Source: a virus. From it: a stretch of DNA of 55,578 nt. The stretch's first letter is position 1. Every line of letters begins with the position of its first letter. The stretch lies in the IMG/VR virus record IMGVR_UViG_3300032069_000014, positions 1-55,578 of that record, one strand, 5' to 3'. The notes under the pieces were generated by a model, which did no database searches, was not told the origin of the DNA, and saw only the letters and a program-made list of their open reading frames with translations. Positions 1-55,578 of the stretch are shown here, piece after piece. Made by a program: the position numbers and the translations under genes.

Positions 1-42
1 TGGGGCAGCGACGGCGGCCTGATAGCAGGCGGCAAGCGACTG

Positions 43-285
43 ATGCTGATGCTGGTCCTGATCGGGTTGATGCTGCTGCCGGGATGCTCCGGCGTGTGGA
101 TGAACGCGGAATACTCCGCGCTGCTGAGCTCGACGGCGAGCCTGTCGGCGGAGACTGCGCACAGGGCACAGACCGGGCAACTCTCGCCGGATGAGATGAA
201 GAGTGCGCTCGTGGATCAGGCCAGCACCTGGGCGAAGTTCGTCGCGGCTCGGGACGGGTGCGCGAGCACGCAATCGGCCAAGTGA
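43..285 (+). CDS. Small lipoprotein, possible outer-membrane spanin
   Basis: An exported lipoprotein of at least 80 residues. The first 14 residues are hydrophobic and end in the lipobox LPGC (residues 12-15), so signal peptidase II would cleave before Cys15. The frame is open to the left edge, and the codons just before position 43 encode Lys-Arg, which would supply a normal positive n-region, so the true start may lie upstream of the window. If the ends of the window are joined, a GTG at 55549 is in frame. It sits two genes before a holin-like gene, so a spanin role in lysis is a reasonable inference; the 65-residue mature part has no family-specific mark. Confidence 0.6.
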   Translation: MLMLVLIGLMLLPGCSGVWMNAEYSALLSSTASLSAETAHRAQTGQLSPDEMKSALVDQASTWAKFVAARDGCASTQSAK

Positions 286-320
286 GCGATCCTTGAGGCC
301 CTTATGGGAAGGTGCACACA

Positions 321-659
321 ATGAGTGACGCAACGATAACCCTCAACGGCCTGCTGGCCAAGACGCCGGACCTGTTCAAGCCGGTGGTGCAGAAGTACGG
401 GCCGAGCCTGGTCGCTATGACGGCCCAGGAGTTCTGCGACTGGCTGGACATGATGCTCGCGGGCGACGTCGACGCGGCCTGGCGGGCGTTGCTGGCGAAG
501 ATGCCCAACGCGGACCTCCTCCAAGCCTGGAAGGACAAAAACGCTGAGTGGGACGCCGCCAACGCCAAGAACGCCGCGCGCGTGGCGCTGCAAAAGGAAG
601 CGACACTGGCGGTGCTGAAGGTGCTGCTTGCCGGGGCGCTGGCATGGGTGGGTCTTTAG
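321..659 (+). CDS. Hypothetical small protein between lipoprotein and holin-like genes
   Basis: A 112-residue protein not recognised by family. The ATG at 321 is preferred over an in-frame GTG at 312 because GGAAGG at 307-312 is well spaced for it. The protein is Ala/Leu/Lys/Trp-rich and mostly helical, and its last 18 residues form a hydrophobic stretch (LKVLLAGALAWVGL) that could be a C-terminal membrane anchor. Position inside the lysis-like cluster suggests a lysis accessory function, but this rests on context only. Confidence 0.6.
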   Translation: MSDATITLNGLLAKTPDLFKPVVQKYGPSLVAMTAQEFCDWLDMMLAGDVDAAWRALLAKMPNADLLQAWKDKNAEWDAANAKNAARVALQKEATLAVLKVLLAGALAWVGL

Positions 660-699
660 CTCCCTGACAACCTGGAAACTCATAGGAAAGGCATGGATC

Positions 700-918
700 A
701 TGGATAACGCAAAAGTCATTCAATGGATCGCGACCGCCGCGGCCCGTGGAATCGCGTGGTTCCTGGCCGGCAAGCTTGGGCTGGAGGCCGTCCAATCCAA
801 CGAACTGGGTGCGGCCATAGCGCAGGCTCTTGCCGCGCTGGTCATTGCCGGCGTGAGCATCTACACCAGCGTTAAAGCCCGCAGCAAATTGCTAGCGACG
901 GAGCCGCCGAAGAAGTGA
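700..918 (+). CDS. Putative holin
   Basis: A 72-residue protein with a hydrophobic segment near residues 8-27, a second at about 38-57, and a highly basic tail (KARSK...PPKK). Small size, two short membrane segments and charged C-terminus are typical of class II holins, which open the inner membrane at lysis; the ARGIAWFLAGKLG stretch recalls small Pam3 gp28-like holins. The ATG at 700 follows an AGGAAAGG ribosome site; a longer reading from 628 would have an unlikely N-terminus overlapping the previous gene. No matching endolysin lies beside it; the candidate endolysin is 31 kb away. Confidence 0.5.
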   Translation: MDNAKVIQWIATAAARGIAWFLAGKLGLEAVQSNELGAAIAQALAALVIAGVSIYTSVKARSKLLATEPPKK

Positions 919-922
919 ACGC

Positions 923-1126
923 ATGGCCGAGGAGCCGAACAACCAGGCCGAGGAGATCGACATTGGGCCTCTGACGCTGCCGGAACTCCACGGCCTGGCG
1001 CGCGACGCGACGCTGCAGCTGAGGCGGTTCTGGCAGGAGATTTTGGTCCGCGAGACGTGGGTCGACGGCGAGAGCGTCCTTGACCTACTGGACATGCTCG
1101 ACGCGGCGATTGCGAAGGAAACATGA
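923..1126 (+). CDS. Hypothetical acidic small protein
   Basis: 67 residues, acidic at the start, with a predicted helix-turn-helix-like helical pair (LTLPELHGLARDATLQLRRF and the C-terminal Leu/Asp-rich helix). Not recognised. It starts four bases after the holin-like gene and its stop overlaps the start of the DUF1566 gene (ATGA at 1123-1126), so it is translated in the same unit. Confidence 0.5.
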   Translation: MAEEPNNQAEEIDIGPLTLPELHGLARDATLQLRRFWQEILVRETWVDGESVLDLLDMLDAAIAKET

Positions 1127-1647
1127 AAATCGAAACCCTGAGAATCTGGCTTCCGCGAACCGGCGTGACGGCCTCCCAGGCCACCGGCGATGATGGCTAT
1201 TACAAAGCGGGCAATCCGCGTGTTACGCGGTTCGTTGCGATTGGGAATAACACCATCCGCGATCGCGCCACGGGCCTGCAGTGGATTCAGAACAACACGA
1301 CGCTCGGGTCGCCATTCAACGGCACAAGAACCTGGGCCAACGGCCTGGCGGACTGCGAGGCTCTCACGTATGGCGGATTTTCCGACTGGCGCATGCCCAA
1401 TCTGATGGAGATGCTGTCAATCTGTGATTGGTCCATAGCGACGGGCGTGCGCGTGCCCTCTCCGTTTGCGATCATCGGGAGCACGTACATCTATTACTGG
1501 ACCAGCACCCCCTACGGCAACGCTCCTACAAGCACGGCGATGATCGTCGGCGTCGGTGCAGCCTATGGGTACGTCGTGAGTACCGAAGCGATGACCGCAA
1601 CCAACAAATATACCCTACCCGTGCGCGGCGGGCGGATCAATGCATGA
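1123..1647 (+). CDS. DUF1566 (Lcl-like) receptor-binding protein
   Basis: A 174-residue protein carrying a DUF1566/Lcl C-terminal-type fold: the hallmarks DRATGLQW (about residues 47-54), the GGFSDWRMPN block, and the YYWTSTPY block are in the usual order, ending in PVRGG. This fold occurs in bacterial surface proteins and phage tail tips and is related to C-type-lectin-like adhesive domains. In this place, next to a tail-fibre gene, it is most likely an adhesin for host recognition. It overlaps the previous gene by four bases and is GC-rich like its neighbours. Confidence 0.7.
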   Translation: MKIETLRIWLPRTGVTASQATGDDGYYKAGNPRVTRFVAIGNNTIRDRATGLQWIQNNTTLGSPFNGTRTWANGLADCEALTYGGFSDWRMPNLMEMLSICDWSIATGVRVPSPFAIIGSTYIYYWTSTPYGNAPTSTAMIVGVGAAYGYVVSTEAMTATNKYTLPVRGGRINA

Positions 1648-1659
1648 CAGGACCTGACA

Positions 1660-3363
1660 ATGGCAAATGAAATTCAACTGATACACGACGACGCGGCGGA
1701 GACCATCTACGCGATTGTCCGCGAGACGGCGTCGACGGGACGGTGGTACGACAACACAACCGACCACGCGCTGGAGACGTTCGACTCGGCCAATTGGGCG
1801 ACCTACGCGATAACGCTCGCCCAGGTCGATGTCAGCAGTCCGCCGACGACGGGCAACGCGGCGTACCAGGGCACGTTCCCGGCACTCGCTGCCGGGTTCT
1901 ACTGGCTGGACGTCTACGTCCGGGCCGGCGCTGCGGCGGCGCAGACGGACGTCCGAACGGCCAGCTACCTGTTTTACTGGAACGCGACGGCGCTTGTCCC
2001 GGCTGGCGGCGCGGCGGATGCGCAGCAGGTCAGTGGCAGCGCCACAGCGGCCGATCACATCGAGAGCGTGTTCCTCGGCACTGGGCACACCGACGACGTT
2101 GACATTTCGGTTCGGAAGTTTGATGTGACGAACGATGCGGGTCCGGCAGTGACCTTGAGCGGCACGACGTATGGAATGAGGATCATCGCATCCGCCGGCA
2201 ATGGGTTAAGCGCCCAGGGCAGCGGTGTTGGGCTGGTGGCTTTGGGGTCGGCAGGTGCGGGAGCGAGATTTGCGGCAAATGCTGACGGCGTCGATGGGCT
2301 GCAACTGCTTGGTGTCGCTTCTGGAAGTGGTTTGCGCTGCTTCAACACCGCTGGCGGCGGGGATGCTACCGGACACGGGATATACGCCACGGGCGGTGCT
2401 ACAAGCGGAGACGGCATTCGCGCGACGGCTGCCAATGGCAACGGAATGATAGTAGTGGGAGCGGGCGTCGGGTACGACCTGAACGCCGACATTCACGGCA
2501 CGCTGGACACGGCGGAATCTTCCGTGGCCGCCGCGCTGGCCGCGTACCCGGTCCCCCTGGCGACTGACGTGCAGGACTCCGCCGCTGCCGCGCTGGAGGC
2601 GTACAACTCTACCGGCGTCGCCAAGGAGGACAGCGTCGGGGCAATCGCAACAATCCTGGCCGGCATTTCGTCTCTGGCGCACTGGCTGCGGGGGCTATAC
2701 AACAAGCGCGCCATGGACTCCACGGCGCTGACGGAAATCCGAGACAGCACAGGCACATTCGACCCGACAACCGATAGCAATGAGGCCATCGCGGATAAGA
2801 CCAGCGGATTGACCGCTCAGCAGACCCGCGACGCCCTGAAGCTCGCCCCGTCCACGGGCGATCCTGCGGCGGGCAGCATCGACGCGGAACTGGACACGCT
2901 CGATACCGTTGTCGACGCGATCAAATCGAAGAGCGACTTAATCGGTTCAGCGAGCATAACTGTTATTAGCCCAGTAGCTCAGTCGGGTAAGGTCGAGATT
3001 TATAGCGGCAACGACTATCTCCTCTCTGAAAGTAGAGCACTACCGTGGGTTGTCACTGGAGCCGAAGTAGCTTTCCTTGACGGAGCAACAGTGACTTTAC
3101 GTATTCTGCGGGCTCCTCTATTCCATCGTGGTCATACATTCGAAGATCTCGAAGCTGATGCTGAGTTCGAGGGTGACGTAGTAGTCGCAGACGAAAAAGC
3201 TACGATAACCGTTGAATTACTAGCAGCGGATACTAGCGCGCTAGATGCCTCCAGTTCTGGCTACGTCTACCAGCTCGTTGCAGAAACAACTGATAAAACG
3301 ACTCATACAATAGCGGCGGGTGTGTTTACGGTCGTGAAGACTATCCAGGAGCCGGGTGCCTGA
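1660..3363 (+). CDS. Tail fibre / baseplate protein with beta-helix-like middle
   Basis: A 567-residue protein. The N-terminal 120 residues form an attachment-like beta domain; residues about 160-280 are rich in short Gly-x-Gly turns (for example GDGIRATAANGNGM) typical of a parallel beta-helix shaft; residues 425-567 form a separate beta domain. Role inferred: fibre or baseplate upper protein that carries the receptor-binding domain. Its base composition changes sharply near position 2935: before it the DNA is GC-rich, after it AT-richer like the terminase that follows, so the gene looks like a mosaic fusion. It ends overlapping the terminase start by one base. Confidence 0.65.
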   Translation: MANEIQLIHDDAAETIYAIVRETASTGRWYDNTTDHALETFDSANWATYAITLAQVDVSSPPTTGNAAYQGTFPALAAGFYWLDVYVRAGAAAAQTDVRTASYLFYWNATALVPAGGAADAQQVSGSATAADHIESVFLGTGHTDDVDISVRKFDVTNDAGPAVTLSGTTYGMRIIASAGNGLSAQGSGVGLVALGSAGAGARFAANADGVDGLQLLGVASGSGLRCFNTAGGGDATGHGIYATGGATSGDGIRATAANGNGMIVVGAGVGYDLNADIHGTLDTAESSVAAALAAYPVPLATDVQDSAAAALEAYNSTGVAKEDSVGAIATILAGISSLAHWLRGLYNKRAMDSTALTEIRDSTGTFDPTTDSNEAIADKTSGLTAQQTRDALKLAPSTGDPAAGSIDAELDTLDTVVDAIKSKSDLIGSASITVISPVAQSGKVEIYSGNDYLLSESRALPWVVTGAEVAFLDGATVTLRILRAPLFHRGHTFEDLEADAEFEGDVVVADEKATITVELLAADTSALDASSSGYVYQLVAETTDKTTHTIAAGVFTVVKTIQEPGA

Positions 3364-4691
3364 TGAGTAATACGATTACATATGAATGCCTACCGAAACA
3401 GCAGGTATTCTTTCAGAACTGCGATGAAGTACCTTTTTCTGCTTACATCGGCGGCTTCGGGAGCGGTAAAACACACGGCCTCGTTCTCCAATCGCTTCGT
3501 GCGTGTACACGATCGGCTCCTTCGTTCGGATTGATCGGAGCTCCTACGTATCGCATGCTTAGTGACACAACTCAACGAAAGTTCTTCGAGCTCTGTCCGC
3601 CTGCGTGGATAGAGCATTTCATCAAGTCAGAGAATCGTGTTGTGCTCAAGAATAAGACGGAGATCATCTTTCGTTCACTCGAAAGCCCCGAAAGACTGAC
3701 GAATCTCGAATTAAGTTGGTTCGCAATCGACGAGATAGGTGAAGTTATTCTCGATACATTCCGAATGCTTCAGGGCCGCCTGCGAGATCCGCGGGGTTGC
3801 CTAAAGGGATTCTGTGTAGGCAACCCTGCAGGTCCCGCACACTGGACCTGCATGTACTTTCTCCTTAAGAAAGAACCATCGTATCGTCTCGTGCAGGCGT
3901 CCTCCTACGAGAATACATTTCTTCCACAGCAGTATTTTGATGAGATGGAAACAAGCTTTGGGAAAGACTCTGTTTACTATAAGCGCTTTGTTCTTGGCCT
4001 CTTCGTAGCGCCCGAAGGAGCTATATGGCCGAACTTCTCCCCTCGGCCTTATCCGGGCGGCCACATCGTTAGCGACGAGCAAGTTCGGGCACTACGCCCT
4101 GTCCGCTTTGGTCGAGTAATAGACTTTGGTATCGAACACCCCTTTGTCTGTATGTGGTGGGCTATTTCAGCGTCAGGACGCGAGATAGTTTTCCTGGATG
4201 AATATGCGGAGTCACATAAGACGATTCGCTATCATTGTCTCCGCATTAAAGAGAAGGAGAAAGAGATCCGGGAACGCTTCGGTCCCTTTGATATAGATCT
4301 CTCTGTTACCGATCATGATGCTGTTGCGCGCACGGAAATTGTTAATTGCACGGACGAGAATGGAGACTATATCGGTTTTGACGTAACACCCGCTGACAAA
4401 GCGGTGCTCGAAGGGATTCTTTTGGTCTCATCGCTCTTCGAGCAAAAGCGTTGTCTTCTCTCAGGTCGATGTGAGTTAGCTCTTCGTCAGGTAGTCTCCT
4501 ATCACACGAAATCAAAAGATAATGTTGCTACTCCTATTGCAGCCAAGGAACAGCCGGTCAAAAGAGACGACGACACCTGTGATTGTATTCGTATGGCGTG
4601 TAAGATGGTGATGCCAGAGACGTTAGGCTTTTTGAGGAGCTCCGGCCGTTATCTTAGCGCGAGCGACATTTACGACGGAAAAATCGAATGA
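3363..4691 (+). CDS. terL: Terminase large subunit
   Basis: The ATPase/nuclease motor that packages DNA into the prohead. The N-terminal ATPase has a Walker A GGFGSGKT at residues 30-37 and a Walker B ending FAIDE near residue 122; the C-terminal RNase H-like nuclease shows VIDFG near residue 252 and VTDHDA at 315-320, supplying the metal-binding aspartates. At 442 residues it has normal length. It is translationally coupled to the fibre gene before it and overlaps the portal by four bases. The expected small subunit is not beside it; a candidate lies at 53267-53548, which would be about 5.4 kb upstream on a circular map. Confidence 0.93.
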   Translation: MSNTITYECLPKQQVFFQNCDEVPFSAYIGGFGSGKTHGLVLQSLRACTRSAPSFGLIGAPTYRMLSDTTQRKFFELCPPAWIEHFIKSENRVVLKNKTEIIFRSLESPERLTNLELSWFAIDEIGEVILDTFRMLQGRLRDPRGCLKGFCVGNPAGPAHWTCMYFLLKKEPSYRLVQASSYENTFLPQQYFDEMETSFGKDSVYYKRFVLGLFVAPEGAIWPNFSPRPYPGGHIVSDEQVRALRPVRFGRVIDFGIEHPFVCMWWAISASGREIVFLDEYAESHKTIRYHCLRIKEKEKEIRERFGPFDIDLSVTDHDAVARTEIVNCTDENGDYIGFDVTPADKAVLEGILLVSSLFEQKRCLLSGRCELALRQVVSYHTKSKDNVATPIAAKEQPVKRDDDTCDCIRMACKMVMPETLGFLRSSGRYLSASDIYDGKIE

Positions 4692-6103
4692 GTGGCGAAC
4701 AAGAACTTCTCTTAAATAACTACGCGGAAATCCGTGAACGCTATCGCAGTCTTACTCAAGCAGCGCCGGCGTCGCAGATCCTAACAGATCCGCACGGACT
4801 TTATCGCGTCTCGCCGAATTATCTGTCGCAGCAGTTCGCAGGTTTTGATAAGCTCTTCCTCACGCTTGTCGAAGGTATTGTTGAAGATCCTGATTTCGCG
4901 CTTCGTAAAGATTCACGCATCTACGAGCGGATGATGCGGGATCCCCAGATCTACTACTGTCTCGCTGTGCGACGTGCAGCGACAGCGGGACTCTCCTGGA
5001 GTATTACGCCTCCGGATTCCGCGGAGAAAGATCCGCAAGCACAGGAGATAGCGTCAGCGGCGGAGAGACGTATCCGACGCATCCCCCAGTTCAACGAGTT
5101 CCTCGATAATATCCTTGATGCGTTCCTCTCTGGTTTGAGTGTCAACGAATTGTGTTGGCAACTCGTCGAGAAAGAATACGTCATCACTGAGCACTACCCG
5201 AGAAACAAAGATCGTTTTGTCTTCGATAAAGACGGCAATCCTCGGCTCCGTACACGAACGTCCCCTACGACCGGCGTCCCCGTGCCTCCATATAAGTTCA
5301 TCGTACACCGATTCAACATCTCGGATGGTTCATGGGCTCGCCCTGATGAAGCAGGCTACATCTACTTCGGTCGCGGTTTAGCTGATACTCCATTGTATCA
5401 CTACTTCTACTTCAAAGTGCAAATCCTCCGCTTTATGATGCGCGCGCTTGAGCGATATGGTACTCCACAGAAGATCTTCTACACCTCGTCACAAAGCAAG
5501 GCGCTTACTGATAGAGTACACGAAATTCTCTCCTCGCTCGAGAATGACGCAAGCGTAGTAATCCCAGGCAAGAAGGGCGAAGTAAACGTTGATGTCGCGA
5601 AAGCGATGATCTCTGCGCAGATGTTCTCCTCCTCGATAGAATACATCGACCGCTTAATCACGCGATCTATCCTGGGCCAAGAATTGATGACGGAGATGCC
5701 CGAAACCGGCTCGTATGCTGCGGCGCAGGTACATGCGTCGGTGTTCGATCGCATCACTGAGTCAGACCGCCTCTTAGTCCAGGACACGCTCAATCGCTCA
5801 CTGATGTTGTTCGATACGCAACTAAACACACCGAAGCTCCCCGAGGCGCTCCGGCCAAGATTCGAGTTCAAGCGTGCACCCCGCGTAGACATTCCCCTCT
5901 TCTTGGAGTCAGTTGCGGCGGCATCTCGTCTTGGCGTTGAAGTCAGCGAAGTTCAGTTCCGCGAGCTCACCGGTCTACGCGAGCCGCGTGAAGGCGAAGG
6001 TGTGATCGGTGGCATGGAACAACAGATGATGCAACAGCAACAGCAGCAACCAGAAGCCCCACCCACCTCAAAGCAAAGAGGAGAAGCGAAGCGTGGCGAA
6101 TAG
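4688..6103 (+). CDS. Portal protein, DUF935 (Mu gp29-like)
   Basis: A 471-residue portal, the dodecameric ring at the head vertex through which DNA passes. Recognised from the DUF935-type layout: early DPQIYYCLAVRR block, the GLSWSITPP beta strand, a central FGRGLADTPLYHYF segment and the later ILGQELMTE helix region. It directly follows terminase with a four-base overlap. The C-terminus is low-complexity, with a run of glutamine and methionine (about residues 448-458), and then basic. This family is typical of Mu-like heads, in agreement with the gpT-like capsid further on. Confidence 0.88.
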   Translation: MSGEQELLLNNYAEIRERYRSLTQAAPASQILTDPHGLYRVSPNYLSQQFAGFDKLFLTLVEGIVEDPDFALRKDSRIYERMMRDPQIYYCLAVRRAATAGLSWSITPPDSAEKDPQAQEIASAAERRIRRIPQFNEFLDNILDAFLSGLSVNELCWQLVEKEYVITEHYPRNKDRFVFDKDGNPRLRTRTSPTTGVPVPPYKFIVHRFNISDGSWARPDEAGYIYFGRGLADTPLYHYFYFKVQILRFMMRALERYGTPQKIFYTSSQSKALTDRVHEILSSLENDASVVIPGKKGEVNVDVAKAMISAQMFSSSIEYIDRLITRSILGQELMTEMPETGSYAAAQVHASVFDRITESDRLLVQDTLNRSLMLFDTQLNTPKLPEALRPRFEFKRAPRVDIPLFLESVAAASRLGVEVSEVQFRELTGLREPREGEGVIGGMEQQMMQQQQQQPEAPPTSKQRGEAKRGE

Positions 6104-9100
6104 ACGAAAGCATCCTCATGTGTTTGCTGTATGCCCGCGATGCAATCACAAATGGTCTGCCCCTGGCGGAATACGTGTCGGAGCTGTTATTTGTCCGTTA
6201 TGTGGAAGTGTACTAGAACGTATACCTTCACCGAACAAAGGCGAAAAGGGAACGTTTTATGCTCGTGTGTATCCACGAGAGCATCCCGAAGAGGCGATTC
6301 GAGAGGTGAAGAGACTACAGAAGCTGATCGGCTTACCTCATCAGCGCGGAATGAAAGATATGAAGGTAGCTGATATAAAAATGACAAGTGGCGGCGGGGC
6401 AAGACGCATAGGACAAGCGGGTCCTTCTGGCGAGCCAATAGATCTGGTTTCTCCGCGCTGGTTTCGGGCATATAAGAAAGCAAGAAATATAGGACAGCGG
6501 CCAAAAACATTGCGTGAGGTAACCGCACATGAAGTTGCGCATCAATTGGTTCATACGTCATCGCGTTTACCCAGAGATCTAGGGCATGCTACGCCTTTTA
6601 CTTCGGTGCGTCGTTATGTTACGCGCGTCGCGAAGAATGCGGGTATCAATAAGAAATTAGCTAAGCTCGGATATGCTCGTACGCCCTTAGCTCCTGTGTG
6701 GACTAATCCGTTACCTAAGATAGCGCGGGAGATGAGCAAGGTGACAGTTCGGCCGGCTATACCACTCATGAAACGGATCAAACAATTACCGCGCAAGCTA
6801 CAAAGAAGTTGGCGCCGTTTTTGGTTTATTACACCTGATGAGCGATATGCATTGGAGCGACGATCGCAGTATGATCCTGAGAATGTTCGTACTCTTGAGA
6901 AAGAGATGCGTCAGCATAATGTACCTTCTAAAACGAGACTGCAATGGCATTCACGGGTCTTTGGCGGCTCGGGAGGCTTGAAAAGTGAAGATATATACAA
7001 AATCTCACGTAAGAAAGAGGCGAAGAAAGGTGTGTACATCTTTCCATATGTCAAGACTGCGCCGCCGGAGGTCAATCGGATCCTAGAGGAGACATACCGC
7101 CGTCATCGTAAAGATCTTTCCTCGCGTGTTAACGCAGGTGATCTAACTGAACGCGAAGCTAAACAGCGGGCAGCTATTGCATCTTGGGCTGCAGTAAAAC
7201 GAGCCGGATACAGAAAGGTAAAGAAACCTATGGATGTCTGGGAAAAACAACAGCAGTACTTTCTCTCGGAGCAGGCTCAATCGCAAGCTCTCTGGAAGCA
7301 GGCGCGGCAGCGGTGGCTTAAACACGGGCGTATGCCGAAAGCTCTAATGGTGCCAATAGGTGGTGGACGCTTCGTGCGTATGAGAACAGTTTTTCCCGCG
7401 AGCGAACCTGCTGCGCGCGCCTCGAGTCTTTCCGTACGTCATAAACTACTGAATAACCCGCAAGTCCAGACCGAGATGGCTGATATGATCGCCGGCGAAA
7501 TTCATAAAGCGACCCATGAGCCTACGCCCGCGCGACGTATGATTCGTTTTAAGAAAAAGCCCACAGGCCATTTAACAAGTGCGCTCCTTGTTGGTGGTGG
7601 CGCTACTGTTGGCGGCGCTCATCTCGCTCACAAGCGTCGCCGCGAGCAAGAGCAAAAGCAGTACGCTCGTTTCGCTAACGTGCGTGAGGGATTTCCGATT
7701 ATACTTTCGGAGTTGGGGTTTTCTAAATATCCGCGAGCGGCAGCTTTAGCAAAAAAAGCAATGACAGCTGGAATGTTAGCATCAAACGAGGTGCGCGTTC
7801 GAACTCCGCGCGCCGGATCTATTAGGCGCCTTTTTGGTAAATGGGCGAATCAGGGTACGCCAGCGCTTTCATTGACTCCTCGTTTTAATGCTTCAGTCAA
7901 GGTATCGCCGCGTTATACGACGGATCAGCAAATGCAGCGTCTAACGAAAAGAGTATCAGGAGGTGAAGTTGAACATGAACGAAGATTACTTCAAGTAGGA
8001 AAGGGACTGATGAATCCCCAAACAAGGCGAGAGTTCGAAAAAGTTGCCCGTAGTTGGTACTCACCAGATGAACTTGCGAAGATGTCACATCAAGGAGAAT
8101 CCGCCGTACAATACAGTGTAAAGGGATTCACTTCGTGGCTGGGAAAACATCCGAACCTTCTCCTCTCGGCGGCGGCTGGATCAGTTACAGCTGCACACCT
8201 TCGCCGAATGTGGAGAGAACATCAGGAGAAGAGGATGAGAGAAAGATATAGCCTCCGTACAATAGGACATCAAGCGCTCGAGGGAATCAGAGGCGGGTTC
8301 CGCGATAGTCTCCCTCCTCCACCCACTAGGCCCCTAGCAGAACGCATGGGTAGAGCAATAGGAGCTGCACCGAATGAGATGCTCGTGGGCGTAAAGAACA
8401 CTGTAGCAAAAATCCCTGGAGGAATAGCAAAAGGTGCTTTTCTGATGGGGCTGGGGTTAGCCCTTGCAAAGCTCCTCGAGAGCGGCTCGAAGTACTGGCC
8501 TGGAGCTCCTGTTGTACGTGCTGATGTAGAAGGTCTAGAACCTTACTATCTGCGCTTAGCGCGTTACTACGCGCGACGTCTCTGCGCTGAGGGTTCCGAG
8601 CAGGAGCTCCACTATGCTGCTATAGCTACGACCGGCTTCGCCGTGAAAGCCCGCAATGCTTTTCTGCGTCATGCAGTGTCGTTCCTCGCAGGAATGATTA
8701 CTGCTGAGCTCCTCGGTCGCGGGATCGGGCGAAAGAAAGAGACGCATCAGCTGGAGCATATTCGTCAACCGCGTGAGTATTCAGCACACTATGTAATGCG
8801 TGCACGGACAGTTCCGCGTCATGGAATGCATCTGATCCCACCAGCGCAGATCGCCGAAGGAGAAGCTCGGAGTATCCTCCGCGGTAACAAACGCCAAGCA
8901 CGGTCAGCAAAGCTTCGTAAAGCTGCGAAACTTGGCGTCCCTGTAGTTCTCTTGAGTGGAGGTGTTGGTTATCTCGGGTTACGAAAGAAACGAGATGGCG
9001 AATCAGCGAAGCAATATCAGGTAGCTAGCTGGTTCGGTAAAACACTCAGTAAAGCTGGAAAGTGGCTCGGGATAGGAGCTACAGGAGCAGCTAAGTCGCC

Positions 9101-9335
9101 CTGGGGAGCGGGTGTGATCCCGAAGGGTATGCGCGGCGCGAAACGAACAGCTTATGTCGAACGCATGTTCGGTGTTCCTAGACCTTCGACCACCCCGTGG
9201 ACGCAGCGCGCTATGAAAACAATGAAAGAGAATCCCATGATACCGGCGTTCGGTATAATGACTGCTGCGCCTCTATTGATTCCGCCGCCAGAGCAGCGGG
9301 TTAGGCATATCTATGATGATGATGAGGAGAGATAA
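6093..9335 (+). CDS. Giant head-region protein with zinc ribbon and HExxH zincin motif
   Basis: A 1080-residue protein starting at GTG 6093, with AGAGGAG upstream. Residues 14-37 hold a zinc ribbon (C14, C17, C34, C37). Residues 146-150 are HEVAH, followed by GHATPF with His165; this HExxH...H-x-x-x-F layout resembles SprT-like zinc proteases. The rest is very basic and contains at least four Gly/Ala-rich membrane-like segments (near 7580-7640, 8160-8205, 8430-8485, 8935-8985), each followed by Lys/Arg clusters. It lies between portal and capsid genes and is likely an internal virion protein injected with DNA or a head morphogenesis factor; the function is inference. Confidence 0.7.
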   Translation: MANRRKHPHVFAVCPRCNHKWSAPGGIRVGAVICPLCGSVLERIPSPNKGEKGTFYARVYPREHPEEAIREVKRLQKLIGLPHQRGMKDMKVADIKMTSGGGARRIGQAGPSGEPIDLVSPRWFRAYKKARNIGQRPKTLREVTAHEVAHQLVHTSSRLPRDLGHATPFTSVRRYVTRVAKNAGINKKLAKLGYARTPLAPVWTNPLPKIAREMSKVTVRPAIPLMKRIKQLPRKLQRSWRRFWFITPDERYALERRSQYDPENVRTLEKEMRQHNVPSKTRLQWHSRVFGGSGGLKSEDIYKISRKKEAKKGVYIFPYVKTAPPEVNRILEETYRRHRKDLSSRVNAGDLTEREAKQRAAIASWAAVKRAGYRKVKKPMDVWEKQQQYFLSEQAQSQALWKQARQRWLKHGRMPKALMVPIGGGRFVRMRTVFPASEPAARASSLSVRHKLLNNPQVQTEMADMIAGEIHKATHEPTPARRMIRFKKKPTGHLTSALLVGGGATVGGAHLAHKRRREQEQKQYARFANVREGFPIILSELGFSKYPRAAALAKKAMTAGMLASNEVRVRTPRAGSIRRLFGKWANQGTPALSLTPRFNASVKVSPRYTTDQQMQRLTKRVSGGEVEHERRLLQVGKGLMNPQTRREFEKVARSWYSPDELAKMSHQGESAVQYSVKGFTSWLGKHPNLLLSAAAGSVTAAHLRRMWREHQEKRMRERYSLRTIGHQALEGIRGGFRDSLPPPPTRPLAERMGRAIGAAPNEMLVGVKNTVAKIPGGIAKGAFLMGLGLALAKLLESGSKYWPGAPVVRADVEGLEPYYLRLARYYARRLCAEGSEQELHYAAIATTGFAVKARNAFLRHAVSFLAGMITAELLGRGIGRKKETHQLEHIRQPREYSAHYVMRARTVPRHGMHLIPPAQIAEGEARSILRGNKRQARSAKLRKAAKLGVPVVLLSGGVGYLGLRKKRDGESAKQYQVASWFGKTLSKAGKWLGIGATGAAKSPWGAGVIPKGMRGAKRTAYVERMFGVPRPSTTPWTQRAMKTMKENPMIPAFGIMTAAPLLIPPPEQRVRHIYDDDEER

Positions 9336-10973
9336 ATGCCAGCGAACTTGAAAGCTATTAGTGTCAGGCAGCTTATGCGACAGAAGCCGCCAGGGTGGTT
9401 TGAGGAGCTCTTGATACGACTCGGGGCACGTGCTGCTGCGCCTATAGTCACTGGTACAGCATCCTATGTCGGCGGCCGTCTTGCCGAGAGGCGACGAACA
9501 AGAAAGAAGTTGGGTTTCGCTATGGACGAACAAATTGAAATGTACCCAATGAAATCGCAAGCTCAGAGACGGTTTCTACACGCAGTGCATCCAGACATCG
9601 CCGAGGAGTTTGAGTCAAAGACGCCTGCAGGCAAGAAGCTCCCCGAGCACGCGAGGAAAAAGAAGAAGTATGCTTTGTCTCCTAAGTCCAATATAACGAT
9701 AAGACATGCAGTCGACGAAGCTATAAGAGCCGCACCCCAAAGAATTATTCCTGCCGGGGTATTAGCGAGCGCAAACTTAGCTGCCGCTCTGCTCGCTAAT
9801 CGGCGAAAAGAACAAGAGCTTCAGGGAAAGAAGCCCGAGATGACAACTGGCGGTAAGGTTTGGAGAGGCGCTGTTACAGGCCTAACGGGAACGTGGCCGG
9901 GATATCTTATCGGGCGTAAGATCGGTGGGATGGAAAACGCGACACCCACTAAGCATGCGAAGAAGAAGAAGAAATATGAGCTTCCGCTCGGGTCGAGGCT
10001 CAAGTGGGGAGCGAAGCGATGGGCCAAACGAGCAGCTCTCGTCGGCGGAGGAGCACTCGGCGGTGCTGCGTATGTGAAAACACGTCGAGCCAAGAGAGAA
10101 TATGACGTCTTACGTTCTGCGGGTTTCACTCCTCAAGAAGCCTCCGAGATCGCTACTGCTGGCATATTAGGGAAGTATTCTCTTAACTATCAAGCACCTT
10201 CCGCGACCCCGATCAGAACAGGCTTAGGACAAGTCTGGAGCGGCCTCAAGTCAGGTTATGAGACAGCTGCTCCCCATGTCCAAGAGTGGCTTAAGAGGCC
10301 AACGTCTCGTAGGTTAGCTCTAGCAGGTGCAGGTGCAGGCTATTATCTAGGTAGAAGAAAGAAGAGAGAGCGCGAGGGATATTCTCTTAGCTACGCTAAG
10401 AAAGAAAAGACCTATCCTATTCGACGCGCTATTCTCGGGGTAGCCGACATGCATACTAAAGATCTGGTAAGGACATTGCAATCTCATGGAGGCCCGACCG
10501 GCTTCTTCGGTAAAGCCGCAGCGCATGAGCTTAAGAAACGTGGCTTTTCGGACCAAGAGATCCAAAAAGCAATGAAGAAAGTATACAGCTTGCAGGGGTA
10601 TTCTCTTTACCAGCAGTACAAGAATAACCCCGATCTTATGCGTGCGATAGCTGCTCGTGACGGCGTCGAACTCGATGTCCAGAGATACGCAATACAGGAT
10701 GTCCTCACCGGCTGGCAACTCGGCTATAAGCACGGAGAAGAGGAAGCGCAGGGGATCCGTCCTGCTCCGGGGGCTTTGAGGTTGGCGGCACTAATGACGT
10801 TGCACGGAGAGAGCTATGTCCTTGGGCGTCAGAAAGCTCTTACAGAAGCAGGGATGCATGGTGGTACGCGTCAGAGCGAGTCCTTCCTGGAAACACTAGT
10901 CAAGTCGGTCGACAGACTCCTTGGCGGAGAAACGAAAAGTGCCGAAGCTCTTGAAACAACGGCAAGCGCATGA
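9336..10973 (+). CDS. Head-region protein with repeated glycine-zipper membrane segments
   Basis: 545 residues, beginning immediately after the previous stop. Contains four Gly/Ala-rich hydrophobic segments followed by basic clusters (around 9436-9510, 9750-9815, 10034-10105, 10315-10370) and repeated basic-Tyr-x-Leu peptides (KKKKYAL, KKKKYEL, REGYSL, GKYSL). The C-terminal third is acidic-helical and includes HGEEEAQGI. Not assigned to a known family. The same segment type occurs in the neighbours on both sides, so these proteins probably act together, possibly as internal or ejected virion proteins that insert in the host membrane. Confidence 0.65.
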   Translation: MPANLKAISVRQLMRQKPPGWFEELLIRLGARAAAPIVTGTASYVGGRLAERRRTRKKLGFAMDEQIEMYPMKSQAQRRFLHAVHPDIAEEFESKTPAGKKLPEHARKKKKYALSPKSNITIRHAVDEAIRAAPQRIIPAGVLASANLAAALLANRRKEQELQGKKPEMTTGGKVWRGAVTGLTGTWPGYLIGRKIGGMENATPTKHAKKKKKYELPLGSRLKWGAKRWAKRAALVGGGALGGAAYVKTRRAKREYDVLRSAGFTPQEASEIATAGILGKYSLNYQAPSATPIRTGLGQVWSGLKSGYETAAPHVQEWLKRPTSRRLALAGAGAGYYLGRRKKREREGYSLSYAKKEKTYPIRRAILGVADMHTKDLVRTLQSHGGPTGFFGKAAAHELKKRGFSDQEIQKAMKKVYSLQGYSLYQQYKNNPDLMRAIAARDGVELDVQRYAIQDVLTGWQLGYKHGEEEAQGIRPAPGALRLAALMTLHGESYVLGRQKALTEAGMHGGTRQSESFLETLVKSVDRLLGGETKSAEALETTASA

Positions 10974-12651
10974 AGGCGTATCGGATTGGATTCGCATCTA
11001 TACCGAATCCCTTCATGCTTTGAGTGGGCGTCATAAGGACGCGCCGATAGCTAAACAGGCGCGGCGCGTCCTTGACGATCTTGCTCGAGAAGCCCTCTCT
11101 CTGGGGCGAGGGAATGTTTGGCTGCCGGAACCAGGCGCTGAAGGGTATTATCCGACAATAGGCGAGATTGCCTACCCCGATCTCAGAACCGCACTTCGCA
11201 AGGGTGCTCGGAGCCAGATAAAGGAAGCGGCTTGGGCAAGAGCACGCAAAACCGAAAGCCCGTATACCCCACCACCTCAAAGCACCCAGAATATACCCGA
11301 GCACGGGTTAGGAGCGCGTTCTTTCGGTGAGAAGAAGACTTTACGTTCGCAGCTTACTGCGTTAGGAATGATCGACGAAAACGGGAAGTGGCTTATAGAC
11401 CCTCGTGGTCATACATCAGAAGCTGCGATGGCGCGGGAGTTGATGGTTGCAATGCCTGTAGCTGAAGGAAGATACCCAGAGTTTCTCGGAAGAAGAGTAC
11501 CGGGGACCCTGTTTCGTAGAGAACGTGGCTCTGTCCTGCGTTGGGACGAGATATCCCCCGAAGATGTTCAAATAGGCGGAGGTTTTTCACCAATGAAATT
11601 CGCGCGTGTTACGTCATATGCTAAATTCGCTCCGATAAGAGAAGCTCTGCCCGCCTGGATTTCTGAATCAGGCGGCTCGCATTTGTCTCCTCGTGCGCTG
11701 AAAGGGTTGAGTCAAGTCACTCGTGGTACCATGGGTCTCCTTGGGGTCAAAGAGATGCGGACCCCGAGAGCAGGGAGTTATCGTCGGTTACGCCTCAAGT
11801 GGGCTCGGCAGGGTATCTCTCCTACTGAGCAACAAATAAGAGAAAAACTATTAACGGTGGCACCTAATTATACAGGTCTTGATCTAGAGATGAAGGCGCA
11901 GAAGCCTAGGTTCCTAAAAAAAATTATGCGCGCATCAACAGGTGAAGGATCGCCGCGCGAGCAGGCGCTCGGAGGTCTTTTAAACCGTGGCGTCGAGAAC
12001 GTGAATGCTGGTTATAAACAGCTTCAGCAGCAGCTTCTGCAGCGACGAAGAGGCGCGGGGCCAGCACAGTATCGTATTGGGGCAGGAATGCAGTATGCTC
12101 TGGTGCGGAAAAAGACATCGCACGAGACGGTTAATGTAGTTATGCCCCAGTCGAGTCTTGGCTCGCAGGCAGCTTCCAGTGTGATAGGCGGAGCAGCTGG
12201 TGCTTCAGCGGCGTTGCTCGTTGATCGAATTGTGAAAGCGATAGGGAAACGCGTCAAGAGATTTGCGTTGAAGCCTAAAGAAAAAGTGTGCTTCTACGCC
12301 GGTTTCTTCGAGCAGCTAAAGGAAGCGGGGCTCCCTGCGTTATCTCGGGGAGCACTGATGGGACTTCTTGACGCTGTACACCAGGAGCTCGGGATACTTC
12401 CGGCGATAACCGTAGATAACATTCCTATACACCGTAAATCATTCGATTCAAGGTTTGAGCGGCTCGGTAACATGGAGCTCCGGGCAAAAGCGCGACGTCT
12501 CGCCGAACATCCCTTGCTGCAGCAAGAGCAGGATCTCCTAGCTCAACCAAATGTATCGAAACAGGCAATAGATGCAATACGAGTCAAGAGCGCCCCCTAC
12601 AGAAAGACACTGGAGGAACTTATGAAGGAGGTTATACACCGCGAGGCATAA
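10939..12651 (+). CDS. Head-region protein sharing motifs with its upstream neighbours
   Basis: About 570 residues. GTG 10939 with GGAG upstream is chosen; a TTG at 10921 is the alternative, both overlapping the previous gene. It shares a TPRAGSxRRL...KWAxQG peptide (11760-11815) with the 1080-residue protein (7803-7850), carries MQYALVRKK (about 12089-12115) and a Gly/Ala-rich membrane segment followed by RVKRFALKPKEK (about 12170-12285). No known family recognised. The last of the large membrane-motif proteins before the capsid protease transcription unit. Confidence 0.6.
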   Translation: MPKLLKQRQAHEGVSDWIRIYTESLHALSGRHKDAPIAKQARRVLDDLAREALSLGRGNVWLPEPGAEGYYPTIGEIAYPDLRTALRKGARSQIKEAAWARARKTESPYTPPPQSTQNIPEHGLGARSFGEKKTLRSQLTALGMIDENGKWLIDPRGHTSEAAMARELMVAMPVAEGRYPEFLGRRVPGTLFRRERGSVLRWDEISPEDVQIGGGFSPMKFARVTSYAKFAPIREALPAWISESGGSHLSPRALKGLSQVTRGTMGLLGVKEMRTPRAGSYRRLRLKWARQGISPTEQQIREKLLTVAPNYTGLDLEMKAQKPRFLKKIMRASTGEGSPREQALGGLLNRGVENVNAGYKQLQQQLLQRRRGAGPAQYRIGAGMQYALVRKKTSHETVNVVMPQSSLGSQAASSVIGGAAGASAALLVDRIVKAIGKRVKRFALKPKEKVCFYAGFFEQLKEAGLPALSRGALMGLLDAVHQELGILPAITVDNIPIHRKSFDSRFERLGNMELRAKARRLAEHPLLQQEQDLLAQPNVSKQAIDAIRVKSAPYRKTLEELMKEVIHREA

Positions 12652-12675
12652 TAGAAAGGATTTTATGTTTTCTTC

Positions 12676-12704
12676 TTGCAAGAAGCGGAAAGACCAAGGA
12701 TAAT
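12676..12704 (+). promoter_or_regulatory. Sigma70-like promoter of the capsid operon
   Basis: TTGCAA (12676-12681), 17-base spacer, GATAAT (12699-12704), preceded by the T-rich stretch TTTTATGTTTTCTTC. The same T-rich block plus TTGCAA occurs at three other promoters in the window. It lies in the 70-base gap before the protease/scaffold gene, with the ATG 17 bases downstream of the -10 box. Confidence 0.75.
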
Positions 12705-12721
12705 AGGAATAGGATAGAAAG

Positions 12722-14359
12722 ATGGCAAAGTTCAACATAATACCAGAGGATGAAAAAGGTGAATTCTTCACCGTCAAGGAGATTCCCGTCTTCGAGATGC
12801 ATACTGATAGGGGCTTCGCTTGCGATGCTGCGTGGATGGCCGATGCGATTAAGAACCACGAACATTATGCCAGCCAAGACTGGAGACCTCCCATAATCGT
12901 CGGTCATAACACGAAGGGAGCTGAAAAGGAATCGGTGGGGTTCCTCGATAACTTACGTCTCAAAGGTGCACGGCTCTACGCGGATATGGTGCGGGTTCCG
13001 AAAGAGATAGTGCAGAAGTTCAAGCGCAATGCATGGCCCTCAAGAAGCGTCGAAGTCCTCCCGAAAGCAAAGCGTATCTTAGCTCTTGCTCTTCTCGGAG
13101 GCACTGCACCTCATTTTGCTTTACCTCAAGTAGCGTATGGTTTGGAAACAGATGAAGAACCAGTTTGGTATAGGAGCCCAACAATGGGAACGAACATGTT
13201 CACTGACGAGCAGCGCAAAGAGCTTTTTGGAATGATCGGCGAAGCGGTTACTCAAGCCGTCCCCGTCGCACTCCAGGAGGCACTACATTATGATGACCCG
13301 GAAGAAGACGAAGACGAAGTCGAAGAAGACGAGGACGAAGGTGAGTACTCACTTCAGGAACTCGTCGAGATATACGCAAACCCGAAGACGCCACCCAGCA
13401 TGAGAGAGCGAGCAATGGCGGCAATTACGGGTTTGGGTGAGAAAATAGGCGGAGCCGCTCAAAGCGCTCGCTTCGGCGCGCGTCGCTTAGCTGGCCGAAT
13501 GACGGGTACTCGCGGCGGCGGGCGCTATGGGCCGGCTTTCCGGCGCAGCGCAGAGGCTGCCGGGCGACAGCTGAAAGCAGGTGCGCGAATTCATGCGGGG
13601 CAGCTCGCTACAGCGGGTGTTGCTGGTGCTGCGGGTGCCGGACTCGGAGCTGCTGCTGTTGGTGGCCGTAAGCGCCGCAAGCATGAATATGCCCTTGACG
13701 AGAACAACCTGGTGCTCTACGATGAGCAGGGCAATGTTGTAGGGCAGGTCGTGCCTACTGCACCTGACCCGACAGATCTCCCGCCGACGATGGACGATGA
13801 TCCTTCGCTCGAAGCCGACGAGGGGGCAGTCGGAGTAGGATCGGGAATCGACTCAACGCTTCAGAACGATCCGGGCGACCCCGAGACAGACTTGATCGAG
13901 GAAGTGGGTCGTGAGGATTCGGATCAATTCGCATCAGAGGAAGACGCTATGCAATATGACCTACAGCGAAGAGTCGATACGCTCGAGACAGCCAACGCGC
14001 TTCTGCAGACTGGCCGTAAGGCCGAGCAACTGAAGACATATTTGCTGCATCAGCAGCAGAACGGGGCACCTATTAAGGACGTCGAGCAAACACTCGCGTT
14101 TATGATGAGCCTCGATGACGGTCAGCTCGAGACTTTCCAAAAGCAGCTCGAAAGTTCTCCGAAGGTATCGTTAGGGCGAATTTCCGAAGACGCCGTTACG
14201 AACTATGACCTCCGTACATCAGAGATCAAAGAAGACTATGCTCGAAACAGAACTGTCTATCGTGGCCTTGGCGTCACCGAAGAAGACATGAAGTACGCCG
14301 ATTTCGTGCGGTCGGGTCCGTTCAACGCTGGCGGAAACAACAGTGGTGTTAAGCGCTAA
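12722..14359 (+). CDS. Prohead protease fused to scaffold
   Basis: 545 residues. The first 170 residues resemble the Mu gpI type of prohead protease (VKEIPVFEMHT, PPIIVGHNTKG, GFLDNLRLKGARLYADM, WPSRSVEVLP, LLGGTAPHFALP). The remainder is scaffold-like: acidic (a run of Glu/Asp near residues 190-205), helical and ending in coiled-coil-like sequence. Unusually, a Gly/Ala-rich membrane-type segment followed by GRKRRKHEYALDE (13600-13695) is embedded in the scaffold. It is the first gene after its own promoter and precedes decoration and capsid genes, the normal order. Confidence 0.75.
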   Translation: MAKFNIIPEDEKGEFFTVKEIPVFEMHTDRGFACDAAWMADAIKNHEHYASQDWRPPIIVGHNTKGAEKESVGFLDNLRLKGARLYADMVRVPKEIVQKFKRNAWPSRSVEVLPKAKRILALALLGGTAPHFALPQVAYGLETDEEPVWYRSPTMGTNMFTDEQRKELFGMIGEAVTQAVPVALQEALHYDDPEEDEDEVEEDEDEGEYSLQELVEIYANPKTPPSMRERAMAAITGLGEKIGGAAQSARFGARRLAGRMTGTRGGGRYGPAFRRSAEAAGRQLKAGARIHAGQLATAGVAGAAGAGLGAAAVGGRKRRKHEYALDENNLVLYDEQGNVVGQVVPTAPDPTDLPPTMDDDPSLEADEGAVGVGSGIDSTLQNDPGDPETDLIEEVGREDSDQFASEEDAMQYDLQRRVDTLETANALLQTGRKAEQLKTYLLHQQQNGAPIKDVEQTLAFMMSLDDGQLETFQKQLESSPKVSLGRISEDAVTNYDLRTSEIKEDYARNRTVYRGLGVTEEDMKYADFVRSGPFNAGGNNSGVKR

Positions 14360-14804
14360 TCTTGGTACGACGCTCCGCGCTAAGCAAGGCGACATTTTCG
14401 GCTATAAGGTCGCTGGCGGGGTACATATCTATGTTGGAGCAACAGTAACGGTTGCGTTAGCTGGTGCCACAGCGGGATATGCACGTCCCGCGCTGAGCAA
14501 TGATACCGGATTGTCCCAACTAGTTGTGGGAGTAGCGCGAAAAGAAGCAAATGCTGTTGGAAAGAATAACGGTGATCTGGAAGTTCTTGTCCAACGCGGT
14601 CGATGGCGACGCGAGAAAGCGGGTGCGGTACAATCCGATGTTGGAAAGCTCGCTTGCGTGGCTGATGATGAGACGGTGCGTCTTTATGACCTTGCTGCTG
14701 AAAGCAACATTGTTTGTGGGCGCATCACTGAAATCGATGGGTCGCGTGTATTCGTCGATTATGATATGCAAAATGCACGGGTAGCAACAAGCCTAACACA
14801 ATGA
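14343..14804 (+). CDS. Putative capsid decoration protein (DUF2190-like)
   Basis: About 153 residues, starting at GTG 14343 or 14346 inside the end of the scaffold gene. The chain is a small beta-rich protein of the kind found between scaffold and capsid (GDIFGYKVAGG, YVGATVTVALAGATAGYA, VVGVARKEA, VLVQRGRW). It resembles DUF2190-type head decoration proteins and the first third of the next gene, suggesting duplication. Confidence 0.55.
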   Translation: MVLSANLGTTLRAKQGDIFGYKVAGGVHIYVGATVTVALAGATAGYARPALSNDTGLSQLVVGVARKEANAVGKNNGDLEVLVQRGRWRREKAGAVQSDVGKLACVADDETVRLYDLAAESNIVCGRITEIDGSRVFVDYDMQNARVATSLTQ

Positions 14805-14817
14805 TAGGAGACTAATC

Positions 14818-15990
14818 ATGGCAGGCGGAAATATTGGAAACGCACTTCAAGTGAGACTGAAAGGTGATATCCTTTCGTTTCCAGTGAAGATAGCGACGGC
14901 AATCTATCGCGGCGCTCCAGTTGCAGCAGATTCGACAGGATACGCTGTAATGGCAAGCGACGAAGCCGCGATGAAATTCCTCGGTATAGCGGAGGAAAGC
15001 AACACAGTCGCTGAAGCAGTCGCAAGCGGGACCGTCAGTGTAAAGGTTCGCCGGCGCGGTATTTTCCGGATGAAGTTAACAGGCGTGGATATCACGCACA
15101 TAGGTCTTCGTGCTTATGCTGAGACAGCTCAGGGCGCATCGACGGATTACGCAGTTGCGCTCGCTGCTAGCTCAGCGTACAAGAACCTAATCGGTACCAT
15201 CGTCAAGTTAGACGCCACAGACAATTACTGTTGGGTTGACATCGCCCCTGAATATGGCGTCGACATGGATGTGACAGCGCACGAAGCGTTACATAGCGGC
15301 GACGCGCATGTAATTAGCGCAATTGCGGGCGAGGCGTATACGCTAGCGGGAACGGATCCATCCATTACATTTGCGATGGCGCTAAAGCGCGCTGTGGTCT
15401 TGTCTGATAATACGCCGAATGTTGTTACGTTGCCTACGGCAGCCGCAATGGACGCATTAGGTGACGGACTGACATTTCGTGTAGTTAAAGGCGGTACGGG
15501 TGTTGACGCTGTTACGTTCACACCAGGAGCAGGTTCGGTTATCGCAGGTGATGGTGTTATCAACAATAGTACGCTCGTGCGTACTATGGCGCCCGGCGAT
15601 TCGATTACCTTCACTTATACAAAGACAACACCTGCTACAACCTATACTGTTGTTGCCGAGACACATGCTCCTTACGGAGTCAAGGTAACTGAAACAGGTA
15701 CGATCTCGCTTGCGCAGATGCGAGCAGGTGGTGTAATCGAAGTCGCTAACGGCGCCGCTGCGACGTTGGATCTAGCTACTCCGACGGGTGTCTTTGATCT
15801 CTACCGTCGTGTCAGTTTCGTGAAGACAGCGGGCAACAGTTTTGCTATTACGCTTACCACAGCCGGCGCAGAGACAATCGACGGCGCAGCGAATGACGGC
15901 GCAGACATGGATGCTCTCTATGACTCAAAGACACTGACTTGGATGGGCGCGACAGTTGGATGGGTTACGACAAGTAAGAACATTCATTAA
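14818..15990 (+). CDS. Large decoration / head protein, two-domain
   Basis: 390 residues with AGGAG before the ATG. Residues 1-145 repeat the layout of the preceding decoration protein (YRGAPVAADSTGYAVMA, FLGIAEES, VSVKVRRRGIF). Residues about 170-390 form two further beta-rich domains with Gly/Thr-rich strands (SVIAGDGVINNST and AGAETIDGAANDGADM). Likely binds the capsid exterior; the extra domains may contact surroundings or polysaccharide. Family membership beyond the first domain is not recognised. Confidence 0.55.
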   Translation: MAGGNIGNALQVRLKGDILSFPVKIATAIYRGAPVAADSTGYAVMASDEAAMKFLGIAEESNTVAEAVASGTVSVKVRRRGIFRMKLTGVDITHIGLRAYAETAQGASTDYAVALAASSAYKNLIGTIVKLDATDNYCWVDIAPEYGVDMDVTAHEALHSGDAHVISAIAGEAYTLAGTDPSITFAMALKRAVVLSDNTPNVVTLPTAAAMDALGDGLTFRVVKGGTGVDAVTFTPGAGSVIAGDGVINNSTLVRTMAPGDSITFTYTKTTPATTYTVVAETHAPYGVKVTETGTISLAQMRAGGVIEVANGAAATLDLATPTGVFDLYRRVSFVKTAGNSFAITLTTAGAETIDGAANDGADMDALYDSKTLTWMGATVGWVTTSKNIH

Positions 15991-16094
15991 CAGCGTGAAA
16001 TGAAGATTGAGCCTCGAAGCCTAGAAATGGCGGTAAAGCAGCTTCAAGCTAGCGATACGAGGTAGAGTGAATAGAACTAGCTAGGAGAAATGAA

Positions 16095-17162
16095 ATGCTA
16101 CCGTATGATGTCGGAATATTGGAGCGCGGGATTCGAGGCATCTTTGCTCGCGAATTCCTCACTCGGCAGAAGAGAGTGAAGTATACTCGCTTCACCTCGA
16201 TTGTGAATAGCGACAAAGAGGAAGAGAAGTACGCAATGATAGGTACGCTCCCGCAGCTCTCGGAGCTGATCGACGAGCGTGCCTTGGCGGGCTTCTCTTC
16301 GTACGACTACACCCTTAAGAACAAGACGTATGTAAGCGGTGTCAAAGTTCCTCGTCAAGTCTTCGACTTTGACCAGACCGGGCAGCTGCGTACACTTGTT
16401 CAGAGCCTCGGGGCTCGCGTTGCTAACTTCCCCGATAAGCTCGTCGCAGCGTTGCTGCGGAACGGAGACCAAGCAACATATATCGGTTACGACAAAGCGA
16501 TCTTCTTCAGCTCTTCACATGATTTAGGGAATGGGACGAACCAGATCAACAAGTTCACCGGAAACGTGACTGATAATATGTTGGATGCGGTTGTAGGTAG
16601 CTCGACCGACAAAGCCGACAGGGATAACGCAATCGCCGGCTTCCAGATGGACCTGATGAAGGCGAGAGCACAGCTTTCTGGGTTCACTGATGATCGTGGT
16701 GAGCCATGGCATGACAGCCTCGATGCTGCAGGACTTATTATTGTCTGCGCACCGAAGATGGAAGCGATCGCTCGAGTAGCTATTGAAGGTACGCTGATTA
16801 GCGACACCACCAACATGACGCTGAAGTTGGCTGGCGACATTATTACCTCCCAGTATTCGCTCGACGCGGGTAGCTATATGAGCTCGTGGTATCTACTGAA
16901 GGTAGATACGCCGATCCAGCCCTTCATCTTCCAACGCTTCGGACCAAAGACAGATTTCCCTGATGTCATTCCCGAAGCCGACCAGGAAGTACTCAAGGCG
17001 CTGAATGCTGTCGAGATCCAGACCGTCATGCGTGGTGGGCAGAACATCGATGCCCATACGTTCTTCAATGACGAGTTCCTCTTCGGTGCTCGAGTCATCT
17101 ACTCGGCCGGATATGGAATGTGGCAGAACGCGATCAAGATCCAAGGGTCAACAGGCTCGTAA
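16095..17162 (+). CDS. Major capsid protein, Mu gpT-like
   Basis: 355 residues, the length expected for the Mu gpT family. Recognised from the gpT-type layout: IGTLPQLSEL, the YDYTLKNKTYVSGVKVPRQVFDFDQTG block about residues 75-97, then FFSSSHDLGNG and the middle LIVCAPKMEAIAR strand, with DAHTFFNDEFLFGARV near the end. No N-terminal delta domain is visible, in line with a separate scaffold. AGGAGA precedes the ATG. A strong hairpin follows the stop, which may stabilise or limit this presumably abundant mRNA. Confidence 0.88.
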   Translation: MLPYDVGILERGIRGIFAREFLTRQKRVKYTRFTSIVNSDKEEEKYAMIGTLPQLSELIDERALAGFSSYDYTLKNKTYVSGVKVPRQVFDFDQTGQLRTLVQSLGARVANFPDKLVAALLRNGDQATYIGYDKAIFFSSSHDLGNGTNQINKFTGNVTDNMLDAVVGSSTDKADRDNAIAGFQMDLMKARAQLSGFTDDRGEPWHDSLDAAGLIIVCAPKMEAIARVAIEGTLISDTTNMTLKLAGDIITSQYSLDAGSYMSSWYLLKVDTPIQPFIFQRFGPKTDFPDVIPEADQEVLKALNAVEIQTVMRGGQNIDAHTFFNDEFLFGARVIYSAGYGMWQNAIKIQGSTGS

Positions 17163-17180
17163 GAACGGCTGGAACGGAAT

Positions 17181-17235
17181 GGGTGGCTTCATGCTATATG
17201 TCCGTGTCATATGACGCGCGTGCATGAAGCCACCC
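17181..17235 (+). other. 14-bp perfect inverted repeat after the capsid gene
   Basis: gggtggcttcatgc (17181-17194) is exactly complementary to gcatgaagccaccc (17222-17235), with a 27-base loop containing a smaller palindrome around catatg. There is no T-run after it, so it is not a standard terminator. It may protect the capsid mRNA 3' end or lower expression of downstream genes. Confidence 0.75.
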
Positions 17236-17251
17236 GCAATGTAAGTGAACT

Positions 17252-17683
17252 ATGGCTATAATTACCAAGGACATTCTTCGGCTTGCATATACATCTACGC
17301 GCATCGATCAACTAAGTGATAACGGCGGCGGGCCTGATGACACTGTATTAGATCAGATCATAGCAAGAGCCGAAGGTGTTATCAAAAATGCTCTTGCGAA
17401 GATCTATACAACAGCGGAGATCGAGGCCGACGACGGAGTCAAACGTATCTGCGAGATCTTCTCTGTCTACTACCTCGAAGCAAGACGCGGAGATGTACCC
17501 GCGCAAGTCTTTGCGGACTATAAAGAAGCCACGGAAATACTTGGATCGCTTGTTCGTGGAGAAACCGCGCTCGCGAGCGCAACTGAAGTGTTACCCTCGA
17601 TAAGCTTAGATACAGGGCGTGGGCCACTTTCACAAGACTCATTCTTTGATGGACTCCCGACTGAACGTGTTGAGGAGTACTAA
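17252..17683 (+). CDS. Head-tail adaptor, DUF1320-like
   Basis: 143 residues, helical, with the small acidic helix bundle (VLDQIIARAEGVIKNALAKIY, ICEIFSVYYLEARRG) seen in head-completion/adaptor proteins of the DUF1320 (Mu gp36) type. Its place directly after the major capsid gene and before the tail tube supports a connector role. Assigned mainly by synteny and length. Confidence 0.6.
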   Translation: MAIITKDILRLAYTSTRIDQLSDNGGGPDDTVLDQIIARAEGVIKNALAKIYTTAEIEADDGVKRICEIFSVYYLEARRGDVPAQVFADYKEATEILGSLVRGETALASATEVLPSISLDTGRGPLSQDSFFDGLPTERVEEY

Positions 17684-17685
17684 CA

Positions 17686-18204
17686 ATGGCAGTTGTACAT
17701 AGAGTTCCTGGACCGATAAGCGTTTCGGTAGCAAAAGGAAGCGGTGGCTGGCTACCTTTGGGGCTCACAAAAGCCGGGGCGATCATACGCATCGAAAATC
17801 GCTGGGAGCCTATAGTTTGTGATGCGTTCGGTTCAGAACCTGTTGACTACGTCGCTTCGGGCGGCGGGTGCCAAATAGAAATCATTGGTCTCGATATAGA
17901 ACACGTCGCGACTGCTTTAGCAGGTATTTTAGAAGAAACGTGGGGTACAATTCAGAAAGTCGGTTATCTCATAAGCGGAGAGACAAATAGCGTAGCAGCC
18001 GATTGCATAAAAGTGAAAATAACCGAAGGGACTCTTATTGGTAATCAAGCTCAGGTTTGGGAAGCCGATAAGTGTACTGTAGCCAACACTCATGAGATAG
18101 CACTCCGTTCTACTCAAGAGTTTCAGATACCGCTGATCTTTAACGTTCTCCCAGATAGCGGCGGCAGCCTTTTCCAGGCGCTCCCGAGCTACATTCGAGC
18201 ATGA
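17686..18204 (+). CDS. Tail tube protein, paralogue 1
   Basis: 172 residues. Shares with the next gene the N-terminal R-x-PGP, then LG-x-T-(K/R)-x-G-x-IIRI, a central (E/L)xIGLD-type strand, and a C-terminal ALRSTQEFQ block. This beta-sandwich-like layout, found twice before a tail chaperone, fits a tail tube or tail completion protein. Which of the two paralogues forms the tube cannot be told from sequence. Confidence 0.6.
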   Translation: MAVVHRVPGPISVSVAKGSGGWLPLGLTKAGAIIRIENRWEPIVCDAFGSEPVDYVASGGGCQIEIIGLDIEHVATALAGILEETWGTIQKVGYLISGETNSVAADCIKVKITEGTLIGNQAQVWEADKCTVANTHEIALRSTQEFQIPLIFNVLPDSGGSLFQALPSYIRA

Positions 18205-18216
18205 GGTAAGTGAACC

Positions 18217-18678
18217 ATGGCTATATTTCGGATTCCGGGACCTTGTGAAGTCGAGTGGGGCGGAGAACCTCTTGGGGTCACGCGTCAGGGAGTCATAATA
18301 AGAATCCGGCATACACTAACTCCTATAACAGATGACGCGCACGGAACTGCACCAGCAGCATTTATCAACACAGGAAAAAGCGCGCTCGTTACGCTCGAGG
18401 CACTCGATGTGGGTGCATTCAAAACCGCGTGGGATAGTTTACTAAATCTATACGCTGTTGGGACCCTAGCTTCTGCCGTGAGCGACGAGCTCAATATCTA
18501 CGAGCGCGGCAATAATGAACCCGATTGGACAGCTGAGCAAGCGACCTGCATCGACCCATCCAACATAGAGCTACGAGCGACTCAGGAGCTAAGGCTCGAT
18601 GTGTCGTTCTTGATTACTCCGGCACCGTACGGTGAAGAAGGTTATCACAGACTATTCTCGAAGTACCGCCTTACATAA
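18217..18678 (+). CDS. Tail tube protein, paralogue 2
   Basis: 153 residues, a clear paralogue of the preceding gene (RIPGP, LGVTRQGVIIRI, ITDDAHGTAPAAF, ELRATQELRLDVSF), arranged in tandem 12 bases downstream. It lies immediately before the tail assembly chaperone, the usual place of the major tail protein. The pair may form alternating or specialised rings of the tube. Confidence 0.6.
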   Translation: MAIFRIPGPCEVEWGGEPLGVTRQGVIIRIRHTLTPITDDAHGTAPAAFINTGKSALVTLEALDVGAFKTAWDSLLNLYAVGTLASAVSDELNIYERGNNEPDWTAEQATCIDPSNIELRATQELRLDVSFLITPAPYGEEGYHRLFSKYRLT

Positions 18679-18698
18679 CTATATAGCAAGGAGAAGAC

Positions 18699-19043
18699 AT
18701 GGCTATTGACTTAGATGCTGTTCCGCCTCCATTTGAGGTAGTATACGAAGGAAACACAAGGAGCTTTGATGTCTGCGAACTCTCTCTCAAACTGGCATCA
18801 TTGCGTGAAACCCCTAACATTAACCCAGAAGCCGCGCTAACGTCAGTTCGAGAGATCACTGGGATGCCGAATCTATCACCCTACCAAATGATGATTTTCC
18901 TAGGCGAATTCAATAAGTTCGCCGAGGAGCATCTCGGGCCCCCTTTTCGAAGGCTTTTCGGGGATGCGCTCTTCTCTGCGCCTACTATGGGCTTTCCCCC
19001 AAAGAGCAGCGAGAGCTCGCCCCCAACGAATATATTGGGTTGA
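18699..19043 (+). CDS. Tail assembly chaperone, short form (G-like)
   Basis: 114 residues, preceded by AAGGAGA. Small acidic-helical protein between tail tube and tape-measure region, as expected for the lambda G-type chaperone that coats the tape measure. Near its 3' end the reading frame passes over C CCA AAG (18998-19004), a classical -1 slippery heptamer, and the -1 frame is open from there to 19213. The stop at 19041-19043 ends the unshifted form. Confidence 0.75.
   Translation: MAIDLDAVPPPFEVVYEGNTRSFDVCELSLKLASLRETPNINPEAALTSVREITGMPNLSPYQMMIFLGEFNKFAEEHLGPPFRRLFGDALFSAPTMGFPPKSSESSPPTNILG
18998..19004 (+). promoter_or_regulatory. -1 programmed frameshift slippery site CCCAAAG
   Basis: X-XXY-YYZ heptamer in the correct phase of the chaperone frame (codons CCA AAG). 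Slipping back one base continues into a frame with no stop until 19211-19213, giving a G-T-type fusion of about 171 residues. Tail chaperones are the standard place for this mechanism in long-tailed phages. Confidence 0.8.
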
Positions 19044-19213
19044 TGATGAATTTGAACTACATCCAACGATTGCGTACACTCGAGATTCTAAGCGCTGTCG
19101 CGTTAGCAACGAACACACAGAAAGCCCAGGACTTCATAGAGGACTTTAGAGAGCAGCCTTCTCTACCTCCGGGTGTTCTAGCGGCTCTCTTAGGAGGCGA
19201 GAAACCGAAATGA
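19004..19213 (+). CDS. Tail assembly chaperone, frameshift extension (T-like)
   Basis: The T-like part, read by -1 shift from the preceding frame: KEQRELAPNEYIGL then MMNLNYIQRL and so on, 69 residues. It also has internal ATGs at 19043 and 19046, directly at the G stop, so a separate short protein by re-initiation is possible. The codons between the slippery site and 19043 make sensible protein sequence in the -1 frame, which supports frameshifting. Its stop overlaps the next start (ATGA, 19210-19213). Confidence 0.7.
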   Translation, partial: EQRELAPNEYIGLMMNLNYIQRLRTLEILSAVALATNTQKAQDFIEDFREQPSLPPGVLAALLGGEKPK

Positions 19214-20667
19214 ACTACGAGAACTTATTTAATAGACTCCGCGTTCTCACGGGTGCTTTCTTCGATCTCGAGTATCACCAACAGCAAACAGCTGGAGCTA
19301 GACGTCCTCTCCCTTATTTGAGAGATACGGTACTCGCACCTTTCGAGGCACAGGATGTCCCCGAGCAAGTTAGTACCTTCTTCGCTTCCATCTCCACAGC
19401 TATTTCGGGGCTGACAAACTCTAAGCAGGCACTCCAGGCATCTCTCAGCTCCGTGTGGGATTCGGTTCTAGGCGAACTTAGAGTCCCTAGCAGGAGCGCT
19501 CTTTTTCAGCAGCTGAATATAAGCATGGAGGATGAGAGCGAATCCCTTCGCAAAAGACACCTAGAAATCCCCGCAGCAGATATCGAAACGGACAACACCC
19601 TCAAAGCAAACGGAAATAACATCGGGGACGGGAAGCTTGTGTATACCTTTGCCGAGAGAGAAATCGCTATCGAAGATCAGTTCCAGTGTATATGTACTTC
19701 TTCTACTGGCGGGCGTTATGCGTTTAGCATCTCGGGTGGCCCACGCGTATCAACTATAGGTCCCGACGTACAAGGAGCAGGGAGCAGCAGTACTCTTACG
19801 CCTCTATATGAGACGGAAATAACAAACGGTACGTTCGAAACCTGGTCGGGTGATCCTGAAGGTGCAGATGAATGGACGCTCCTAAGTGGTGTTTGGGCAA
19901 CAAACGCGAAGAAGTCAGACGTAGCTTTTGCGGGGACCCACGCTCTCGAAAGCGTCAAGGACAGTAATTGGCAAGCTTACCAAACCGTTAGCTTGATACC
20001 CGGAGATGTATATGCTTTTGGATGCTGGGTGCGAAAAGCCACTGGGGCAACCGGAAACATATATGTCGAGGTGCTTGACGAAAGCAATGTTCAGCAAGTC
20101 ACCGAAGAACTCGACATCGTCTTAGGTGACTTAGCAGCACCGAATACCTGGTACTTTAAGTTCTTTACCTTCATAGCGCCCCCGAACGCGACCGCGACTT
20201 GGCGATTATCGATCCGCACGGCTAGTCAGGCTGCAGCTTCGGCGTTTCTTGATAACCTCCAGTTCGGTAAAATGAGCGCGTTCAATAACATGTACTTCGC
20301 GCTCTTCAGCGGCTCGGTGGCGTTTAGTGAAGGCGATCGATTCGCTTTTACCGTTCAAGTCACTCCTGCTGGGAGTGCGTACACCGTAGACGACGGCGAT
20401 CAGGAGACTATCGAGTTATCGGAGCACGTAGACGATGAGTTTCCGGTCGGAGCAAGCATACAGAATAGCACCGATAAAACATGGCATAGAATAGTCACAT
20501 CTGAGTGGACGGATAAGACAACAGTTGTAGTGACTCCGAAAGCTTTCACTCCATGGACTGGGCTATCAGTGCAGGCTTTCTACCACGGGAGGATCCAAGA
20601 ACTCATAGGGAGGCTCTTTGGTGAGCAGCTACCTTCAAGTAATACACCCACACGAGAAGATCCGTAA
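19210..20667 (+). CDS. Tail protein with carbohydrate-binding-like module
   Basis: 485 residues. Residues 1-170 are helical then beta; residues about 205-355 look like a CBM4/9-type jelly-roll: NGTFETWSG at the start, a VSLIPGDVYAFGCWVRKATG strand, and ASAFLDNLQFGKM at the end, a signature of carbohydrate-binding modules. The C-terminal part is again tail-like. Placed between tail chaperone and tape measure, where an ornamental, sugar-binding tail protein is uncommon. Binding to cell-surface polysaccharide is inferred. Confidence 0.6.
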   Translation: MNYENLFNRLRVLTGAFFDLEYHQQQTAGARRPLPYLRDTVLAPFEAQDVPEQVSTFFASISTAISGLTNSKQALQASLSSVWDSVLGELRVPSRSALFQQLNISMEDESESLRKRHLEIPAADIETDNTLKANGNNIGDGKLVYTFAEREIAIEDQFQCICTSSTGGRYAFSISGGPRVSTIGPDVQGAGSSSTLTPLYETEITNGTFETWSGDPEGADEWTLLSGVWATNAKKSDVAFAGTHALESVKDSNWQAYQTVSLIPGDVYAFGCWVRKATGATGNIYVEVLDESNVQQVTEELDIVLGDLAAPNTWYFKFFTFIAPPNATATWRLSIRTASQAAASAFLDNLQFGKMSAFNNMYFALFSGSVAFSEGDRFAFTVQVTPAGSAYTVDDGDQETIELSEHVDDEFPVGASIQNSTDKTWHRIVTSEWTDKTTVVVTPKAFTPWTGLSVQAFYHGRIQELIGRLFGEQLPSSNTPTREDP

Positions 20668-20669
20668 AC

Positions 20670-21113
20670 ATGAGGAAAATCCTAGCTGCGACCAAGATGC
20701 TATTAGAGCAAGCGTTCCAAGGGAAAGACGCTCTGATATACCTCGCCCCGCGGACGACGCCCTACAATGCATCGAAAGATCTCGAGATCCAGGTATTTCT
20801 TGGGGAGCTCGGTGTGGTTGATCACGACGGAAGCGTCCGCCGAGATGACTTTCAAATACATGTTAGCGTACTGAAAAAGACGAGATTGGATCACGCGGCG
20901 CGATACGACACGGCGCTCACGAACGAAGCTGAGTCGCTGCTAGAAATAGCGCAGACTATAAGCGATACGCTCGATGGTGTTTTTCTTGAGGCGCGACTCA
21001 TACGGCCTCTCATGTTAGCTCGTATATCACCTGTGGGTGATGCGGCAAGCGTGCCTGGACTTTTAGTACAAACACTAACTTTTGTAGGCGGTATAAACAA
21101 GGCGCTCATATGA
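20670..21113 (+). CDS. Putative tail completion protein
   Basis: 147 residues, alpha/beta, with a beta strand DFQIHVSVLKK and a C-terminal LLVQTLTFVGGINKALI. The size and pattern resemble tail terminator/completion proteins, though these usually lie before the tail tube. Starts two bases after the previous gene and overlaps the tape-measure gene by four bases. Tentative assignment by size and context. Confidence 0.45.
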   Translation: MRKILAATKMLLEQAFQGKDALIYLAPRTTPYNASKDLEIQVFLGELGVVDHDGSVRRDDFQIHVSVLKKTRLDHAARYDTALTNEAESLLEIAQTISDTLDGVFLEARLIRPLMLARISPVGDAASVPGLLVQTLTFVGGINKALI

Positions 21114-22321
21114 TTGATCCCGGAAGAGAGATAAGGAAAGAGATATTCGGAGCCACAATGGCTTCGCCTACGGGAAACGCACTAAGCGGAGCGTTCCGCG
21201 GTGCTCTTTGGGGAGGAGGCGGTGCTGCTGCAGCGCAATTTCTAGCTACGGGGAGCGTCACTTCGGCTGGTGTGATTGCCGGAGCTGCTGCAGGAGCTGC
21301 GTTGGGTGGCCTCGCTTCAGCTGCTCTTTCTCTCATACCGATCTGGGAAAGACTCTCCCGCGTCTCGATAGGACTCGTCGATAGTTTAGCGAGTGTCCAT
21401 CCAGTGTTTCGTGCTATGAGTCGGATAGCTGCGGTACAAGAACGAATGCAAGGATTCCAGTGGGGCGAAGCTATTCGTCCTCTCATGGAAAAATGGTTCG
21501 CCTGGTCCATGGAATTCCAGCGATCTTGGACGGACCTGAAGATAGCTTTTTACCAAGCATTAGCACCTTCGCTTAAGAGCTTACTTAACAGTATTACAGC
21601 ATTATCTCCAGCGATAATAGGTCTCGCAAATATCGCTGTAGGGTTTATTAGCGGGATAGTAAAAGTAGGTGCTATTATTATGCGCCTGGTAGATATGCTC
21701 GACAGAGTAATTAGCGCGGTTGCTAAACTAGCTCCTGGAGGAACTACAGGGGAGCGAATGGCTCATGTAGGGCTGACCTCCGCTATTGCTGGAGGTTTGA
21801 CTCTAGCTGTTACTAAGAGTCCCGCTCTTGCAAGCAGAGTAGCACTCGGTACAGCCGGAATAGGAGCAGCTCTTGGTTTAGGCGAAGCCGCAGGTGAAGG
21901 AAAAGGTGTCGGGTTGGGCGAGGTAATAGGTGCTGCTTTAGCATCTCTTGGAATCAAAGCGCTTTTAGCTGCAGCGCTGGTTAGACTCGGAGTGGCGTCT
22001 ACTGCTGCGGGCCCGATAGGATGGTTTGTAGGCGCCGGTCTTGCTGCCGCCAGTCTTTTACTGAGCAGCGGAGGAGGCCAAGGAACGTTATCGAACGGAC
22101 CTTCTTTTGGCCAAGGAGGCATAAGCCGAGGGGTAGCAGGAACACCCTCTCTAACACAAACTATTGGTGGCGCAACAGCGAATGTTACTGTACAAGTACA
22201 AGACCACACCGAGCTCACGCGAGCTTTCGAAGAGGCCTGGAGTAAGATTAGAAGAACGCTCATGGAGCGCGAAGCTGAAATGGTAATTTCCAGTATGCGT
22301 CTGAGAGAGTCGATTTTATAA
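21110..22321 (+). CDS. Short tape-measure-like protein
   Basis: 403 residues with long Gly/Ala-rich hydrophobic helices (about residues 30-75, 165-200, 220-330) and a helical C-terminus (RAFEEAWSKIRRTLMEREAEM). Hydrophobic segments of this kind are typical of tape measure proteins, which set tail length and enter the host membrane. At about 0.15 nm per residue it would specify a tail of about 60 nm, short for a siphovirus. It may instead be only a membrane-inserting tail component. Confidence 0.6.
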   Translation: MIDPGREIRKEIFGATMASPTGNALSGAFRGALWGGGGAAAAQFLATGSVTSAGVIAGAAAGAALGGLASAALSLIPIWERLSRVSIGLVDSLASVHPVFRAMSRIAAVQERMQGFQWGEAIRPLMEKWFAWSMEFQRSWTDLKIAFYQALAPSLKSLLNSITALSPAIIGLANIAVGFISGIVKVGAIIMRLVDMLDRVISAVAKLAPGGTTGERMAHVGLTSAIAGGLTLAVTKSPALASRVALGTAGIGAALGLGEAAGEGKGVGLGEVIGAALASLGIKALLAAALVRLGVASTAAGPIGWFVGAGLAAASLLLSSGGGQGTLSNGPSFGQGGISRGVAGTPSLTQTIGGATANVTVQVQDHTELTRAFEEAWSKIRRTLMEREAEMVISSMRLRESIL

Positions 22322-24045
22322 TGGCTAGCTCCGTAACATATACTCTCCCGAGCGGCGTGACAGCAGTGATTAGTTATCCCTCGGTCTCGCTTGCACATGC
22401 GCCTATAATAAGCGCGCAAGGTCACTTCACTTCCGTCATACGATACAATGTCCATGTACGAGGCTATGTTACAGCCGCATCAGGTGGTCAGCCTTTAGCT
22501 AATAAAATAGTAGACTACCGTAATATCTTATCTACCCCCGGCGGCGACCTCAGCATCAGTATAGGGGACTACAGCAAAATCTTTCTCGCTAAAGAGGCTT
22601 CAAACCTAGGACCTCACCCCACAACTTTCGAAGTTCTCGAGATGCCAGGAGGGAAAATAGCAAAAGTAACGTGGCAGCTTGCTATTGAAGTTATAGGAAA
22701 CAGAAAAAAAGGAGGGGAGAATTGGTGGGCCGAGTTTGCGTACACAATCGAAACCACAGTGGACGTGAATCTCTTGGCCACACGCGTAATCGCAGGGATA
22801 CTAAGAATAAATCCACGGGACGCGCAGCTGAATCAAGGCCTTACGCATGCCTCAGCTGACGCTTGTCGGAAAGCGGTAGAAGCGAATGTTTGTGCTTGCC
22901 CCGATCCTGCTTACTGGGAGAGGCAATGGACATTTAAGCTTTCAGAGGACGAGACGCAGCTGTGGTTTACTTGTGTCGACCGAGAACGACATATGCCGCT
23001 CCCGCAAGATGTCTCTTCGGGCGACTTTTCTATCTCTGTTAACGCTAATTGGTTAGAATGGATAGTGACTGTAGAGCTACAATGTTCCTATCATGGTTTG
23101 GCAGCTGCCCTTGCCTGCGCGGAAATCGAAGAAAGACTAGGAGCGTATCTAGTAGAATACTCTCATTGGGGGTTGGGGCTCGTAGACTTGATTCGCTCTC
23201 AGCTGAACTTGAGTGAAAGAGGCTATCGCGCCGACACGAGAACTGAATGGGCGATACATCTTTGGCCAGACAGAGAAAAAAAGACGCGGCTCGAATCAGC
23301 CCATAATGCGCAGGTTGTCTTCACCGAATGGATGGAACGAAACCAACATACTCAAGACACCCTACGGGAAATATCTACCGATTTCTTCGAAGAGATGCAG
23401 CACCAGTACGAAGAAGAAAAAGTATTTGATACGTGGAAAACCGGCGACGCTGTCCTTACTGGAAAATGGGGTCTCGTAGGTAGATGCGGCTCTGAGAAGC
23501 TTTTGCAGCAACTTCTCATTACTATACCCGATAAACTTCCCCCGGAAGAACCTCCGGGCGACAAAAAACCTGATGGCAAGCCGACAGATAAACCCGCAGG
23601 TACTCGAGAGGAAGAGGAGCCTGTTTTCTATCTCTCGTGGCATGAGCATTTCGCGTACAAGATCGATTGGGGATATAAGTTTATCCCTACCATAGGGGGT
23701 GTCGATGTTGTGCAGCAATGGCATAAACCTACGGTTTGGTTGATAACAACCGGCGAAATGACGACAATGGAGATAATGCCGCGGCCTAGGCCACCTGCAT
23801 ACCAACTCGGTTCAGCGGAGCGAAAAGCTGACCCTAACATCAAGTCAGCATATTTGGTAAACGCGGAGTTCGCTCTTAATGAACCAACACGCGATGGGCG
23901 TTGGAATTCGTCTTGGCGTTATATTGTAAAGCTCGGAGTCGAGAGTATTCCCACAGCATGGGAAGTCCTTTTCCCTTATACCCCATTCTTTGAGTTTGAG
24001 GAGACTCCGGTTTTCAAGCTCCCGGAGCTCACCGATGGAGCTTAA
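22321..24045 (+). CDS. Tail tip / baseplate protein
   Basis: 574 residues, start overlapping the previous stop. N-terminal 160 residues form a beta-rich domain (YTLPSGVTAVISYPSV, IRYNVHVRGYV); the middle is helical with a Cys cluster (KAVEANVCACPDPAYWERQ); a proline/lysine-rich linker (PPEEPPGDKKPDGKPTDKP, about residues 403-421) leads to a C-terminal beta domain. Not recognised by family, but placement after the tape measure and before the hub-like gene indicates a distal tail component. Confidence 0.55.
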   Translation: MASSVTYTLPSGVTAVISYPSVSLAHAPIISAQGHFTSVIRYNVHVRGYVTAASGGQPLANKIVDYRNILSTPGGDLSISIGDYSKIFLAKEASNLGPHPTTFEVLEMPGGKIAKVTWQLAIEVIGNRKKGGENWWAEFAYTIETTVDVNLLATRVIAGILRINPRDAQLNQGLTHASADACRKAVEANVCACPDPAYWERQWTFKLSEDETQLWFTCVDRERHMPLPQDVSSGDFSISVNANWLEWIVTVELQCSYHGLAAALACAEIEERLGAYLVEYSHWGLGLVDLIRSQLNLSERGYRADTRTEWAIHLWPDREKKTRLESAHNAQVVFTEWMERNQHTQDTLREISTDFFEEMQHQYEEEKVFDTWKTGDAVLTGKWGLVGRCGSEKLLQQLLITIPDKLPPEEPPGDKKPDGKPTDKPAGTREEEEPVFYLSWHEHFAYKIDWGYKFIPTIGGVDVVQQWHKPTVWLITTGEMTTMEIMPRPRPPAYQLGSAERKADPNIKSAYLVNAEFALNEPTRDGRWNSSWRYIVKLGVESIPTAWEVLFPYTPFFEFEETPVFKLPELTDGA

Positions 24046-25432
24046 TAAACTTACGTATAAGGACCGCGCTCTTCAAGCCGGGCCACATAACTTTTTTCGT
24101 TTAGAATCTGGCGCGCGCCCCTCATTTGGTATTTTTCAATGCGATGAGGGTACCTACGGTTACCTTTTCGACAACGCGCGATTACCGAACGGGGGCAACT
24201 TAGTCTTTTCAGATGGTATTCGTACAGTAACTCTCCACGATATCTACGTCGTCGAAGCACGCCCCGCCCGAGGATATGCTAGCGCCGGATTCCCTTCGGG
24301 CAATGACTGTGGTCTATATGACCTAATTCTTGCTGACGCCCGCATCCTCTGGTTGAACACAGCAGGTGACAAGAATTATAACATGTACAAAGCCGATCGA
24401 ACGCTTGAAGTCCAGGAGGGCTACTCCGAGTCTGAAAACTGGACCTGGGTCGACATGATTGATGACCTCGCGACGCTCGCGGGAGCAACGATCGAGGATA
24501 ACTTCGCCCGTCTAGCAGCATTAACCTCCGAGCCACGAAACATAATGGCAAAGGGGCGTCCTGTAGCTGATGTACTCGAGGAGACTCTCTCTTTTCTTGG
24601 TTTGGTTATGATTCCCGGTATAATCGAATCATCTACATACTACATCCAGTATGCGAATGACTACAACAAAGATTGGTTAACCAATGAGAGAAAGAAGCTC
24701 GTCTTCGAAGGAGGCCCTGTATCAAGAAACGATTTAATCTTACCAAAAAATATCGGGCTCCGAGTTAGCAGCGGCCCCGTCGCGAAGATAGAACTCACAG
24801 CTACCGCTGAATACGATGCGAAGGGCTCGGGGTCACTTTACCTCGATGTCAAGCACGCTGGTGAACTCGACGAAAACGGCGAACTTCAAAACACCGACGA
24901 GCTAACGGCTTTGAGGGGTGATTTGATAGCCTCGCATTCTCAACCCAACCCAGAGCTAATGGTTACGCTCGTAGGAATCCATGACTTAGTATCTGATGGA
25001 TTCACTGACGTCGAGTGGAGATCGACGAGCGAAGGGGCTTTCACACGTGGGTTGGTGCGAAAGCCAAAAGTCAAGGCAACTCGCCCCGAAGATGGTCTTT
25101 TTAACTACGGGGCTTTCTATCTGGATAACAGAAGTGTGTTCCCAGTGACCCTTTCCCCGACCAGTGAAACTGAGGGTGATCACGGAGATTCTACAACTCA
25201 ATGCGGCTATGAATATGATGTCGCGGACGCAATTACAGGCGAAAAGCTTGCAGGAGCCGGTACGGACCCAGCGGTTGACCCGATCGACCCGATCTCCCCT
25301 CCGCATAAGTGGGTTCGGCCTACAGTAGGTTATATGATCGCAGCCTCATTCGGCTACGCTTATCGAGACAAAAGCAACACGCTTATCATCAGCTGGATAA
25401 ACGAAGTCGCTGATCAAAGTCCTTGCAGCTAG
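24035..25432 (+). CDS. Baseplate hub-like tail protein
   Basis: 465 residues from ATG 24035, which has GGAG upstream and overlaps the previous gene by 11 bases. Contains the helix-loop VADVLEETLSFLGLVMIPGI followed by a strand with tyrosines (STYYIQYAND), typical of phage hub domains in which a small mini-domain follows two beta barrels. The C-terminal 100 residues carry Asp/Pro-rich turns. Assigned as hub by position and these segments; no enzymatic motif seen. Confidence 0.55.
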   Translation: MELNKLTYKDRALQAGPHNFFRLESGARPSFGIFQCDEGTYGYLFDNARLPNGGNLVFSDGIRTVTLHDIYVVEARPARGYASAGFPSGNDCGLYDLILADARILWLNTAGDKNYNMYKADRTLEVQEGYSESENWTWVDMIDDLATLAGATIEDNFARLAALTSEPRNIMAKGRPVADVLEETLSFLGLVMIPGIIESSTYYIQYANDYNKDWLTNERKKLVFEGGPVSRNDLILPKNIGLRVSSGPVAKIELTATAEYDAKGSGSLYLDVKHAGELDENGELQNTDELTALRGDLIASHSQPNPELMVTLVGIHDLVSDGFTDVEWRSTSEGAFTRGLVRKPKVKATRPEDGLFNYGAFYLDNRSVFPVTLSPTSETEGDHGDSTTQCGYEYDVADAITGEKLAGAGTDPAVDPIDPISPPHKWVRPTVGYMIAASFGYAYRDKSNTLIISWINEVADQSPCS

Positions 25433-25442
25433 GAGGCGCAGC

Positions 25443-26039
25443 ATGGGTACTCCCGGCAAAGCGATGATTCGGACAGACGGTAAGCGTGGGCTGCTTTCGA
25501 ACGGTAAGGTTGCGGTCTTCGACGCCAACGGCAACTGCCCGGAGTGTTGTGAAGAAGGATGTGAGTTTTGTTCAGGTACTACTCCGGAGACGTTCGAGGT
25601 CGTGTTCAGCGACATCGATGGGTGCTGCAAGCCAGGAGTGTTCTTTTACCGGCCGGCAATTGGAACTTGGCTGACAGCAGCCTTTGTCAATGGTACTCAC
25701 GAGCTTGTCAGAAGCGGACCCTGTACATGGAGCAAGTTAATATCTAACGTGGGTTATTCAACTTATCTGGAAATCTATACCTGCGATACGTTTTTCCAGA
25801 ACTTGTCGAGTGCCACGATAGGGATAACGCTTAAAAAGACAGCAAACGACACATGGACATTGTCAGTTTCGTTCACCACAACTATTTACGATGACTACGG
25901 TTTATATGGCTTTATCTTTTATAAGAAAATAACCGGGCAGGTAGCCGAATGCGATGGCGATTTGGCGTTTACTAATGACATCACAGATTGCAGTGGTGGG
26001 ATTTGCCAGGATGGAACGGCAACAGTAGGCTTGCCATGA
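25443..26039 (+). CDS. Cysteine-rich tail protein
   Basis: 198 residues, with about 15 cysteines, many paired (CPECCEEGCEFC near residues 32-43; GCCKPG near 60). The N-terminus GKAMIRTDGKRGLLSNGKVAVFD is a compact beta segment, and the rest a beta-rich domain. Could be a disulphide- or metal-stabilised tail-tip protein. AGGAGG precedes the ATG, and its stop overlaps the next start by four bases. Confidence 0.55.
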   Translation: MGTPGKAMIRTDGKRGLLSNGKVAVFDANGNCPECCEEGCEFCSGTTPETFEVVFSDIDGCCKPGVFFYRPAIGTWLTAAFVNGTHELVRSGPCTWSKLISNVGYSTYLEIYTCDTFFQNLSSATIGITLKKTANDTWTLSVSFTTTIYDDYGLYGFIFYKKITGQVAECDGDLAFTNDITDCSGGICQDGTATVGLP

Positions 26040-26305
26040 GAGACTTCACCAGGACAAGCCACTGCCTCAACCGGGCGCACTGCAACGCCTGCCGGAACGA
26101 CCTTGCTTGGCGGGCGGTGATGAGCAAATCGTTCATCATGCCGGACAAGTGCCCGCATCAGGCGGGCCTTGGCGATAAGGTTGCGGCCTTCCTGAAGCGC
26201 CCGTTGGTCGCGGGTGCGGTAAAGCGTCTGACCGGAATCGACACACACAAGCCCTGCGGCGGATGCCGAAAGCGTCAGGCATGGTTGAACAAGATCAAGC
26301 TCTAA
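26036..26305 (+). CDS. Small cysteine-rich protein, zinc-binding candidate
   Basis: 89 residues from ATG 26036 (ATGAG overlap with the previous stop). Four-part Cys/His pattern: C-x5-C-x2-C near the start, CPH in the middle, and CGGCRKRQAWLN near the end. Likely a zinc-ribbon fold. DNA here is GC-richer than the flanking repeats. Last gene of the structural region. Confidence 0.55.
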   Translation: MRDFTRTSHCLNRAHCNACRNDLAWRAVMSKSFIMPDKCPHQAGLGDKVAAFLKRPLVAGAVKRLTGIDTHKPCGGCRKRQAWLNKIKL

Positions 26306-26322
26306 GACGCTTCATTTCTCGT

Positions 26323-26449
26323 TTTTACCCTGTTTCATTCTATGATCTCTAGATGTTTTATGTACCTATATTATTGTTTTGAAAAATCTATTAAACAATA
26401 GGATCTAGAGATCATAGAATGCTTCTTACCGTGTTTTTAGGGTATTTTC
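26323..26449 (+). repeat. Long repeat copy 1 (84-bp palindrome-ended core)
   Basis: A 127-base unit whose core (26337-26420) has perfect 18-base inverted ends, attctatgatctctagat and its complement, around a 48-base middle. The unit is repeated 17 bases further on with several mismatches in the middle and near-identical flanks (ttacc and accgtg...agggtatttt). Confidence 0.85.
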
Positions 26450-26466
26450 ACTTTCTCGTCCCCTGC

Positions 26467-26594
26467 TTTTACCTCGTTTCATTCTATGATCTCTAGATGT
26501 TTTATGTATCTATAATATTTTTTTGAAAAATCTATTAAACAATAGGATCTAGAGATCATAGAATACTCTTTACCGTGTTTTTTAGGGTATTTTC
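26467..26594 (+). repeat. Long repeat copy 2 (matches the inverted copy at 52.3 kb)
   Basis: Second unit, core 26481-26564. Positions 26469-26574 (106 bases) are by eye exactly the reverse complement of 52305-52410. Same 18-base inverted ends as copy 1. Confidence 0.88.
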
Positions 26595-26649
26595 GCGGCA
26601 TTTTATTCCTATCCTACACCACCTCAAAGCAGGCGAAAAAGGCCAAAAA

Positions 26650-26691
26650 TCCGCGGTTTTGACGCAGAAATCTGCGGTTTTCGCGCAGAAA
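26650..26691 (+). repeat. Two 21-bp direct repeats inside a hairpin
   Basis: Two adjacent 21-base units sharing tcNgcggttttNNcgcagaaa (26650-26670 and 26671-26691). They are flanked by aaaaatccgcg (26645-26655) and its complement cgcggattttt (26692-26702), so the whole block can fold on itself. Iteron-like; a binding site for a replication or regulatory protein is possible. Confidence 0.65.
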
Positions 26692-26802
26692 ACGCGGATT
26701 TTTCGGGGTTTTCTTGTAAGAATACGCGGTTTTATAGGTAATAATAGAAGGATCGCGTGATTCTTCAATTGTTGTGGTTAACTAACTAGAAGGAGAAAAA
26801 CC

Positions 26803-27084
26803 ATGTTAACCCCATCGCAAACAAGCAGTGCTGTAGTCCCGGCGCAGACGAAGACCGGAAAGAGCAAGAAGGCGAAGACGCAGACGCGGAAGGCGATTGT
26901 TCATCTGCGTCCGAAGGACGAGCCCAAGAAGTGGGTTCAAGTTCTCAAGGGCGTTGCTATTGTCGCCGGTAGCATCGGCGCGATGGTAGCGTTCTTCATC
27001 TTGGCTCCAGTTGCGACAGCGGCTGGGGTCGCAGCTGCTTCGGCGATCGCGCCGAAAGCGACAAAGATGATGATGCAGCCGTAG
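26803..27084 (+). CDS. Small basic single-pass membrane protein
   Basis: 93 residues, AGGAG before the ATG. Residues 1-47 are strongly basic (GKSKKAKTQTRKAIVHLRPKD), residues about 50-85 are hydrophobic and Gly/Ala-rich. First gene after the repeat region and ends in a strong stem-loop, so it forms its own short transcription unit. Function unknown; an early membrane-acting protein is a guess. Confidence 0.6.
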   Translation: MLTPSQTSSAVVPAQTKTGKSKKAKTQTRKAIVHLRPKDEPKKWVQVLKGVAIVAGSIGAMVAFFILAPVATAAGVAAASAIAPKATKMMMQP

Positions 27085-27097
27085 TAGTAGTAGGTGT

Positions 27098-27187
27098 GCG
27101 CAGCACAGAACGTTGCTGATCAATAGGATACCGGTTGTTCGTGGTGTATTCCGCGGTTAGTTGTGAAGCGTTCTGTGCTGCGCTTTT
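27098..27187 (+). terminator. 15-bp stem with long loop, terminator or small structured RNA
   Basis: gcgcagcacagaacg (27098-27112) pairs perfectly with cgttctgtgctgcgc (27169-27183), followed by tttta. The loop is 56 bases, long for a terminator, so a structured RNA such as a small RNA with its own terminator-like closing stem is possible. Confidence 0.65.
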
Positions 27188-27223
27188 ATTTTGCCTGACT
27201 TCTGTTTAAGAAGGAGAATTACA

Positions 27224-27775
27224 ATGAGCGACAGAATTGCTGCTCGGTGGCCCGGCGACAAAGACGCTGAGCTCGATGATGCTGCATGGGCGGGGATCAT
27301 TACAGTTCAGGGAATTCGTTATCATCGCCATCCAAATGGAGGCGGTTATGTTGCTGAGACCGCTCGCGTAGATGCAACTGCTTTCGTTGGATTGTTTGCA
27401 CGGGTCTGTGACAATGCACGGGTCTGCGTCAATGCACAGGTCTGTGACAATACACGGGTCTGTGACAATGCACAGGTCCGCGGCAATGCACTGGTCCGCG
27501 GCAATGCACGGATCTGCGGCGATGCACTGGTCTGCGGCGATACACTGGTCTGTGACAATGCACGGGTCTGCGTCAATGCACAGGTCTGCGGCGATGCACT
27601 GGTCTGCGGCAATGCACAGGTCTGTGACAATGCACGGGTCTGTGACAATGCACTGGTCTGCGGCAATGCACGGGTCTGTGACAGTGCACTGGTCTGCGGC
27701 GATGCACTGGTCTGCGGCGATACACAGGTCTGTGGTAGTGAGCGAGTTTGCGGCGATATAGGTATTAAGGAGTGA
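27224..27775 (+). CDS. Hexapeptide-repeat left-handed beta-helix protein with cysteine ladder
   Basis: 183 residues from ATG 27224 (AAGGAGA upstream). Residues 1-58 form a small N-terminal domain. Residues 59-178 are twenty back-to-back six-residue repeats of the form A-x-V-C-x-N/D (for example ARVCDN, ALVCGD). Six-residue periodicity with a small aliphatic residue is the mark of a left-handed parallel beta-helix; with Cys next to the aliphatic residue in 18 of 20 units, cysteines would stack along one face. Catalytic residues of hexapeptide acyltransferases are absent, so a structural or binding role is more likely. Confidence 0.7.
   Translation: MSDRIAARWPGDKDAELDDAAWAGIITVQGIRYHRHPNGGGYVAETARVDATAFVGLFARVCDNARVCVNAQVCDNTRVCDNAQVRGNALVRGNARICGDALVCGDTLVCDNARVCVNAQVCGDALVCGNAQVCDNARVCDNALVCGNARVCDSALVCGDALVCGDTQVCGSERVCGDIGIKE
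27398..27757 (+). repeat. Twenty tandem 18-bp coding repeats
   Basis: Unit of the type gcacgggtctgtgacaat repeated 20 times without gaps, 360 bases, in frame. Variation is concentrated in a few positions, so the array probably grows and shrinks in steps of 18 bases by slippage or recombination. Confidence 0.9.
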
Positions 27776-27778
27776 ATC

Positions 27779-28003
27779 ATGTATCCGACAGGAACATCAT
27801 GGATACTACCAGCGGATAAGTTCTGGAAAAGACAAGCGTGGGATGCGATCCGATATGCGCGACATAAAGGGTTTAGCGTCGGTATGATTATTCTCGCGTC
27901 GCTCGGAAAGATGCGAGACCAGCTTATGGAAAATGATGTTGTCTTCTATATGTGGCCTCTCTCGAGCGGAGATGGGGCCGCAGCAGTAGTAGGGCGAAAG
28001 TAA
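27779..28003 (+). CDS. Hypothetical small protein
   Basis: 74 residues with AAGGAG before the ATG, three bases after the repeat-protein gene. Tryptophan-rich start (GTSWILPADKFWKRQAWDAIRYA), then a hydrophobic stretch. No family recognised. Followed at once by a strong terminator. Confidence 0.55.
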   Translation: MYPTGTSWILPADKFWKRQAWDAIRYARHKGFSVGMIILASLGKMRDQLMENDVVFYMWPLSSGDGAAAVVGRK

Positions 28004-28006
28004 ATG

Positions 28007-28067
28007 AATGCAGCACATGCGCTGCTAACCAGCAATGGTTGGCAGCGCATCGTGACTGCATTTTTTT
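28007..28067 (+). terminator. Rho-independent terminator
   Basis: Long interrupted hairpin: aatgcag (28007-28013) pairs with ctgcatt (28056-28062), and inside it atgcgctgc pairs with gcagcgcat, closing on a GCAA tetraloop (aacca-gcaa-tggtt). A run of seven T follows. Ends the 27.2-28.0 kb unit. Confidence 0.85.
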
Positions 28068-28115
28068 ATGCTCGGAAGGAGGTGGTGAAGCGGAAAAAAC
28101 TTTTTCATTTTGTTG

Positions 28116-28144
28116 TTGCTTTTTGATCACTTCTAGGCTAGAAT
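28116..28144 (+). promoter_or_regulatory. Sigma70-like promoter of early unit
   Basis: TTGCTT (28116-28121), 17-base spacer, TAGAAT (28139-28144), preceded by the T-rich block TTTTTCATTTTGTTG that resembles the block at the other promoters. Lies just after a terminator. The first ATG is only nine bases past the -10 box. Confidence 0.7.
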
Positions 28145-28153
28145 AGGTTAATA

Positions 28154-28279
28154 ATGAGAAAAGGGCTTTGGCTGGCTGTGACAGATGTCTTGATGTACAT
28201 AATAACAAAGGTAACGGAGTTGATGCAATCGTGGCCAGAGAAAGCAGGAAGGAGAAAGTCAAAGACAAAGAAAAGATGA
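28154..28279 (+). CDS. Small basic peptide
   Basis: 41 residues, MRKGLWLAVTDVLMYIITKV then a Lys/Arg-rich tail (RRKSKTKKR). The ATG lies nine bases after the -10 box, so almost no leader would exist. A membrane-associated N-terminal helix with basic tail is visible. Not recognised; could be a real tiny early gene or a leader. Confidence 0.4.
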   Translation: MRKGLWLAVTDVLMYIITKVTELMQSWPEKAGRRKSKTKKR

Positions 28280-28326
28280 TAACATGTCGGTGATTTACGG
28301 ATCTCGAAGGTTAGATAGGAGCTAGT

Positions 28327-28662
28327 ATGTCCCCAACAGCAGAAGAAGTGTCGAAGAAGAACGAGAAGAAAAGTAAGAAGAAAGAAGGTCTTCCCGCTCT
28401 TGCGGCGTTCAATGTGAAGATGCCTTTGGCTCTTCGCGCGCCATACGCGCAAGAGTGCGTCGATCGTGAAATAAGCGCTAATGCATTGGCGATATGGATG
28501 ATCGAGAAGCATCTCAAGAGCACAGGCAAGATCCCGAAGGATCTCGTGGTCGAGATTCCGAAGGGCGGAGGTGGAAGACTCCGCGAGAAGATCGCAGAGA
28601 AGGATACTAGGATCGCCGATCTGGAAGCCCAGATCGCGGCTCTTAAGGCTAACAAGAAGTAA
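28327..28662 (+). CDS. Lysine-rich protein with coiled-coil end
   Basis: 111 residues with AGGAG before the ATG. N-terminus is Lys-rich (KKNEKKSKKKEG), the middle is a compact helical part (LRAPYAQECVDREISANALAIWMIEKHL) and the C-terminus is a regular heptad-like coiled coil (REKIAEKDTRIADLEAQIAAL). Layout suits a small DNA-binding or scaffold protein; function not identified. Ends before a terminator. Confidence 0.6.
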   Translation: MSPTAEEVSKKNEKKSKKKEGLPALAAFNVKMPLALRAPYAQECVDREISANALAIWMIEKHLKSTGKIPKDLVVEIPKGGGGRLREKIAEKDTRIADLEAQIAALKANKK

Positions 28663-28675
28663 TCGGCGCTGTCGC

Positions 28676-28711
28676 GATGGGTGAGCTCGAAAGGGTTCAC
28701 CCATCATTTTT
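28676..28711 (+). terminator. Rho-independent terminator
   Basis: gatgggtga (28676-28684) pairs with tcacccatc (28697-28705) around a 12-base loop, followed by attttt. It lies over the first bases of a possible longer reading of the next gene, which argues for the later start at 28722. Confidence 0.75.
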
Positions 28712-28721
28712 AAGGAATAAT

Positions 28722-29051
28722 ATGCCGCGTGAGCTCCCTGATACATTAGAGTCAGTCGTACATAAAGTAGAGCATTGTGGTTTTGAGCTTTACATAACAA
28801 CGACTTTTCATGATGGTCCAAAAGAAGTATTTGTGACGATAGCTCGCGAAGGGAGTACTCTTCGCGGTATGCTCCATGTTATCTCGATGCTAGTGAGTGT
28901 CGCATTGCGTGCGGGTGTACCTTGGAGTGAGCTGAGCGAAAAGCTTAAGCGGCATAAGTTCGATCCAATTGGTCTAGAGTATGATTCTATTGTGTGCGCA
29001 GTTGCAGCTGCGGTTGATACCTGCGTAGCTTTTCATGAGAAGGAGAAATAA
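28722..29051 (+). CDS. Standalone TSCPD-domain protein
   Basis: 109 residues from ATG 28722 (AAGGAA upstream). Matches the TSCPD domain that normally forms the C-terminus of adenosylcobalamin-dependent ribonucleotide reductases: LPDTLESVVHKVEH, the glycine-EGSTLRGML block, VSVALRAGVPWSELSEKL and KFDPIG. No reductase catalytic subunit is visible in the window. As a free protein it could act with host enzymes of nucleotide metabolism; this is inference. Confidence 0.75.
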   Translation: MPRELPDTLESVVHKVEHCGFELYITTTFHDGPKEVFVTIAREGSTLRGMLHVISMLVSVALRAGVPWSELSEKLKRHKFDPIGLEYDSIVCAVAAAVDTCVAFHEKEK

Positions 29052-29052
29052 A

Positions 29053-29310
29053 ATGTCGGTAGCCGGGAATGCGCATTACAAAAAAGGAAAGATTGAGCCG
29101 TGGGAAGTGATTGAGGATTGGGGGCTTGACTTTCATCTCGGGAACGTGATAAAGTACATCGGGCGTCATCGCGCTGTTCGTGCGCGGAAGAAGAGAGAGG
29201 ATCTTCTCAAGGCGATTCATTATTTAGTGCGATTCGCTTTGCGTGAAGACCCTACGCTACGGGCGGAGATTCGTGCTTATATGGCAGCAGAGATAGGAGA
29301 AGAAATATGA
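29053..29310 (+). CDS. DUF3310 family protein
   Basis: 85 residues from ATG 29053, with AAGGAGA. The motif HYKKGKIEPWEVIEDWGLDFHLGNVIKYIGRH followed by DLLKAIHYL is the DUF3310 signature, common in phage replication regions and sometimes described as nucleotide kinase-associated. Function of the family is unclear. Overlaps the next gene by four bases. Confidence 0.8.
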   Translation: MSVAGNAHYKKGKIEPWEVIEDWGLDFHLGNVIKYIGRHRAVRARKKREDLLKAIHYLVRFALREDPTLRAEIRAYMAAEIGEEI

Positions 29311-29612
29311 ACGGAAGTGTTCCTCCTCATACGATGCGTGCTATTCAAAGTTATGTCAAAGATCATGTTCCGCCTGGCTCGTTCCTCCGAGCTGTTTTCG
29401 AACACGAGTTGTTCGATGCTTTGGGACGCGCGGATTTAGAGAATCGGTACGCGATATTTGATATTGTGAGCTACATCTATAATAACGTACCCAATGCGTG
29501 TCATGGTAGTCCCGAAGTAGTTGCTGAGTGGCTAAAGAGAAGATGGGAGCCCATTGATAATGAAACTACCGCCGATGTACCCGTTTCAGGAAATGGTGGC
29601 GAAGGCGATTGA
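29307..29612 (+). CDS. Small phage early protein of unknown function
   Basis: 101 residues. The pattern PPHTMRAIQSYVKDHVPPGSFLRAVFEHELFDALGRAD...YIYNNVP...GSPEVVAEW is one often seen in short proteins of phage early regions. No function known to me. Translationally coupled with its neighbours on both sides. Confidence 0.6.
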   Translation: MNGSVPPHTMRAIQSYVKDHVPPGSFLRAVFEHELFDALGRADLENRYAIFDIVSYIYNNVPNACHGSPEVVAEWLKRRWEPIDNETTADVPVSGNGGEGD

Positions 29613-30921
29613 GAGAAAGAAAAGAGTCGGTTTTTTGGTCTATTATGGCGGAGGGAAAACTTATCTTTCACTTCGCTGGCTCGAGGAGTTAGGGGCTGAG
29701 GCATTGCCGTGTCTCGTTCTGTGTCCTAAGACTGCAATCGTTCAATGGGGAACGGAGATCAAGAAGTTTACCGATTTCACTTGTTCGCTTGTAGAGGGGA
29801 CGCCGGCGCAGCGTGTCGAGGCAATTGATGAACAGCATCAAGTATATGTGGCGAACTATGATGCTATACGAAGTGACTCGGTCTTTTCTGCGTTGAGACT
29901 AAGGGATTTCAAAACGATCATTGCAGACGAGTCGACGATGCTTAAAGAGCGAAGAACATTGCGATTCAAGCGCTTATGGAGTTTCTGTTGTCATATCCCG
30001 CATCGTGCTCTTCTTACGGGTCGTGTGATAACAGAGCGCCCCGAGGAACTCTTCGCTCAGTTTCTTTTTCTGGACGGAGGAGAGACCTTCGGTCGATCTT
30101 ACTGGCGTTTCCGATTCACGTATTTTGATGAGCCGCCGCCATGGAAGCCATATAAATGGGAGTTGAAAGAAGGAGCTGAGAAAGTGATAGCAAAGAAGCT
30201 CGAGTCGTCTTGCGTTCGTGTTCCAGAAGAGGTAGTGTCAGCGCAGTTGCCTCCGAAGCAGTACATGCGAATCCATTTTGACCTTTCTTCAGAAGAGAGC
30301 GCAGGATATAGGCAGCTACGGGATGAGTTTGCTCTCGATTTTCCCGAAGGAGGGCGTTACGAGACGCAGTGGGTTTTAGCTCGCTCGGCGAAGATGCATC
30401 AGTTCGCGAGCGGCTTCGTCTATCGTGAGTTAGATGAGCCGTTAATCTACAACACACGAAAGGCTGAATGGATCAGTGAGAATCTCCCTGAGATGCTATT
30501 GCGTGGCCCGTCAGTTATCTGGACAAGCTATTTGGTGCATCAGGTAGTTATTGAACTGGAGCTGTTAGCGAAAGGGTTCTCTTGTAGCAAGCTCAACGGT
30601 GAAATGAAGCAAGAAAAGAGGCAGCAGCAGCTCGATGCATTTTTGCAAGGGAAAACAGACATCTTGCTTATTATGGAGCAGCTCGGGGCTGCTGCGCTCA
30701 ACCTGCAGCGAGCCTGCAATGCTATCTTTGCTGATTGTGCTTACAGCGCTGCGATGAGAGAAAACGCCGAACATCGTACTTACCGCATAGGAACAGCGAA
30801 GACTGTTTTCTACTATGATCTAGTCACGCTCAAGACCTTAGACGAAGCGGTGCTAAACGCAATTCGCGACAAGAAAGAAATCTCCGACACGATTCTTCAA
30901 CACATAAGAGGAGTAGAGTGA
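29560..30921 (+). CDS. SNF2/DEAD-type helicase
   Basis: 453 residues from ATG 29560, inside the previous gene, with GGGAG upstream (TTG 29554 is an alternative). Superfamily 2 motifs: a Q-motif-like YPFQ, motif I YYGGGKT (residues 28-34), motif II ADEST near 124, motif III LLTGR near 150, motif V LLIMEQLGAAALNLQ and motif VI ENAEHRTYRIG. Compact phage helicase that probably acts in replication or recombination. Confidence 0.88.
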   Translation: MKLPPMYPFQEMVAKAIERKKRVGFLVYYGGGKTYLSLRWLEELGAEALPCLVLCPKTAIVQWGTEIKKFTDFTCSLVEGTPAQRVEAIDEQHQVYVANYDAIRSDSVFSALRLRDFKTIIADESTMLKERRTLRFKRLWSFCCHIPHRALLTGRVITERPEELFAQFLFLDGGETFGRSYWRFRFTYFDEPPPWKPYKWELKEGAEKVIAKKLESSCVRVPEEVVSAQLPPKQYMRIHFDLSSEESAGYRQLRDEFALDFPEGGRYETQWVLARSAKMHQFASGFVYRELDEPLIYNTRKAEWISENLPEMLLRGPSVIWTSYLVHQVVIELELLAKGFSCSKLNGEMKQEKRQQQLDAFLQGKTDILLIMEQLGAAALNLQRACNAIFADCAYSAAMRENAEHRTYRIGTAKTVFYYDLVTLKTLDEAVLNAIRDKKEISDTILQHIRGVE

Positions 30922-31109
30922 TGACAGAAGAATATGGTGACGATAACGCTTCAATGGAGCGTTATTGGCAATGTCAAGAATGTGGGTATACGAGCTATAC
31001 GAGACCGATGCCGCAAGACCGCACAGCTTTCTATCGTCGAGTCGACGAACAAGGAAGCCCAAAATGCCCGAAATGTAAATCAGATAGTTTTATGCCTGTA
31101 GGCTTTTAG
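30921..31109 (+). CDS. Small zinc-ribbon protein
   Basis: 62 residues; ATG overlaps the helicase stop by one base. CQECG and CPKCK pairs form a rubredoxin-like zinc ribbon. Probably binds nucleic acid or another protein. One of at least eight small zinc-ribbon or Cys-cluster proteins in the window. Confidence 0.65.
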   Translation: MTEEYGDDNASMERYWQCQECGYTSYTRPMPQDRTAFYRRVDEQGSPKCPKCKSDSFMPVGF

Positions 31110-31121
31110 AGGAGTAGAATA

Positions 31122-31397
31122 ATGACTGACGCTATGCGTATTCTAAAAGCGCTTTATGAGCTCGGCGCCACCGAAGGAACAGGTAAGTGGGTCACGAAAA
31201 AAGAGATTGGTAAAGTATCTTGCGCGCAGGCTATGCCGCATGCAGTTCTCGAGTACCCCGATCGTTTCGCGTTTACTATGTGGGCAACTCTCGTAGATGG
31301 GTTTGTTTCGATAAAACGCGAAAATTGCCGGCTTTTGCTGCGTCTGACGCCTTTTGGTGAACTTAAGGTAATAAACCAGAACAAGCAAGGAGAATAA
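31122..31397 (+). CDS. Hypothetical early protein, possible winged helix
   Basis: 91 residues. Pattern of helices followed by a strand (AMRILKALYELGATEGTGKWVTKKEIG ... LLLRLTPFGELKVINQ) resembles a small winged-helix DNA-binding domain, with LTPFGE in the place of a wing. Not recognised as a family. Weak RBS GGAG before the ATG. Confidence 0.5.
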   Translation: MTDAMRILKALYELGATEGTGKWVTKKEIGKVSCAQAMPHAVLEYPDRFAFTMWATLVDGFVSIKRENCRLLLRLTPFGELKVINQNKQGE

Positions 31398-31399
31398 CA

Positions 31400-31744
31400 A
31401 TGGGTCTCGACTTTTCACATTGTGACGCGCACTGGAGTTATCTAGGTTTTCATCGGTTTCGGCGACGTATAGCGAAAGCTATCGGGGTCGATCTTGACGA
31501 GATGTCCATTTTTGGGTCGGAGGGTAAACCATGGTCAGGAGTGGACTCACCGCTTGTAGCGCTTCTGATCCGCTCAGACTGTGAAGGCGAATTGTCTCCT
31601 TCGCAATGCGCTTTAATGATAGAACCGTTAAAAAAGATTCTTTTTCAATGGTCAAGGGATGACTACGATCGGCAGCAGGGACTGCAGCTTGTCAAGGGGA
31701 TGGAGAGTGCTGTTGCGTCGAATCAACATCTACATTTCCATTAA
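31400..31744 (+). CDS. Conserved-looking phage protein of unknown function
   Basis: 114 residues with AAGGAGA. Starts MGLDFSHCDAHWSYLGFHRFRRRIA, a pattern I associate with small phage early proteins. Tail with several histidines (HLHFH). Function unknown. Confidence 0.6.
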   Translation: MGLDFSHCDAHWSYLGFHRFRRRIAKAIGVDLDEMSIFGSEGKPWSGVDSPLVALLIRSDCEGELSPSQCALMIEPLKKILFQWSRDDYDRQQGLQLVKGMESAVASNQHLHFH

Positions 31745-31756
31745 GGAGACTATTCG

Positions 31757-32230
31757 ATGACTGATAAACAACGAGGTTTTAGTTATTATGCCGGTCATAT
31801 GTATATGGTTAGCACAGCAGTTGTAGCATCGGTGTTGCTTTTTGCGGCTGTATTCTTTGGTAAAACAAATACTCACCAGATGACCTTTTATTATTTGCTG
31901 TCGGTGATTCGACAGGTCGAAAGCGCAGGTGATGATCGAGCTGTTGGCGACAACGGAACAAGCCGCGGACCATTCCAGATTAAGCGCGCCTACTGGCGAG
32001 AAGCCGTGGTCGGAACAGACGCAGCGAAGTGGGACTACGACGTATGGGTTTGGGATCCTGATCGCGCAGGGTATGTCGTTTATTTACGTTGGTGTAAAAT
32101 CTGTCCAGAGGCGTTGAGGACTAGCAATTTAGAGCTGCTAGCTCGCTGTCATCGGTTGCCAAATGATCCATGGCGAAAAGACAATGATGATTATTGGCAA
32201 CGAATCAAGACTAGGATAAAGAATGAATAA
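31757..32230 (+). CDS. Signal-anchor endolysin, lysozyme/transglycosylase-like
   Basis: 157 residues. Residues 15-34 form an N-terminal hydrophobic segment followed by Gly/Lys/Thr, so the protein is exported and may be held as a signal-arrest-release form. The catalytic domain starts at about residue 48: VIRQVESAGDDRAVGDNGTSRGPFQIKRAYW, where Glu55 is the expected catalytic acid of the lysozyme/SLT fold and SRGPFQI the conserved turn. It would cut the glycan of host peptidoglycan. Unusual position inside the early region, far from the holin-like gene. Confidence 0.78.
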   Translation: MTDKQRGFSYYAGHMYMVSTAVVASVLLFAAVFFGKTNTHQMTFYYLLSVIRQVESAGDDRAVGDNGTSRGPFQIKRAYWREAVVGTDAAKWDYDVWVWDPDRAGYVVYLRWCKICPEALRTSNLELLARCHRLPNDPWRKDNDDYWQRIKTRIKNE

Positions 32231-32430
32231 TGAGAAAAGATAGCAGCAAATGCCCGAAGTGCGATGTAGAGATGTCCTGTCCTGGTGGGTCTCTATTGTG
32301 CACGCGGCATGAGGTAGATGGGTTAGGGTGCAAGAAGCGTCAAATCGATCGGCTGACACAGAAATGCGCCGCCCTACAGAAACTCTATAATCGATGCCGT
32401 AAAGAACAAAATCGGCGACGAAGGAGATAG
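32230..32430 (+). CDS. Small zinc-finger protein, basic tail
   Basis: 66 residues, start overlapping the endolysin stop by one base. Contains CPKCDVEMSCPGGSLLC, then C-KKRQIDRL and a very basic end (RKEQNRRRRR). Likely zinc-binding with an RNA- or DNA-contacting tail. Confidence 0.6.
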   Translation: MRKDSSKCPKCDVEMSCPGGSLLCTRHEVDGLGCKKRQIDRLTQKCAALQKLYNRCRKEQNRRRRR

Positions 32431-32434
32431 AGCG

Positions 32435-33292
32435 ATGAGCGACAACAGAATCGGGCAGTGGTTTGTGGACGCGACAGATCCGAGGAAATGGTACGGGCCG
32501 GTAACGGCGCAGGGTGCTGGGGCCGTCTATGGTCGGGATTGTTGGGCTGGTGACACAGAGTGGGCGATTTCTTACGGCGATATTGATAGCCGCGGGTATA
32601 TTCGCATCACGCCAAAGCCGGTCCTGCCGCGGGGGCTGCGGACGCGCGAGTGCAGACTACCGAAGAAGGATGAGAGATATGCGGGTTTCTACGAGGACAT
32701 TTGTTATACGAGAGAGGATTGGATTGCGATCACCGCCGGCGGGGACATCTATGGCTGGCGTCGCTGGATCATCGAGGATGACCCGGACGCGAAGCCTGCG
32801 TCGCAGGCACGGGAGATGGCTCAGTATGATGATGACCTGCCGTTGACGGGAGACACAATGAGTGATTATGCTTATGGTAGGCTGAGTAAGAGTGACACCG
32901 AGATCGCGAACCTGACTCGTGAGCGTGACGAAGCGCGGGCGGCATGCGCAGGGTGGAATGAGGTCGTCGAGACTATCCGGGACACTGTACTACACGAACG
33001 CGGTCCTATGGCAGAAATGGATTTTGGCTCTGATCGCATAAATGCCGTGTTGGCGGTGATAGATGAAGCAACACCTGACGTTAACCCAGGTTATGACCTA
33101 TGCGCTGAACTCGACCAGCTGCGCGCTGAGTGTCGCAATACCCAAGCGTCGGTGATGGATAGGCTAATAAAGAACTCCCCGGCTGACGCAGGAGCTTCTC
33201 AAGGCGCGGACGACAAGAGAAAGCGCATAAGAAAAATTATTTTCAGTTTCTTCTTGCAAATCTGGCAGAGGATCCGTATAATAAAAGAATGA
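32435..33292 (+). CDS. Hypothetical protein with GC-rich first half
   Basis: 285 residues. The first 140 residues are Trp/Gly/Asp-rich beta-like sequence encoded by visibly GC-richer DNA; after about 32860 the DNA becomes more AT-rich and the protein turns helical with coiled-coil (SDTEIANLTRERDEARAA). The last part KRIRKIIFSFFLQIWQRIRIIKE is translated from the promoter DNA of the next gene, so the C-terminus may be extended by chance. No family recognised. Possibly a fusion of two segments of different origin. Confidence 0.5.
   Translation: MSDNRIGQWFVDATDPRKWYGPVTAQGAGAVYGRDCWAGDTEWAISYGDIDSRGYIRITPKPVLPRGLRTRECRLPKKDERYAGFYEDICYTREDWIAITAGGDIYGWRRWIIEDDPDAKPASQAREMAQYDDDLPLTGDTMSDYAYGRLSKSDTEIANLTRERDEARAACAGWNEVVETIRDTVLHERGPMAEMDFGSDRINAVLAVIDEATPDVNPGYDLCAELDQLRAECRNTQASVMDRLIKNSPADAGASQGADDKRKRIRKIIFSFFLQIWQRIRIIKE
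33254..33282 (+). promoter_or_regulatory. Sigma70-like promoter, conserved phage type
   Basis: TTGCAA (33254-33259), 17-base spacer, perfect TATAAT (33277-33282), preceded by ATTTTCAGTTTCTTC. The start codon of the following gene is six bases after the -10 box. The promoter is inside the end of the previous gene. Confidence 0.8.
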
Positions 33293-33483
33293 AGATGCCC
33301 TATACAATCGTACGAGCGCAGAGCCAGTATACCTGCACGCGTTGTGACAAAGAGATCGAGAAAGGCGAAGAATACGTTCGTCAAGGGAGCCTCCCTTTCC
33401 ATGCACGATGTTTTCGAACCAAGATAAAAGAAAGCCTCGCACGCTATCGCGAGACACTGGAGCAGCTTGATCGACAAATATAA
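33289..33483 (+). CDS. Small LIM-like zinc protein, paralogue A
   Basis: 64 residues. TCTRCDKEIEKGEEYVRQGSLPFHARCFRTK has C-x2-C and H-x2-C pairs and the LIM/PARP-type layout, followed by a helix (LARYRETLEQLDRQI). A close paralogue lies at 49968-50168. Predicted to start at the transcription start itself because ATG is only six bases after TATAAT; a second ATG at 33295 is possible. First gene after a strong promoter, which hints at a regulatory role. Confidence 0.65.
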   Translation: MKMPYTIVRAQSQYTCTRCDKEIEKGEEYVRQGSLPFHARCFRTKIKESLARYRETLEQLDRQI

Positions 33484-33859
33484 GAAAATACGAGTCGGTA
33501 ATAAGCTCATACCAGAGCATCTGGTCGTCGCCAGTCAAACAGTCGGGCGAGAACTCAGGGTCTCGGAAGTTGTTCATCACATCAACGGCGATGAAAAGGA
33601 CAATCGCGCAGAGAATCTGCTCGTACTTCCCTCACGAAAGGCTCATTCGTTGCTAGCGAGTATTATAGGGTGCTTCTTGGAAGAAAAGGGTTTAGTAGAT
33701 TCTTTCCGAGATTGGTACGATACGACGCAGCGCGAGCTCGCTGAGAAAGAAGAGGAGCTCCGTGTTGCGCTGGAGGAAAGAGCCAAACTCGAGAAAAGAG
33801 CCAAGAGGTATAAACAAGAGGAGATCACCTATGTCTTTAACACGCGTAATATGTTATAA
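33467..33859 (+). CDS. HNH endonuclease
   Basis: About 130 residues; TTG 33467 with GGAG upstream is the best start seen, overlapping the previous gene by 17 bases. HNH motif VVHHINGDEKDNRAENLLVL, with the two histidines and asparagine of the beta-beta-alpha metal site. C-terminus is a charged coiled coil (ELAEKEEELRVALEERAKLEKR). Probably a free-standing homing-type or nicking nuclease. Confidence 0.75.
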   Translation: MIDKYKKIRVGNKLIPEHLVVASQTVGRELRVSEVVHHINGDEKDNRAENLLVLPSRKAHSLLASIIGCFLEEKGLVDSFRDWYDTTQRELAEKEEELRVALEERAKLEKRAKRYKQEEITYVFNTRNML

Positions 33860-34253
33860 GTCAACTCTCGAGCGTCTCGTGCAGGCAAGCGGGTTGAGTG
33901 AATTCCAGCATCGGCCAGAAATGCAGATAGCTTCGAGGATGCTCCTCTTACCCGAGATGAATCAACATATCGAAGGAAAGACAACCCAGCTCAGAAAAGG
34001 AAAAGAGGTTCTAGCTGAAATTAGCGGTATAGATAAAGGTCCTTCTAGCTGGATTTTATGTAATAAGATTACCCCCGGCTGGCGCGGGGGACCTGAGTAC
34101 TACCCTGAGCAGAAAAGACCTTTAGCTTTGCTTCTAACAGACATATATCACCCGTCTTATACACCAGCGGAGCGTCGTCTAGTTGCTCAACATGCACGAC
34201 AACTTCGTAAAGTGGGGTTTCGGGTCGATACTCACAGTTTTGAAGGTTACTAA
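33831..34253 (+). CDS. Hypothetical early protein
   Basis: 140 residues from ATG 33831, with GAGGAG upstream and a 29-base overlap with the HNH gene. Includes TPAERRLVAQHARQLRKVGFRVDTHSF at the end. Not recognised. Lies directly before the Cas4-like nuclease, ten bases upstream. Confidence 0.5.
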   Translation: MSLTRVICYKSTLERLVQASGLSEFQHRPEMQIASRMLLLPEMNQHIEGKTTQLRKGKEVLAEISGIDKGPSSWILCNKITPGWRGGPEYYPEQKRPLALLLTDIYHPSYTPAERRLVAQHARQLRKVGFRVDTHSFEGY

Positions 34254-34262
34254 GGAGAGCCA

Positions 34263-35159
34263 ATGGTCGTGACAGTGTCATTACGAAACATGTTTTTTGA
34301 CTGTCCGCGAAAGTTCTTCTTTTTCTATGTTCGGCGTCTTCAACGCAGGCAGACTCCGCACGCGCTGCAGTGGGGCTCGTTAGTACATCGAGCATTAGCG
34401 GTGCTCGACAATATGGGACTCGAAGGGGTCGATCTATGTGTGGCTGAAATCAGACATGAAATCGAAGAAGGGCTTTTCGCTGTTGAAGATCTCAATCAGC
34501 TTGACTCGATGCTCCGTGTTCTCCCGCACGCCATAGGAGCATACGCGTTGCGATATAAGGACGACGTATACGAGAACGTCGAATTGGAGCGGGAGTTCTC
34601 ACTTACTCTACCCAGCGGAAAGCATACCTTTCGAGGGAAAATTGATGCAGTCGTCAAACGCAAGGGTGAGGACGTTCTCTATCTTAAGGAGCGAAAGACC
34701 GCAGCACGTACGGGTGATGCTTACTATGAGCGATTACCTCGGGATCCCCAGCTAAGAGGATATGTTGCGGGTGCGCGGAGAGCTCTTGAGCTCTCTGTGC
34801 AGAATGTTCTCTATGATGTGTTGAAGAAACCGCAGCTCTATCGCCGTGTCGGAGAATCAGACGAAAGCTACGACGTGCGCCTCGGAGAAGAGTATCTGCT
34901 CAATAAAGATGAGCTGTGCGAGCGGCGTATCATCCCAATGGCGTCTATGAATGAAGATGCTTATTTCGCTGAGATGGATGAAGTAGCTGACATGATCGAA
35001 TGGTGCATTGCTCGTGGCGCTTTTCCCGAGCAGTGCGCAGGGAATCGTTTAGGGCGTTGTTCGTACGAGCCTCTGTGCAGTCAAGGCGCAGAGCATCTGT
35101 ATAGCCAACGTCCACAAGAAGAGCTCCATCCTGAGCTCGAAGCCACCGAAGGAGACTAA
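34263..35159 (+). CDS. Cas4-like PD-(D/E)XK exonuclease with Fe-S cysteines
   Basis: 298 residues, AAGGAG upstream. RecB-family nuclease motifs: the N-terminal SLRNMFFDCPRKFFFFYV with Cys14, GSLVHRAL, GKIDAVVK with Asp near residue 129, the E-x-K of LKERKTA about 20 residues later, and QLRGYVAGAR. Three further cysteines near the end (CAGNRLGRCSYEPLC) complete the four-cysteine pattern of a Cas4/AddB-type iron-sulphur cluster. Likely makes single-stranded ends for recombination, together with the RecA-like ATPase and ssDNA-binding protein 1 kb downstream. Confidence 0.85.
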   Translation: MVVTVSLRNMFFDCPRKFFFFYVRRLQRRQTPHALQWGSLVHRALAVLDNMGLEGVDLCVAEIRHEIEEGLFAVEDLNQLDSMLRVLPHAIGAYALRYKDDVYENVELEREFSLTLPSGKHTFRGKIDAVVKRKGEDVLYLKERKTAARTGDAYYERLPRDPQLRGYVAGARRALELSVQNVLYDVLKKPQLYRRVGESDESYDVRLGEEYLLNKDELCERRIIPMASMNEDAYFAEMDEVADMIEWCIARGAFPEQCAGNRLGRCSYEPLCSQGAEHLYSQRPQEELHPELEATEGD

Positions 35160-35202
35160 CATGACTGACTTAGTACGAGACGAAAAGTATAGTGCGAAGA
35201 GA
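35150..35202 (+). repeat. Shared leader copy 1 (RBS plus first codons)
   Basis: Identical or nearly so with 35511-35556 and 37510-37562: AGGAGACTAAC, ATG and codons for MTDLVRDEKYSAKR. Covers the ribosome site and the N-terminus but none of the rest of the gene. Confidence 0.85.
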
Positions 35203-35511
35203 AGGATCGTATCCGCTGCTGTCGTCGCTGCAAATGCGATAGAGCCTATTGAGGTGGCGTTAGAAAAACTACGCGAACAAAGGCATATACACACACCTCG
35301 TCGTTGGACTGATCCGTTCGAACCGTATATTGACGATCTCTCCGAGTTTAGAGCAGAAGGAGAAGCAGATAACACTGAGATACATGATTGGTGCTTGGGG
35401 GGAGCAGTACATGTTCGGTGTACAGAGGGAATTTTTAATGAAATGATGGCGCGCAGGTACGACAAACCCAAATTCAAACCACCACCAATTACTAAGAAGC
35501 AATACGGCTAA
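35161..35511 (+). CDS. Leader-sharing small protein 1
   Basis: 116 residues beginning MTDLVRDEKYSAKR, a leader also found on two other genes. The rest is mixed helical, with HIHTPRRWTDPFEPYIDDLSEF in the middle and a basic proline-rich end. Function unknown. Preceded by AGGAGACTAAC. Confidence 0.6.
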   Translation: MTDLVRDEKYSAKRRIVSAAVVAANAIEPIEVALEKLREQRHIHTPRRWTDPFEPYIDDLSEFRAEGEADNTEIHDWCLGGAVHVRCTEGIFNEMMARRYDKPKFKPPPITKKQYG

Positions 35512-35556
35512 GGAGACTAACATGACTGACTTAGTACGAGACGAAAAGTATAGTGC
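35511..35556 (+). repeat. Shared leader copy 2
   Basis: Second copy of the RBS-plus-leader repeat, identical to copy 1 through the SerAla codons and diverging after AGTGCG. Confidence 0.85.
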
Positions 35557-35851
35557 GGAGAAGAAAACTCCAGCAGGGACGTTCGGCAGCAAAAAGCGCT
35601 ATACTGAAGATAGCGTACTCATGCGCCCGGGTATGACGATATATGTGTTAGGTAAAGAGCCTTGGCCAAATCTTCTATATGGCCCAGTAGTTATAGAACG
35701 CTTACAAGAAACGTATCTTATACCTGCGGAGCCTAGTAATGATACAGGATATAAAGACAGGCTTTATTATGACAGCTGCACTTTCTTCAGCACGCGTAAA
35801 GCCACACTGAATGCGATCGGTGAATGGCGGAAATCTCACGGATACCTCTAA
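35522..35851 (+). CDS. Leader-sharing small protein 2
   Basis: 109 residues beginning MTDLVRDEKYSAEKK. After the leader the sequence (KKRYTEDSVLMRPGMTIYVLGKEPW) is beta-rich and unrelated to the other leader-bearing proteins. The body resembles a small barrel (VLGKEPWPNLLYGPVVIERL). Function unknown. Confidence 0.6.
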   Translation: MTDLVRDEKYSAEKKTPAGTFGSKKRYTEDSVLMRPGMTIYVLGKEPWPNLLYGPVVIERLQETYLIPAEPSNDTGYKDRLYYDSCTFFSTRKATLNAIGEWRKSHGYL

Positions 35852-35861
35852 GGAGACTGAC

Positions 35862-36056
35862 ATGTTCAATTGCGCTATCTGCCTAAAACCAAGCAAACCA
35901 GGAGAGAAGATGAACAAGCAAACACTACTGGAGAGAGAAAGGATTTACCCGAATGGAAGTCGAGGAAGAGAGATAGTGCTCGAAGTGGGTATCTGTACTA
36001 GCTGCAAAAAAGCCGTTGATAGTCTCGAAGGTGTCAAGGAGACGATCAGTGCTTAA
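35862..36056 (+). CDS. Small zinc-ribbon protein
   Basis: 64 residues from ATG 35862, preceded by AAGGAGACTGAC, close to the RBS of the leader repeat. CAICLKPSKPGEK and CTSCKK provide four cysteines for a zinc ribbon. Its stop overlaps the GTG start of the next gene. Confidence 0.65.
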   Translation: MFNCAICLKPSKPGEKMNKQTLLERERIYPNGSRGREIVLEVGICTSCKKAVDSLEGVKETISA

Positions 36057-36873
36057 ACAAGAGCTCACACCGCCGGTAGAGGATCCAAAGAAGTGGTTGA
36101 TACTAATTCACGGTGAGAGTGGTGTAGGGAAGACTTCATGGGCAGCACAGATTCCTGGCCATTACTTTGTGCGAACTGAAGAAGGATGCAAGGGTCTCTT
36201 TACATATGGGGAGACTGTGACTTCCTGGACTCAATTCGTCAATGATATTGTAGGTGAGATACTCAAGGGAGCCGACAAGAACTGGGAGGGACAGCGCCGC
36301 ATCGAGACTCTCATCGTTGACGTCGCAGAGAAACTCTGGTGGCTCTGTGCGGATTGGATCGCGAAAAACAAACAATTCATGGTGCGTGGCGTCGCTCAAT
36401 CTTTCACTGACATTCGCCATGTACCTTACGGGCTCGGTTACTCTGATACAACGGTGGAGTTCATGCGTATCATTCGGCTGATACAGCGCACGGGTGTAGG
36501 TGTCGTTCTTATCTCGCACACGAACTACCGTCACTTCAAGTGGGGTACAGAGGATCTACGCCGAGCGGAGCCCGACTTTAGCGCAGGTACAGTAGACGAG
36601 ATCGTGGGGGAGTGTGATGCAGTCGGCTACTTCGCTATAGATGAGAAAGTGAAAAAAGAAGCCCAAGGAGAGAGCCTTGTCATTGTCTCTACCGAGCAAG
36701 GACGCTTCCAACATTGGCAACCTCAGTTTCTTCGAATCGCAAAACATCGATTTGATCTACCCGAGGTGATTCCTCTTCCTAAATATGAAGGTTGGGGTGT
36801 GTATTGTGAGGAATTCGAGAAAGGAGCCGCACGCGAACAAGAAAGGCAGATGAAAACTAGTATCCGAACATAG
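36049..36873 (+). CDS. RecA-like recombinase/ATPase, Sak4-like
   Basis: 274 residues from GTG 36049 (AAGGAGA six bases upstream). Walker A GESGVGKT at residues 22-29 and Walker B TLIVDV near 87. The compact single-domain layout (AAA_24 type) with KKWLILIHGESGVGKTSWAAQIPG is that of phage Sak4-like proteins, which anneal or exchange strands with help of an ssDNA-binding protein. The next gene is such a protein, and a Cas4-like exonuclease is upstream: a recombination module. Confidence 0.82.
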   Translation: MLKQELTPPVEDPKKWLILIHGESGVGKTSWAAQIPGHYFVRTEEGCKGLFTYGETVTSWTQFVNDIVGEILKGADKNWEGQRRIETLIVDVAEKLWWLCADWIAKNKQFMVRGVAQSFTDIRHVPYGLGYSDTTVEFMRIIRLIQRTGVGVVLISHTNYRHFKWGTEDLRRAEPDFSAGTVDEIVGECDAVGYFAIDEKVKKEAQGESLVIVSTEQGRFQHWQPQFLRIAKHRFDLPEVIPLPKYEGWGVYCEEFEKGAAREQERQMKTSIRT

Positions 36874-36896
36874 CTTTTGAGAACAAGGAATCAAAC

Positions 36897-37379
36897 ATGA
36901 GCGAAGATGTAACAAAAGCACTAGAAGAGTCACAAGCAGCTTGGGCCGAGGCGCGTGAGCAACCGAGGCAGGCGACAACGCTACCTTTAGGTAGCTATCT
37001 ATTCAAGATCACCAACGCTTTCGTCGGTCGATCTACGGGTGAAGCACAAAGACTTCAGCTCCGCATTGACCTCCAGGTTCTTAGAGGACCGAACGAGGAA
37101 GTAGTCGGACGTAGCTACTTTAAGACCTGGGGACTTGAAGACGCTGAGCAGATGAAGTGGCTTGCAGGTGACCTCTTGAATCTTGGTCTTGAGCTCCCTA
37201 CCGAGGTTAAGAAGATTCCGACGGAAACCTGTCTCGCGTTGATCAATGTGTGCTTTGAAGCTCAGGTCCGTCCCTCGCGGGATCCGCAATACGGCCCGAA
37301 CGTGTGGATCTCGAAAAATGCAAGGAGAACACCCGAGGGCGACCTCGCGGGTAGCGGTGAAGGCGGCCTAAGATACTAA
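36897..37379 (+). CDS. ssDNA-binding-like protein (DUF669-type)
   Basis: 160 residues. LPLGSYLFKITNAF, RLQLRIDLQVLRGP, GRSYFKTWGLEDAEQMKWLAGDLLNLG and FEAQVR form an OB-fold-like strand pattern found in DUF669 proteins that accompany Sak4-like ATPases. It lacks the acidic tail of bacterial SSB but ends in an acidic-glycine segment. Expected to coat single-stranded DNA. Confidence 0.72.
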   Translation: MSEDVTKALEESQAAWAEAREQPRQATTLPLGSYLFKITNAFVGRSTGEAQRLQLRIDLQVLRGPNEEVVGRSYFKTWGLEDAEQMKWLAGDLLNLGLELPTEVKKIPTETCLALINVCFEAQVRPSRDPQYGPNVWISKNARRTPEGDLAGSGEGGLRY

Positions 37380-37421
37380 TGGTTTAGCGTAGCGTATTCT
37401 CCTTCCGCTGCGCCCAGAGGA

Positions 37422-37500
37422 GCTGTGGTGAGTGAAGCACCTGGGAGTTCACCCGAATCCGCTGAGCGGACCGAGGTAGGTTCAAATCCTACTCACAGCT
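37422..37500 (+). tRNA. tRNA-like gene, isotype uncertain
   Basis: Acceptor arms gctgtgg (37422-37428) and tcacagc (37493-37499) pair, with a T-arm gtagg-ttcaaat-cctac (37476-37492) that has the invariant TTCAAAT loop. Between them are three more hairpins possible: ggtg-agtgaag-cacc, tggg-agttca-cccg, and tccgc-tga-gcgga. The last resembles a long variable arm of a type II tRNA. The anticodon arm is irregular (six-base loop), so the isotype cannot be called and it may be degenerate. No encoded CCA. Confidence 0.5.
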
Positions 37501-37509
37501 TCATCTTTT

Positions 37510-37562
37510 AGGAGACTAACATGACTGATTTAGTACGAGACGAAAAATATAGTGCGAAGAGG
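37510..37562 (+). repeat. Shared leader copy 3
   Basis: Third copy, with a few base changes that keep the peptide MTDLVRDEKYSAKR. Located 2.0-2.3 kb from the other two, right after the tRNA-like gene. Confidence 0.85.
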
Positions 37563-37862
37563 AAAACGATCGAAAACGAGTATGTCGCTATTGTGCGAGT
37601 CCCTGCTGACATAGACAGAGATAAGTTACCTGAACCACTAAATCATTGGACAGATATGGGTATATTTAATCATGAGCGTCAGTTAGGCGCCAAATTTCAT
37701 GCTACTCTACGTGAAGCCCAGGAGGATCAAAGAGTTCATCGCCGGTTATTTCCGAGATTTCGTAGCTGCATAGAATATTGGACCGACGAAGAAATAGAGG
37801 AGTTAAACAGAGAAGATGAGAAGACGGGATCGTTACCTATTGGGATGAGGAGCTATCTCTGA
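37521..37862 (+). CDS. Leader-sharing small protein 3
   Basis: 113 residues beginning MTDLVRDEKYSAKRK. The rest (VAIVRVPADIDRDKLPEPLNHWTDMG) is unrelated to the other two leader-bearing proteins and ends acidic. Function unknown. Overlaps the next gene by one base. Confidence 0.6.
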   Translation: MTDLVRDEKYSAKRKTIENEYVAIVRVPADIDRDKLPEPLNHWTDMGIFNHERQLGAKFHATLREAQEDQRVHRRLFPRFRSCIEYWTDEEIEELNREDEKTGSLPIGMRSYL

Positions 37863-38134
37863 TGCACGAGAGCAAAGAAGAAATACTGCAGCGCGTCTTG
37901 AAAGAAGATCTCGGAGTAAGAGAGGCGCGTCTTCATATGCTCATGAATCACGAACTCGCGAAATGCAGACTCTGCAAAACACGACTCGATATCAAAGAAG
38001 CATGGGAGGCTGATAAGCATTCGTTACCCCAAATAGCTTTTTGTCCAACATGCGGTTTGTGGTTTCATACTAACCTACCCGAACAGAGCGGTGACTTTTC
38101 AAAAAGGAAAGTGGAAAATGTACATTCAGATTGA
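37862..38134 (+). CDS. Small zinc-ribbon protein before queD
   Basis: 90 residues, with CRLCKTRL and CPTCGLWFH as two CxxC knuckles and a helical N-terminus (EEILQRVLKEDLG). Its last 17 bases overlap the queD start. It may act with the deazaguanine enzymes or be another nucleic-acid-binding zinc ribbon; no evidence beyond position. Confidence 0.6.
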   Translation: MHESKEEILQRVLKEDLGVREARLHMLMNHELAKCRLCKTRLDIKEAWEADKHSLPQIAFCPTCGLWFHTNLPEQSGDFSKRKVENVHSD

Positions 38135-38525
38135 AGATGCTTTCGCAGCCGCACATCATTTAGTAGGCTACGAAGGTAAATGCGCACGAATACACGGGCA
38201 CCGATGGGTTGTTAAAGCTGCATGGTGTGGTACCGTAGATAAAACTTCGGGAATGATCTGTGACTTTGCGGTACTAAAAGAAATACTGCGCGGTACTCTT
38301 GATAGCTTCGATCATCGTGACTTGAACGACTATCTCGAAAACCCTACAGCAGAGCACGTCGCCGAAGAGATCTTCCGCACCCTCAGAGCACGGAAGATAG
38401 GTTCTCTTACTCTCGCTTATGTCATTGTTGCTGAAACACCCGGATGCCAAGTCATGTTCAATGAGAAGGACTACGGCTGCTGTGGTGTTCACTCTACGTC
38501 GGAGCATGCTCTAGCGGGGAGTTAA
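38118..38525 (+). CDS. queD: 6-carboxytetrahydropterin synthase QueD
   Basis: 135 residues from ATG 38118. Converts dihydroneopterin triphosphate to 6-carboxytetrahydropterin, the second step to preQ0. Zinc ligands His13 (FAAAHHL), His26 and His28 (RIHGHRW), catalytic Cys22, and the downstream catalytic set GMICDF, DHRDLND, PTAEHVAEEI and a late AETPG are all present. Normal length for the family. Starts inside the previous gene and is two bases before queE; first core enzyme of the deazaguanine cluster. Confidence 0.93.
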   Translation: MYIQIEDAFAAAHHLVGYEGKCARIHGHRWVVKAAWCGTVDKTSGMICDFAVLKEILRGTLDSFDHRDLNDYLENPTAEHVAEEIFRTLRARKIGSLTLAYVIVAETPGCQVMFNEKDYGCCGVHSTSEHALAGS

Positions 38526-38526
38526 C

Positions 38527-40086
38527 ATGTTTTACCTCGACGAGATCTTTCGCGGCATACAATTCGAAGGAGCGCTATGCGGAACGCCAGCGCTTTTCAT
38601 CCGTTTCCACGGATGCAATCTCCGCTGTCCCTATTGTTTCGGCGAAGGAACTAAAATCTTAATGGAGGATTTCACACAACGAAATATCGAAGAAGCCAAG
38701 ATAGGAGATCGGCTCATATCTGTTACGCGCCACCGACCAAAAGGTGAACATCTTCGCTTCTGCGTCGGAACTATAACACAAGTGATAAGTCGCTTTGCAG
38801 AGACAGTTAAAATCGGAAAGACGTGTGTTACGCCTTCGCATAAGTTCTTAAATCCCACTCATCGAGAATACTGGCAATCGGTAAGCTCTTTGAACAAGAA
38901 AAGACTTTATCACCTTCCTTTTCAAGAACAAACCGTTTTCTCCTCGAGCGAATACAAAAGAGGTTATCTCGCGGGTGCTTTTGCAGGTGATGGATGCTTT
39001 ACTCTTTTTCAGAAACGTTGGCTCCGTGCTTTACTTTTCGCTAAAGATCAGGAGATGATCGAGACAGCAAAAAAGTACATCGAAGATGAATTTGGGTTTT
39101 CTCCTCGAATTGCGCTGCACTACACCCCTATGCTCACTCTTCGCGGAATAGAGGAAACACAGAGCGGACGAGCTAAGAAAATCCTGGAGGGGATAAAAGA
39201 GCTCGACAGCCAGAATTACAAAACGGGTTTTCTCGCTGGTTTCTACGACGCCGAAGGTACTATAGGCACGAAAAATGAGATAAGGATCTCCAATAAAGAA
39301 GAAGGACTAATTAAGCGCGCAGAACGTTACGCACGGGATTTAGATTTCAAAACTCAATTGAGATTCGAAGAGAGCGGAATGTTTAACTTAAGAATTCTCA
39401 ATCCCGCGGGCTTTTTTTGTTTGACTCAACCGAAGATTCTTCGGAAGCTCATTGCTTCGCATAGTCTTCGAACTTTGAACAAAGAAGAAGTCGAGGTAGA
39501 ACAAGAAAGACACACACAAAAAGTCTTTAACATCGCTGTCGATACAGGCGCTTACATTGCAGATGGCTTTATCGTTTCTAACTGCGACACCCAATATGCA
39601 AGAGAAGGCAAAGGATGGCCTTTGGACGGAGGGGGATTAGCGCGAATCGTAGCTGAAAGTGTCCCTTTGAAAACAGTCATCCTTACTGGAGGTGAGCCTA
39701 CATTACAGCCGCTTGTTGAGGAACTTGTGCCGCTACTTCCTGCGGAGCCTTTTATCTGTATCGAGACGAACGGAACACGCCCGAGCGTGATTAAAGCACT
39801 TCGCGAATTAATTCCAGATCTGTGGGTTACCTTTTCTCCGAAAGCTATTAAAGACGCAGAGAAGATCTACGCACCTATGTGGGAGTTAGCGAGCGAGATC
39901 AAAGTGATCTTCGGGTCACTGGATGAAGCGTTCCTGGTACGCGCAACAGGAGAAAGAAAACCCCTTTTTATGCAACCAATGGAACGTGACGGCACGATCG
40001 ACTGGGAACCCGTGGTACAGTTCGTAGGAGAACATCCAGAATGGCGAATGAGTTTTCAAACACACAAGATACTGGGCCTAAAGTAA
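38527..40086 (+). CDS. queE: 7-carboxy-7-deazaguanine synthase QueE with in-frame intein
   Basis: 519-residue precursor; after splicing about 203 residues. Radical-SAM enzyme that turns 6-carboxytetrahydropterin into 7-carboxy-7-deazaguanine. The cluster motif GC-NLR-C-PY-C has its first two cysteines at 30 and 34, and its third is residue 353, so the motif is interrupted by an intein (residues 37-352). The C-terminal extein has LTGGEPTLQ, FICIETNGT and WVTFSPK, standard for QueE. Only the spliced form can hold the iron-sulphur cluster. Its 3' end overlaps folE by 46 bases. Confidence 0.9.
   Translation: MFYLDEIFRGIQFEGALCGTPALFIRFHGCNLRCPYCFGEGTKILMEDFTQRNIEEAKIGDRLISVTRHRPKGEHLRFCVGTITQVISRFAETVKIGKTCVTPSHKFLNPTHREYWQSVSSLNKKRLYHLPFQEQTVFSSSEYKRGYLAGAFAGDGCFTLFQKRWLRALLFAKDQEMIETAKKYIEDEFGFSPRIALHYTPMLTLRGIEETQSGRAKKILEGIKELDSQNYKTGFLAGFYDAEGTIGTKNEIRISNKEEGLIKRAERYARDLDFKTQLRFEESGMFNLRILNPAGFFCLTQPKILRKLIASHSLRTLNKEEVEVEQERHTQKVFNIAVDTGAYIADGFIVSNCDTQYAREGKGWPLDGGGLARIVAESVPLKTVILTGGEPTLQPLVEELVPLLPAEPFICIETNGTRPSVIKALRELIPDLWVTFSPKAIKDAEKIYAPMWELASEIKVIFGSLDEAFLVRATGERKPLFMQPMERDGTIDWEPVVQFVGEHPEWRMSFQTHKILGLK
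38635..39582 (+). other. LAGLIDADG intein inside QueE
   Basis: 316 residues. It begins with Cys37 in CFGEGTKILMED (block A), has TPSH (block B) at residues 102-105 of the precursor, two LAGLIDADG-type motifs (YLAGAFAGDG near 147 and FLAGFYDAEG near 235), and ends ADGFIVSN followed by Cys353 as the +1 nucleophile. The penultimate residue is Ser rather than His, as in DnaE-type inteins (ASN-Cys). The endonuclease motifs keep their acidic residues, so homing activity is plausible. Confidence 0.92.
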
Positions 40087-40685
40087 GTCGAGCACAGAAA
40101 AAAGTACTCTCCAACTGGGAGAATATGGGTTTAGGAAAGCTGCTGCTCTCTCTTGGCGAGGATCTGACGCGGCAGGGACTTCTAGAAACGCCGGCGAGAG
40201 TTATTCGTGCTTGGAAGGAGCATCTCTCCGGATACACTATGGATCCGGACGAGATTGTCGCAAAGGTCTGGGACGCTGAAGGCGGCGGCGATATTATCGC
40301 CCGCAATATCTTCTTCAGTTCTCTCTGCGAACATCATTGCCTGAGTTTCTTCGGGTATATCGACGTCGCTTATCGCGTATTACCAAGAGGCAAAGTTCTT
40401 GGTTTAAGTAAGATCCCGCGTCTCATTCATTGTTTCTCCCATAGACTACAGATCCAAGAGAGGCTGGCGAACCAAATCGCAGATACCATCGCGAAGAAGA
40501 TTCATCCTCGGGGTCTTGTTATTCGTGTAAGTGCGCGGCATCTCTGCTGCACAGGGAGAGGCGTAAGAACAGAATCGATGCAGATGACCACTATCACAAC
40601 ACGCGGCCCTTCTCGCGTATGCGAAACTTTACTACAACGAATAGGAGACAAACGAAATGGAACGGAAATTATATCTGCCGAATAA
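40041..40685 (+). CDS. folE: GTP cyclohydrolase I FolE
   Basis: 214 residues; AGGAGA before the ATG, which lies in the end of queE. Converts GTP to dihydroneopterin triphosphate, the first step of 7-deazaguanine synthesis. Zinc and active-site residues are in SLCEHHCLSF (Cys96, His98, His99) and HLCCTGRGVRTESMQMTT (Cys169 or 170). KIPRLIHCFSHRLQIQERLANQIAD is the standard middle block. Overlaps the next gene by 29 bases. Confidence 0.93.
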   Translation: MANEFSNTQDTGPKVSRAQKKVLSNWENMGLGKLLLSLGEDLTRQGLLETPARVIRAWKEHLSGYTMDPDEIVAKVWDAEGGGDIIARNIFFSSLCEHHCLSFFGYIDVAYRVLPRGKVLGLSKIPRLIHCFSHRLQIQERLANQIADTIAKKIHPRGLVIRVSARHLCCTGRGVRTESMQMTTITTRGPSRVCETLLQRIGDKRNGTEIISAE

Positions 40686-41172
40686 TGGTATCGTCGCGCT
40701 TACGCGCTGGCTCGCGCGCTCGATAAACGCCGCTCTTCCTATATGCTTCGATTATCGTCTTCCCATAACTCTTATGGGAATTGCGGAAGGAGGACTCCCG
40801 TTTACTAAGCTCCTATCATCTTTTCTCGAGATGCCTCATTACCAAGCTTTTCTCCAGAAAGATACGAATGGCTCGTTCCTTCTTCCGCCCGGAGTACCAC
40901 ACAATCAAATAATTCTTGCCGACTGCATTTTCGACACAGGAAAAACGTTCGTTAAGGCGCACGAGCTATTCGCTTTAGTAGAAGCAACAGTAAGCGGTGT
41001 GGTCCTTCTGCAGCGATGTGAGAGAGAACTTAACATAAATCTCCCGCATCCTCGTTTTACCGGCTTCTTGGTTCCCGGGCGTGAGTTCTTCGTCGGCTTC
41101 GGTCTCGATGATAAAGAAGGAAAAAACAGAGAGCTACCCGACATTTACAGCGAAGGAGAAATTGAATTATGA
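40657..41172 (+). CDS. Hypoxanthine phosphoribosyltransferase-like protein
   Basis: 171 residues with AGGAGA upstream. Type I phosphoribosyltransferase motif IILADCIFDTGKT (about residues 87-99) binds PRPP, and FVGFGLDDKEGKNRELPDIY near the end matches the C-terminus of HPRT (FVGYGLDY-x-E-x-x-RNLP-Y). Substrate would be a purine-like base. Its place between folE and dpdA suggests it could act on a 7-deazaguanine base or salvage the guanine released by DpdA; not demonstrated. Confidence 0.8.
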   Translation: MERKLYLPNNGIVALTRWLARSINAALPICFDYRLPITLMGIAEGGLPFTKLLSSFLEMPHYQAFLQKDTNGSFLLPPGVPHNQIILADCIFDTGKTFVKAHELFALVEATVSGVVLLQRCERELNINLPHPRFTGFLVPGREFFVGFGLDDKEGKNRELPDIYSEGEIEL

Positions 41173-41453
41173 CGCTAGACTACAACGAGGCGGAAAGGCG
41201 TCTTAAGGAATTGTGTTGTGTAATTCTCAAAGACGCACGTACAGCAGCGCCAATGGCGATTGGTTATGCAGAAGACGTTTTTCGAACAATGATTCAAACA
41301 AACCACTACCTGGAAGTTCAGATATTGTATATCCTATCGAACTTAGAGTCGTGGCGCGGCGATTTGGCGCGTGAGACGAAAAAGCGACTGAGGGAACTAC
41401 TCAGGGAGTTACAAGATGGACCTCTCATTGATTACACCCCCGGCATTCGTTGA
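41169..41453 (+). CDS. Hypothetical helical protein
   Basis: 94 residues, all-helical with YNEAERRLKELCCVIL and a charged helix ETKKRLRELLRELQ near the end. Overlaps the previous gene by four bases and the dpdA gene by 38. Not recognised. Possibly a partner of the neighbouring enzymes, or filler within the operon. Confidence 0.5.
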   Translation: MTLDYNEAERRLKELCCVILKDARTAAPMAIGYAEDVFRTMIQTNHYLEVQILYILSNLESWRGDLARETKKRLRELLRELQDGPLIDYTPGIR

Positions 41454-42237
41454 ATATACCTCACTATTACCGGGTCGTTTCTGTATCGGTTCAGCAGCAG
41501 TATGTAACAACAGATACAGAGACTTCTTCAAAAAGTCGGCAGCGCAAGGGTATCGTGTCATTCTCGACAACGGAGCTTTCGAAGGAAATCTTCTCGCTCC
41601 CTCGATGCTACATGAGCTCGCGTGTGAAATTGGAGCCGCAATTGTTGTTGCACCGGATATTTATAACGGCGATACACAAGAGAGCTTGTCTCTATCACAG
41701 CGCTATCTGGACGAGTATTTAGGAGAAGCCTCTTATTCGCTGATGCTTGTACTGCAGTGTGCGCCAGGTCAGATTTTGATCGATGAAATGATTGAAGGAT
41801 TACCGAAAGGTTTCGATTGGATTGGGCTCCCTCGGATACTCGCTCATAATCTGTATGCTCGACAAACGCATTGCAACAAACAAGAGTTGCTGCGTTTTCT
41901 TCTCGCGGCCAATTTACAATCGGGCGCAGCTTTTGGTAAGTTAAGAGAAAGAAAGATTCACTTTCTCGGTTTGGGTGACGAGCTTTTCATGCTCCCGTAT
42001 TTCTGGTGGGTAGATTCAATCGACACTGCTTCGCTTTTCTGGCAAGCAATGTGCGGTAATAGAGTTACGAAAGACGGATTTCTCCACACGCGTATTTCTC
42101 GTCCTTCTAACTACTTCTCTCTTACTCACGCCGGGCCCCAATTCGAAAGCTGCCTCGAGCATAACTGCAAATATGCTCTTGAATGGGCCGAAAAAGCGAA
42201 CGAGCGGCGAAGAGAAATTACCGGCAATCTTTATTAG
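41416..42237 (+). CDS. dpdA: DpdA-like 7-deazaguanine DNA transglycosylase
   Basis: 273 residues, GGGAG upstream. Fold and motifs of tRNA-guanine transglycosylase relatives: RVILDNGAFEG with Asp51, VVAPDIYNGD with Asp81, the glycine-Leu-Pro base-pocket motif FDWIGLPRI, IHFLGLGD and WVDSIDTA with the later aspartate. DpdA proteins exchange guanine in DNA for a 7-deazaguanine base, protecting phage DNA from restriction. The zinc cysteines of tRNA TGT are not seen. The presence of folE, queD, queE and queC around it supports this assignment over a tRNA role. Confidence 0.82.
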   Translation: MDLSLITPPAFVEYTSLLPGRFCIGSAAVCNNRYRDFFKKSAAQGYRVILDNGAFEGNLLAPSMLHELACEIGAAIVVAPDIYNGDTQESLSLSQRYLDEYLGEASYSLMLVLQCAPGQILIDEMIEGLPKGFDWIGLPRILAHNLYARQTHCNKQELLRFLLAANLQSGAAFGKLRERKIHFLGLGDELFMLPYFWWVDSIDTASLFWQAMCGNRVTKDGFLHTRISRPSNYFSLTHAGPQFESCLEHNCKYALEWAEKANERRREITGNLY

Positions 42238-42246
42238 GAAAAGAAA

Positions 42247-42576
42247 ATGATAACCACAGATAGCGAACCTGCAGGATACGCGTTCAAGATGTTGATAAAT
42301 GGAAGAATCAATGGTATAGAGCACTTTATGTTGGACCTAGAAAACATGTTGCACGCATTGTTTGGGCCTCAACGAGTTTTATGGCAAGGATGGACTTTCG
42401 AGGATACGACAATATTTATATTTACAATAGCTTCGCCTACTGCGCATGAGTCGGCGAAATTTATCAAACTCGCAACAACAATACCGCTAGATCAGAGCAG
42501 CGCCTATTTTGCGCCCACGTACGTCTCTCTTTCTGATCCAGGTACGTTCAAAACCTTAGCTGAGGTGGCATCATGA
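42247..42576 (+). CDS. Hypothetical protein
   Basis: 109 residues, alpha/beta, with QGWTFEDTTIFIFTIASPTAHESAKF in the middle. Starts ten bases after dpdA. No family recognised. Overlaps a small membrane protein gene by four bases. Confidence 0.5.
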   Translation: MITTDSEPAGYAFKMLINGRINGIEHFMLDLENMLHALFGPQRVLWQGWTFEDTTIFIFTIASPTAHESAKFIKLATTIPLDQSSAYFAPTYVSLSDPGTFKTLAEVAS

Positions 42577-42710
42577 TCGTTCTGTTCGCGTTAATATGCG
42601 TTCTCTTCGGGGGACCGTGGGTAGCGCTCCTGGGATTCTTTATACTCCTCTGGGTAACGGTGAAAGAATGCTTCAAAACATCTGCCCCTATCCCACCCAA
42701 GAGCAAATAG
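42573..42710 (+). CDS. Small hydrophobic membrane protein
   Basis: 45 residues: MIVLFALICVLFGGPWVALLGFFILLWVTVKECF then a short polar proline-rich end. One or two membrane helices. It overlaps the previous stop by four bases and the DNA polymerase start by 43 bases, so it may couple the two. Too short for an assignment. Confidence 0.5.
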   Translation: MIVLFALICVLFGGPWVALLGFFILLWVTVKECFKTSAPIPPKSK

Positions 42711-44476
42711 ATGCTTCCGATAAACCGATTGCTCTTGATACTGAGACTGAAGGTGAGACGAGAGACACGAATATCCCTGTCTACTTCAGCTGGGCTGCAC
42801 GCGACTTTGGTTCGGGAGCCGGTCCGCTTCTTACACCCGAGGGCTTCGAAGCAGCGCGACGACTATGTGAGAATTCGCGCCCAAAGATATGCCATAACCT
42901 AAAGTTCGATGCTCAGTGCTTCGATTATCTAGGATTCAATCTGAACGGGGAGCTCCACGATACCACGTTACTGCACGTTCTCCTTGACGAACACCATCTC
43001 GAGCATCACCGCCTCAAAGCACTTTCGCGCGAGCTGTTAGGTCGTTCGCGAAGCGATGAGTACGTAATGGATCGCGAACGCGAGAAGCACTATTTCACCG
43101 AAATACCGCAAGAGCTTTCGCATCCATACGCGGTGAGTGATGCAGAAGATGCCTTGGAACTCTTTTATCTCTTTGCTCCGCAGGTAAAAGAGATAGGCTG
43201 TTGGGATCTCTATCGTAATGAAGTTGCTGCGGCGCTTGCTTATAAGAGAATAGAGCAAAGCGGAGTGGGAGTAGATCTCGATGCGCTTACTATTGCTCTG
43301 GGACGTATAGATGAGGCGCTCACTAAACTATCAGAGCAGATCTATGCGGTCTTTGATGAACAATTTCTGATAAGCAGCGCGGAGCAATTAGGGGATGTCC
43401 TCGTAAAACATTTTCCTCTTTTAGAAAGAACCGCAACAGGGCAGGTTGCTACAAGTAAAAAGATACTGGAACCTTTCAAGAGTGACTCGCGAATGCAACT
43501 TGTGCTTGCGTTTCGCTTTCTCTTCAAGTCAGCGTCGACGTTAAGGGGTTATTATCGAAGAGTAAGAGAAGGGAGAGTACACCCGGAGTATCGCCAAACG
43601 ACCACAACAGGAAGAAGTGCAGCAAAAGATCCGCCCGTACAGCAGATTCCGAAACAACGAGGTCGCATCACAGAAATCGAAGTAGGTTCCAAGGAGCTCG
43701 CGCAGATATGCGCAGATGCATTTCGAAGTGTACGCGCAGTGTTCATCCCCTCACCGGGCGCTTTTCTGCTCGCAATTGACTATTCCCAGATCGAGTTCTG
43801 CGCCTTCGTTCACTACACAGGAAGTAAGCGCTTGGCTGAAGCTGTGGTGAACGGTACAGACATTCATCGCGCAATATGCGAGATGGTCTTCGGTACATAT
43901 GACGATCGTCTCCGCCACATCACAAAAATGCTCAACTATGGCATCCTTTACGGAATGTCTGTTAAACGAGCGGGGCAGCAGCTCGCGGGCGAGAAACTAG
44001 GAGATATAAAAGTCGAGGATATTATTCCAAGATATGAGCGCGCGATTCCCGAAATGAGAGGAACACAGAAACTAATTCAGACCGTAGGTGAGATGAGAGG
44101 ATATGTCAAGGACATTTTTAGTCGGCGTTATCGTTACGCCGAGCATATTGGTTCCTATACCTTAGTCGCTTGGCTTTGTCAGGGTACTGTCGCGAATATG
44201 AAGAAACATGCGCTGGTGCGTTGCGACCGCCTATTAGAAGGACGGAGAAGCCGAATATGCTTAGATATTCACGATGAGCTGGTCTTCGATCTCTTTCCGG
44301 AAGATATCTCTCTTATTCCTCTTATCAAAGCCGAAATGGAACGATTTCCTGAACTGTGTGTTCCGACGAAAGTCGAGATAAGTGGCGGCCCTAATCTGCT
44401 ATTGCTAAAGAAAATGACCGTTGAACAACTAACAGGCCCCGAAGAGCCTTGGAAGGAATGGATCAATGGGCGATGA
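42668..44476 (+). CDS. polA: DNA polymerase A family
   Basis: 602 residues from ATG 42668 (an upstream ATG at 42596 would make an unlikely tail). N-terminal 3'-5' exonuclease: PIALDTETEG near residue 22, ICHNLKFDAQ near 76, VSDAEDALEL near 157. Polymerase motif A LLAIDYSQIEF near 367, motif B KMLNYGILYG near 420, motif C DIHDE (533-537). No 5'-3' exonuclease domain, as in T7-like polymerases. The residue at the position of E. coli Pol I Phe762 is Tyr, as in T7. This is the replicative polymerase. Confidence 0.92.
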   Translation: MLQNICPYPTQEQIDASDKPIALDTETEGETRDTNIPVYFSWAARDFGSGAGPLLTPEGFEAARRLCENSRPKICHNLKFDAQCFDYLGFNLNGELHDTTLLHVLLDEHHLEHHRLKALSRELLGRSRSDEYVMDREREKHYFTEIPQELSHPYAVSDAEDALELFYLFAPQVKEIGCWDLYRNEVAAALAYKRIEQSGVGVDLDALTIALGRIDEALTKLSEQIYAVFDEQFLISSAEQLGDVLVKHFPLLERTATGQVATSKKILEPFKSDSRMQLVLAFRFLFKSASTLRGYYRRVREGRVHPEYRQTTTTGRSAAKDPPVQQIPKQRGRITEIEVGSKELAQICADAFRSVRAVFIPSPGAFLLAIDYSQIEFCAFVHYTGSKRLAEAVVNGTDIHRAICEMVFGTYDDRLRHITKMLNYGILYGMSVKRAGQQLAGEKLGDIKVEDIIPRYERAIPEMRGTQKLIQTVGEMRGYVKDIFSRRYRYAEHIGSYTLVAWLCQGTVANMKKHALVRCDRLLEGRRSRICLDIHDELVFDLFPEDISLIPLIKAEMERFPELCVPTKVEISGGPNLLLLKKMTVEQLTGPEEPWKEWINGR

Positions 44477-44588
44477 GTTAAAAGAAATCGCAGACCGACT
44501 AGAGAACGCGATCGACGGCACAGATAACGAGGAGCTTCAGGATATTCTCGATGATCTGCGGGAGTACATAGCTAACACGGAGGGATAA
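44466..44588 (+). CDS. Small acidic protein
   Basis: 40 residues, strongly acidic helical (DELKEIADRLENAIDGTDNEELQDILDDLREYI). AAGGAATG upstream; start overlaps the polymerase stop by 11 bases. No family recognised. Size and charge recall small protein inhibitors or nucleic-acid mimics; that is only a guess. Confidence 0.45.
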   Translation: MGDELKEIADRLENAIDGTDNEELQDILDDLREYIANTEG

Positions 44589-44592
44589 CTTC

Positions 44593-45192
44593 ATGAAGAG
44601 CCTCATTCTCGGTACAGGTGGAATCTGTAGCGCAACAGTAATGTCTTTGGCAAGAAAAGAAGGCGAGGCTATAGCTCTCTTCATAGAGCACGACCAAGAT
44701 AACATAAATCGGGACCACGATGCTTTTTTGGCTCTTTGCGGATACTTCGACATAGGTGCGCTCTCTGAGCCTTTACGCGCTCCGAAAATATGGCTCCCTT
44801 TCAAGCTAACGCTTTTCATTTCTTACGCTCTTGTACGTGCGCAAGAGCTAGGATGCGGAATCGTATACTATGGGGCGAGCCAAGACGATCTATTGATCGA
44901 GAGTAGTGAGACGTACTTGTCTACATTCCGTCTCCTTGCACGAAAATTCCAAGAGGAGGAAGAAAAGGAACCGTCGGTTGATGCCGAAGCGCCTCTTGCT
45001 CTTCTGGATATAAAACGCATTATCCGCGTCGGTTCAGATCCTGCCTATAAGGTTCCTTGGGAGCTAACCTATAGCTGCGAAAAAGGAGGCGAGAAACATT
45101 GTGGTGAATGCACTCATTGTAAACGAAGACGCGCAGGCTTCGCCGCATGTAGAATGAAGGATCCTGCAAAATACATAAGGATAAGGAAATAA
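44593..45192 (+). CDS. QueC-like protein with altered PP-loop
   Basis: 199 residues. Same architecture as QueC: an N-terminal PP-loop ATPase and a C-terminal zinc site SCEKGGEKHCGECTHC (Cys162, 170, 173, 176). The PP-loop reads TGGICSAT (8-15) where QueC has SGGLDST, so the catalytic Asp is replaced by Cys12. TYSC and KHCG are shared with the true QueC 2.7 kb downstream, indicating duplication. It probably acts on a 7-deazaguanine intermediate, by a different reaction, or has lost ATP chemistry; neither is known. Confidence 0.72.
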   Translation: MKSLILGTGGICSATVMSLARKEGEAIALFIEHDQDNINRDHDAFLALCGYFDIGALSEPLRAPKIWLPFKLTLFISYALVRAQELGCGIVYYGASQDDLLIESSETYLSTFRLLARKFQEEEEKEPSVDAEAPLALLDIKRIIRVGSDPAYKVPWELTYSCEKGGEKHCGECTHCKRRRAGFAACRMKDPAKYIRIRK

Positions 45193-45206
45193 CAAGGAGT
45201 TAAGTA

Positions 45207-46061
45207 ATGGAACATAAAACGGTCCTTTTTCTTGTGGTTTTAGTTCTCCTCGGCCTAGCTGTATGCATCATTGTGATGGAATCAGATCCAGTAACGCGAG
45301 ATTTGCGTCTCGAAATAGCGAAACGACAAGTCGAATACAGAGAAAAAGCTATAACCGAAAGAGAAAAAGCAGAGCAGGAAATTGCAGCCATAAGAGAAAA
45401 TGCGGCGGCGAAAAAGGCACAACTACTCGAACCGCGTGAAGAACCGACTAAGATTGAAGCACCGCCTAAGATTGAAGGCCCGGGTTTCTTTGAGAAGCCC
45501 ACCGCTTCAGCACCCACTCCGGCGCCGGCACTGACACCTCCACCAGTACCCGCTCCGGCTACAGCACCGGCTCTAACTCCACCAGTTCCTACCACGACGC
45601 CACGACCCAGCATACAAGCCAAGTGCGCTTATTGTCGTGGCTTAGGGACCATACAGTGCCAGGCTTGTATAAACACCGGTGGTTTCTCTACTGGCCTTAT
45701 GGCGTGCCCTATATGTAATACAGCTCGAACAGTTGTATGTCCTTCTTGTAATGGTCACTGGGATGAACTCTGTACCCGATGTTCGGGCAAAGGATATATT
45801 CTAGTCCAAGAATATCGACCTGGTACGGAATATATACCAGGTTATGGTCGTGTTGCTACACGAGTTCTGTGCACGGTTAGAAAAGACTGTACGGCTTGCG
45901 GATCAACGGGTAGAATCATTCTATGTAGAAAATGTATAAAGGGTCGTATCCAATGTCCTAATTGTAAAGGTGCTGGAAGAATTGGTGTGTGCCCGGTATG
46001 TAAGGGAGAGAAACGTGTGCCCTGCCCCAAATGCAGTTCGACCACCGACTCAATGAGGTAA
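45207..46061 (+). CDS. Membrane-anchored DnaJ-type cysteine-rich protein
   Basis: 284 residues. Residues 4-23 form a membrane segment, about 28-73 a charged coiled coil, 74-135 a proline/alanine-rich linker, and 137-284 about ten CxxC knuckles, several with the DnaJ form CxxCxGxG (CAYCRGLG, CTRCSGKG, CPNCKGAG). This is the zinc domain of DnaJ without the J domain. Could hold unfolded proteins or thiols at the membrane. Its location between the two QueC-like genes is unexplained. Confidence 0.7.
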   Translation: MEHKTVLFLVVLVLLGLAVCIIVMESDPVTRDLRLEIAKRQVEYREKAITEREKAEQEIAAIRENAAAKKAQLLEPREEPTKIEAPPKIEGPGFFEKPTASAPTPAPALTPPPVPAPATAPALTPPVPTTTPRPSIQAKCAYCRGLGTIQCQACINTGGFSTGLMACPICNTARTVVCPSCNGHWDELCTRCSGKGYILVQEYRPGTEYIPGYGRVATRVLCTVRKDCTACGSTGRIILCRKCIKGRIQCPNCKGAGRIGVCPVCKGEKRVPCPKCSSTTDSMR

Positions 46062-46065
46062 GAAA

Positions 46066-46284
46066 ATGAAAACCAACACAACAATAGAAGGTCAGCTTGA
46101 GATTGATCACGATCGTGGTGTGATCTACTTCCATAGTCTCACTGGGCAGACAGAGTTGCGTATTTGTCGTTTGCCTCGTCCGATTCCGAGATACAAGGCG
46201 CTTGACATCACGCATATGTACGGATGCAGTTGGAACGAAGAGAAGGACTCGAGCAAAAATGAAGATCATAGCGATCGATCCTAG
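46066..46284 (+). CDS. Hypothetical beta-rich small protein
   Basis: 72 residues: TTIEGQLEIDHDRGVIYFHSLTGQTELRICRLP, strands ending in charged tail. Similar-looking small proteins accompany phage replication genes but no function is assigned. Overlaps the resolvase gene by 26 bases. Confidence 0.5.
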   Translation: MKTNTTIEGQLEIDHDRGVIYFHSLTGQTELRICRLPRPIPRYKALDITHMYGCSWNEEKDSSKNEDHSDRS

Positions 46285-46858
46285 CTACGAGGACGGAGGA
46301 CTGGGCTATGCTATTTTAGAAAGCCCAGAGAAGTTACTGCTGTGGGGTACTACTCACTCTGACGCACCTAAAGATGCGCCTTTCGAGCAAAAGGTCGCTG
46401 CAGCGCTTGTTGTGCTAGAGAGAGATATCCTGCACTGTGGATTGATGGGTGAAAGAGGACGGCTCGTCATAGAGATGCCGGAGGTTTGGGGCGGGTTCAA
46501 AGCAGCGATGAGTACAAAAACCGGAGTGTTACATAAGCTGTTCTTTTTCGTCGGGGCTTTATGGCAATGGGGGCGGGAGCGACAACTTAGTCCGGTACTA
46601 ATCCCTGTACGAGAATGGAAAGGACAATTACCGAAGGAAGTAACAAGAAAAAGAGTCGAGGACACGTTCGGCATCAAAACCAAAAATACACACGAAGCAG
46701 ATGCGATTGGTCTAGGTTTATACTATCTAAAAAAGGCGACACAGAATGACAACACAGGAATTCTTCAAGGAGCTTCCCGGATGCAACCTCTGCAAGGAGC
46801 GAGCACTCGTTCAGAGCTGTCTGCGAGCAAAAGGGGAACCCGTCCCAGCGAAAGGTAA
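46259..46858 (+). CDS. RuvC-like resolvase/endonuclease
   Basis: 199 residues from ATG 46259. RNase H fold of the RuvC type: MKIIAIDPSYEDGGLGYA with Asp7, LVIEMPEVWGG with Glu, and THEADAIGLGLYYL with Asp. Metal-dependent cleavage of branched DNA, resolving packaging or recombination junctions, is expected. The C-terminal 37 residues overlap the next gene by 113 bases and are likely not part of the fold. Confidence 0.8.
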   Translation: MKIIAIDPSYEDGGLGYAILESPEKLLLWGTTHSDAPKDAPFEQKVAAALVVLERDILHCGLMGERGRLVIEMPEVWGGFKAAMSTKTGVLHKLFFFVGALWQWGRERQLSPVLIPVREWKGQLPKEVTRKRVEDTFGIKTKNTHEADAIGLGLYYLKKATQNDNTGILQGASRMQPLQGASTRSELSASKRGTRPSER

Positions 46859-47348
46859 CTTCAATGCTCGGGCAGTACTTATAGGCCGTAATCCAGGAGC
46901 GACCGAAGCACGCGAGCTAGTGCCTTTTTGCGGCGCAGCAGGAGACCAACTTAATGTAGCACTTTTTGCTGCGGGGATAAAACGGGCAGAATGTTATGTT
47001 ACGAACGTGGTGAAATGTTTTACTCCTACTGGTGTTTCGCCTAGTATCGCTTGCCGCAGGAGATGCGTCGGCCGCTGGCTCGATCGCGAACTTGCCCAGC
47101 TTGAGGAGCTAAAGCTGATCGTTACATTCGGTAACGAAGCCTTACAGTATTTCGATACCGAGGCAACTGTAGGGCAGCTCCACGGAACATCCTTTTCGGT
47201 TTACGTCAAACAAAGAACGCAGCCAACAATGTTGTTCGTAATGTTTCATCCAGCCGCTTGTCTCCACGATCCCCGAATCATAAAACGATTCGAAGAGGAT
47301 GCAAACGAATTAGGTAGAGTAGCCAAGGAACTAGGAGTAACACAATGA
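46746..47348 (+). CDS. Uracil-DNA glycosylase, family 4-like
   Basis: 200 residues. Iron-sulphur cysteines begin at C13 and C16 (GCNLCKERAL) and continue with the ACRRRC pair. Motifs LIGRNPGATEARELVPFCGAAGDQLN (catalytic and base-pocket region), YVTNVVKCFTP and FHPAACLHD fit UDG family 4. Would remove uracil or a modified base. It might proofread modified-base DNA, but context alone suggests that. Confidence 0.82.
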   Translation: MTTQEFFKELPGCNLCKERALVQSCLRAKGEPVPAKGNFNARAVLIGRNPGATEARELVPFCGAAGDQLNVALFAAGIKRAECYVTNVVKCFTPTGVSPSIACRRRCVGRWLDRELAQLEELKLIVTFGNEALQYFDTEATVGQLHGTSFSVYVKQRTQPTMLFVMFHPAACLHDPRIIKRFEEDANELGRVAKELGVTQ

Positions 47349-48007
47349 AAATTGTACTTTTACTTTCGGGCGGACTTGATAGCACGGTACTGCTATATCA
47401 TTTATTAAGTTGTAAGCATGAAGCCATAACTCTCTCTGCTTGGTACCTACAACGTCACGCCAGAGAGTTAGACGCAGCACAGGAAATCGCTGATTCAGCT
47501 AAGGTTGAACATCACTATATGAATTTCTCAAATTTCGGGAGCATAGTAAATTCCGCTCTTACGACGCCCGAGATAGAAGTGCCTCAAGGAGACTACACAC
47601 CGGAAGTACTCAAAACCATTATAGTCCCAAATCGGAACGCATTACTTCTTAGTGCCGCTTTCGGGCTCGCTTTCACCCGAAACGCATTTGCTGTTGCGTA
47701 CGCAGCGCATAGCGGGGACCATGCGATATACCCTGACTGCAGACCCGAATTCATCTACGCTTTCGAAAAAGCTATGGAACTAGCTTGGTTCCCTGAAAAG
47801 AGAGTGAAGCTCATAGCACCTTTCGCGACTTATACGAAAACACAGATTGTTCGGCTTGGCTCTGAACTCAATGTACCTTTTGGGCTAACCTATAGCTGCT
47901 ATGTAGGTAAGAAAAAACATTGTGGGCAATGCCCAACTTGCAGAGAGAGAAGAAAAGCTTTCGCAGAAGCACATGTTCTTGATCCCACAGAATACGAGGA
48001 GAAATAA
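47345..48007 (+). CDS. queC: 7-cyano-7-deazaguanine synthase QueC
   Basis: 220 residues. ATP-dependent conversion of 7-carboxy-7-deazaguanine to preQ0. PP-loop SGGLDST (8-14) with Asp12, the PNRNALLLSAA block, AYAAHSGDH, YPDCRPEF, and the zinc site at SCYVGKKKHCGQCPTC (Cys185, 193, 196, 199) are all standard. Four-base overlap with the glycosylase gene. Completes the core preQ0 pathway with folE, queD and queE. Confidence 0.93.
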   Translation: MKIVLLLSGGLDSTVLLYHLLSCKHEAITLSAWYLQRHARELDAAQEIADSAKVEHHYMNFSNFGSIVNSALTTPEIEVPQGDYTPEVLKTIIVPNRNALLLSAAFGLAFTRNAFAVAYAAHSGDHAIYPDCRPEFIYAFEKAMELAWFPEKRVKLIAPFATYTKTQIVRLGSELNVPFGLTYSCYVGKKKHCGQCPTCRERRKAFAEAHVLDPTEYEEK

Positions 48008-48167
48008 ATGGGTGTCGACGCACGAAGGAAGAATCGCGCCCGACCTCTTTGAGAGAACTGGTGATCACCGCGTATCCGTCGCTTTACTGGACCAGTTAGA
48101 TGAATATGCGAATTGCGCTTTCCTCTCAGAGCCCGGCAATTCCGGAGATAAAAATGAAATATCTTGA
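47973..48167 (+). CDS. Possible small protein between queC and the next gene
   Basis: An open frame of 64 residues from ATG 47973 (in the end of queC): GRIAPDLFERTGDHRVSVALLDQLDEYA. A much better ribosome site (GAGGAG) precedes an ATG at 48008, but that frame ends after 14 codons. The 146-base gap has otherwise no explanation. Weakly supported. Confidence 0.25.
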   Translation: MFLIPQNTRRNKWVSTHEGRIAPDLFERTGDHRVSVALLDQLDEYANCAFLSEPGNSGDKNEIS

Positions 48168-48654
48168 ACAATTTCTTCGCCATCCCCGAATATCTGAGCT
48201 TGCTCCGCATATGCGAAACATCACAGATATCGACCTTAACTTCGCAGCAGCAGAAGAAGCAGCGCGTCTCTGCAATAGAACACACAAAGCCAGAGTAATC
48301 TGCATAGGTGACGGAGCAAAAAGTATCACAGGTAACATCTTCAGAATACTCTTTCCGTATTGGATTGTATCTAGCATAGACCCGCGCGCCGAAACAAAAG
48401 CAACCTGGGTACATCGGGAGCAAGCAACTCTGCAGCATATACTATATTGGCGCGGCACGATTACTCCAGCTCTCATCGTCGCCGTTCATTCACATGCACC
48501 TCTCCCAGATACAGGAGATGCTACAATCGCGATTCCTTGCTGCGTAAAACAAACGCTACCGCGAAAATGTATAACAAAGAGGCTTCGCGGAGTGCACGGA
48601 ACAAAACACAGAACAATCAAGATTTGGCCTTCAATAGGAGTAAAGCATGGATAA
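48154..48654 (+). CDS. Rossmann-like protein of unknown function next to queC
   Basis: 166 residues from ATG 48154 (CCGGAG upstream). FAAAEEAARLCNRTHKARVICIGDGAKSITGNIF then WIVSSIDPRAE reads as strand-glycine loop-helix-strand ending in acidic residue, the layout of a class I methyltransferase-type or other Rossmann fold; VHREQATLQHI and LIVAVHSHAPL follow. Not recognised as a family. It could be a tailoring enzyme of the deazaguanine set or unrelated. Confidence 0.5.
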   Translation: MKYLEQFLRHPRISELAPHMRNITDIDLNFAAAEEAARLCNRTHKARVICIGDGAKSITGNIFRILFPYWIVSSIDPRAETKATWVHREQATLQHILYWRGTITPALIVAVHSHAPLPDTGDATIAIPCCVKQTLPRKCITKRLRGVHGTKHRTIKIWPSIGVKHG

Positions 48655-48967
48655 TCGAGTAACGGTTAACATAGGTCAAACTACTATTAGGATCAACCCC
48701 AACGGAGCTTATGAGACAATCTGGTGGTATAACGGAAATTGGAGTGTTCCCACAAAGAAGTTTCAAGATAAGAAGCCAGAAGAAGTCGCTGCATACTTAG
48801 ACGAGCATCGTATCTGTAGCGACTGCGGCGAGGAGCTACCTAATAACGAAGTTGCGGGAAAACATTTTGCAGGTCACTACTGCGCGGCCTGCTGGGAAAA
48901 ATACAAAGCAAGAAACAGCCGCCGATGCGGTATCTGCGGTCGACCTCTTTACATCTGCACGTGCTAA
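48647..48967 (+). CDS. Zinc-ribbon protein
   Basis: 106 residues with AGGAG before the ATG. N-terminal beta part (VTVNIGQTTIRINPNGAYETIWWYNG) and C-terminal cysteine clusters CSDCGEEL, YCAACWEKY, CGICGRPLYICTC. Likely one or two zinc sites. Function unknown. Confidence 0.6.
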   Translation: MDNRVTVNIGQTTIRINPNGAYETIWWYNGNWSVPTKKFQDKKPEEVAAYLDEHRICSDCGEELPNNEVAGKHFAGHYCAACWEKYKARNSRRCGICGRPLYICTC

Positions 48968-48985
48968 CAAGAAGGAGACAGCAAA

Positions 48986-49231
48986 ATGTATCTGCGCATC
49001 GCTCGGGAAGAACTAGAGTCAGCGGGCCACCTCAATATATTCGAGATCACCCCAGAAGGAAAGTTGACGATTGCTTGGGATCCTTCATTTCTTTGTGGAA
49101 CTCGACCTCTCGTCGGAGAAGACGTAGTGAAGATACTGGAGACAGAGCTAGGAAAAGACGAGACTTCACACCTGATCGAAAAGTTCGCTGATAGTCTCGG
49201 ACGCGCCGCTTTCATGAAACATGTGAGCTAA
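48986..49231 (+). CDS. Hypothetical small protein
   Basis: 81 residues, AAGGAGA upstream. Beta strand then helices (LNIFEITPEGKLTIAWDPS ... VGEDVVKILETELG). No family recognised. Three bases before the next gene. Confidence 0.55.
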   Translation: MYLRIAREELESAGHLNIFEITPEGKLTIAWDPSFLCGTRPLVGEDVVKILETELGKDETSHLIEKFADSLGRAAFMKHVS

Positions 49232-49233
49232 AG

Positions 49234-49566
49234 ATGGAAGATCCTCAAATCACAGCGCTACAACGACGCTTGCAGCTACTGAGGCAATTACCCGCTGACT
49301 TTCGAGACCTTGAGCCAAGTTCACCCTCATGGATGCTCTGGTGGAATGAATATCCTATGTCGCAGGAGATGATGGCTAAATGGGCTCACGGTCCCGTGAC
49401 TCAGCTCACTTCTTTCGACAACTTCTATGATCTTGTTGACGCAATCGAAGAAGCCGAGAAACAAGGATGCTCATTCATTGAAACCACGGACGCAGCGCTG
49501 CTTGGTCTCAATAAGGTGCTGAGCTTTTTCAGCTATAATTGTCGGCTCCGGTTTCAACAAGTCTAG
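49234..49566 (+). CDS. Hypothetical small protein
   Basis: 110 residues, with a tryptophan cluster (SWMLWWNEYPM) and an acidic helix DLVDAIEEAEKQG. Not recognised. Confidence 0.5.
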   Translation: MEDPQITALQRRLQLLRQLPADFRDLEPSSPSWMLWWNEYPMSQEMMAKWAHGPVTQLTSFDNFYDLVDAIEEAEKQGCSFIETTDAALLGLNKVLSFFSYNCRLRFQQV

Positions 49567-49577
49567 GGAGAATAGCA

Positions 49578-49790
49578 ATGTACATCAAGCTGGAAATCAA
49601 CGAACTCGACCCGACACACACAAAGATTCGCATTTTCGACGGCCCAGACAAGGATCATCTCGGTTACTGTGGGTATCTCTGTATGACGCCAGGAGGCGCC
49701 GAAAGGCTTCTGCTGGCTGTGCGGAGAGACAATAAAATAGGCGATTTTGGCGTAGTTGATTCACTAGATCGAGTAAGAGCAGCGCAGTAG
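49578..49790 (+). CDS. Hypothetical small protein
   Basis: 70 residues from ATG 49578 (AGGGAGA upstream). Beta-rich MYIKLEINELDPTHTKIRIFDGP then a helix. Last gene of the long early unit; a strong terminator follows. Confidence 0.55.
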   Translation: MYIKLEINELDPTHTKIRIFDGPDKDHLGYCGYLCMTPGGAERLLLAVRRDNKIGDFGVVDSLDRVRAAQ

Positions 49791-49803
49791 TAGCCCTTGA
49801 GAC

Positions 49804-49848
49804 AGCAGGTGACCCACCGAAAGGTGGGTCACTTGCTATTTTTTTTTT
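49804..49848 (+). terminator. Strong Rho-independent terminator
   Basis: gcaggtgacccacc (49805-49818) pairs with ggtgggtcacttgc (49823-49836), one G-T pair, closed by a GAAA tetraloop and followed by ten T. Ends the early unit that contains the deazaguanine genes. Confidence 0.92.
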
Positions 49849-49915
49849 ATTTGCTCATTTTTTCAAGCTACTCTTTTTTATTTACCTTTATTTTTAATTT
49901 TTTGCAAAAAAGATG

Positions 49916-49944
49916 TTGAAAAATTCATTTTTAGACCTTATAAT
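49916..49944 (+). promoter_or_regulatory. Sigma70-like promoter before zinc protein and primase
   Basis: TTGAAA (49916-49921), 17-base spacer, perfect TATAAT (49939-49944), behind a long A/T-rich stretch (49849-49915) that could act as UP element. ATG of the next gene is 23 bases downstream, with AAAGGA as ribosome site. The gene-free 49849-49967 stretch contains only this. Confidence 0.78.
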
Positions 49945-49967
49945 ATAAGAAGATAGAAAGGACTCAA

Positions 49968-50168
49968 ATGAGACCAATGGTATTCCACACACAAAAATCA
50001 AGGGTTACGAGTATCTGTGTGCAATGCAAAAGTGATCTCCCTCGCGGAGTCTCTATTGTACGCCAAGGTGCGCTCTGTTTTCATCGGGAATGCTTCGAAG
50101 AGCACCTCACAGAACAGATGATGCGATATAAACAAGCACTCGCGCAGCTAAGGAGAGAGCATGAGTGA
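49968..50168 (+). CDS. Small LIM-like zinc protein, paralogue B
   Basis: 66 residues, paralogous to the protein at 33289: CVQCKSDLPRGVSIVRQGALCFHRECFEEHLTEQMMRYKQALAQL has the same C-x2-C...H-x2-C frame and C-terminal helix. Both are the first gene after a strong promoter, which suggests a shared regulatory or early takeover role. Overlaps the primase gene by eight bases. Confidence 0.65.
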   Translation: MRPMVFHTQKSRVTSICVQCKSDLPRGVSIVRQGALCFHRECFEEHLTEQMMRYKQALAQLRREHE

Positions 50169-52305
50169 ACTTCTCAAAGCGGCGTTGGATTATGCAAAGC
50201 TTGGCTGGAAGATTATTCCCTTACACGGTGTGAGTGAAGATGGTCGTTGTCTATGCCGAGAAGGCTGTACAGGCAAAATTGTAGGCAAGAAGCCACACAT
50301 TAAAGAATGGCAGGAGAAAGCTACTACAGATGAAACAACCATTCGTTCATGGTGGAGTAAGTGGAAAGACGCTAATATAGGTATAGTCACTGGTGGACCA
50401 TTGCTCGTAGTTGATGTCGATCCAAGAAATGGAGGCAACGAGACACTCGCGGCAATCGAAAAAGAACACGGACGATTGGCTACAGCGCAGATACTCACCG
50501 GAAGCGGAGGAGCACACTATTATTTCCTCAAAGACAAAGAGAAGAGGATCAAAGGAGGCACAGGTCTCTTAGGACCAGGGATCGACATCAAGTCCGAAGG
50601 AGGATTTGTCGTCGCACCGCCAAGTCGGCATTTGAGCGGAGAAATATACAAGTGGGTCTCCGACCATCTCAAAGCACTTCCAGCATGGCTTCTCGAAGAG
50701 ATTAACAAAAAGCATACGAAGAACCCCGAAGTTCTTCCCGACCGAATTCCCGCAGGTGAAAGACATGATGTTCTCCTTAGCTACGCCGGTCGCCTCCGTC
50801 AAGCAGGTCTTACATACGATGAGATCTCACAGAAGCTAAACGAGGCTAACACAAGGTGTGTTCCGCCCTGCTCGTTATCTGAGGTTGACGAAATCGCGCA
50901 GAGCATCATGAATTATCGTGTTGCTGACTATACATTTGATGGTATCGGTAATGCTCATCGTTTTCGCGACGAACACAAGCACGTGATACGACGCTGTATA
51001 GATGAAGGGAGCTGGTACATCTGGCGCGGGAATCGTTGGCGCAGAGCATCCGATGACGAGATCACACAACTCAGTATAGCGACGATCGAACGTATACGTA
51101 CCTTCGCTTCATTATCGGGTGATCTCGAAGAGAAGATGAGAAACTGGGCGCGAGCCTGCCGCACAGAAAGACGCGTTCGCGAACTCTGCTACTTGAGCAC
51201 CGCTACAGAGGAATTTCATGTACGCTCGCCCTCTTTCAATAACGATCCATTTCTCCTCAACTGCAGTAACGGCACACTGCAGCTGAAGTCACTCCGTCTT
51301 CGTGAGCATCAACGCGAGGACCTACTGACGAAAATAACAAAAGTCCGATTCAACCCAAACGCGCACAGCGAACGCTGGGACAAGTTCCTCTATGAAGTGT
51401 GTCGCGGAAAGCAGGATCAGATTAACTACTTGCAACTCGCTGTTGGCTACTCCCTGACCGGTGTAACTGACGAGGAGAAGGTCTTTTTCATTGTTGGTCC
51501 AGGAGGCACAGGTAAAACGACATTTGTTGAAGCCATCCGACGCATTATGGGCGAATACTGCACCACGAGTAGCCCTCAGGAGTTTCTTTCTGCTACACGG
51601 AGTAGCTCCGCTCCGACACCAGGGATAGCAAAACTCGCAGGCACACGTTTAGTCATTAGTAGCGAAATACCTCACGGCGCCCGTTTAGCTGAGTGGGTAG
51701 TTAAAGCGCTCACAGGCGGTGAGGTAATAACAGCTCGGCATTTGTACAGAGAGGAGTTTGATTTCCTACCGCAATTTAAGTTGTGGATGACAATGAATGA
51801 AGCTCCTCGCTTCAACTACAAAGATAGCGGGATTAAGCGCCGAATTATCATTATTCCGTTTGAATTCACACCGCCGCAGCCTGACCCTACATTAAAACGC
51901 GCTTTTCGTATAGATCCTACTGAGCAGGAAGCCATTCTCGCTTGGGCCGCGCACGGTGCTTTGAGGTGGTGTGAGGGAGACGTTTTAAGTGAACCTGAAT
52001 GTATTATCCAAGCTACACAGTCATATCAGATGGAGCAAAATCCACTCTCGCTCTGGCTTGATGACGAAACTTCACGAGACGAGGATGCTTGGACACCCAC
52101 AAAGAAACTCCGCGAATCCTTTAATTTATGGGCGTCCCGAAAAGGAGTGCGTCTATCGGACTTCGGTTTAGTGAGCGATCGTGCTTTCGCCGATGCACTC
52201 CGGACGCTCAACTTCCGCAAGGGAAATAGTGTCGACAAGGAGTCTGGGCGTCAAGCGAATGGGTGGTCCGGTATAAGGCTTAAGACGGAGCAAGAGAGAT
52301 TTTAG
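50161..52305 (+). CDS. Primase-polymerase/superfamily 3 helicase (D5/P4-like)
   Basis: 714 residues. N-terminal AEP primase-polymerase domain: AKLGWKIIPLHG, the zinc-like CLCREGC, VVDVDPRNGG near residue 84 with metal-binding aspartates, and GSGGAHYYF. D5-type linker follows (about 250-400). The SF3 helicase has Walker A GPGGTGKTTF near 446, then a Walker B-like RLVISSEIP and motif C LWMTMNEAP. It would open and prime the phage origin. Its end lies at the inverted repeat. Confidence 0.9.
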   Translation: MSELLKAALDYAKLGWKIIPLHGVSEDGRCLCREGCTGKIVGKKPHIKEWQEKATTDETTIRSWWSKWKDANIGIVTGGPLLVVDVDPRNGGNETLAAIEKEHGRLATAQILTGSGGAHYYFLKDKEKRIKGGTGLLGPGIDIKSEGGFVVAPPSRHLSGEIYKWVSDHLKALPAWLLEEINKKHTKNPEVLPDRIPAGERHDVLLSYAGRLRQAGLTYDEISQKLNEANTRCVPPCSLSEVDEIAQSIMNYRVADYTFDGIGNAHRFRDEHKHVIRRCIDEGSWYIWRGNRWRRASDDEITQLSIATIERIRTFASLSGDLEEKMRNWARACRTERRVRELCYLSTATEEFHVRSPSFNNDPFLLNCSNGTLQLKSLRLREHQREDLLTKITKVRFNPNAHSERWDKFLYEVCRGKQDQINYLQLAVGYSLTGVTDEEKVFFIVGPGGTGKTTFVEAIRRIMGEYCTTSSPQEFLSATRSSSAPTPGIAKLAGTRLVISSEIPHGARLAEWVVKALTGGEVITARHLYREEFDFLPQFKLWMTMNEAPRFNYKDSGIKRRIIIIPFEFTPPQPDPTLKRAFRIDPTEQEAILAWAAHGALRWCEGDVLSEPECIIQATQSYQMEQNPLSLWLDDETSRDEDAWTPTKKLRESFNLWASRKGVRLSDFGLVSDRAFADALRTLNFRKGNSVDKESGRQANGWSGIRLKTEQERF

Positions 52306-52314
52306 GTAAAGAGT

Positions 52315-52398
52315 ATTCTATGATCTCTAGATCCTATTGTTTAATAGATTTTTCAAAAAAATATTATAGATACATAAAACATCTAGAGATCATAGAAT
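52315..52398 (-). repeat. Long repeat copy 3, inverted relative to the 26-kb copies
   Basis: 84-base core with the same 18-base inverted ends; with flanks, 52305-52410 is by eye the exact reverse complement of 26469-26574. It starts at the stop of the primase gene, before the MazG gene. The downstream flank (acctcaaagcagg) also recurs near 26620. Confidence 0.88.
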
Positions 52399-52433
52399 GA
52401 AACGAGGTAACAACCTCAAAGCAGGAGCAAAAC

Positions 52434-52760
52434 ATGGAAAGAACATTGAATGAGATCCAGAAAGAAGTTAGGGATTGGGCAAACTATAATTTTGGGTATA
52501 GAGAAGATTGGCATCCACTAATGGGAGCCGTAGAGGAGATAGGCGAACTTGCTCACGCTTTTCTTAAGCGCGAGCAAGGAATTCGTCATAGTAGAGCCGA
52601 GTGCGACGCTATGATTCGAGACGCTCTTGGAGACATAATGATTTATCTTTTTGATTTCTGTGATATGCAGGGTATATCACTCTCCGACGCAGTAGAGGAG
52701 ACATGGTCGAGGGTGAAGAAGAGGGACTGGACAAAAAACCTCGTTGACGGCAGTAATTAA
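52434..52760 (+). CDS. MazG-like nucleotide pyrophosphohydrolase
   Basis: 108 residues. All-alpha MazG fold: MGAVEEIGELAHAFLKREQG, then DALGDIMIYLFDFC, with the E-x2-E and E/D-x3-D metal residues. Hydrolyses NTPs or dNTPs; in phages it can also lower (p)ppGpp or remove unwanted nucleotides. Follows repeat copy 3. Confidence 0.82.
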   Translation: MERTLNEIQKEVRDWANYNFGYREDWHPLMGAVEEIGELAHAFLKREQGIRHSRAECDAMIRDALGDIMIYLFDFCDMQGISLSDAVEETWSRVKKRDWTKNLVDGSN

Positions 52761-52780
52761 AAGGTTTTTTACTTTTCTTC

Positions 52781-52809
52781 TTGCAAAACGCGGCGGCGGC
52801 TTCTATAAT
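52781..52809 (+). promoter_or_regulatory. Sigma70-like promoter, conserved phage type
   Basis: TTGCAA (52781-52786), 17-base spacer, perfect TATAAT (52804-52809), preceded by TTTTTTACTTTTCTTC. The start codon of the following gene is six bases past the -10 box, as at the 33.3-kb promoter. Confidence 0.82.
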
Positions 52810-52815
52810 GAATAT

Positions 52816-53274
52816 ATGGATCAGGAATCTGCAATCTACAGGAAGAAAATTGGTATTCATTGTATGTTGCCTCGCTGGCTGATCGACCTGCTACCTGTTA
52901 GCGGGTTCTGGATCAACAAACAATACATTTCGCGACGGGAGCTCCTCTGGGCGGCAGCGATTAATGGGGCACAGCGTGGAGCAGAAGCTGTAGTAGGCCA
53001 AGTAAGTTTTGAGAGCGGCTTCTTGGTAAACGTGAAGTTCCGCTCCGAGCGTGAGATAGAACTGATCCGCAACTTCGCACAAGCGCTTTACTTATCGAAA
53101 CCTGCATCGGTGCTAAGGACTGCGATAATGCTCGGCCTGCGCTTGCCTCGAGTGGAGGAGGGGGTGATGTCGCAGATCCGAACTGAGAAGTTCACTCATC
53201 GTGAGCTGCGCGATATCTGGTCCTCTGCAATCGCGTGGTTGAACGAGAATATAAAGGAAAAGGCAAGTGCCTGA
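52816..53274 (+). CDS. Putative DNA-binding protein, probable leaderless start
   Basis: 152 residues from ATG 52816, at the predicted transcription start; ATG 52864 is the alternative. Helix-rich with an internal pattern ASVLRTAIMLGLRLP and REIELIRNFAQALYL that resembles ribbon-helix-helix or similar small DNA-binding folds. No clear family. First gene of the unit leading to the terminase candidate. Confidence 0.5.
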   Translation: MDQESAIYRKKIGIHCMLPRWLIDLLPVSGFWINKQYISRRELLWAAAINGAQRGAEAVVGQVSFESGFLVNVKFRSEREIELIRNFAQALYLSKPASVLRTAIMLGLRLPRVEEGVMSQIRTEKFTHRELRDIWSSAIAWLNENIKEKASA

Positions 53275-53548
53275 GGAAGTAAGACATGTGAATGGTCGAA
53301 GGGCAATGCTCCAGGCGCTTGATATACTCTGGAATGAAGAAGCCAATATCCGTAAAGTCACTGCAGCGATGCAAGATCACCTCGACACCCATCCTCTCGA
53401 ACACCTTAAGCTTTTTATTTATCCGTTGCTCCCTAAAGCAGAGGGACTAAATGAAGAAAAGGGTGACGAGAGCATTCCTGAAATAAGAATAGTATCTGCG
53501 TCACCGAAATCTGATAAGGATAAGGAGATAGAAAGTGACCTTGCATAA
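53267..53548 (+). CDS. Candidate terminase small subunit
   Basis: About 93 residues from GTG 53267. The block RRAMLQALDILWNEEANIRKVTAAMQDHLDTHPLEHLKLFIYPLLPK resembles the helical core of small terminase or terminase-associated proteins (a helix, then a segment ending in PLLPK). It would recognise DNA for packaging. The large subunit is at 3363, which on a circular map is about 5.4 kb downstream, with GC-rich tail and lysis genes between. Confidence 0.45.
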   Translation: MPEEVRHVNGRRAMLQALDILWNEEANIRKVTAAMQDHLDTHPLEHLKLFIYPLLPKAEGLNEEKGDESIPEIRIVSASPKSDKDKEIESDLA

Positions 53549-53939
53549 TCTCTCTCGTCTCGATAATAAGCTCCGTTTCGCTTTTAACGACGAGACAAAA
53601 CAAATTCATGTTGTGAGAGTAACCTCGGGAAACGAGGAGGATCTCGGGGCCATTGGAATACCGTCCGGAATCACAGCTCTGAAGACCGAAATGATCACGA
53701 TGACCGCGGCATCGGCAACGCTTAAGAGCCTCCTGGCCGGCGGCGCATATCAGGCCGGCGTTAAACGAGTCTTCATAAAAGCCGCCGCGCCGTGGAGTTT
53801 CGCCATCGGAGCGGCTGCCGTGATGGGTGCGGTCACCCTTGACGCCGGAATCGGACATGAGATTCCATGTACGGAAGACACCGACCTGCGAGTTATCGCG
53901 GGCGGCTCCGTCGCGGCCTTTGTGGAGCAGGAGGGCTAA
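53535..53939 (+). CDS. Small structural protein with internal composition switch
   Basis: 134 residues. The first 35 residues are encoded by ordinary phage DNA; from about 53645 the DNA becomes GC-rich and the sequence becomes Ala/Gly-rich beta (MITMTAASATLKSLLAGGA...). Looks like a mosaic joint within a gene. Possibly a minor capsid or fibre-attachment protein. Confidence 0.5.
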   Translation: MTLHNLSRLDNKLRFAFNDETKQIHVVRVTSGNEEDLGAIGIPSGITALKTEMITMTAASATLKSLLAGGAYQAGVKRVFIKAAAPWSFAIGAAAVMGAVTLDAGIGHEIPCTEDTDLRVIAGGSVAAFVEQEG

Positions 53940-53941
53940 TC

Positions 53942-55423
53942 ATGAAAACCTACTTTGGCTTGACTGACAACTGCATCACGGGGCCGATGCTGGAGCAGCG
54001 CCTGCGCACGAGCAGGCTCGATGACATGGTGCCGGAGTTTCGGGATGTCTACAACCCGGACCTTGACGGGGCGGGGACGGGAACCGGTCTTACTGCGGCG
54101 CTGGACACGGGCGTTTACAAAACGGGGGCATCTTCGCTGAAACTGACGTGCGCTGCTGAAGGCGCTGGCTATGTTTCAATCAACCTGAATAGCAGCCGGT
54201 ACGTCAAAAGCGGTATCGTAATGCGAGTACGCTGCGATCATTGGGACTACATAGAGAAGGTGTACGTGCGGCTTTACGAGGCTACTAGCGGGGCCGGTCA
54301 TCACTATGTGAGCTTGGCCGAACTCTCCGGGGGTGTGGTCTATGACCGCAATGGAATGGCGGCATATCCGTGGGAGAATGACACATGGCGGATTATCCGG
54401 CTGCCGAGGTCGCTATTCGCCGCCGACAGCAGCCCGACGGGTTGGGGGACGAGCGACAGCAACGCGGTAAAGACTGTTGCCAAGCTTTACATCAATCTGG
54501 ACGCGAGCGCCGATGGTGGGCTCAATCTATATGTGGACCGCATCTGGGAGGAACGCTGGCCGCTGCCGTGGGTCAGCATCCTAAGTGATGGGTTCTACGC
54601 GGGGTTCCGCGACTATATATGGACTCCACTGGCCGCGAACGGCCTGGCACGTGGTGTGAACGCCAGCATGCGTACAGTATCGGGCACGGGGATTTACCCG
54701 TCGTGGGCGCAGCTTCAGGCACTGTTGGACGCCGGAGGCTCTCGTGCGGTACATATGGCCACTGCTGCAGGTGGAACGTTTACTACCAGCAACACCGCCG
54801 CCGAGGTCGCCACGGCATACGCGAAGTGGTTTGCGGAGGGAGATGCAAATTTGGTGAACTGGCGGCGCGGAAAACACTTCACGCAATTCCTCGGCAATGC
54901 GGGGAAGTACAATCAGCATGATATGGCCGGGGTATTGCGAGCGTGCGGCGTCTTCTGTAGTCGAGGCACGGTTTCGGATGGGACGATGAAGTTTTCGATT
55001 GATAAGGCTATACAAAACAAGCCGCGCACGACCACCTATAGTCCACAGTCTATGCTGATCCTTGACGGTCAAGTGCCGTTCCTTGGACAGTACAACTATT
55101 CCTGCACGGGCTGGCGCGACCTTGGGGATACCTACAAGGATGACTGGACCAACCAAGGGCTTGCGATTATAGATCAGGCGCGCCGGCACGGGCTTTACCA
55201 GTTGGGATACGTCCACAACGTAGAGGTCGGGACTGTCGGCGCTGGCAATATGGGCAGCCAGTGGGCCGCAGGGTTTGTCGCGTACTTGTTGGCGTATCGA
55301 AACAGTTTTGTTTTCCTGACGCCGGAAGATGCGTGGCTTATGACCTACGGCCGCGCCGGGCCGATCTATGTTTCCAGCACGAACGAGTGGCTTAACAGAC
55401 AGGACGGCAGTCCGGTGATGTGA
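53942..55423 (+). CDS. Tail spike-like protein with polysaccharide-deacetylase-like domain
   Basis: 493 residues from ATG 53942 (AGGAGG upstream). Residues about 25-200 are a beta-sandwich-like domain; from about 215 the layout WVSILSDGFYAGFRDYIWTPLAANGLARGVNASM...YPSWAQLQALLDAGG...VHMA resembles the NodB polysaccharide deacetylase barrel, although the metal histidines are not in clear places, so activity is uncertain. Probably binds or modifies host surface glycan. GC-rich like the start of the window. Confidence 0.55.
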   Translation: MKTYFGLTDNCITGPMLEQRLRTSRLDDMVPEFRDVYNPDLDGAGTGTGLTAALDTGVYKTGASSLKLTCAAEGAGYVSINLNSSRYVKSGIVMRVRCDHWDYIEKVYVRLYEATSGAGHHYVSLAELSGGVVYDRNGMAAYPWENDTWRIIRLPRSLFAADSSPTGWGTSDSNAVKTVAKLYINLDASADGGLNLYVDRIWEERWPLPWVSILSDGFYAGFRDYIWTPLAANGLARGVNASMRTVSGTGIYPSWAQLQALLDAGGSRAVHMATAAGGTFTTSNTAAEVATAYAKWFAEGDANLVNWRRGKHFTQFLGNAGKYNQHDMAGVLRACGVFCSRGTVSDGTMKFSIDKAIQNKPRTTTYSPQSMLILDGQVPFLGQYNYSCTGWRDLGDTYKDDWTNQGLAIIDQARRHGLYQLGYVHNVEVGTVGAGNMGSQWAAGFVAYLLAYRNSFVFLTPEDAWLMTYGRAGPIYVSSTNEWLNRQDGSPVM

Positions 55424-55456
55424 GCCAGGCCGTGGGCCCAGAATGAGAACTGAACG

Positions 55457-55578
55457 ATGGTGATAAAGGTGAGCGATTGCGGCAGAAAACACCTGGCACT
55501 GGTGCTGTCGATCCTGGGGCTGATTGCGGTTCTGCTCGCCGGGTTCTGGTGGAATCAACAGGCCAGCGCGACCTTGCT
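55457..55578 (+). CDS. Small single-pass membrane protein, cut by the right edge
   Basis: Partial: MVIKVSDCGRKHLALVLSILGLIAVLLAGFWWNQQASATLL. One membrane helix at residues 12-30. If the two window ends are joined, the frame continues as LGAATAA and stops at 20-22, giving 47 residues, and would overlap the start of the lipoprotein frame. Probably part of the lysis cluster. Confidence 0.5.
   Translation, partial: MVIKVSDCGRKHLALVLSILGLIAVLLAGFWWNQQASATL

Follow-up and report, generated by a model that had tools for sequence, protein, structure and literature searches.

A stem-loop of ~100 nt located 3' of the gene for Rep, a protein that combines Prim-Pol, SF3 helicase and winged-helix parts, is essential in pRN1; its symmetry matters, it is functional when moved, a stem-loop is also present in Bordetella phage BIP-1, and specific binding of pRN1 Rep to the stem-loop was not demonstrated (PMC4234260). 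The winged helix is the reported DNA-binding part of both pRN1 Rep and the alpha protein of P4, the latter being a Toprim-type primase (PMC4234260). In PICI/SaPI elements, the ori lies directly 3' of rep and comprises two repeat sets around an AT-rich region, and a plasmid was replicated with rep together with ori (PMC6092414). P4 has initiator sites, ori1 and crr, that bracket the block containing its primase (alpha) gene, and crr, according to the record annotation, consists of two 120-bp direct repeats, each with oppositely oriented iterons around a short spacer. Phage SPP1 carries two similar origins, oriL and oriR, about 12-13 kb apart and composed of repeats plus an AT-rich region; the proposed view is that initiator sitting on oriR blocks the fork and thereby sets off concatemer synthesis, for which a resolvase, exonuclease and recombinase are used (PMC6316719, PMC3485210).

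The window analyzed here is a whole IMG/VR record, a linear contig of 55,578 nt on which no end repeat was found. Its late half had no match to sequenced phages by megablast, its marker proteins are less than about 40% identical to those of any sequenced phage, and close relatives sought through single proteins were not found. The predicted genes all run rightward, with a late block ending at 26305 and an early block at 26803-52305, the last gene of which encodes a primase-helicase. Domain and profile matches bore out the original prediction that this block carries replication, recombination and modification genes: on the plus strand it encodes an SNF2/DEAD-type helicase (29554-30921), a PD-(D/E)XK exonuclease assigned to recombination (34263-35159), a Sak4-like recombinase (36016-36873; phrog_124, 1.6e-29), a family A DNA polymerase (PolA, 42596-44476) and a RuvC-like Holliday junction resolvase (46202-46858; phrog_159, 3.7e-8), as well as a uracil glycosylase.

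Two perfect inverted copies of a 106-bp repeat had been predicted to flank the early region, and both are real: the 106 nt at 26469-26574 reappear without a mismatch, as the reverse complement, at 52305-52410, with 25,730 nt between the two. A third copy had been missed. Copy 1 (26323-26438, plus strand) is a 116-nt unit in direct orientation, 93% identical over 116 nt to copy 2 (26467-26582, plus strand) at an offset of 144 bp, so that the two make up a tandem pair at the left site. Copy 3 (52305-52410, minus strand) is the inverted one. The anatomy of the 84-bp core was confirmed as 18-bp inverted arms around a 48-bp middle with no T-run directly after it, and the arms are the same in all copies (26337-26354 and 26403-26420 in copy 1, 26481-26498 and 26547-26564 in copy 2, and 52315-52332 and 52381-52398 in copy 3). 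The arm, ATTCTATGATCTCTAGAT, thus occurs six times in the window versus 0.03 times expected by chance, and no further match was found in the window even with up to 3 mismatches allowed. Between copies 1 and 2, 8 of the 116 positions differ, none of them among the 36 arm positions (Fisher P 0.056), and copies 2 and 3 match at every position, through the core and out into 10-12 bp of flanking sequence past it. The sequence TTACC borders each of the three copies on either side. The spacers are 83% A+T versus 49% for the window, and 48-mers as AT-rich as these occur only in copies 1-3 and in an AT-rich intergenic stretch at 49.84-49.94 kb. Iteron substructure is weak, in that only TCTA recurs inside each arm, at a 9-bp spacing (shuffle P = 0.087). 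The 12-mer CCTCAAAGCAGG occurs at 26622 and 52414 in the same orientation, downstream of copies 2 and 3, and may be an accessory motif or a chance occurrence.

The phage encodes its own primase-helicase of the P4 family (50161-52305, plus strand), and the repeat is, in our reading, probably the cis-acting site that this protein uses for replication. This proposed initiator combines an AEP-type Prim-Pol domain, PriCT_1, a D5_N/SF3 helicase and a C-terminal winged helix: Pfam domains Prim-Pol, PriCT_1, D5_N and DUF5906 were detected, and the protein scored 242 bits (cut-off, 108.7) against TIGR01613, "phage/plasmid primase, P4 family". An AlphaFold model of its C-terminal 154 residues had a mean pLDDT of 84.7, and its best structural match was the DNA-bound winged-helix RFX DNA-binding domain (E 4e-3, TM 0.74 by target length), with a weaker match to AsfvPrimPol. 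A search of solved structures with the primase matched only the D5/SF3 part, to 7ola, "DNA primase".

Copy 3 shares its first base with the primase gene, as the third base of the stop codon (52305), and the first arm of the copy begins 10 nt after the stop. We read copy 3 as a candidate replication origin because its layout is that of the published PICI origins and of the pRN1/BIP-1 stem-loop: a P4-family initiator, a place 3' of the initiator gene, and inverted repeats around an AT-rich region. Position, anatomy and the relatives described below make this assignment, drawn from sequence, well supported. The winged-helix C-terminus of the primase would bind the arms, the D5/SF3 ring would assemble on both arms and melt the AT-rich spacer, and the Prim-Pol domain would then prime synthesis, such that copy 3 would act as an origin. 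The likeness has its limits: the PICI/SaPI replicons are satellite elements with clear multi-iteron arrays, in contrast to the weak iterons in the 18-bp arms of this phage, and the pRN1 and BIP-1 replicons share the Prim-Pol, SF3 helicase and winged-helix Rep and the ~100-nt stem-loop 3' of its gene but have one site, whereas three copies are present here.

Remote relatives were used for comparison because no close relative was found. The set was built on the primase gene and comprised 79 members at about 25-40% identity, some of them from loci that are close kin of one another; inverted repeats with a stem of at least 12 bp (or, more strictly, at least 16 bp) and a spacer of 25-110 nt were counted in a zone from -20 to +400 of the primase stop. 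Stems of at least 12 bp numbered 36 in 33 kb of primase-stop zones versus 22 in the other 1105 kb, an enrichment of about 55-fold, and stems of at least 16 bp numbered 15 in these zones versus 4 elsewhere in the same loci. A repeat of the former class was present 3' of the primase in 33 of 79 loci, more than half being without one. The arms differ widely among loci. The relatives' sites often begin 7-20 nt past the primase stop, close to the +10 of copy 3, and often show iteron arms with spacers of 50-70 nt; in the clear cases, each arm holds two iterons with a period of 8-10 bp in the pattern + + - -, with one cluster per record. Bordetella phage BPP-1 has the same arrangement at 26607-26710, in agreement with the published stem-loop of the near-identical BIP-1. 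These results suggest that, in many Prim-Pol/D5 phages, the origin can be recognized by inspecting the DNA 3' of the primase. Because a Thermaerobacter plasmid with a full-length primase 33.5% identical to that of the phage has a +++/--- array 5' of the primase operon, and P4 has arrays at both ends, such a site may lie 5' or 3' of the replication genes, and this phage may have it at both positions.

In 25 sizeable related records (28-71 kb examined), of which only about six, BPP-1 counted, had sites with iterons clear enough for a strict test, no second dispersed copy of the primase-proximal site was found, including in BPP-1. One candidate for a second iteron cluster (4587-4668 of L065) was dropped, as it lies inside a coding frame; in the same locus, a second match of the region past the hairpin falls outside the origin-like repeat. 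Inverted matches of at least 60 nt in a few relatives were rejected as artefacts, since their coordinates are those of overlapping ends of fetched pieces. Pseudomonas phage MR14 has two adjacent long hairpins, at 66-188 and 288-376, whose arms (GCACC.GATGAACCG.CTG) resemble each other; on a circular map they lie about 3.3 kb from the primase of that phage.

A GC-skew check had been proposed with the original prediction, and it returned minus-to-plus switches near both sites that are modest and vary with window size. At 4-fold degenerate sites, the skew changes from about -0.1 to -0.2 on the left to +0.2 to +0.27 on the right at 26 kb, and from about -0.2 to -0.3 to +0.26 at 52-53 kb. No other minus-to-plus switches are as strong as those at 25.5-27.0 and 52-54 kb, which fall within about 1.6 kb of the sites; at the exact sites, the skew lies at about the 83rd-93rd percentile of positions, and the third-position skew has a further peak near 6 kb. 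GC skew thus lends weak support to the origin reading. Among the four options originally offered, paired origins fit best, given the place 3' of a P4-family primase, the shared anatomy and the skew switches.

Copies 1 and 2, which lie between the late and early blocks, are not directly 3' of the primase gene, and we infer, from sequence identity and by analogy, that they would be a second site of the same initiator. Unusually, the phage has these two extra copies at the far end of the early genes in addition to one copy after the initiator gene, as in many relatives. Since no second dispersed copy was found in the relatives, a role for copies 1 and 2 is drawn from the analogy with P4 and SPP1: they may be a second origin, an accessory element like P4 crr, or a fork barrier like SPP1 oriR. 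P4 was the only known system encountered in this analysis that combines a tandem pair with a further site; it shares with the phage a P4-family primase-helicase, initiator sites that bracket the primase gene block, and a tandem pair of ~120-bp repeats at one end. On the other hand, the tandem pair adjoins the primase in P4 and lies at the far end of the block in this phage, P4 ori1 is without the simple inverted-arm form, and the site spacing is about 5 kb in P4 versus 25.7 kb here. SPP1 is likewise a lytic phage with one origin type in two copies and recombination-dependent late replication, the recombination set of which has its equivalent here in the Sak4, exonuclease and RuvC genes; it differs in using the initiator G38P and a DnaB-type helicase in place of a P4-family primase. 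The layout of the phage works like those of P4 and SPP1, yet it is not a P4 replicon, because its primase domain is an AEP Prim-Pol instead of the Toprim type. If copies 1 and 2 acted as a barrier, they could bring about a switch to recombination-dependent concatemer synthesis by the products of the Sak4, exonuclease and RuvC genes. Tentatively, the early region may be served at its two ends by one and the same P4-family primase-helicase, with a theta start at one site and the tandem pair as a programmed barrier or second origin that initiates concatemer synthesis; we found no description in the literature of such a P4/SPP1 hybrid strategy for Prim-Pol phages. What was an unexplained repeat can now be tested as two replication sites whose initiator is proposed by name, and the 25.7-kb two-ended layout would allow a test of whether duplicated origins provide a second start or a switch of replication mode.

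Copies 2 and 3 were probably copied or gene-converted recently, which would leave them exactly identical. Template switching, or conversion between the copies, was among the options first proposed and may account for the identity, while saying nothing on function.

A rather unlikely alternative is that copies 1 and 2 are merely operators through which the primase or another repressor would control the early promoter in an autoregulatory manner, with copy 3 as the sole origin. The first early gene begins about 230 bp downstream of the two copies, and the arms hold small palindromes of the kind typical of operators; against this, the entire module is kept, AT-rich spacer and 10-12 bp flanks included, and a tandem pair of complete modules looks like P4 crr. 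The gap that follows copy 2, ahead of the early block, also holds GC-rich 21-bp tandem repeats (AAATCCGCGGTTTTCACGCAG) with an imperfect palindrome (26647-26701, plus strand, the region extending to 26713), which could be a promoter or regulator region.

It is quite unlikely that the repeats are hairpins at transcription boundaries, ending or processing the late transcript at copies 1 and 2 and the early transcript at copy 3, although a symmetric element would work in either orientation, the copies come directly after the last gene of each block (26305 for copy 1, which starts at 26323, and 52305 for copy 3) and the RNA folds strongly (z -4.7 and -5.3). As originally argued, this is not a typical terminator: the stem is AT-rich, the loop is 48 nt, a T-run does not follow directly, and the phage has an ordinary intrinsic terminator at 49804-49850 (plus strand) with a 15-bp GC-rich stem, a 4-nt loop and a T-run. 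The iteron arms and long spacers of the relatives' sites are also unlike terminators, and an Rfam search with the repeat returned no family.

Improbable as well is the proposal that the 25.7-kb block flips by recombination between copies 2 and 3 or was assembled in the wrong orientation. The perfect 106-bp inverted repeat and the Sak4-like recombinase could mediate homologous inversion, and a large inversion known from the literature, SPP1invmir, takes in replication genes (PMC6316719); misassembly at the repeat may also have occurred in this linear contig, which was judged from the assembled sequence. The assembled order, however, is co-directional throughout and matches the early-to-late order of a remote relative (L012). 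For the invertible segment originally suggested, homologous inversion is conceivable, and no site-specific recombinase was found in Pfam and PHROG scans of most of the larger ORFs; a host enzyme could be involved.

A MITE-like mobile element, also suggested originally, is highly improbable: the 84-bp core has 18-bp terminal inverted repeats and three copies, and the 106-bp unit is bordered by 5-bp TTACC direct repeats, but the core ends are without target-site duplication (flanks GTTTC/ACTCT and GTTTC/GCTTC), the identity of copies 2 and 3 continues 10-12 bp beyond the core, copies 1 and 2 resemble a tandem duplication, no copy turned up when IMG/VR and the genome contigs were searched for the arms, both exactly and with gaps, and the repeat had only chance blastn matches among phages and plasmids, so that the core looked for in other genomes had no match in the phage, plasmid, viral and genome collections.

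The early block has further features of its own. A 7-deazaguanine gene set at 38091-48007 includes QueD (PTPS), QueE, a FolE-like gene (40041-40685, assigned by eye) and two QueC-like genes (44593-45192 and 47345-48007), and suggests modified DNA bases; the QueE-like radical SAM gene (38527-40086) is interrupted by an insertion that resembles an intein and carries a LAGLIDADG domain (Pfam). An 18-bp tandem array of about 18.7 copies at 27191-27775 encodes a beta-solenoid/hexapeptide-repeat protein, and three 58-nt direct repeats (AGGAGACTAACATGACTGA..., 90-93% identical) at 35150-37567 run across the starts of short genes and are a duplicated leader and N-terminus. The contig ends (1-3000 and 54000-55578) have a G+C content of 0.59-0.64 versus about 0.50 elsewhere, as if they adjoined on a circular map.
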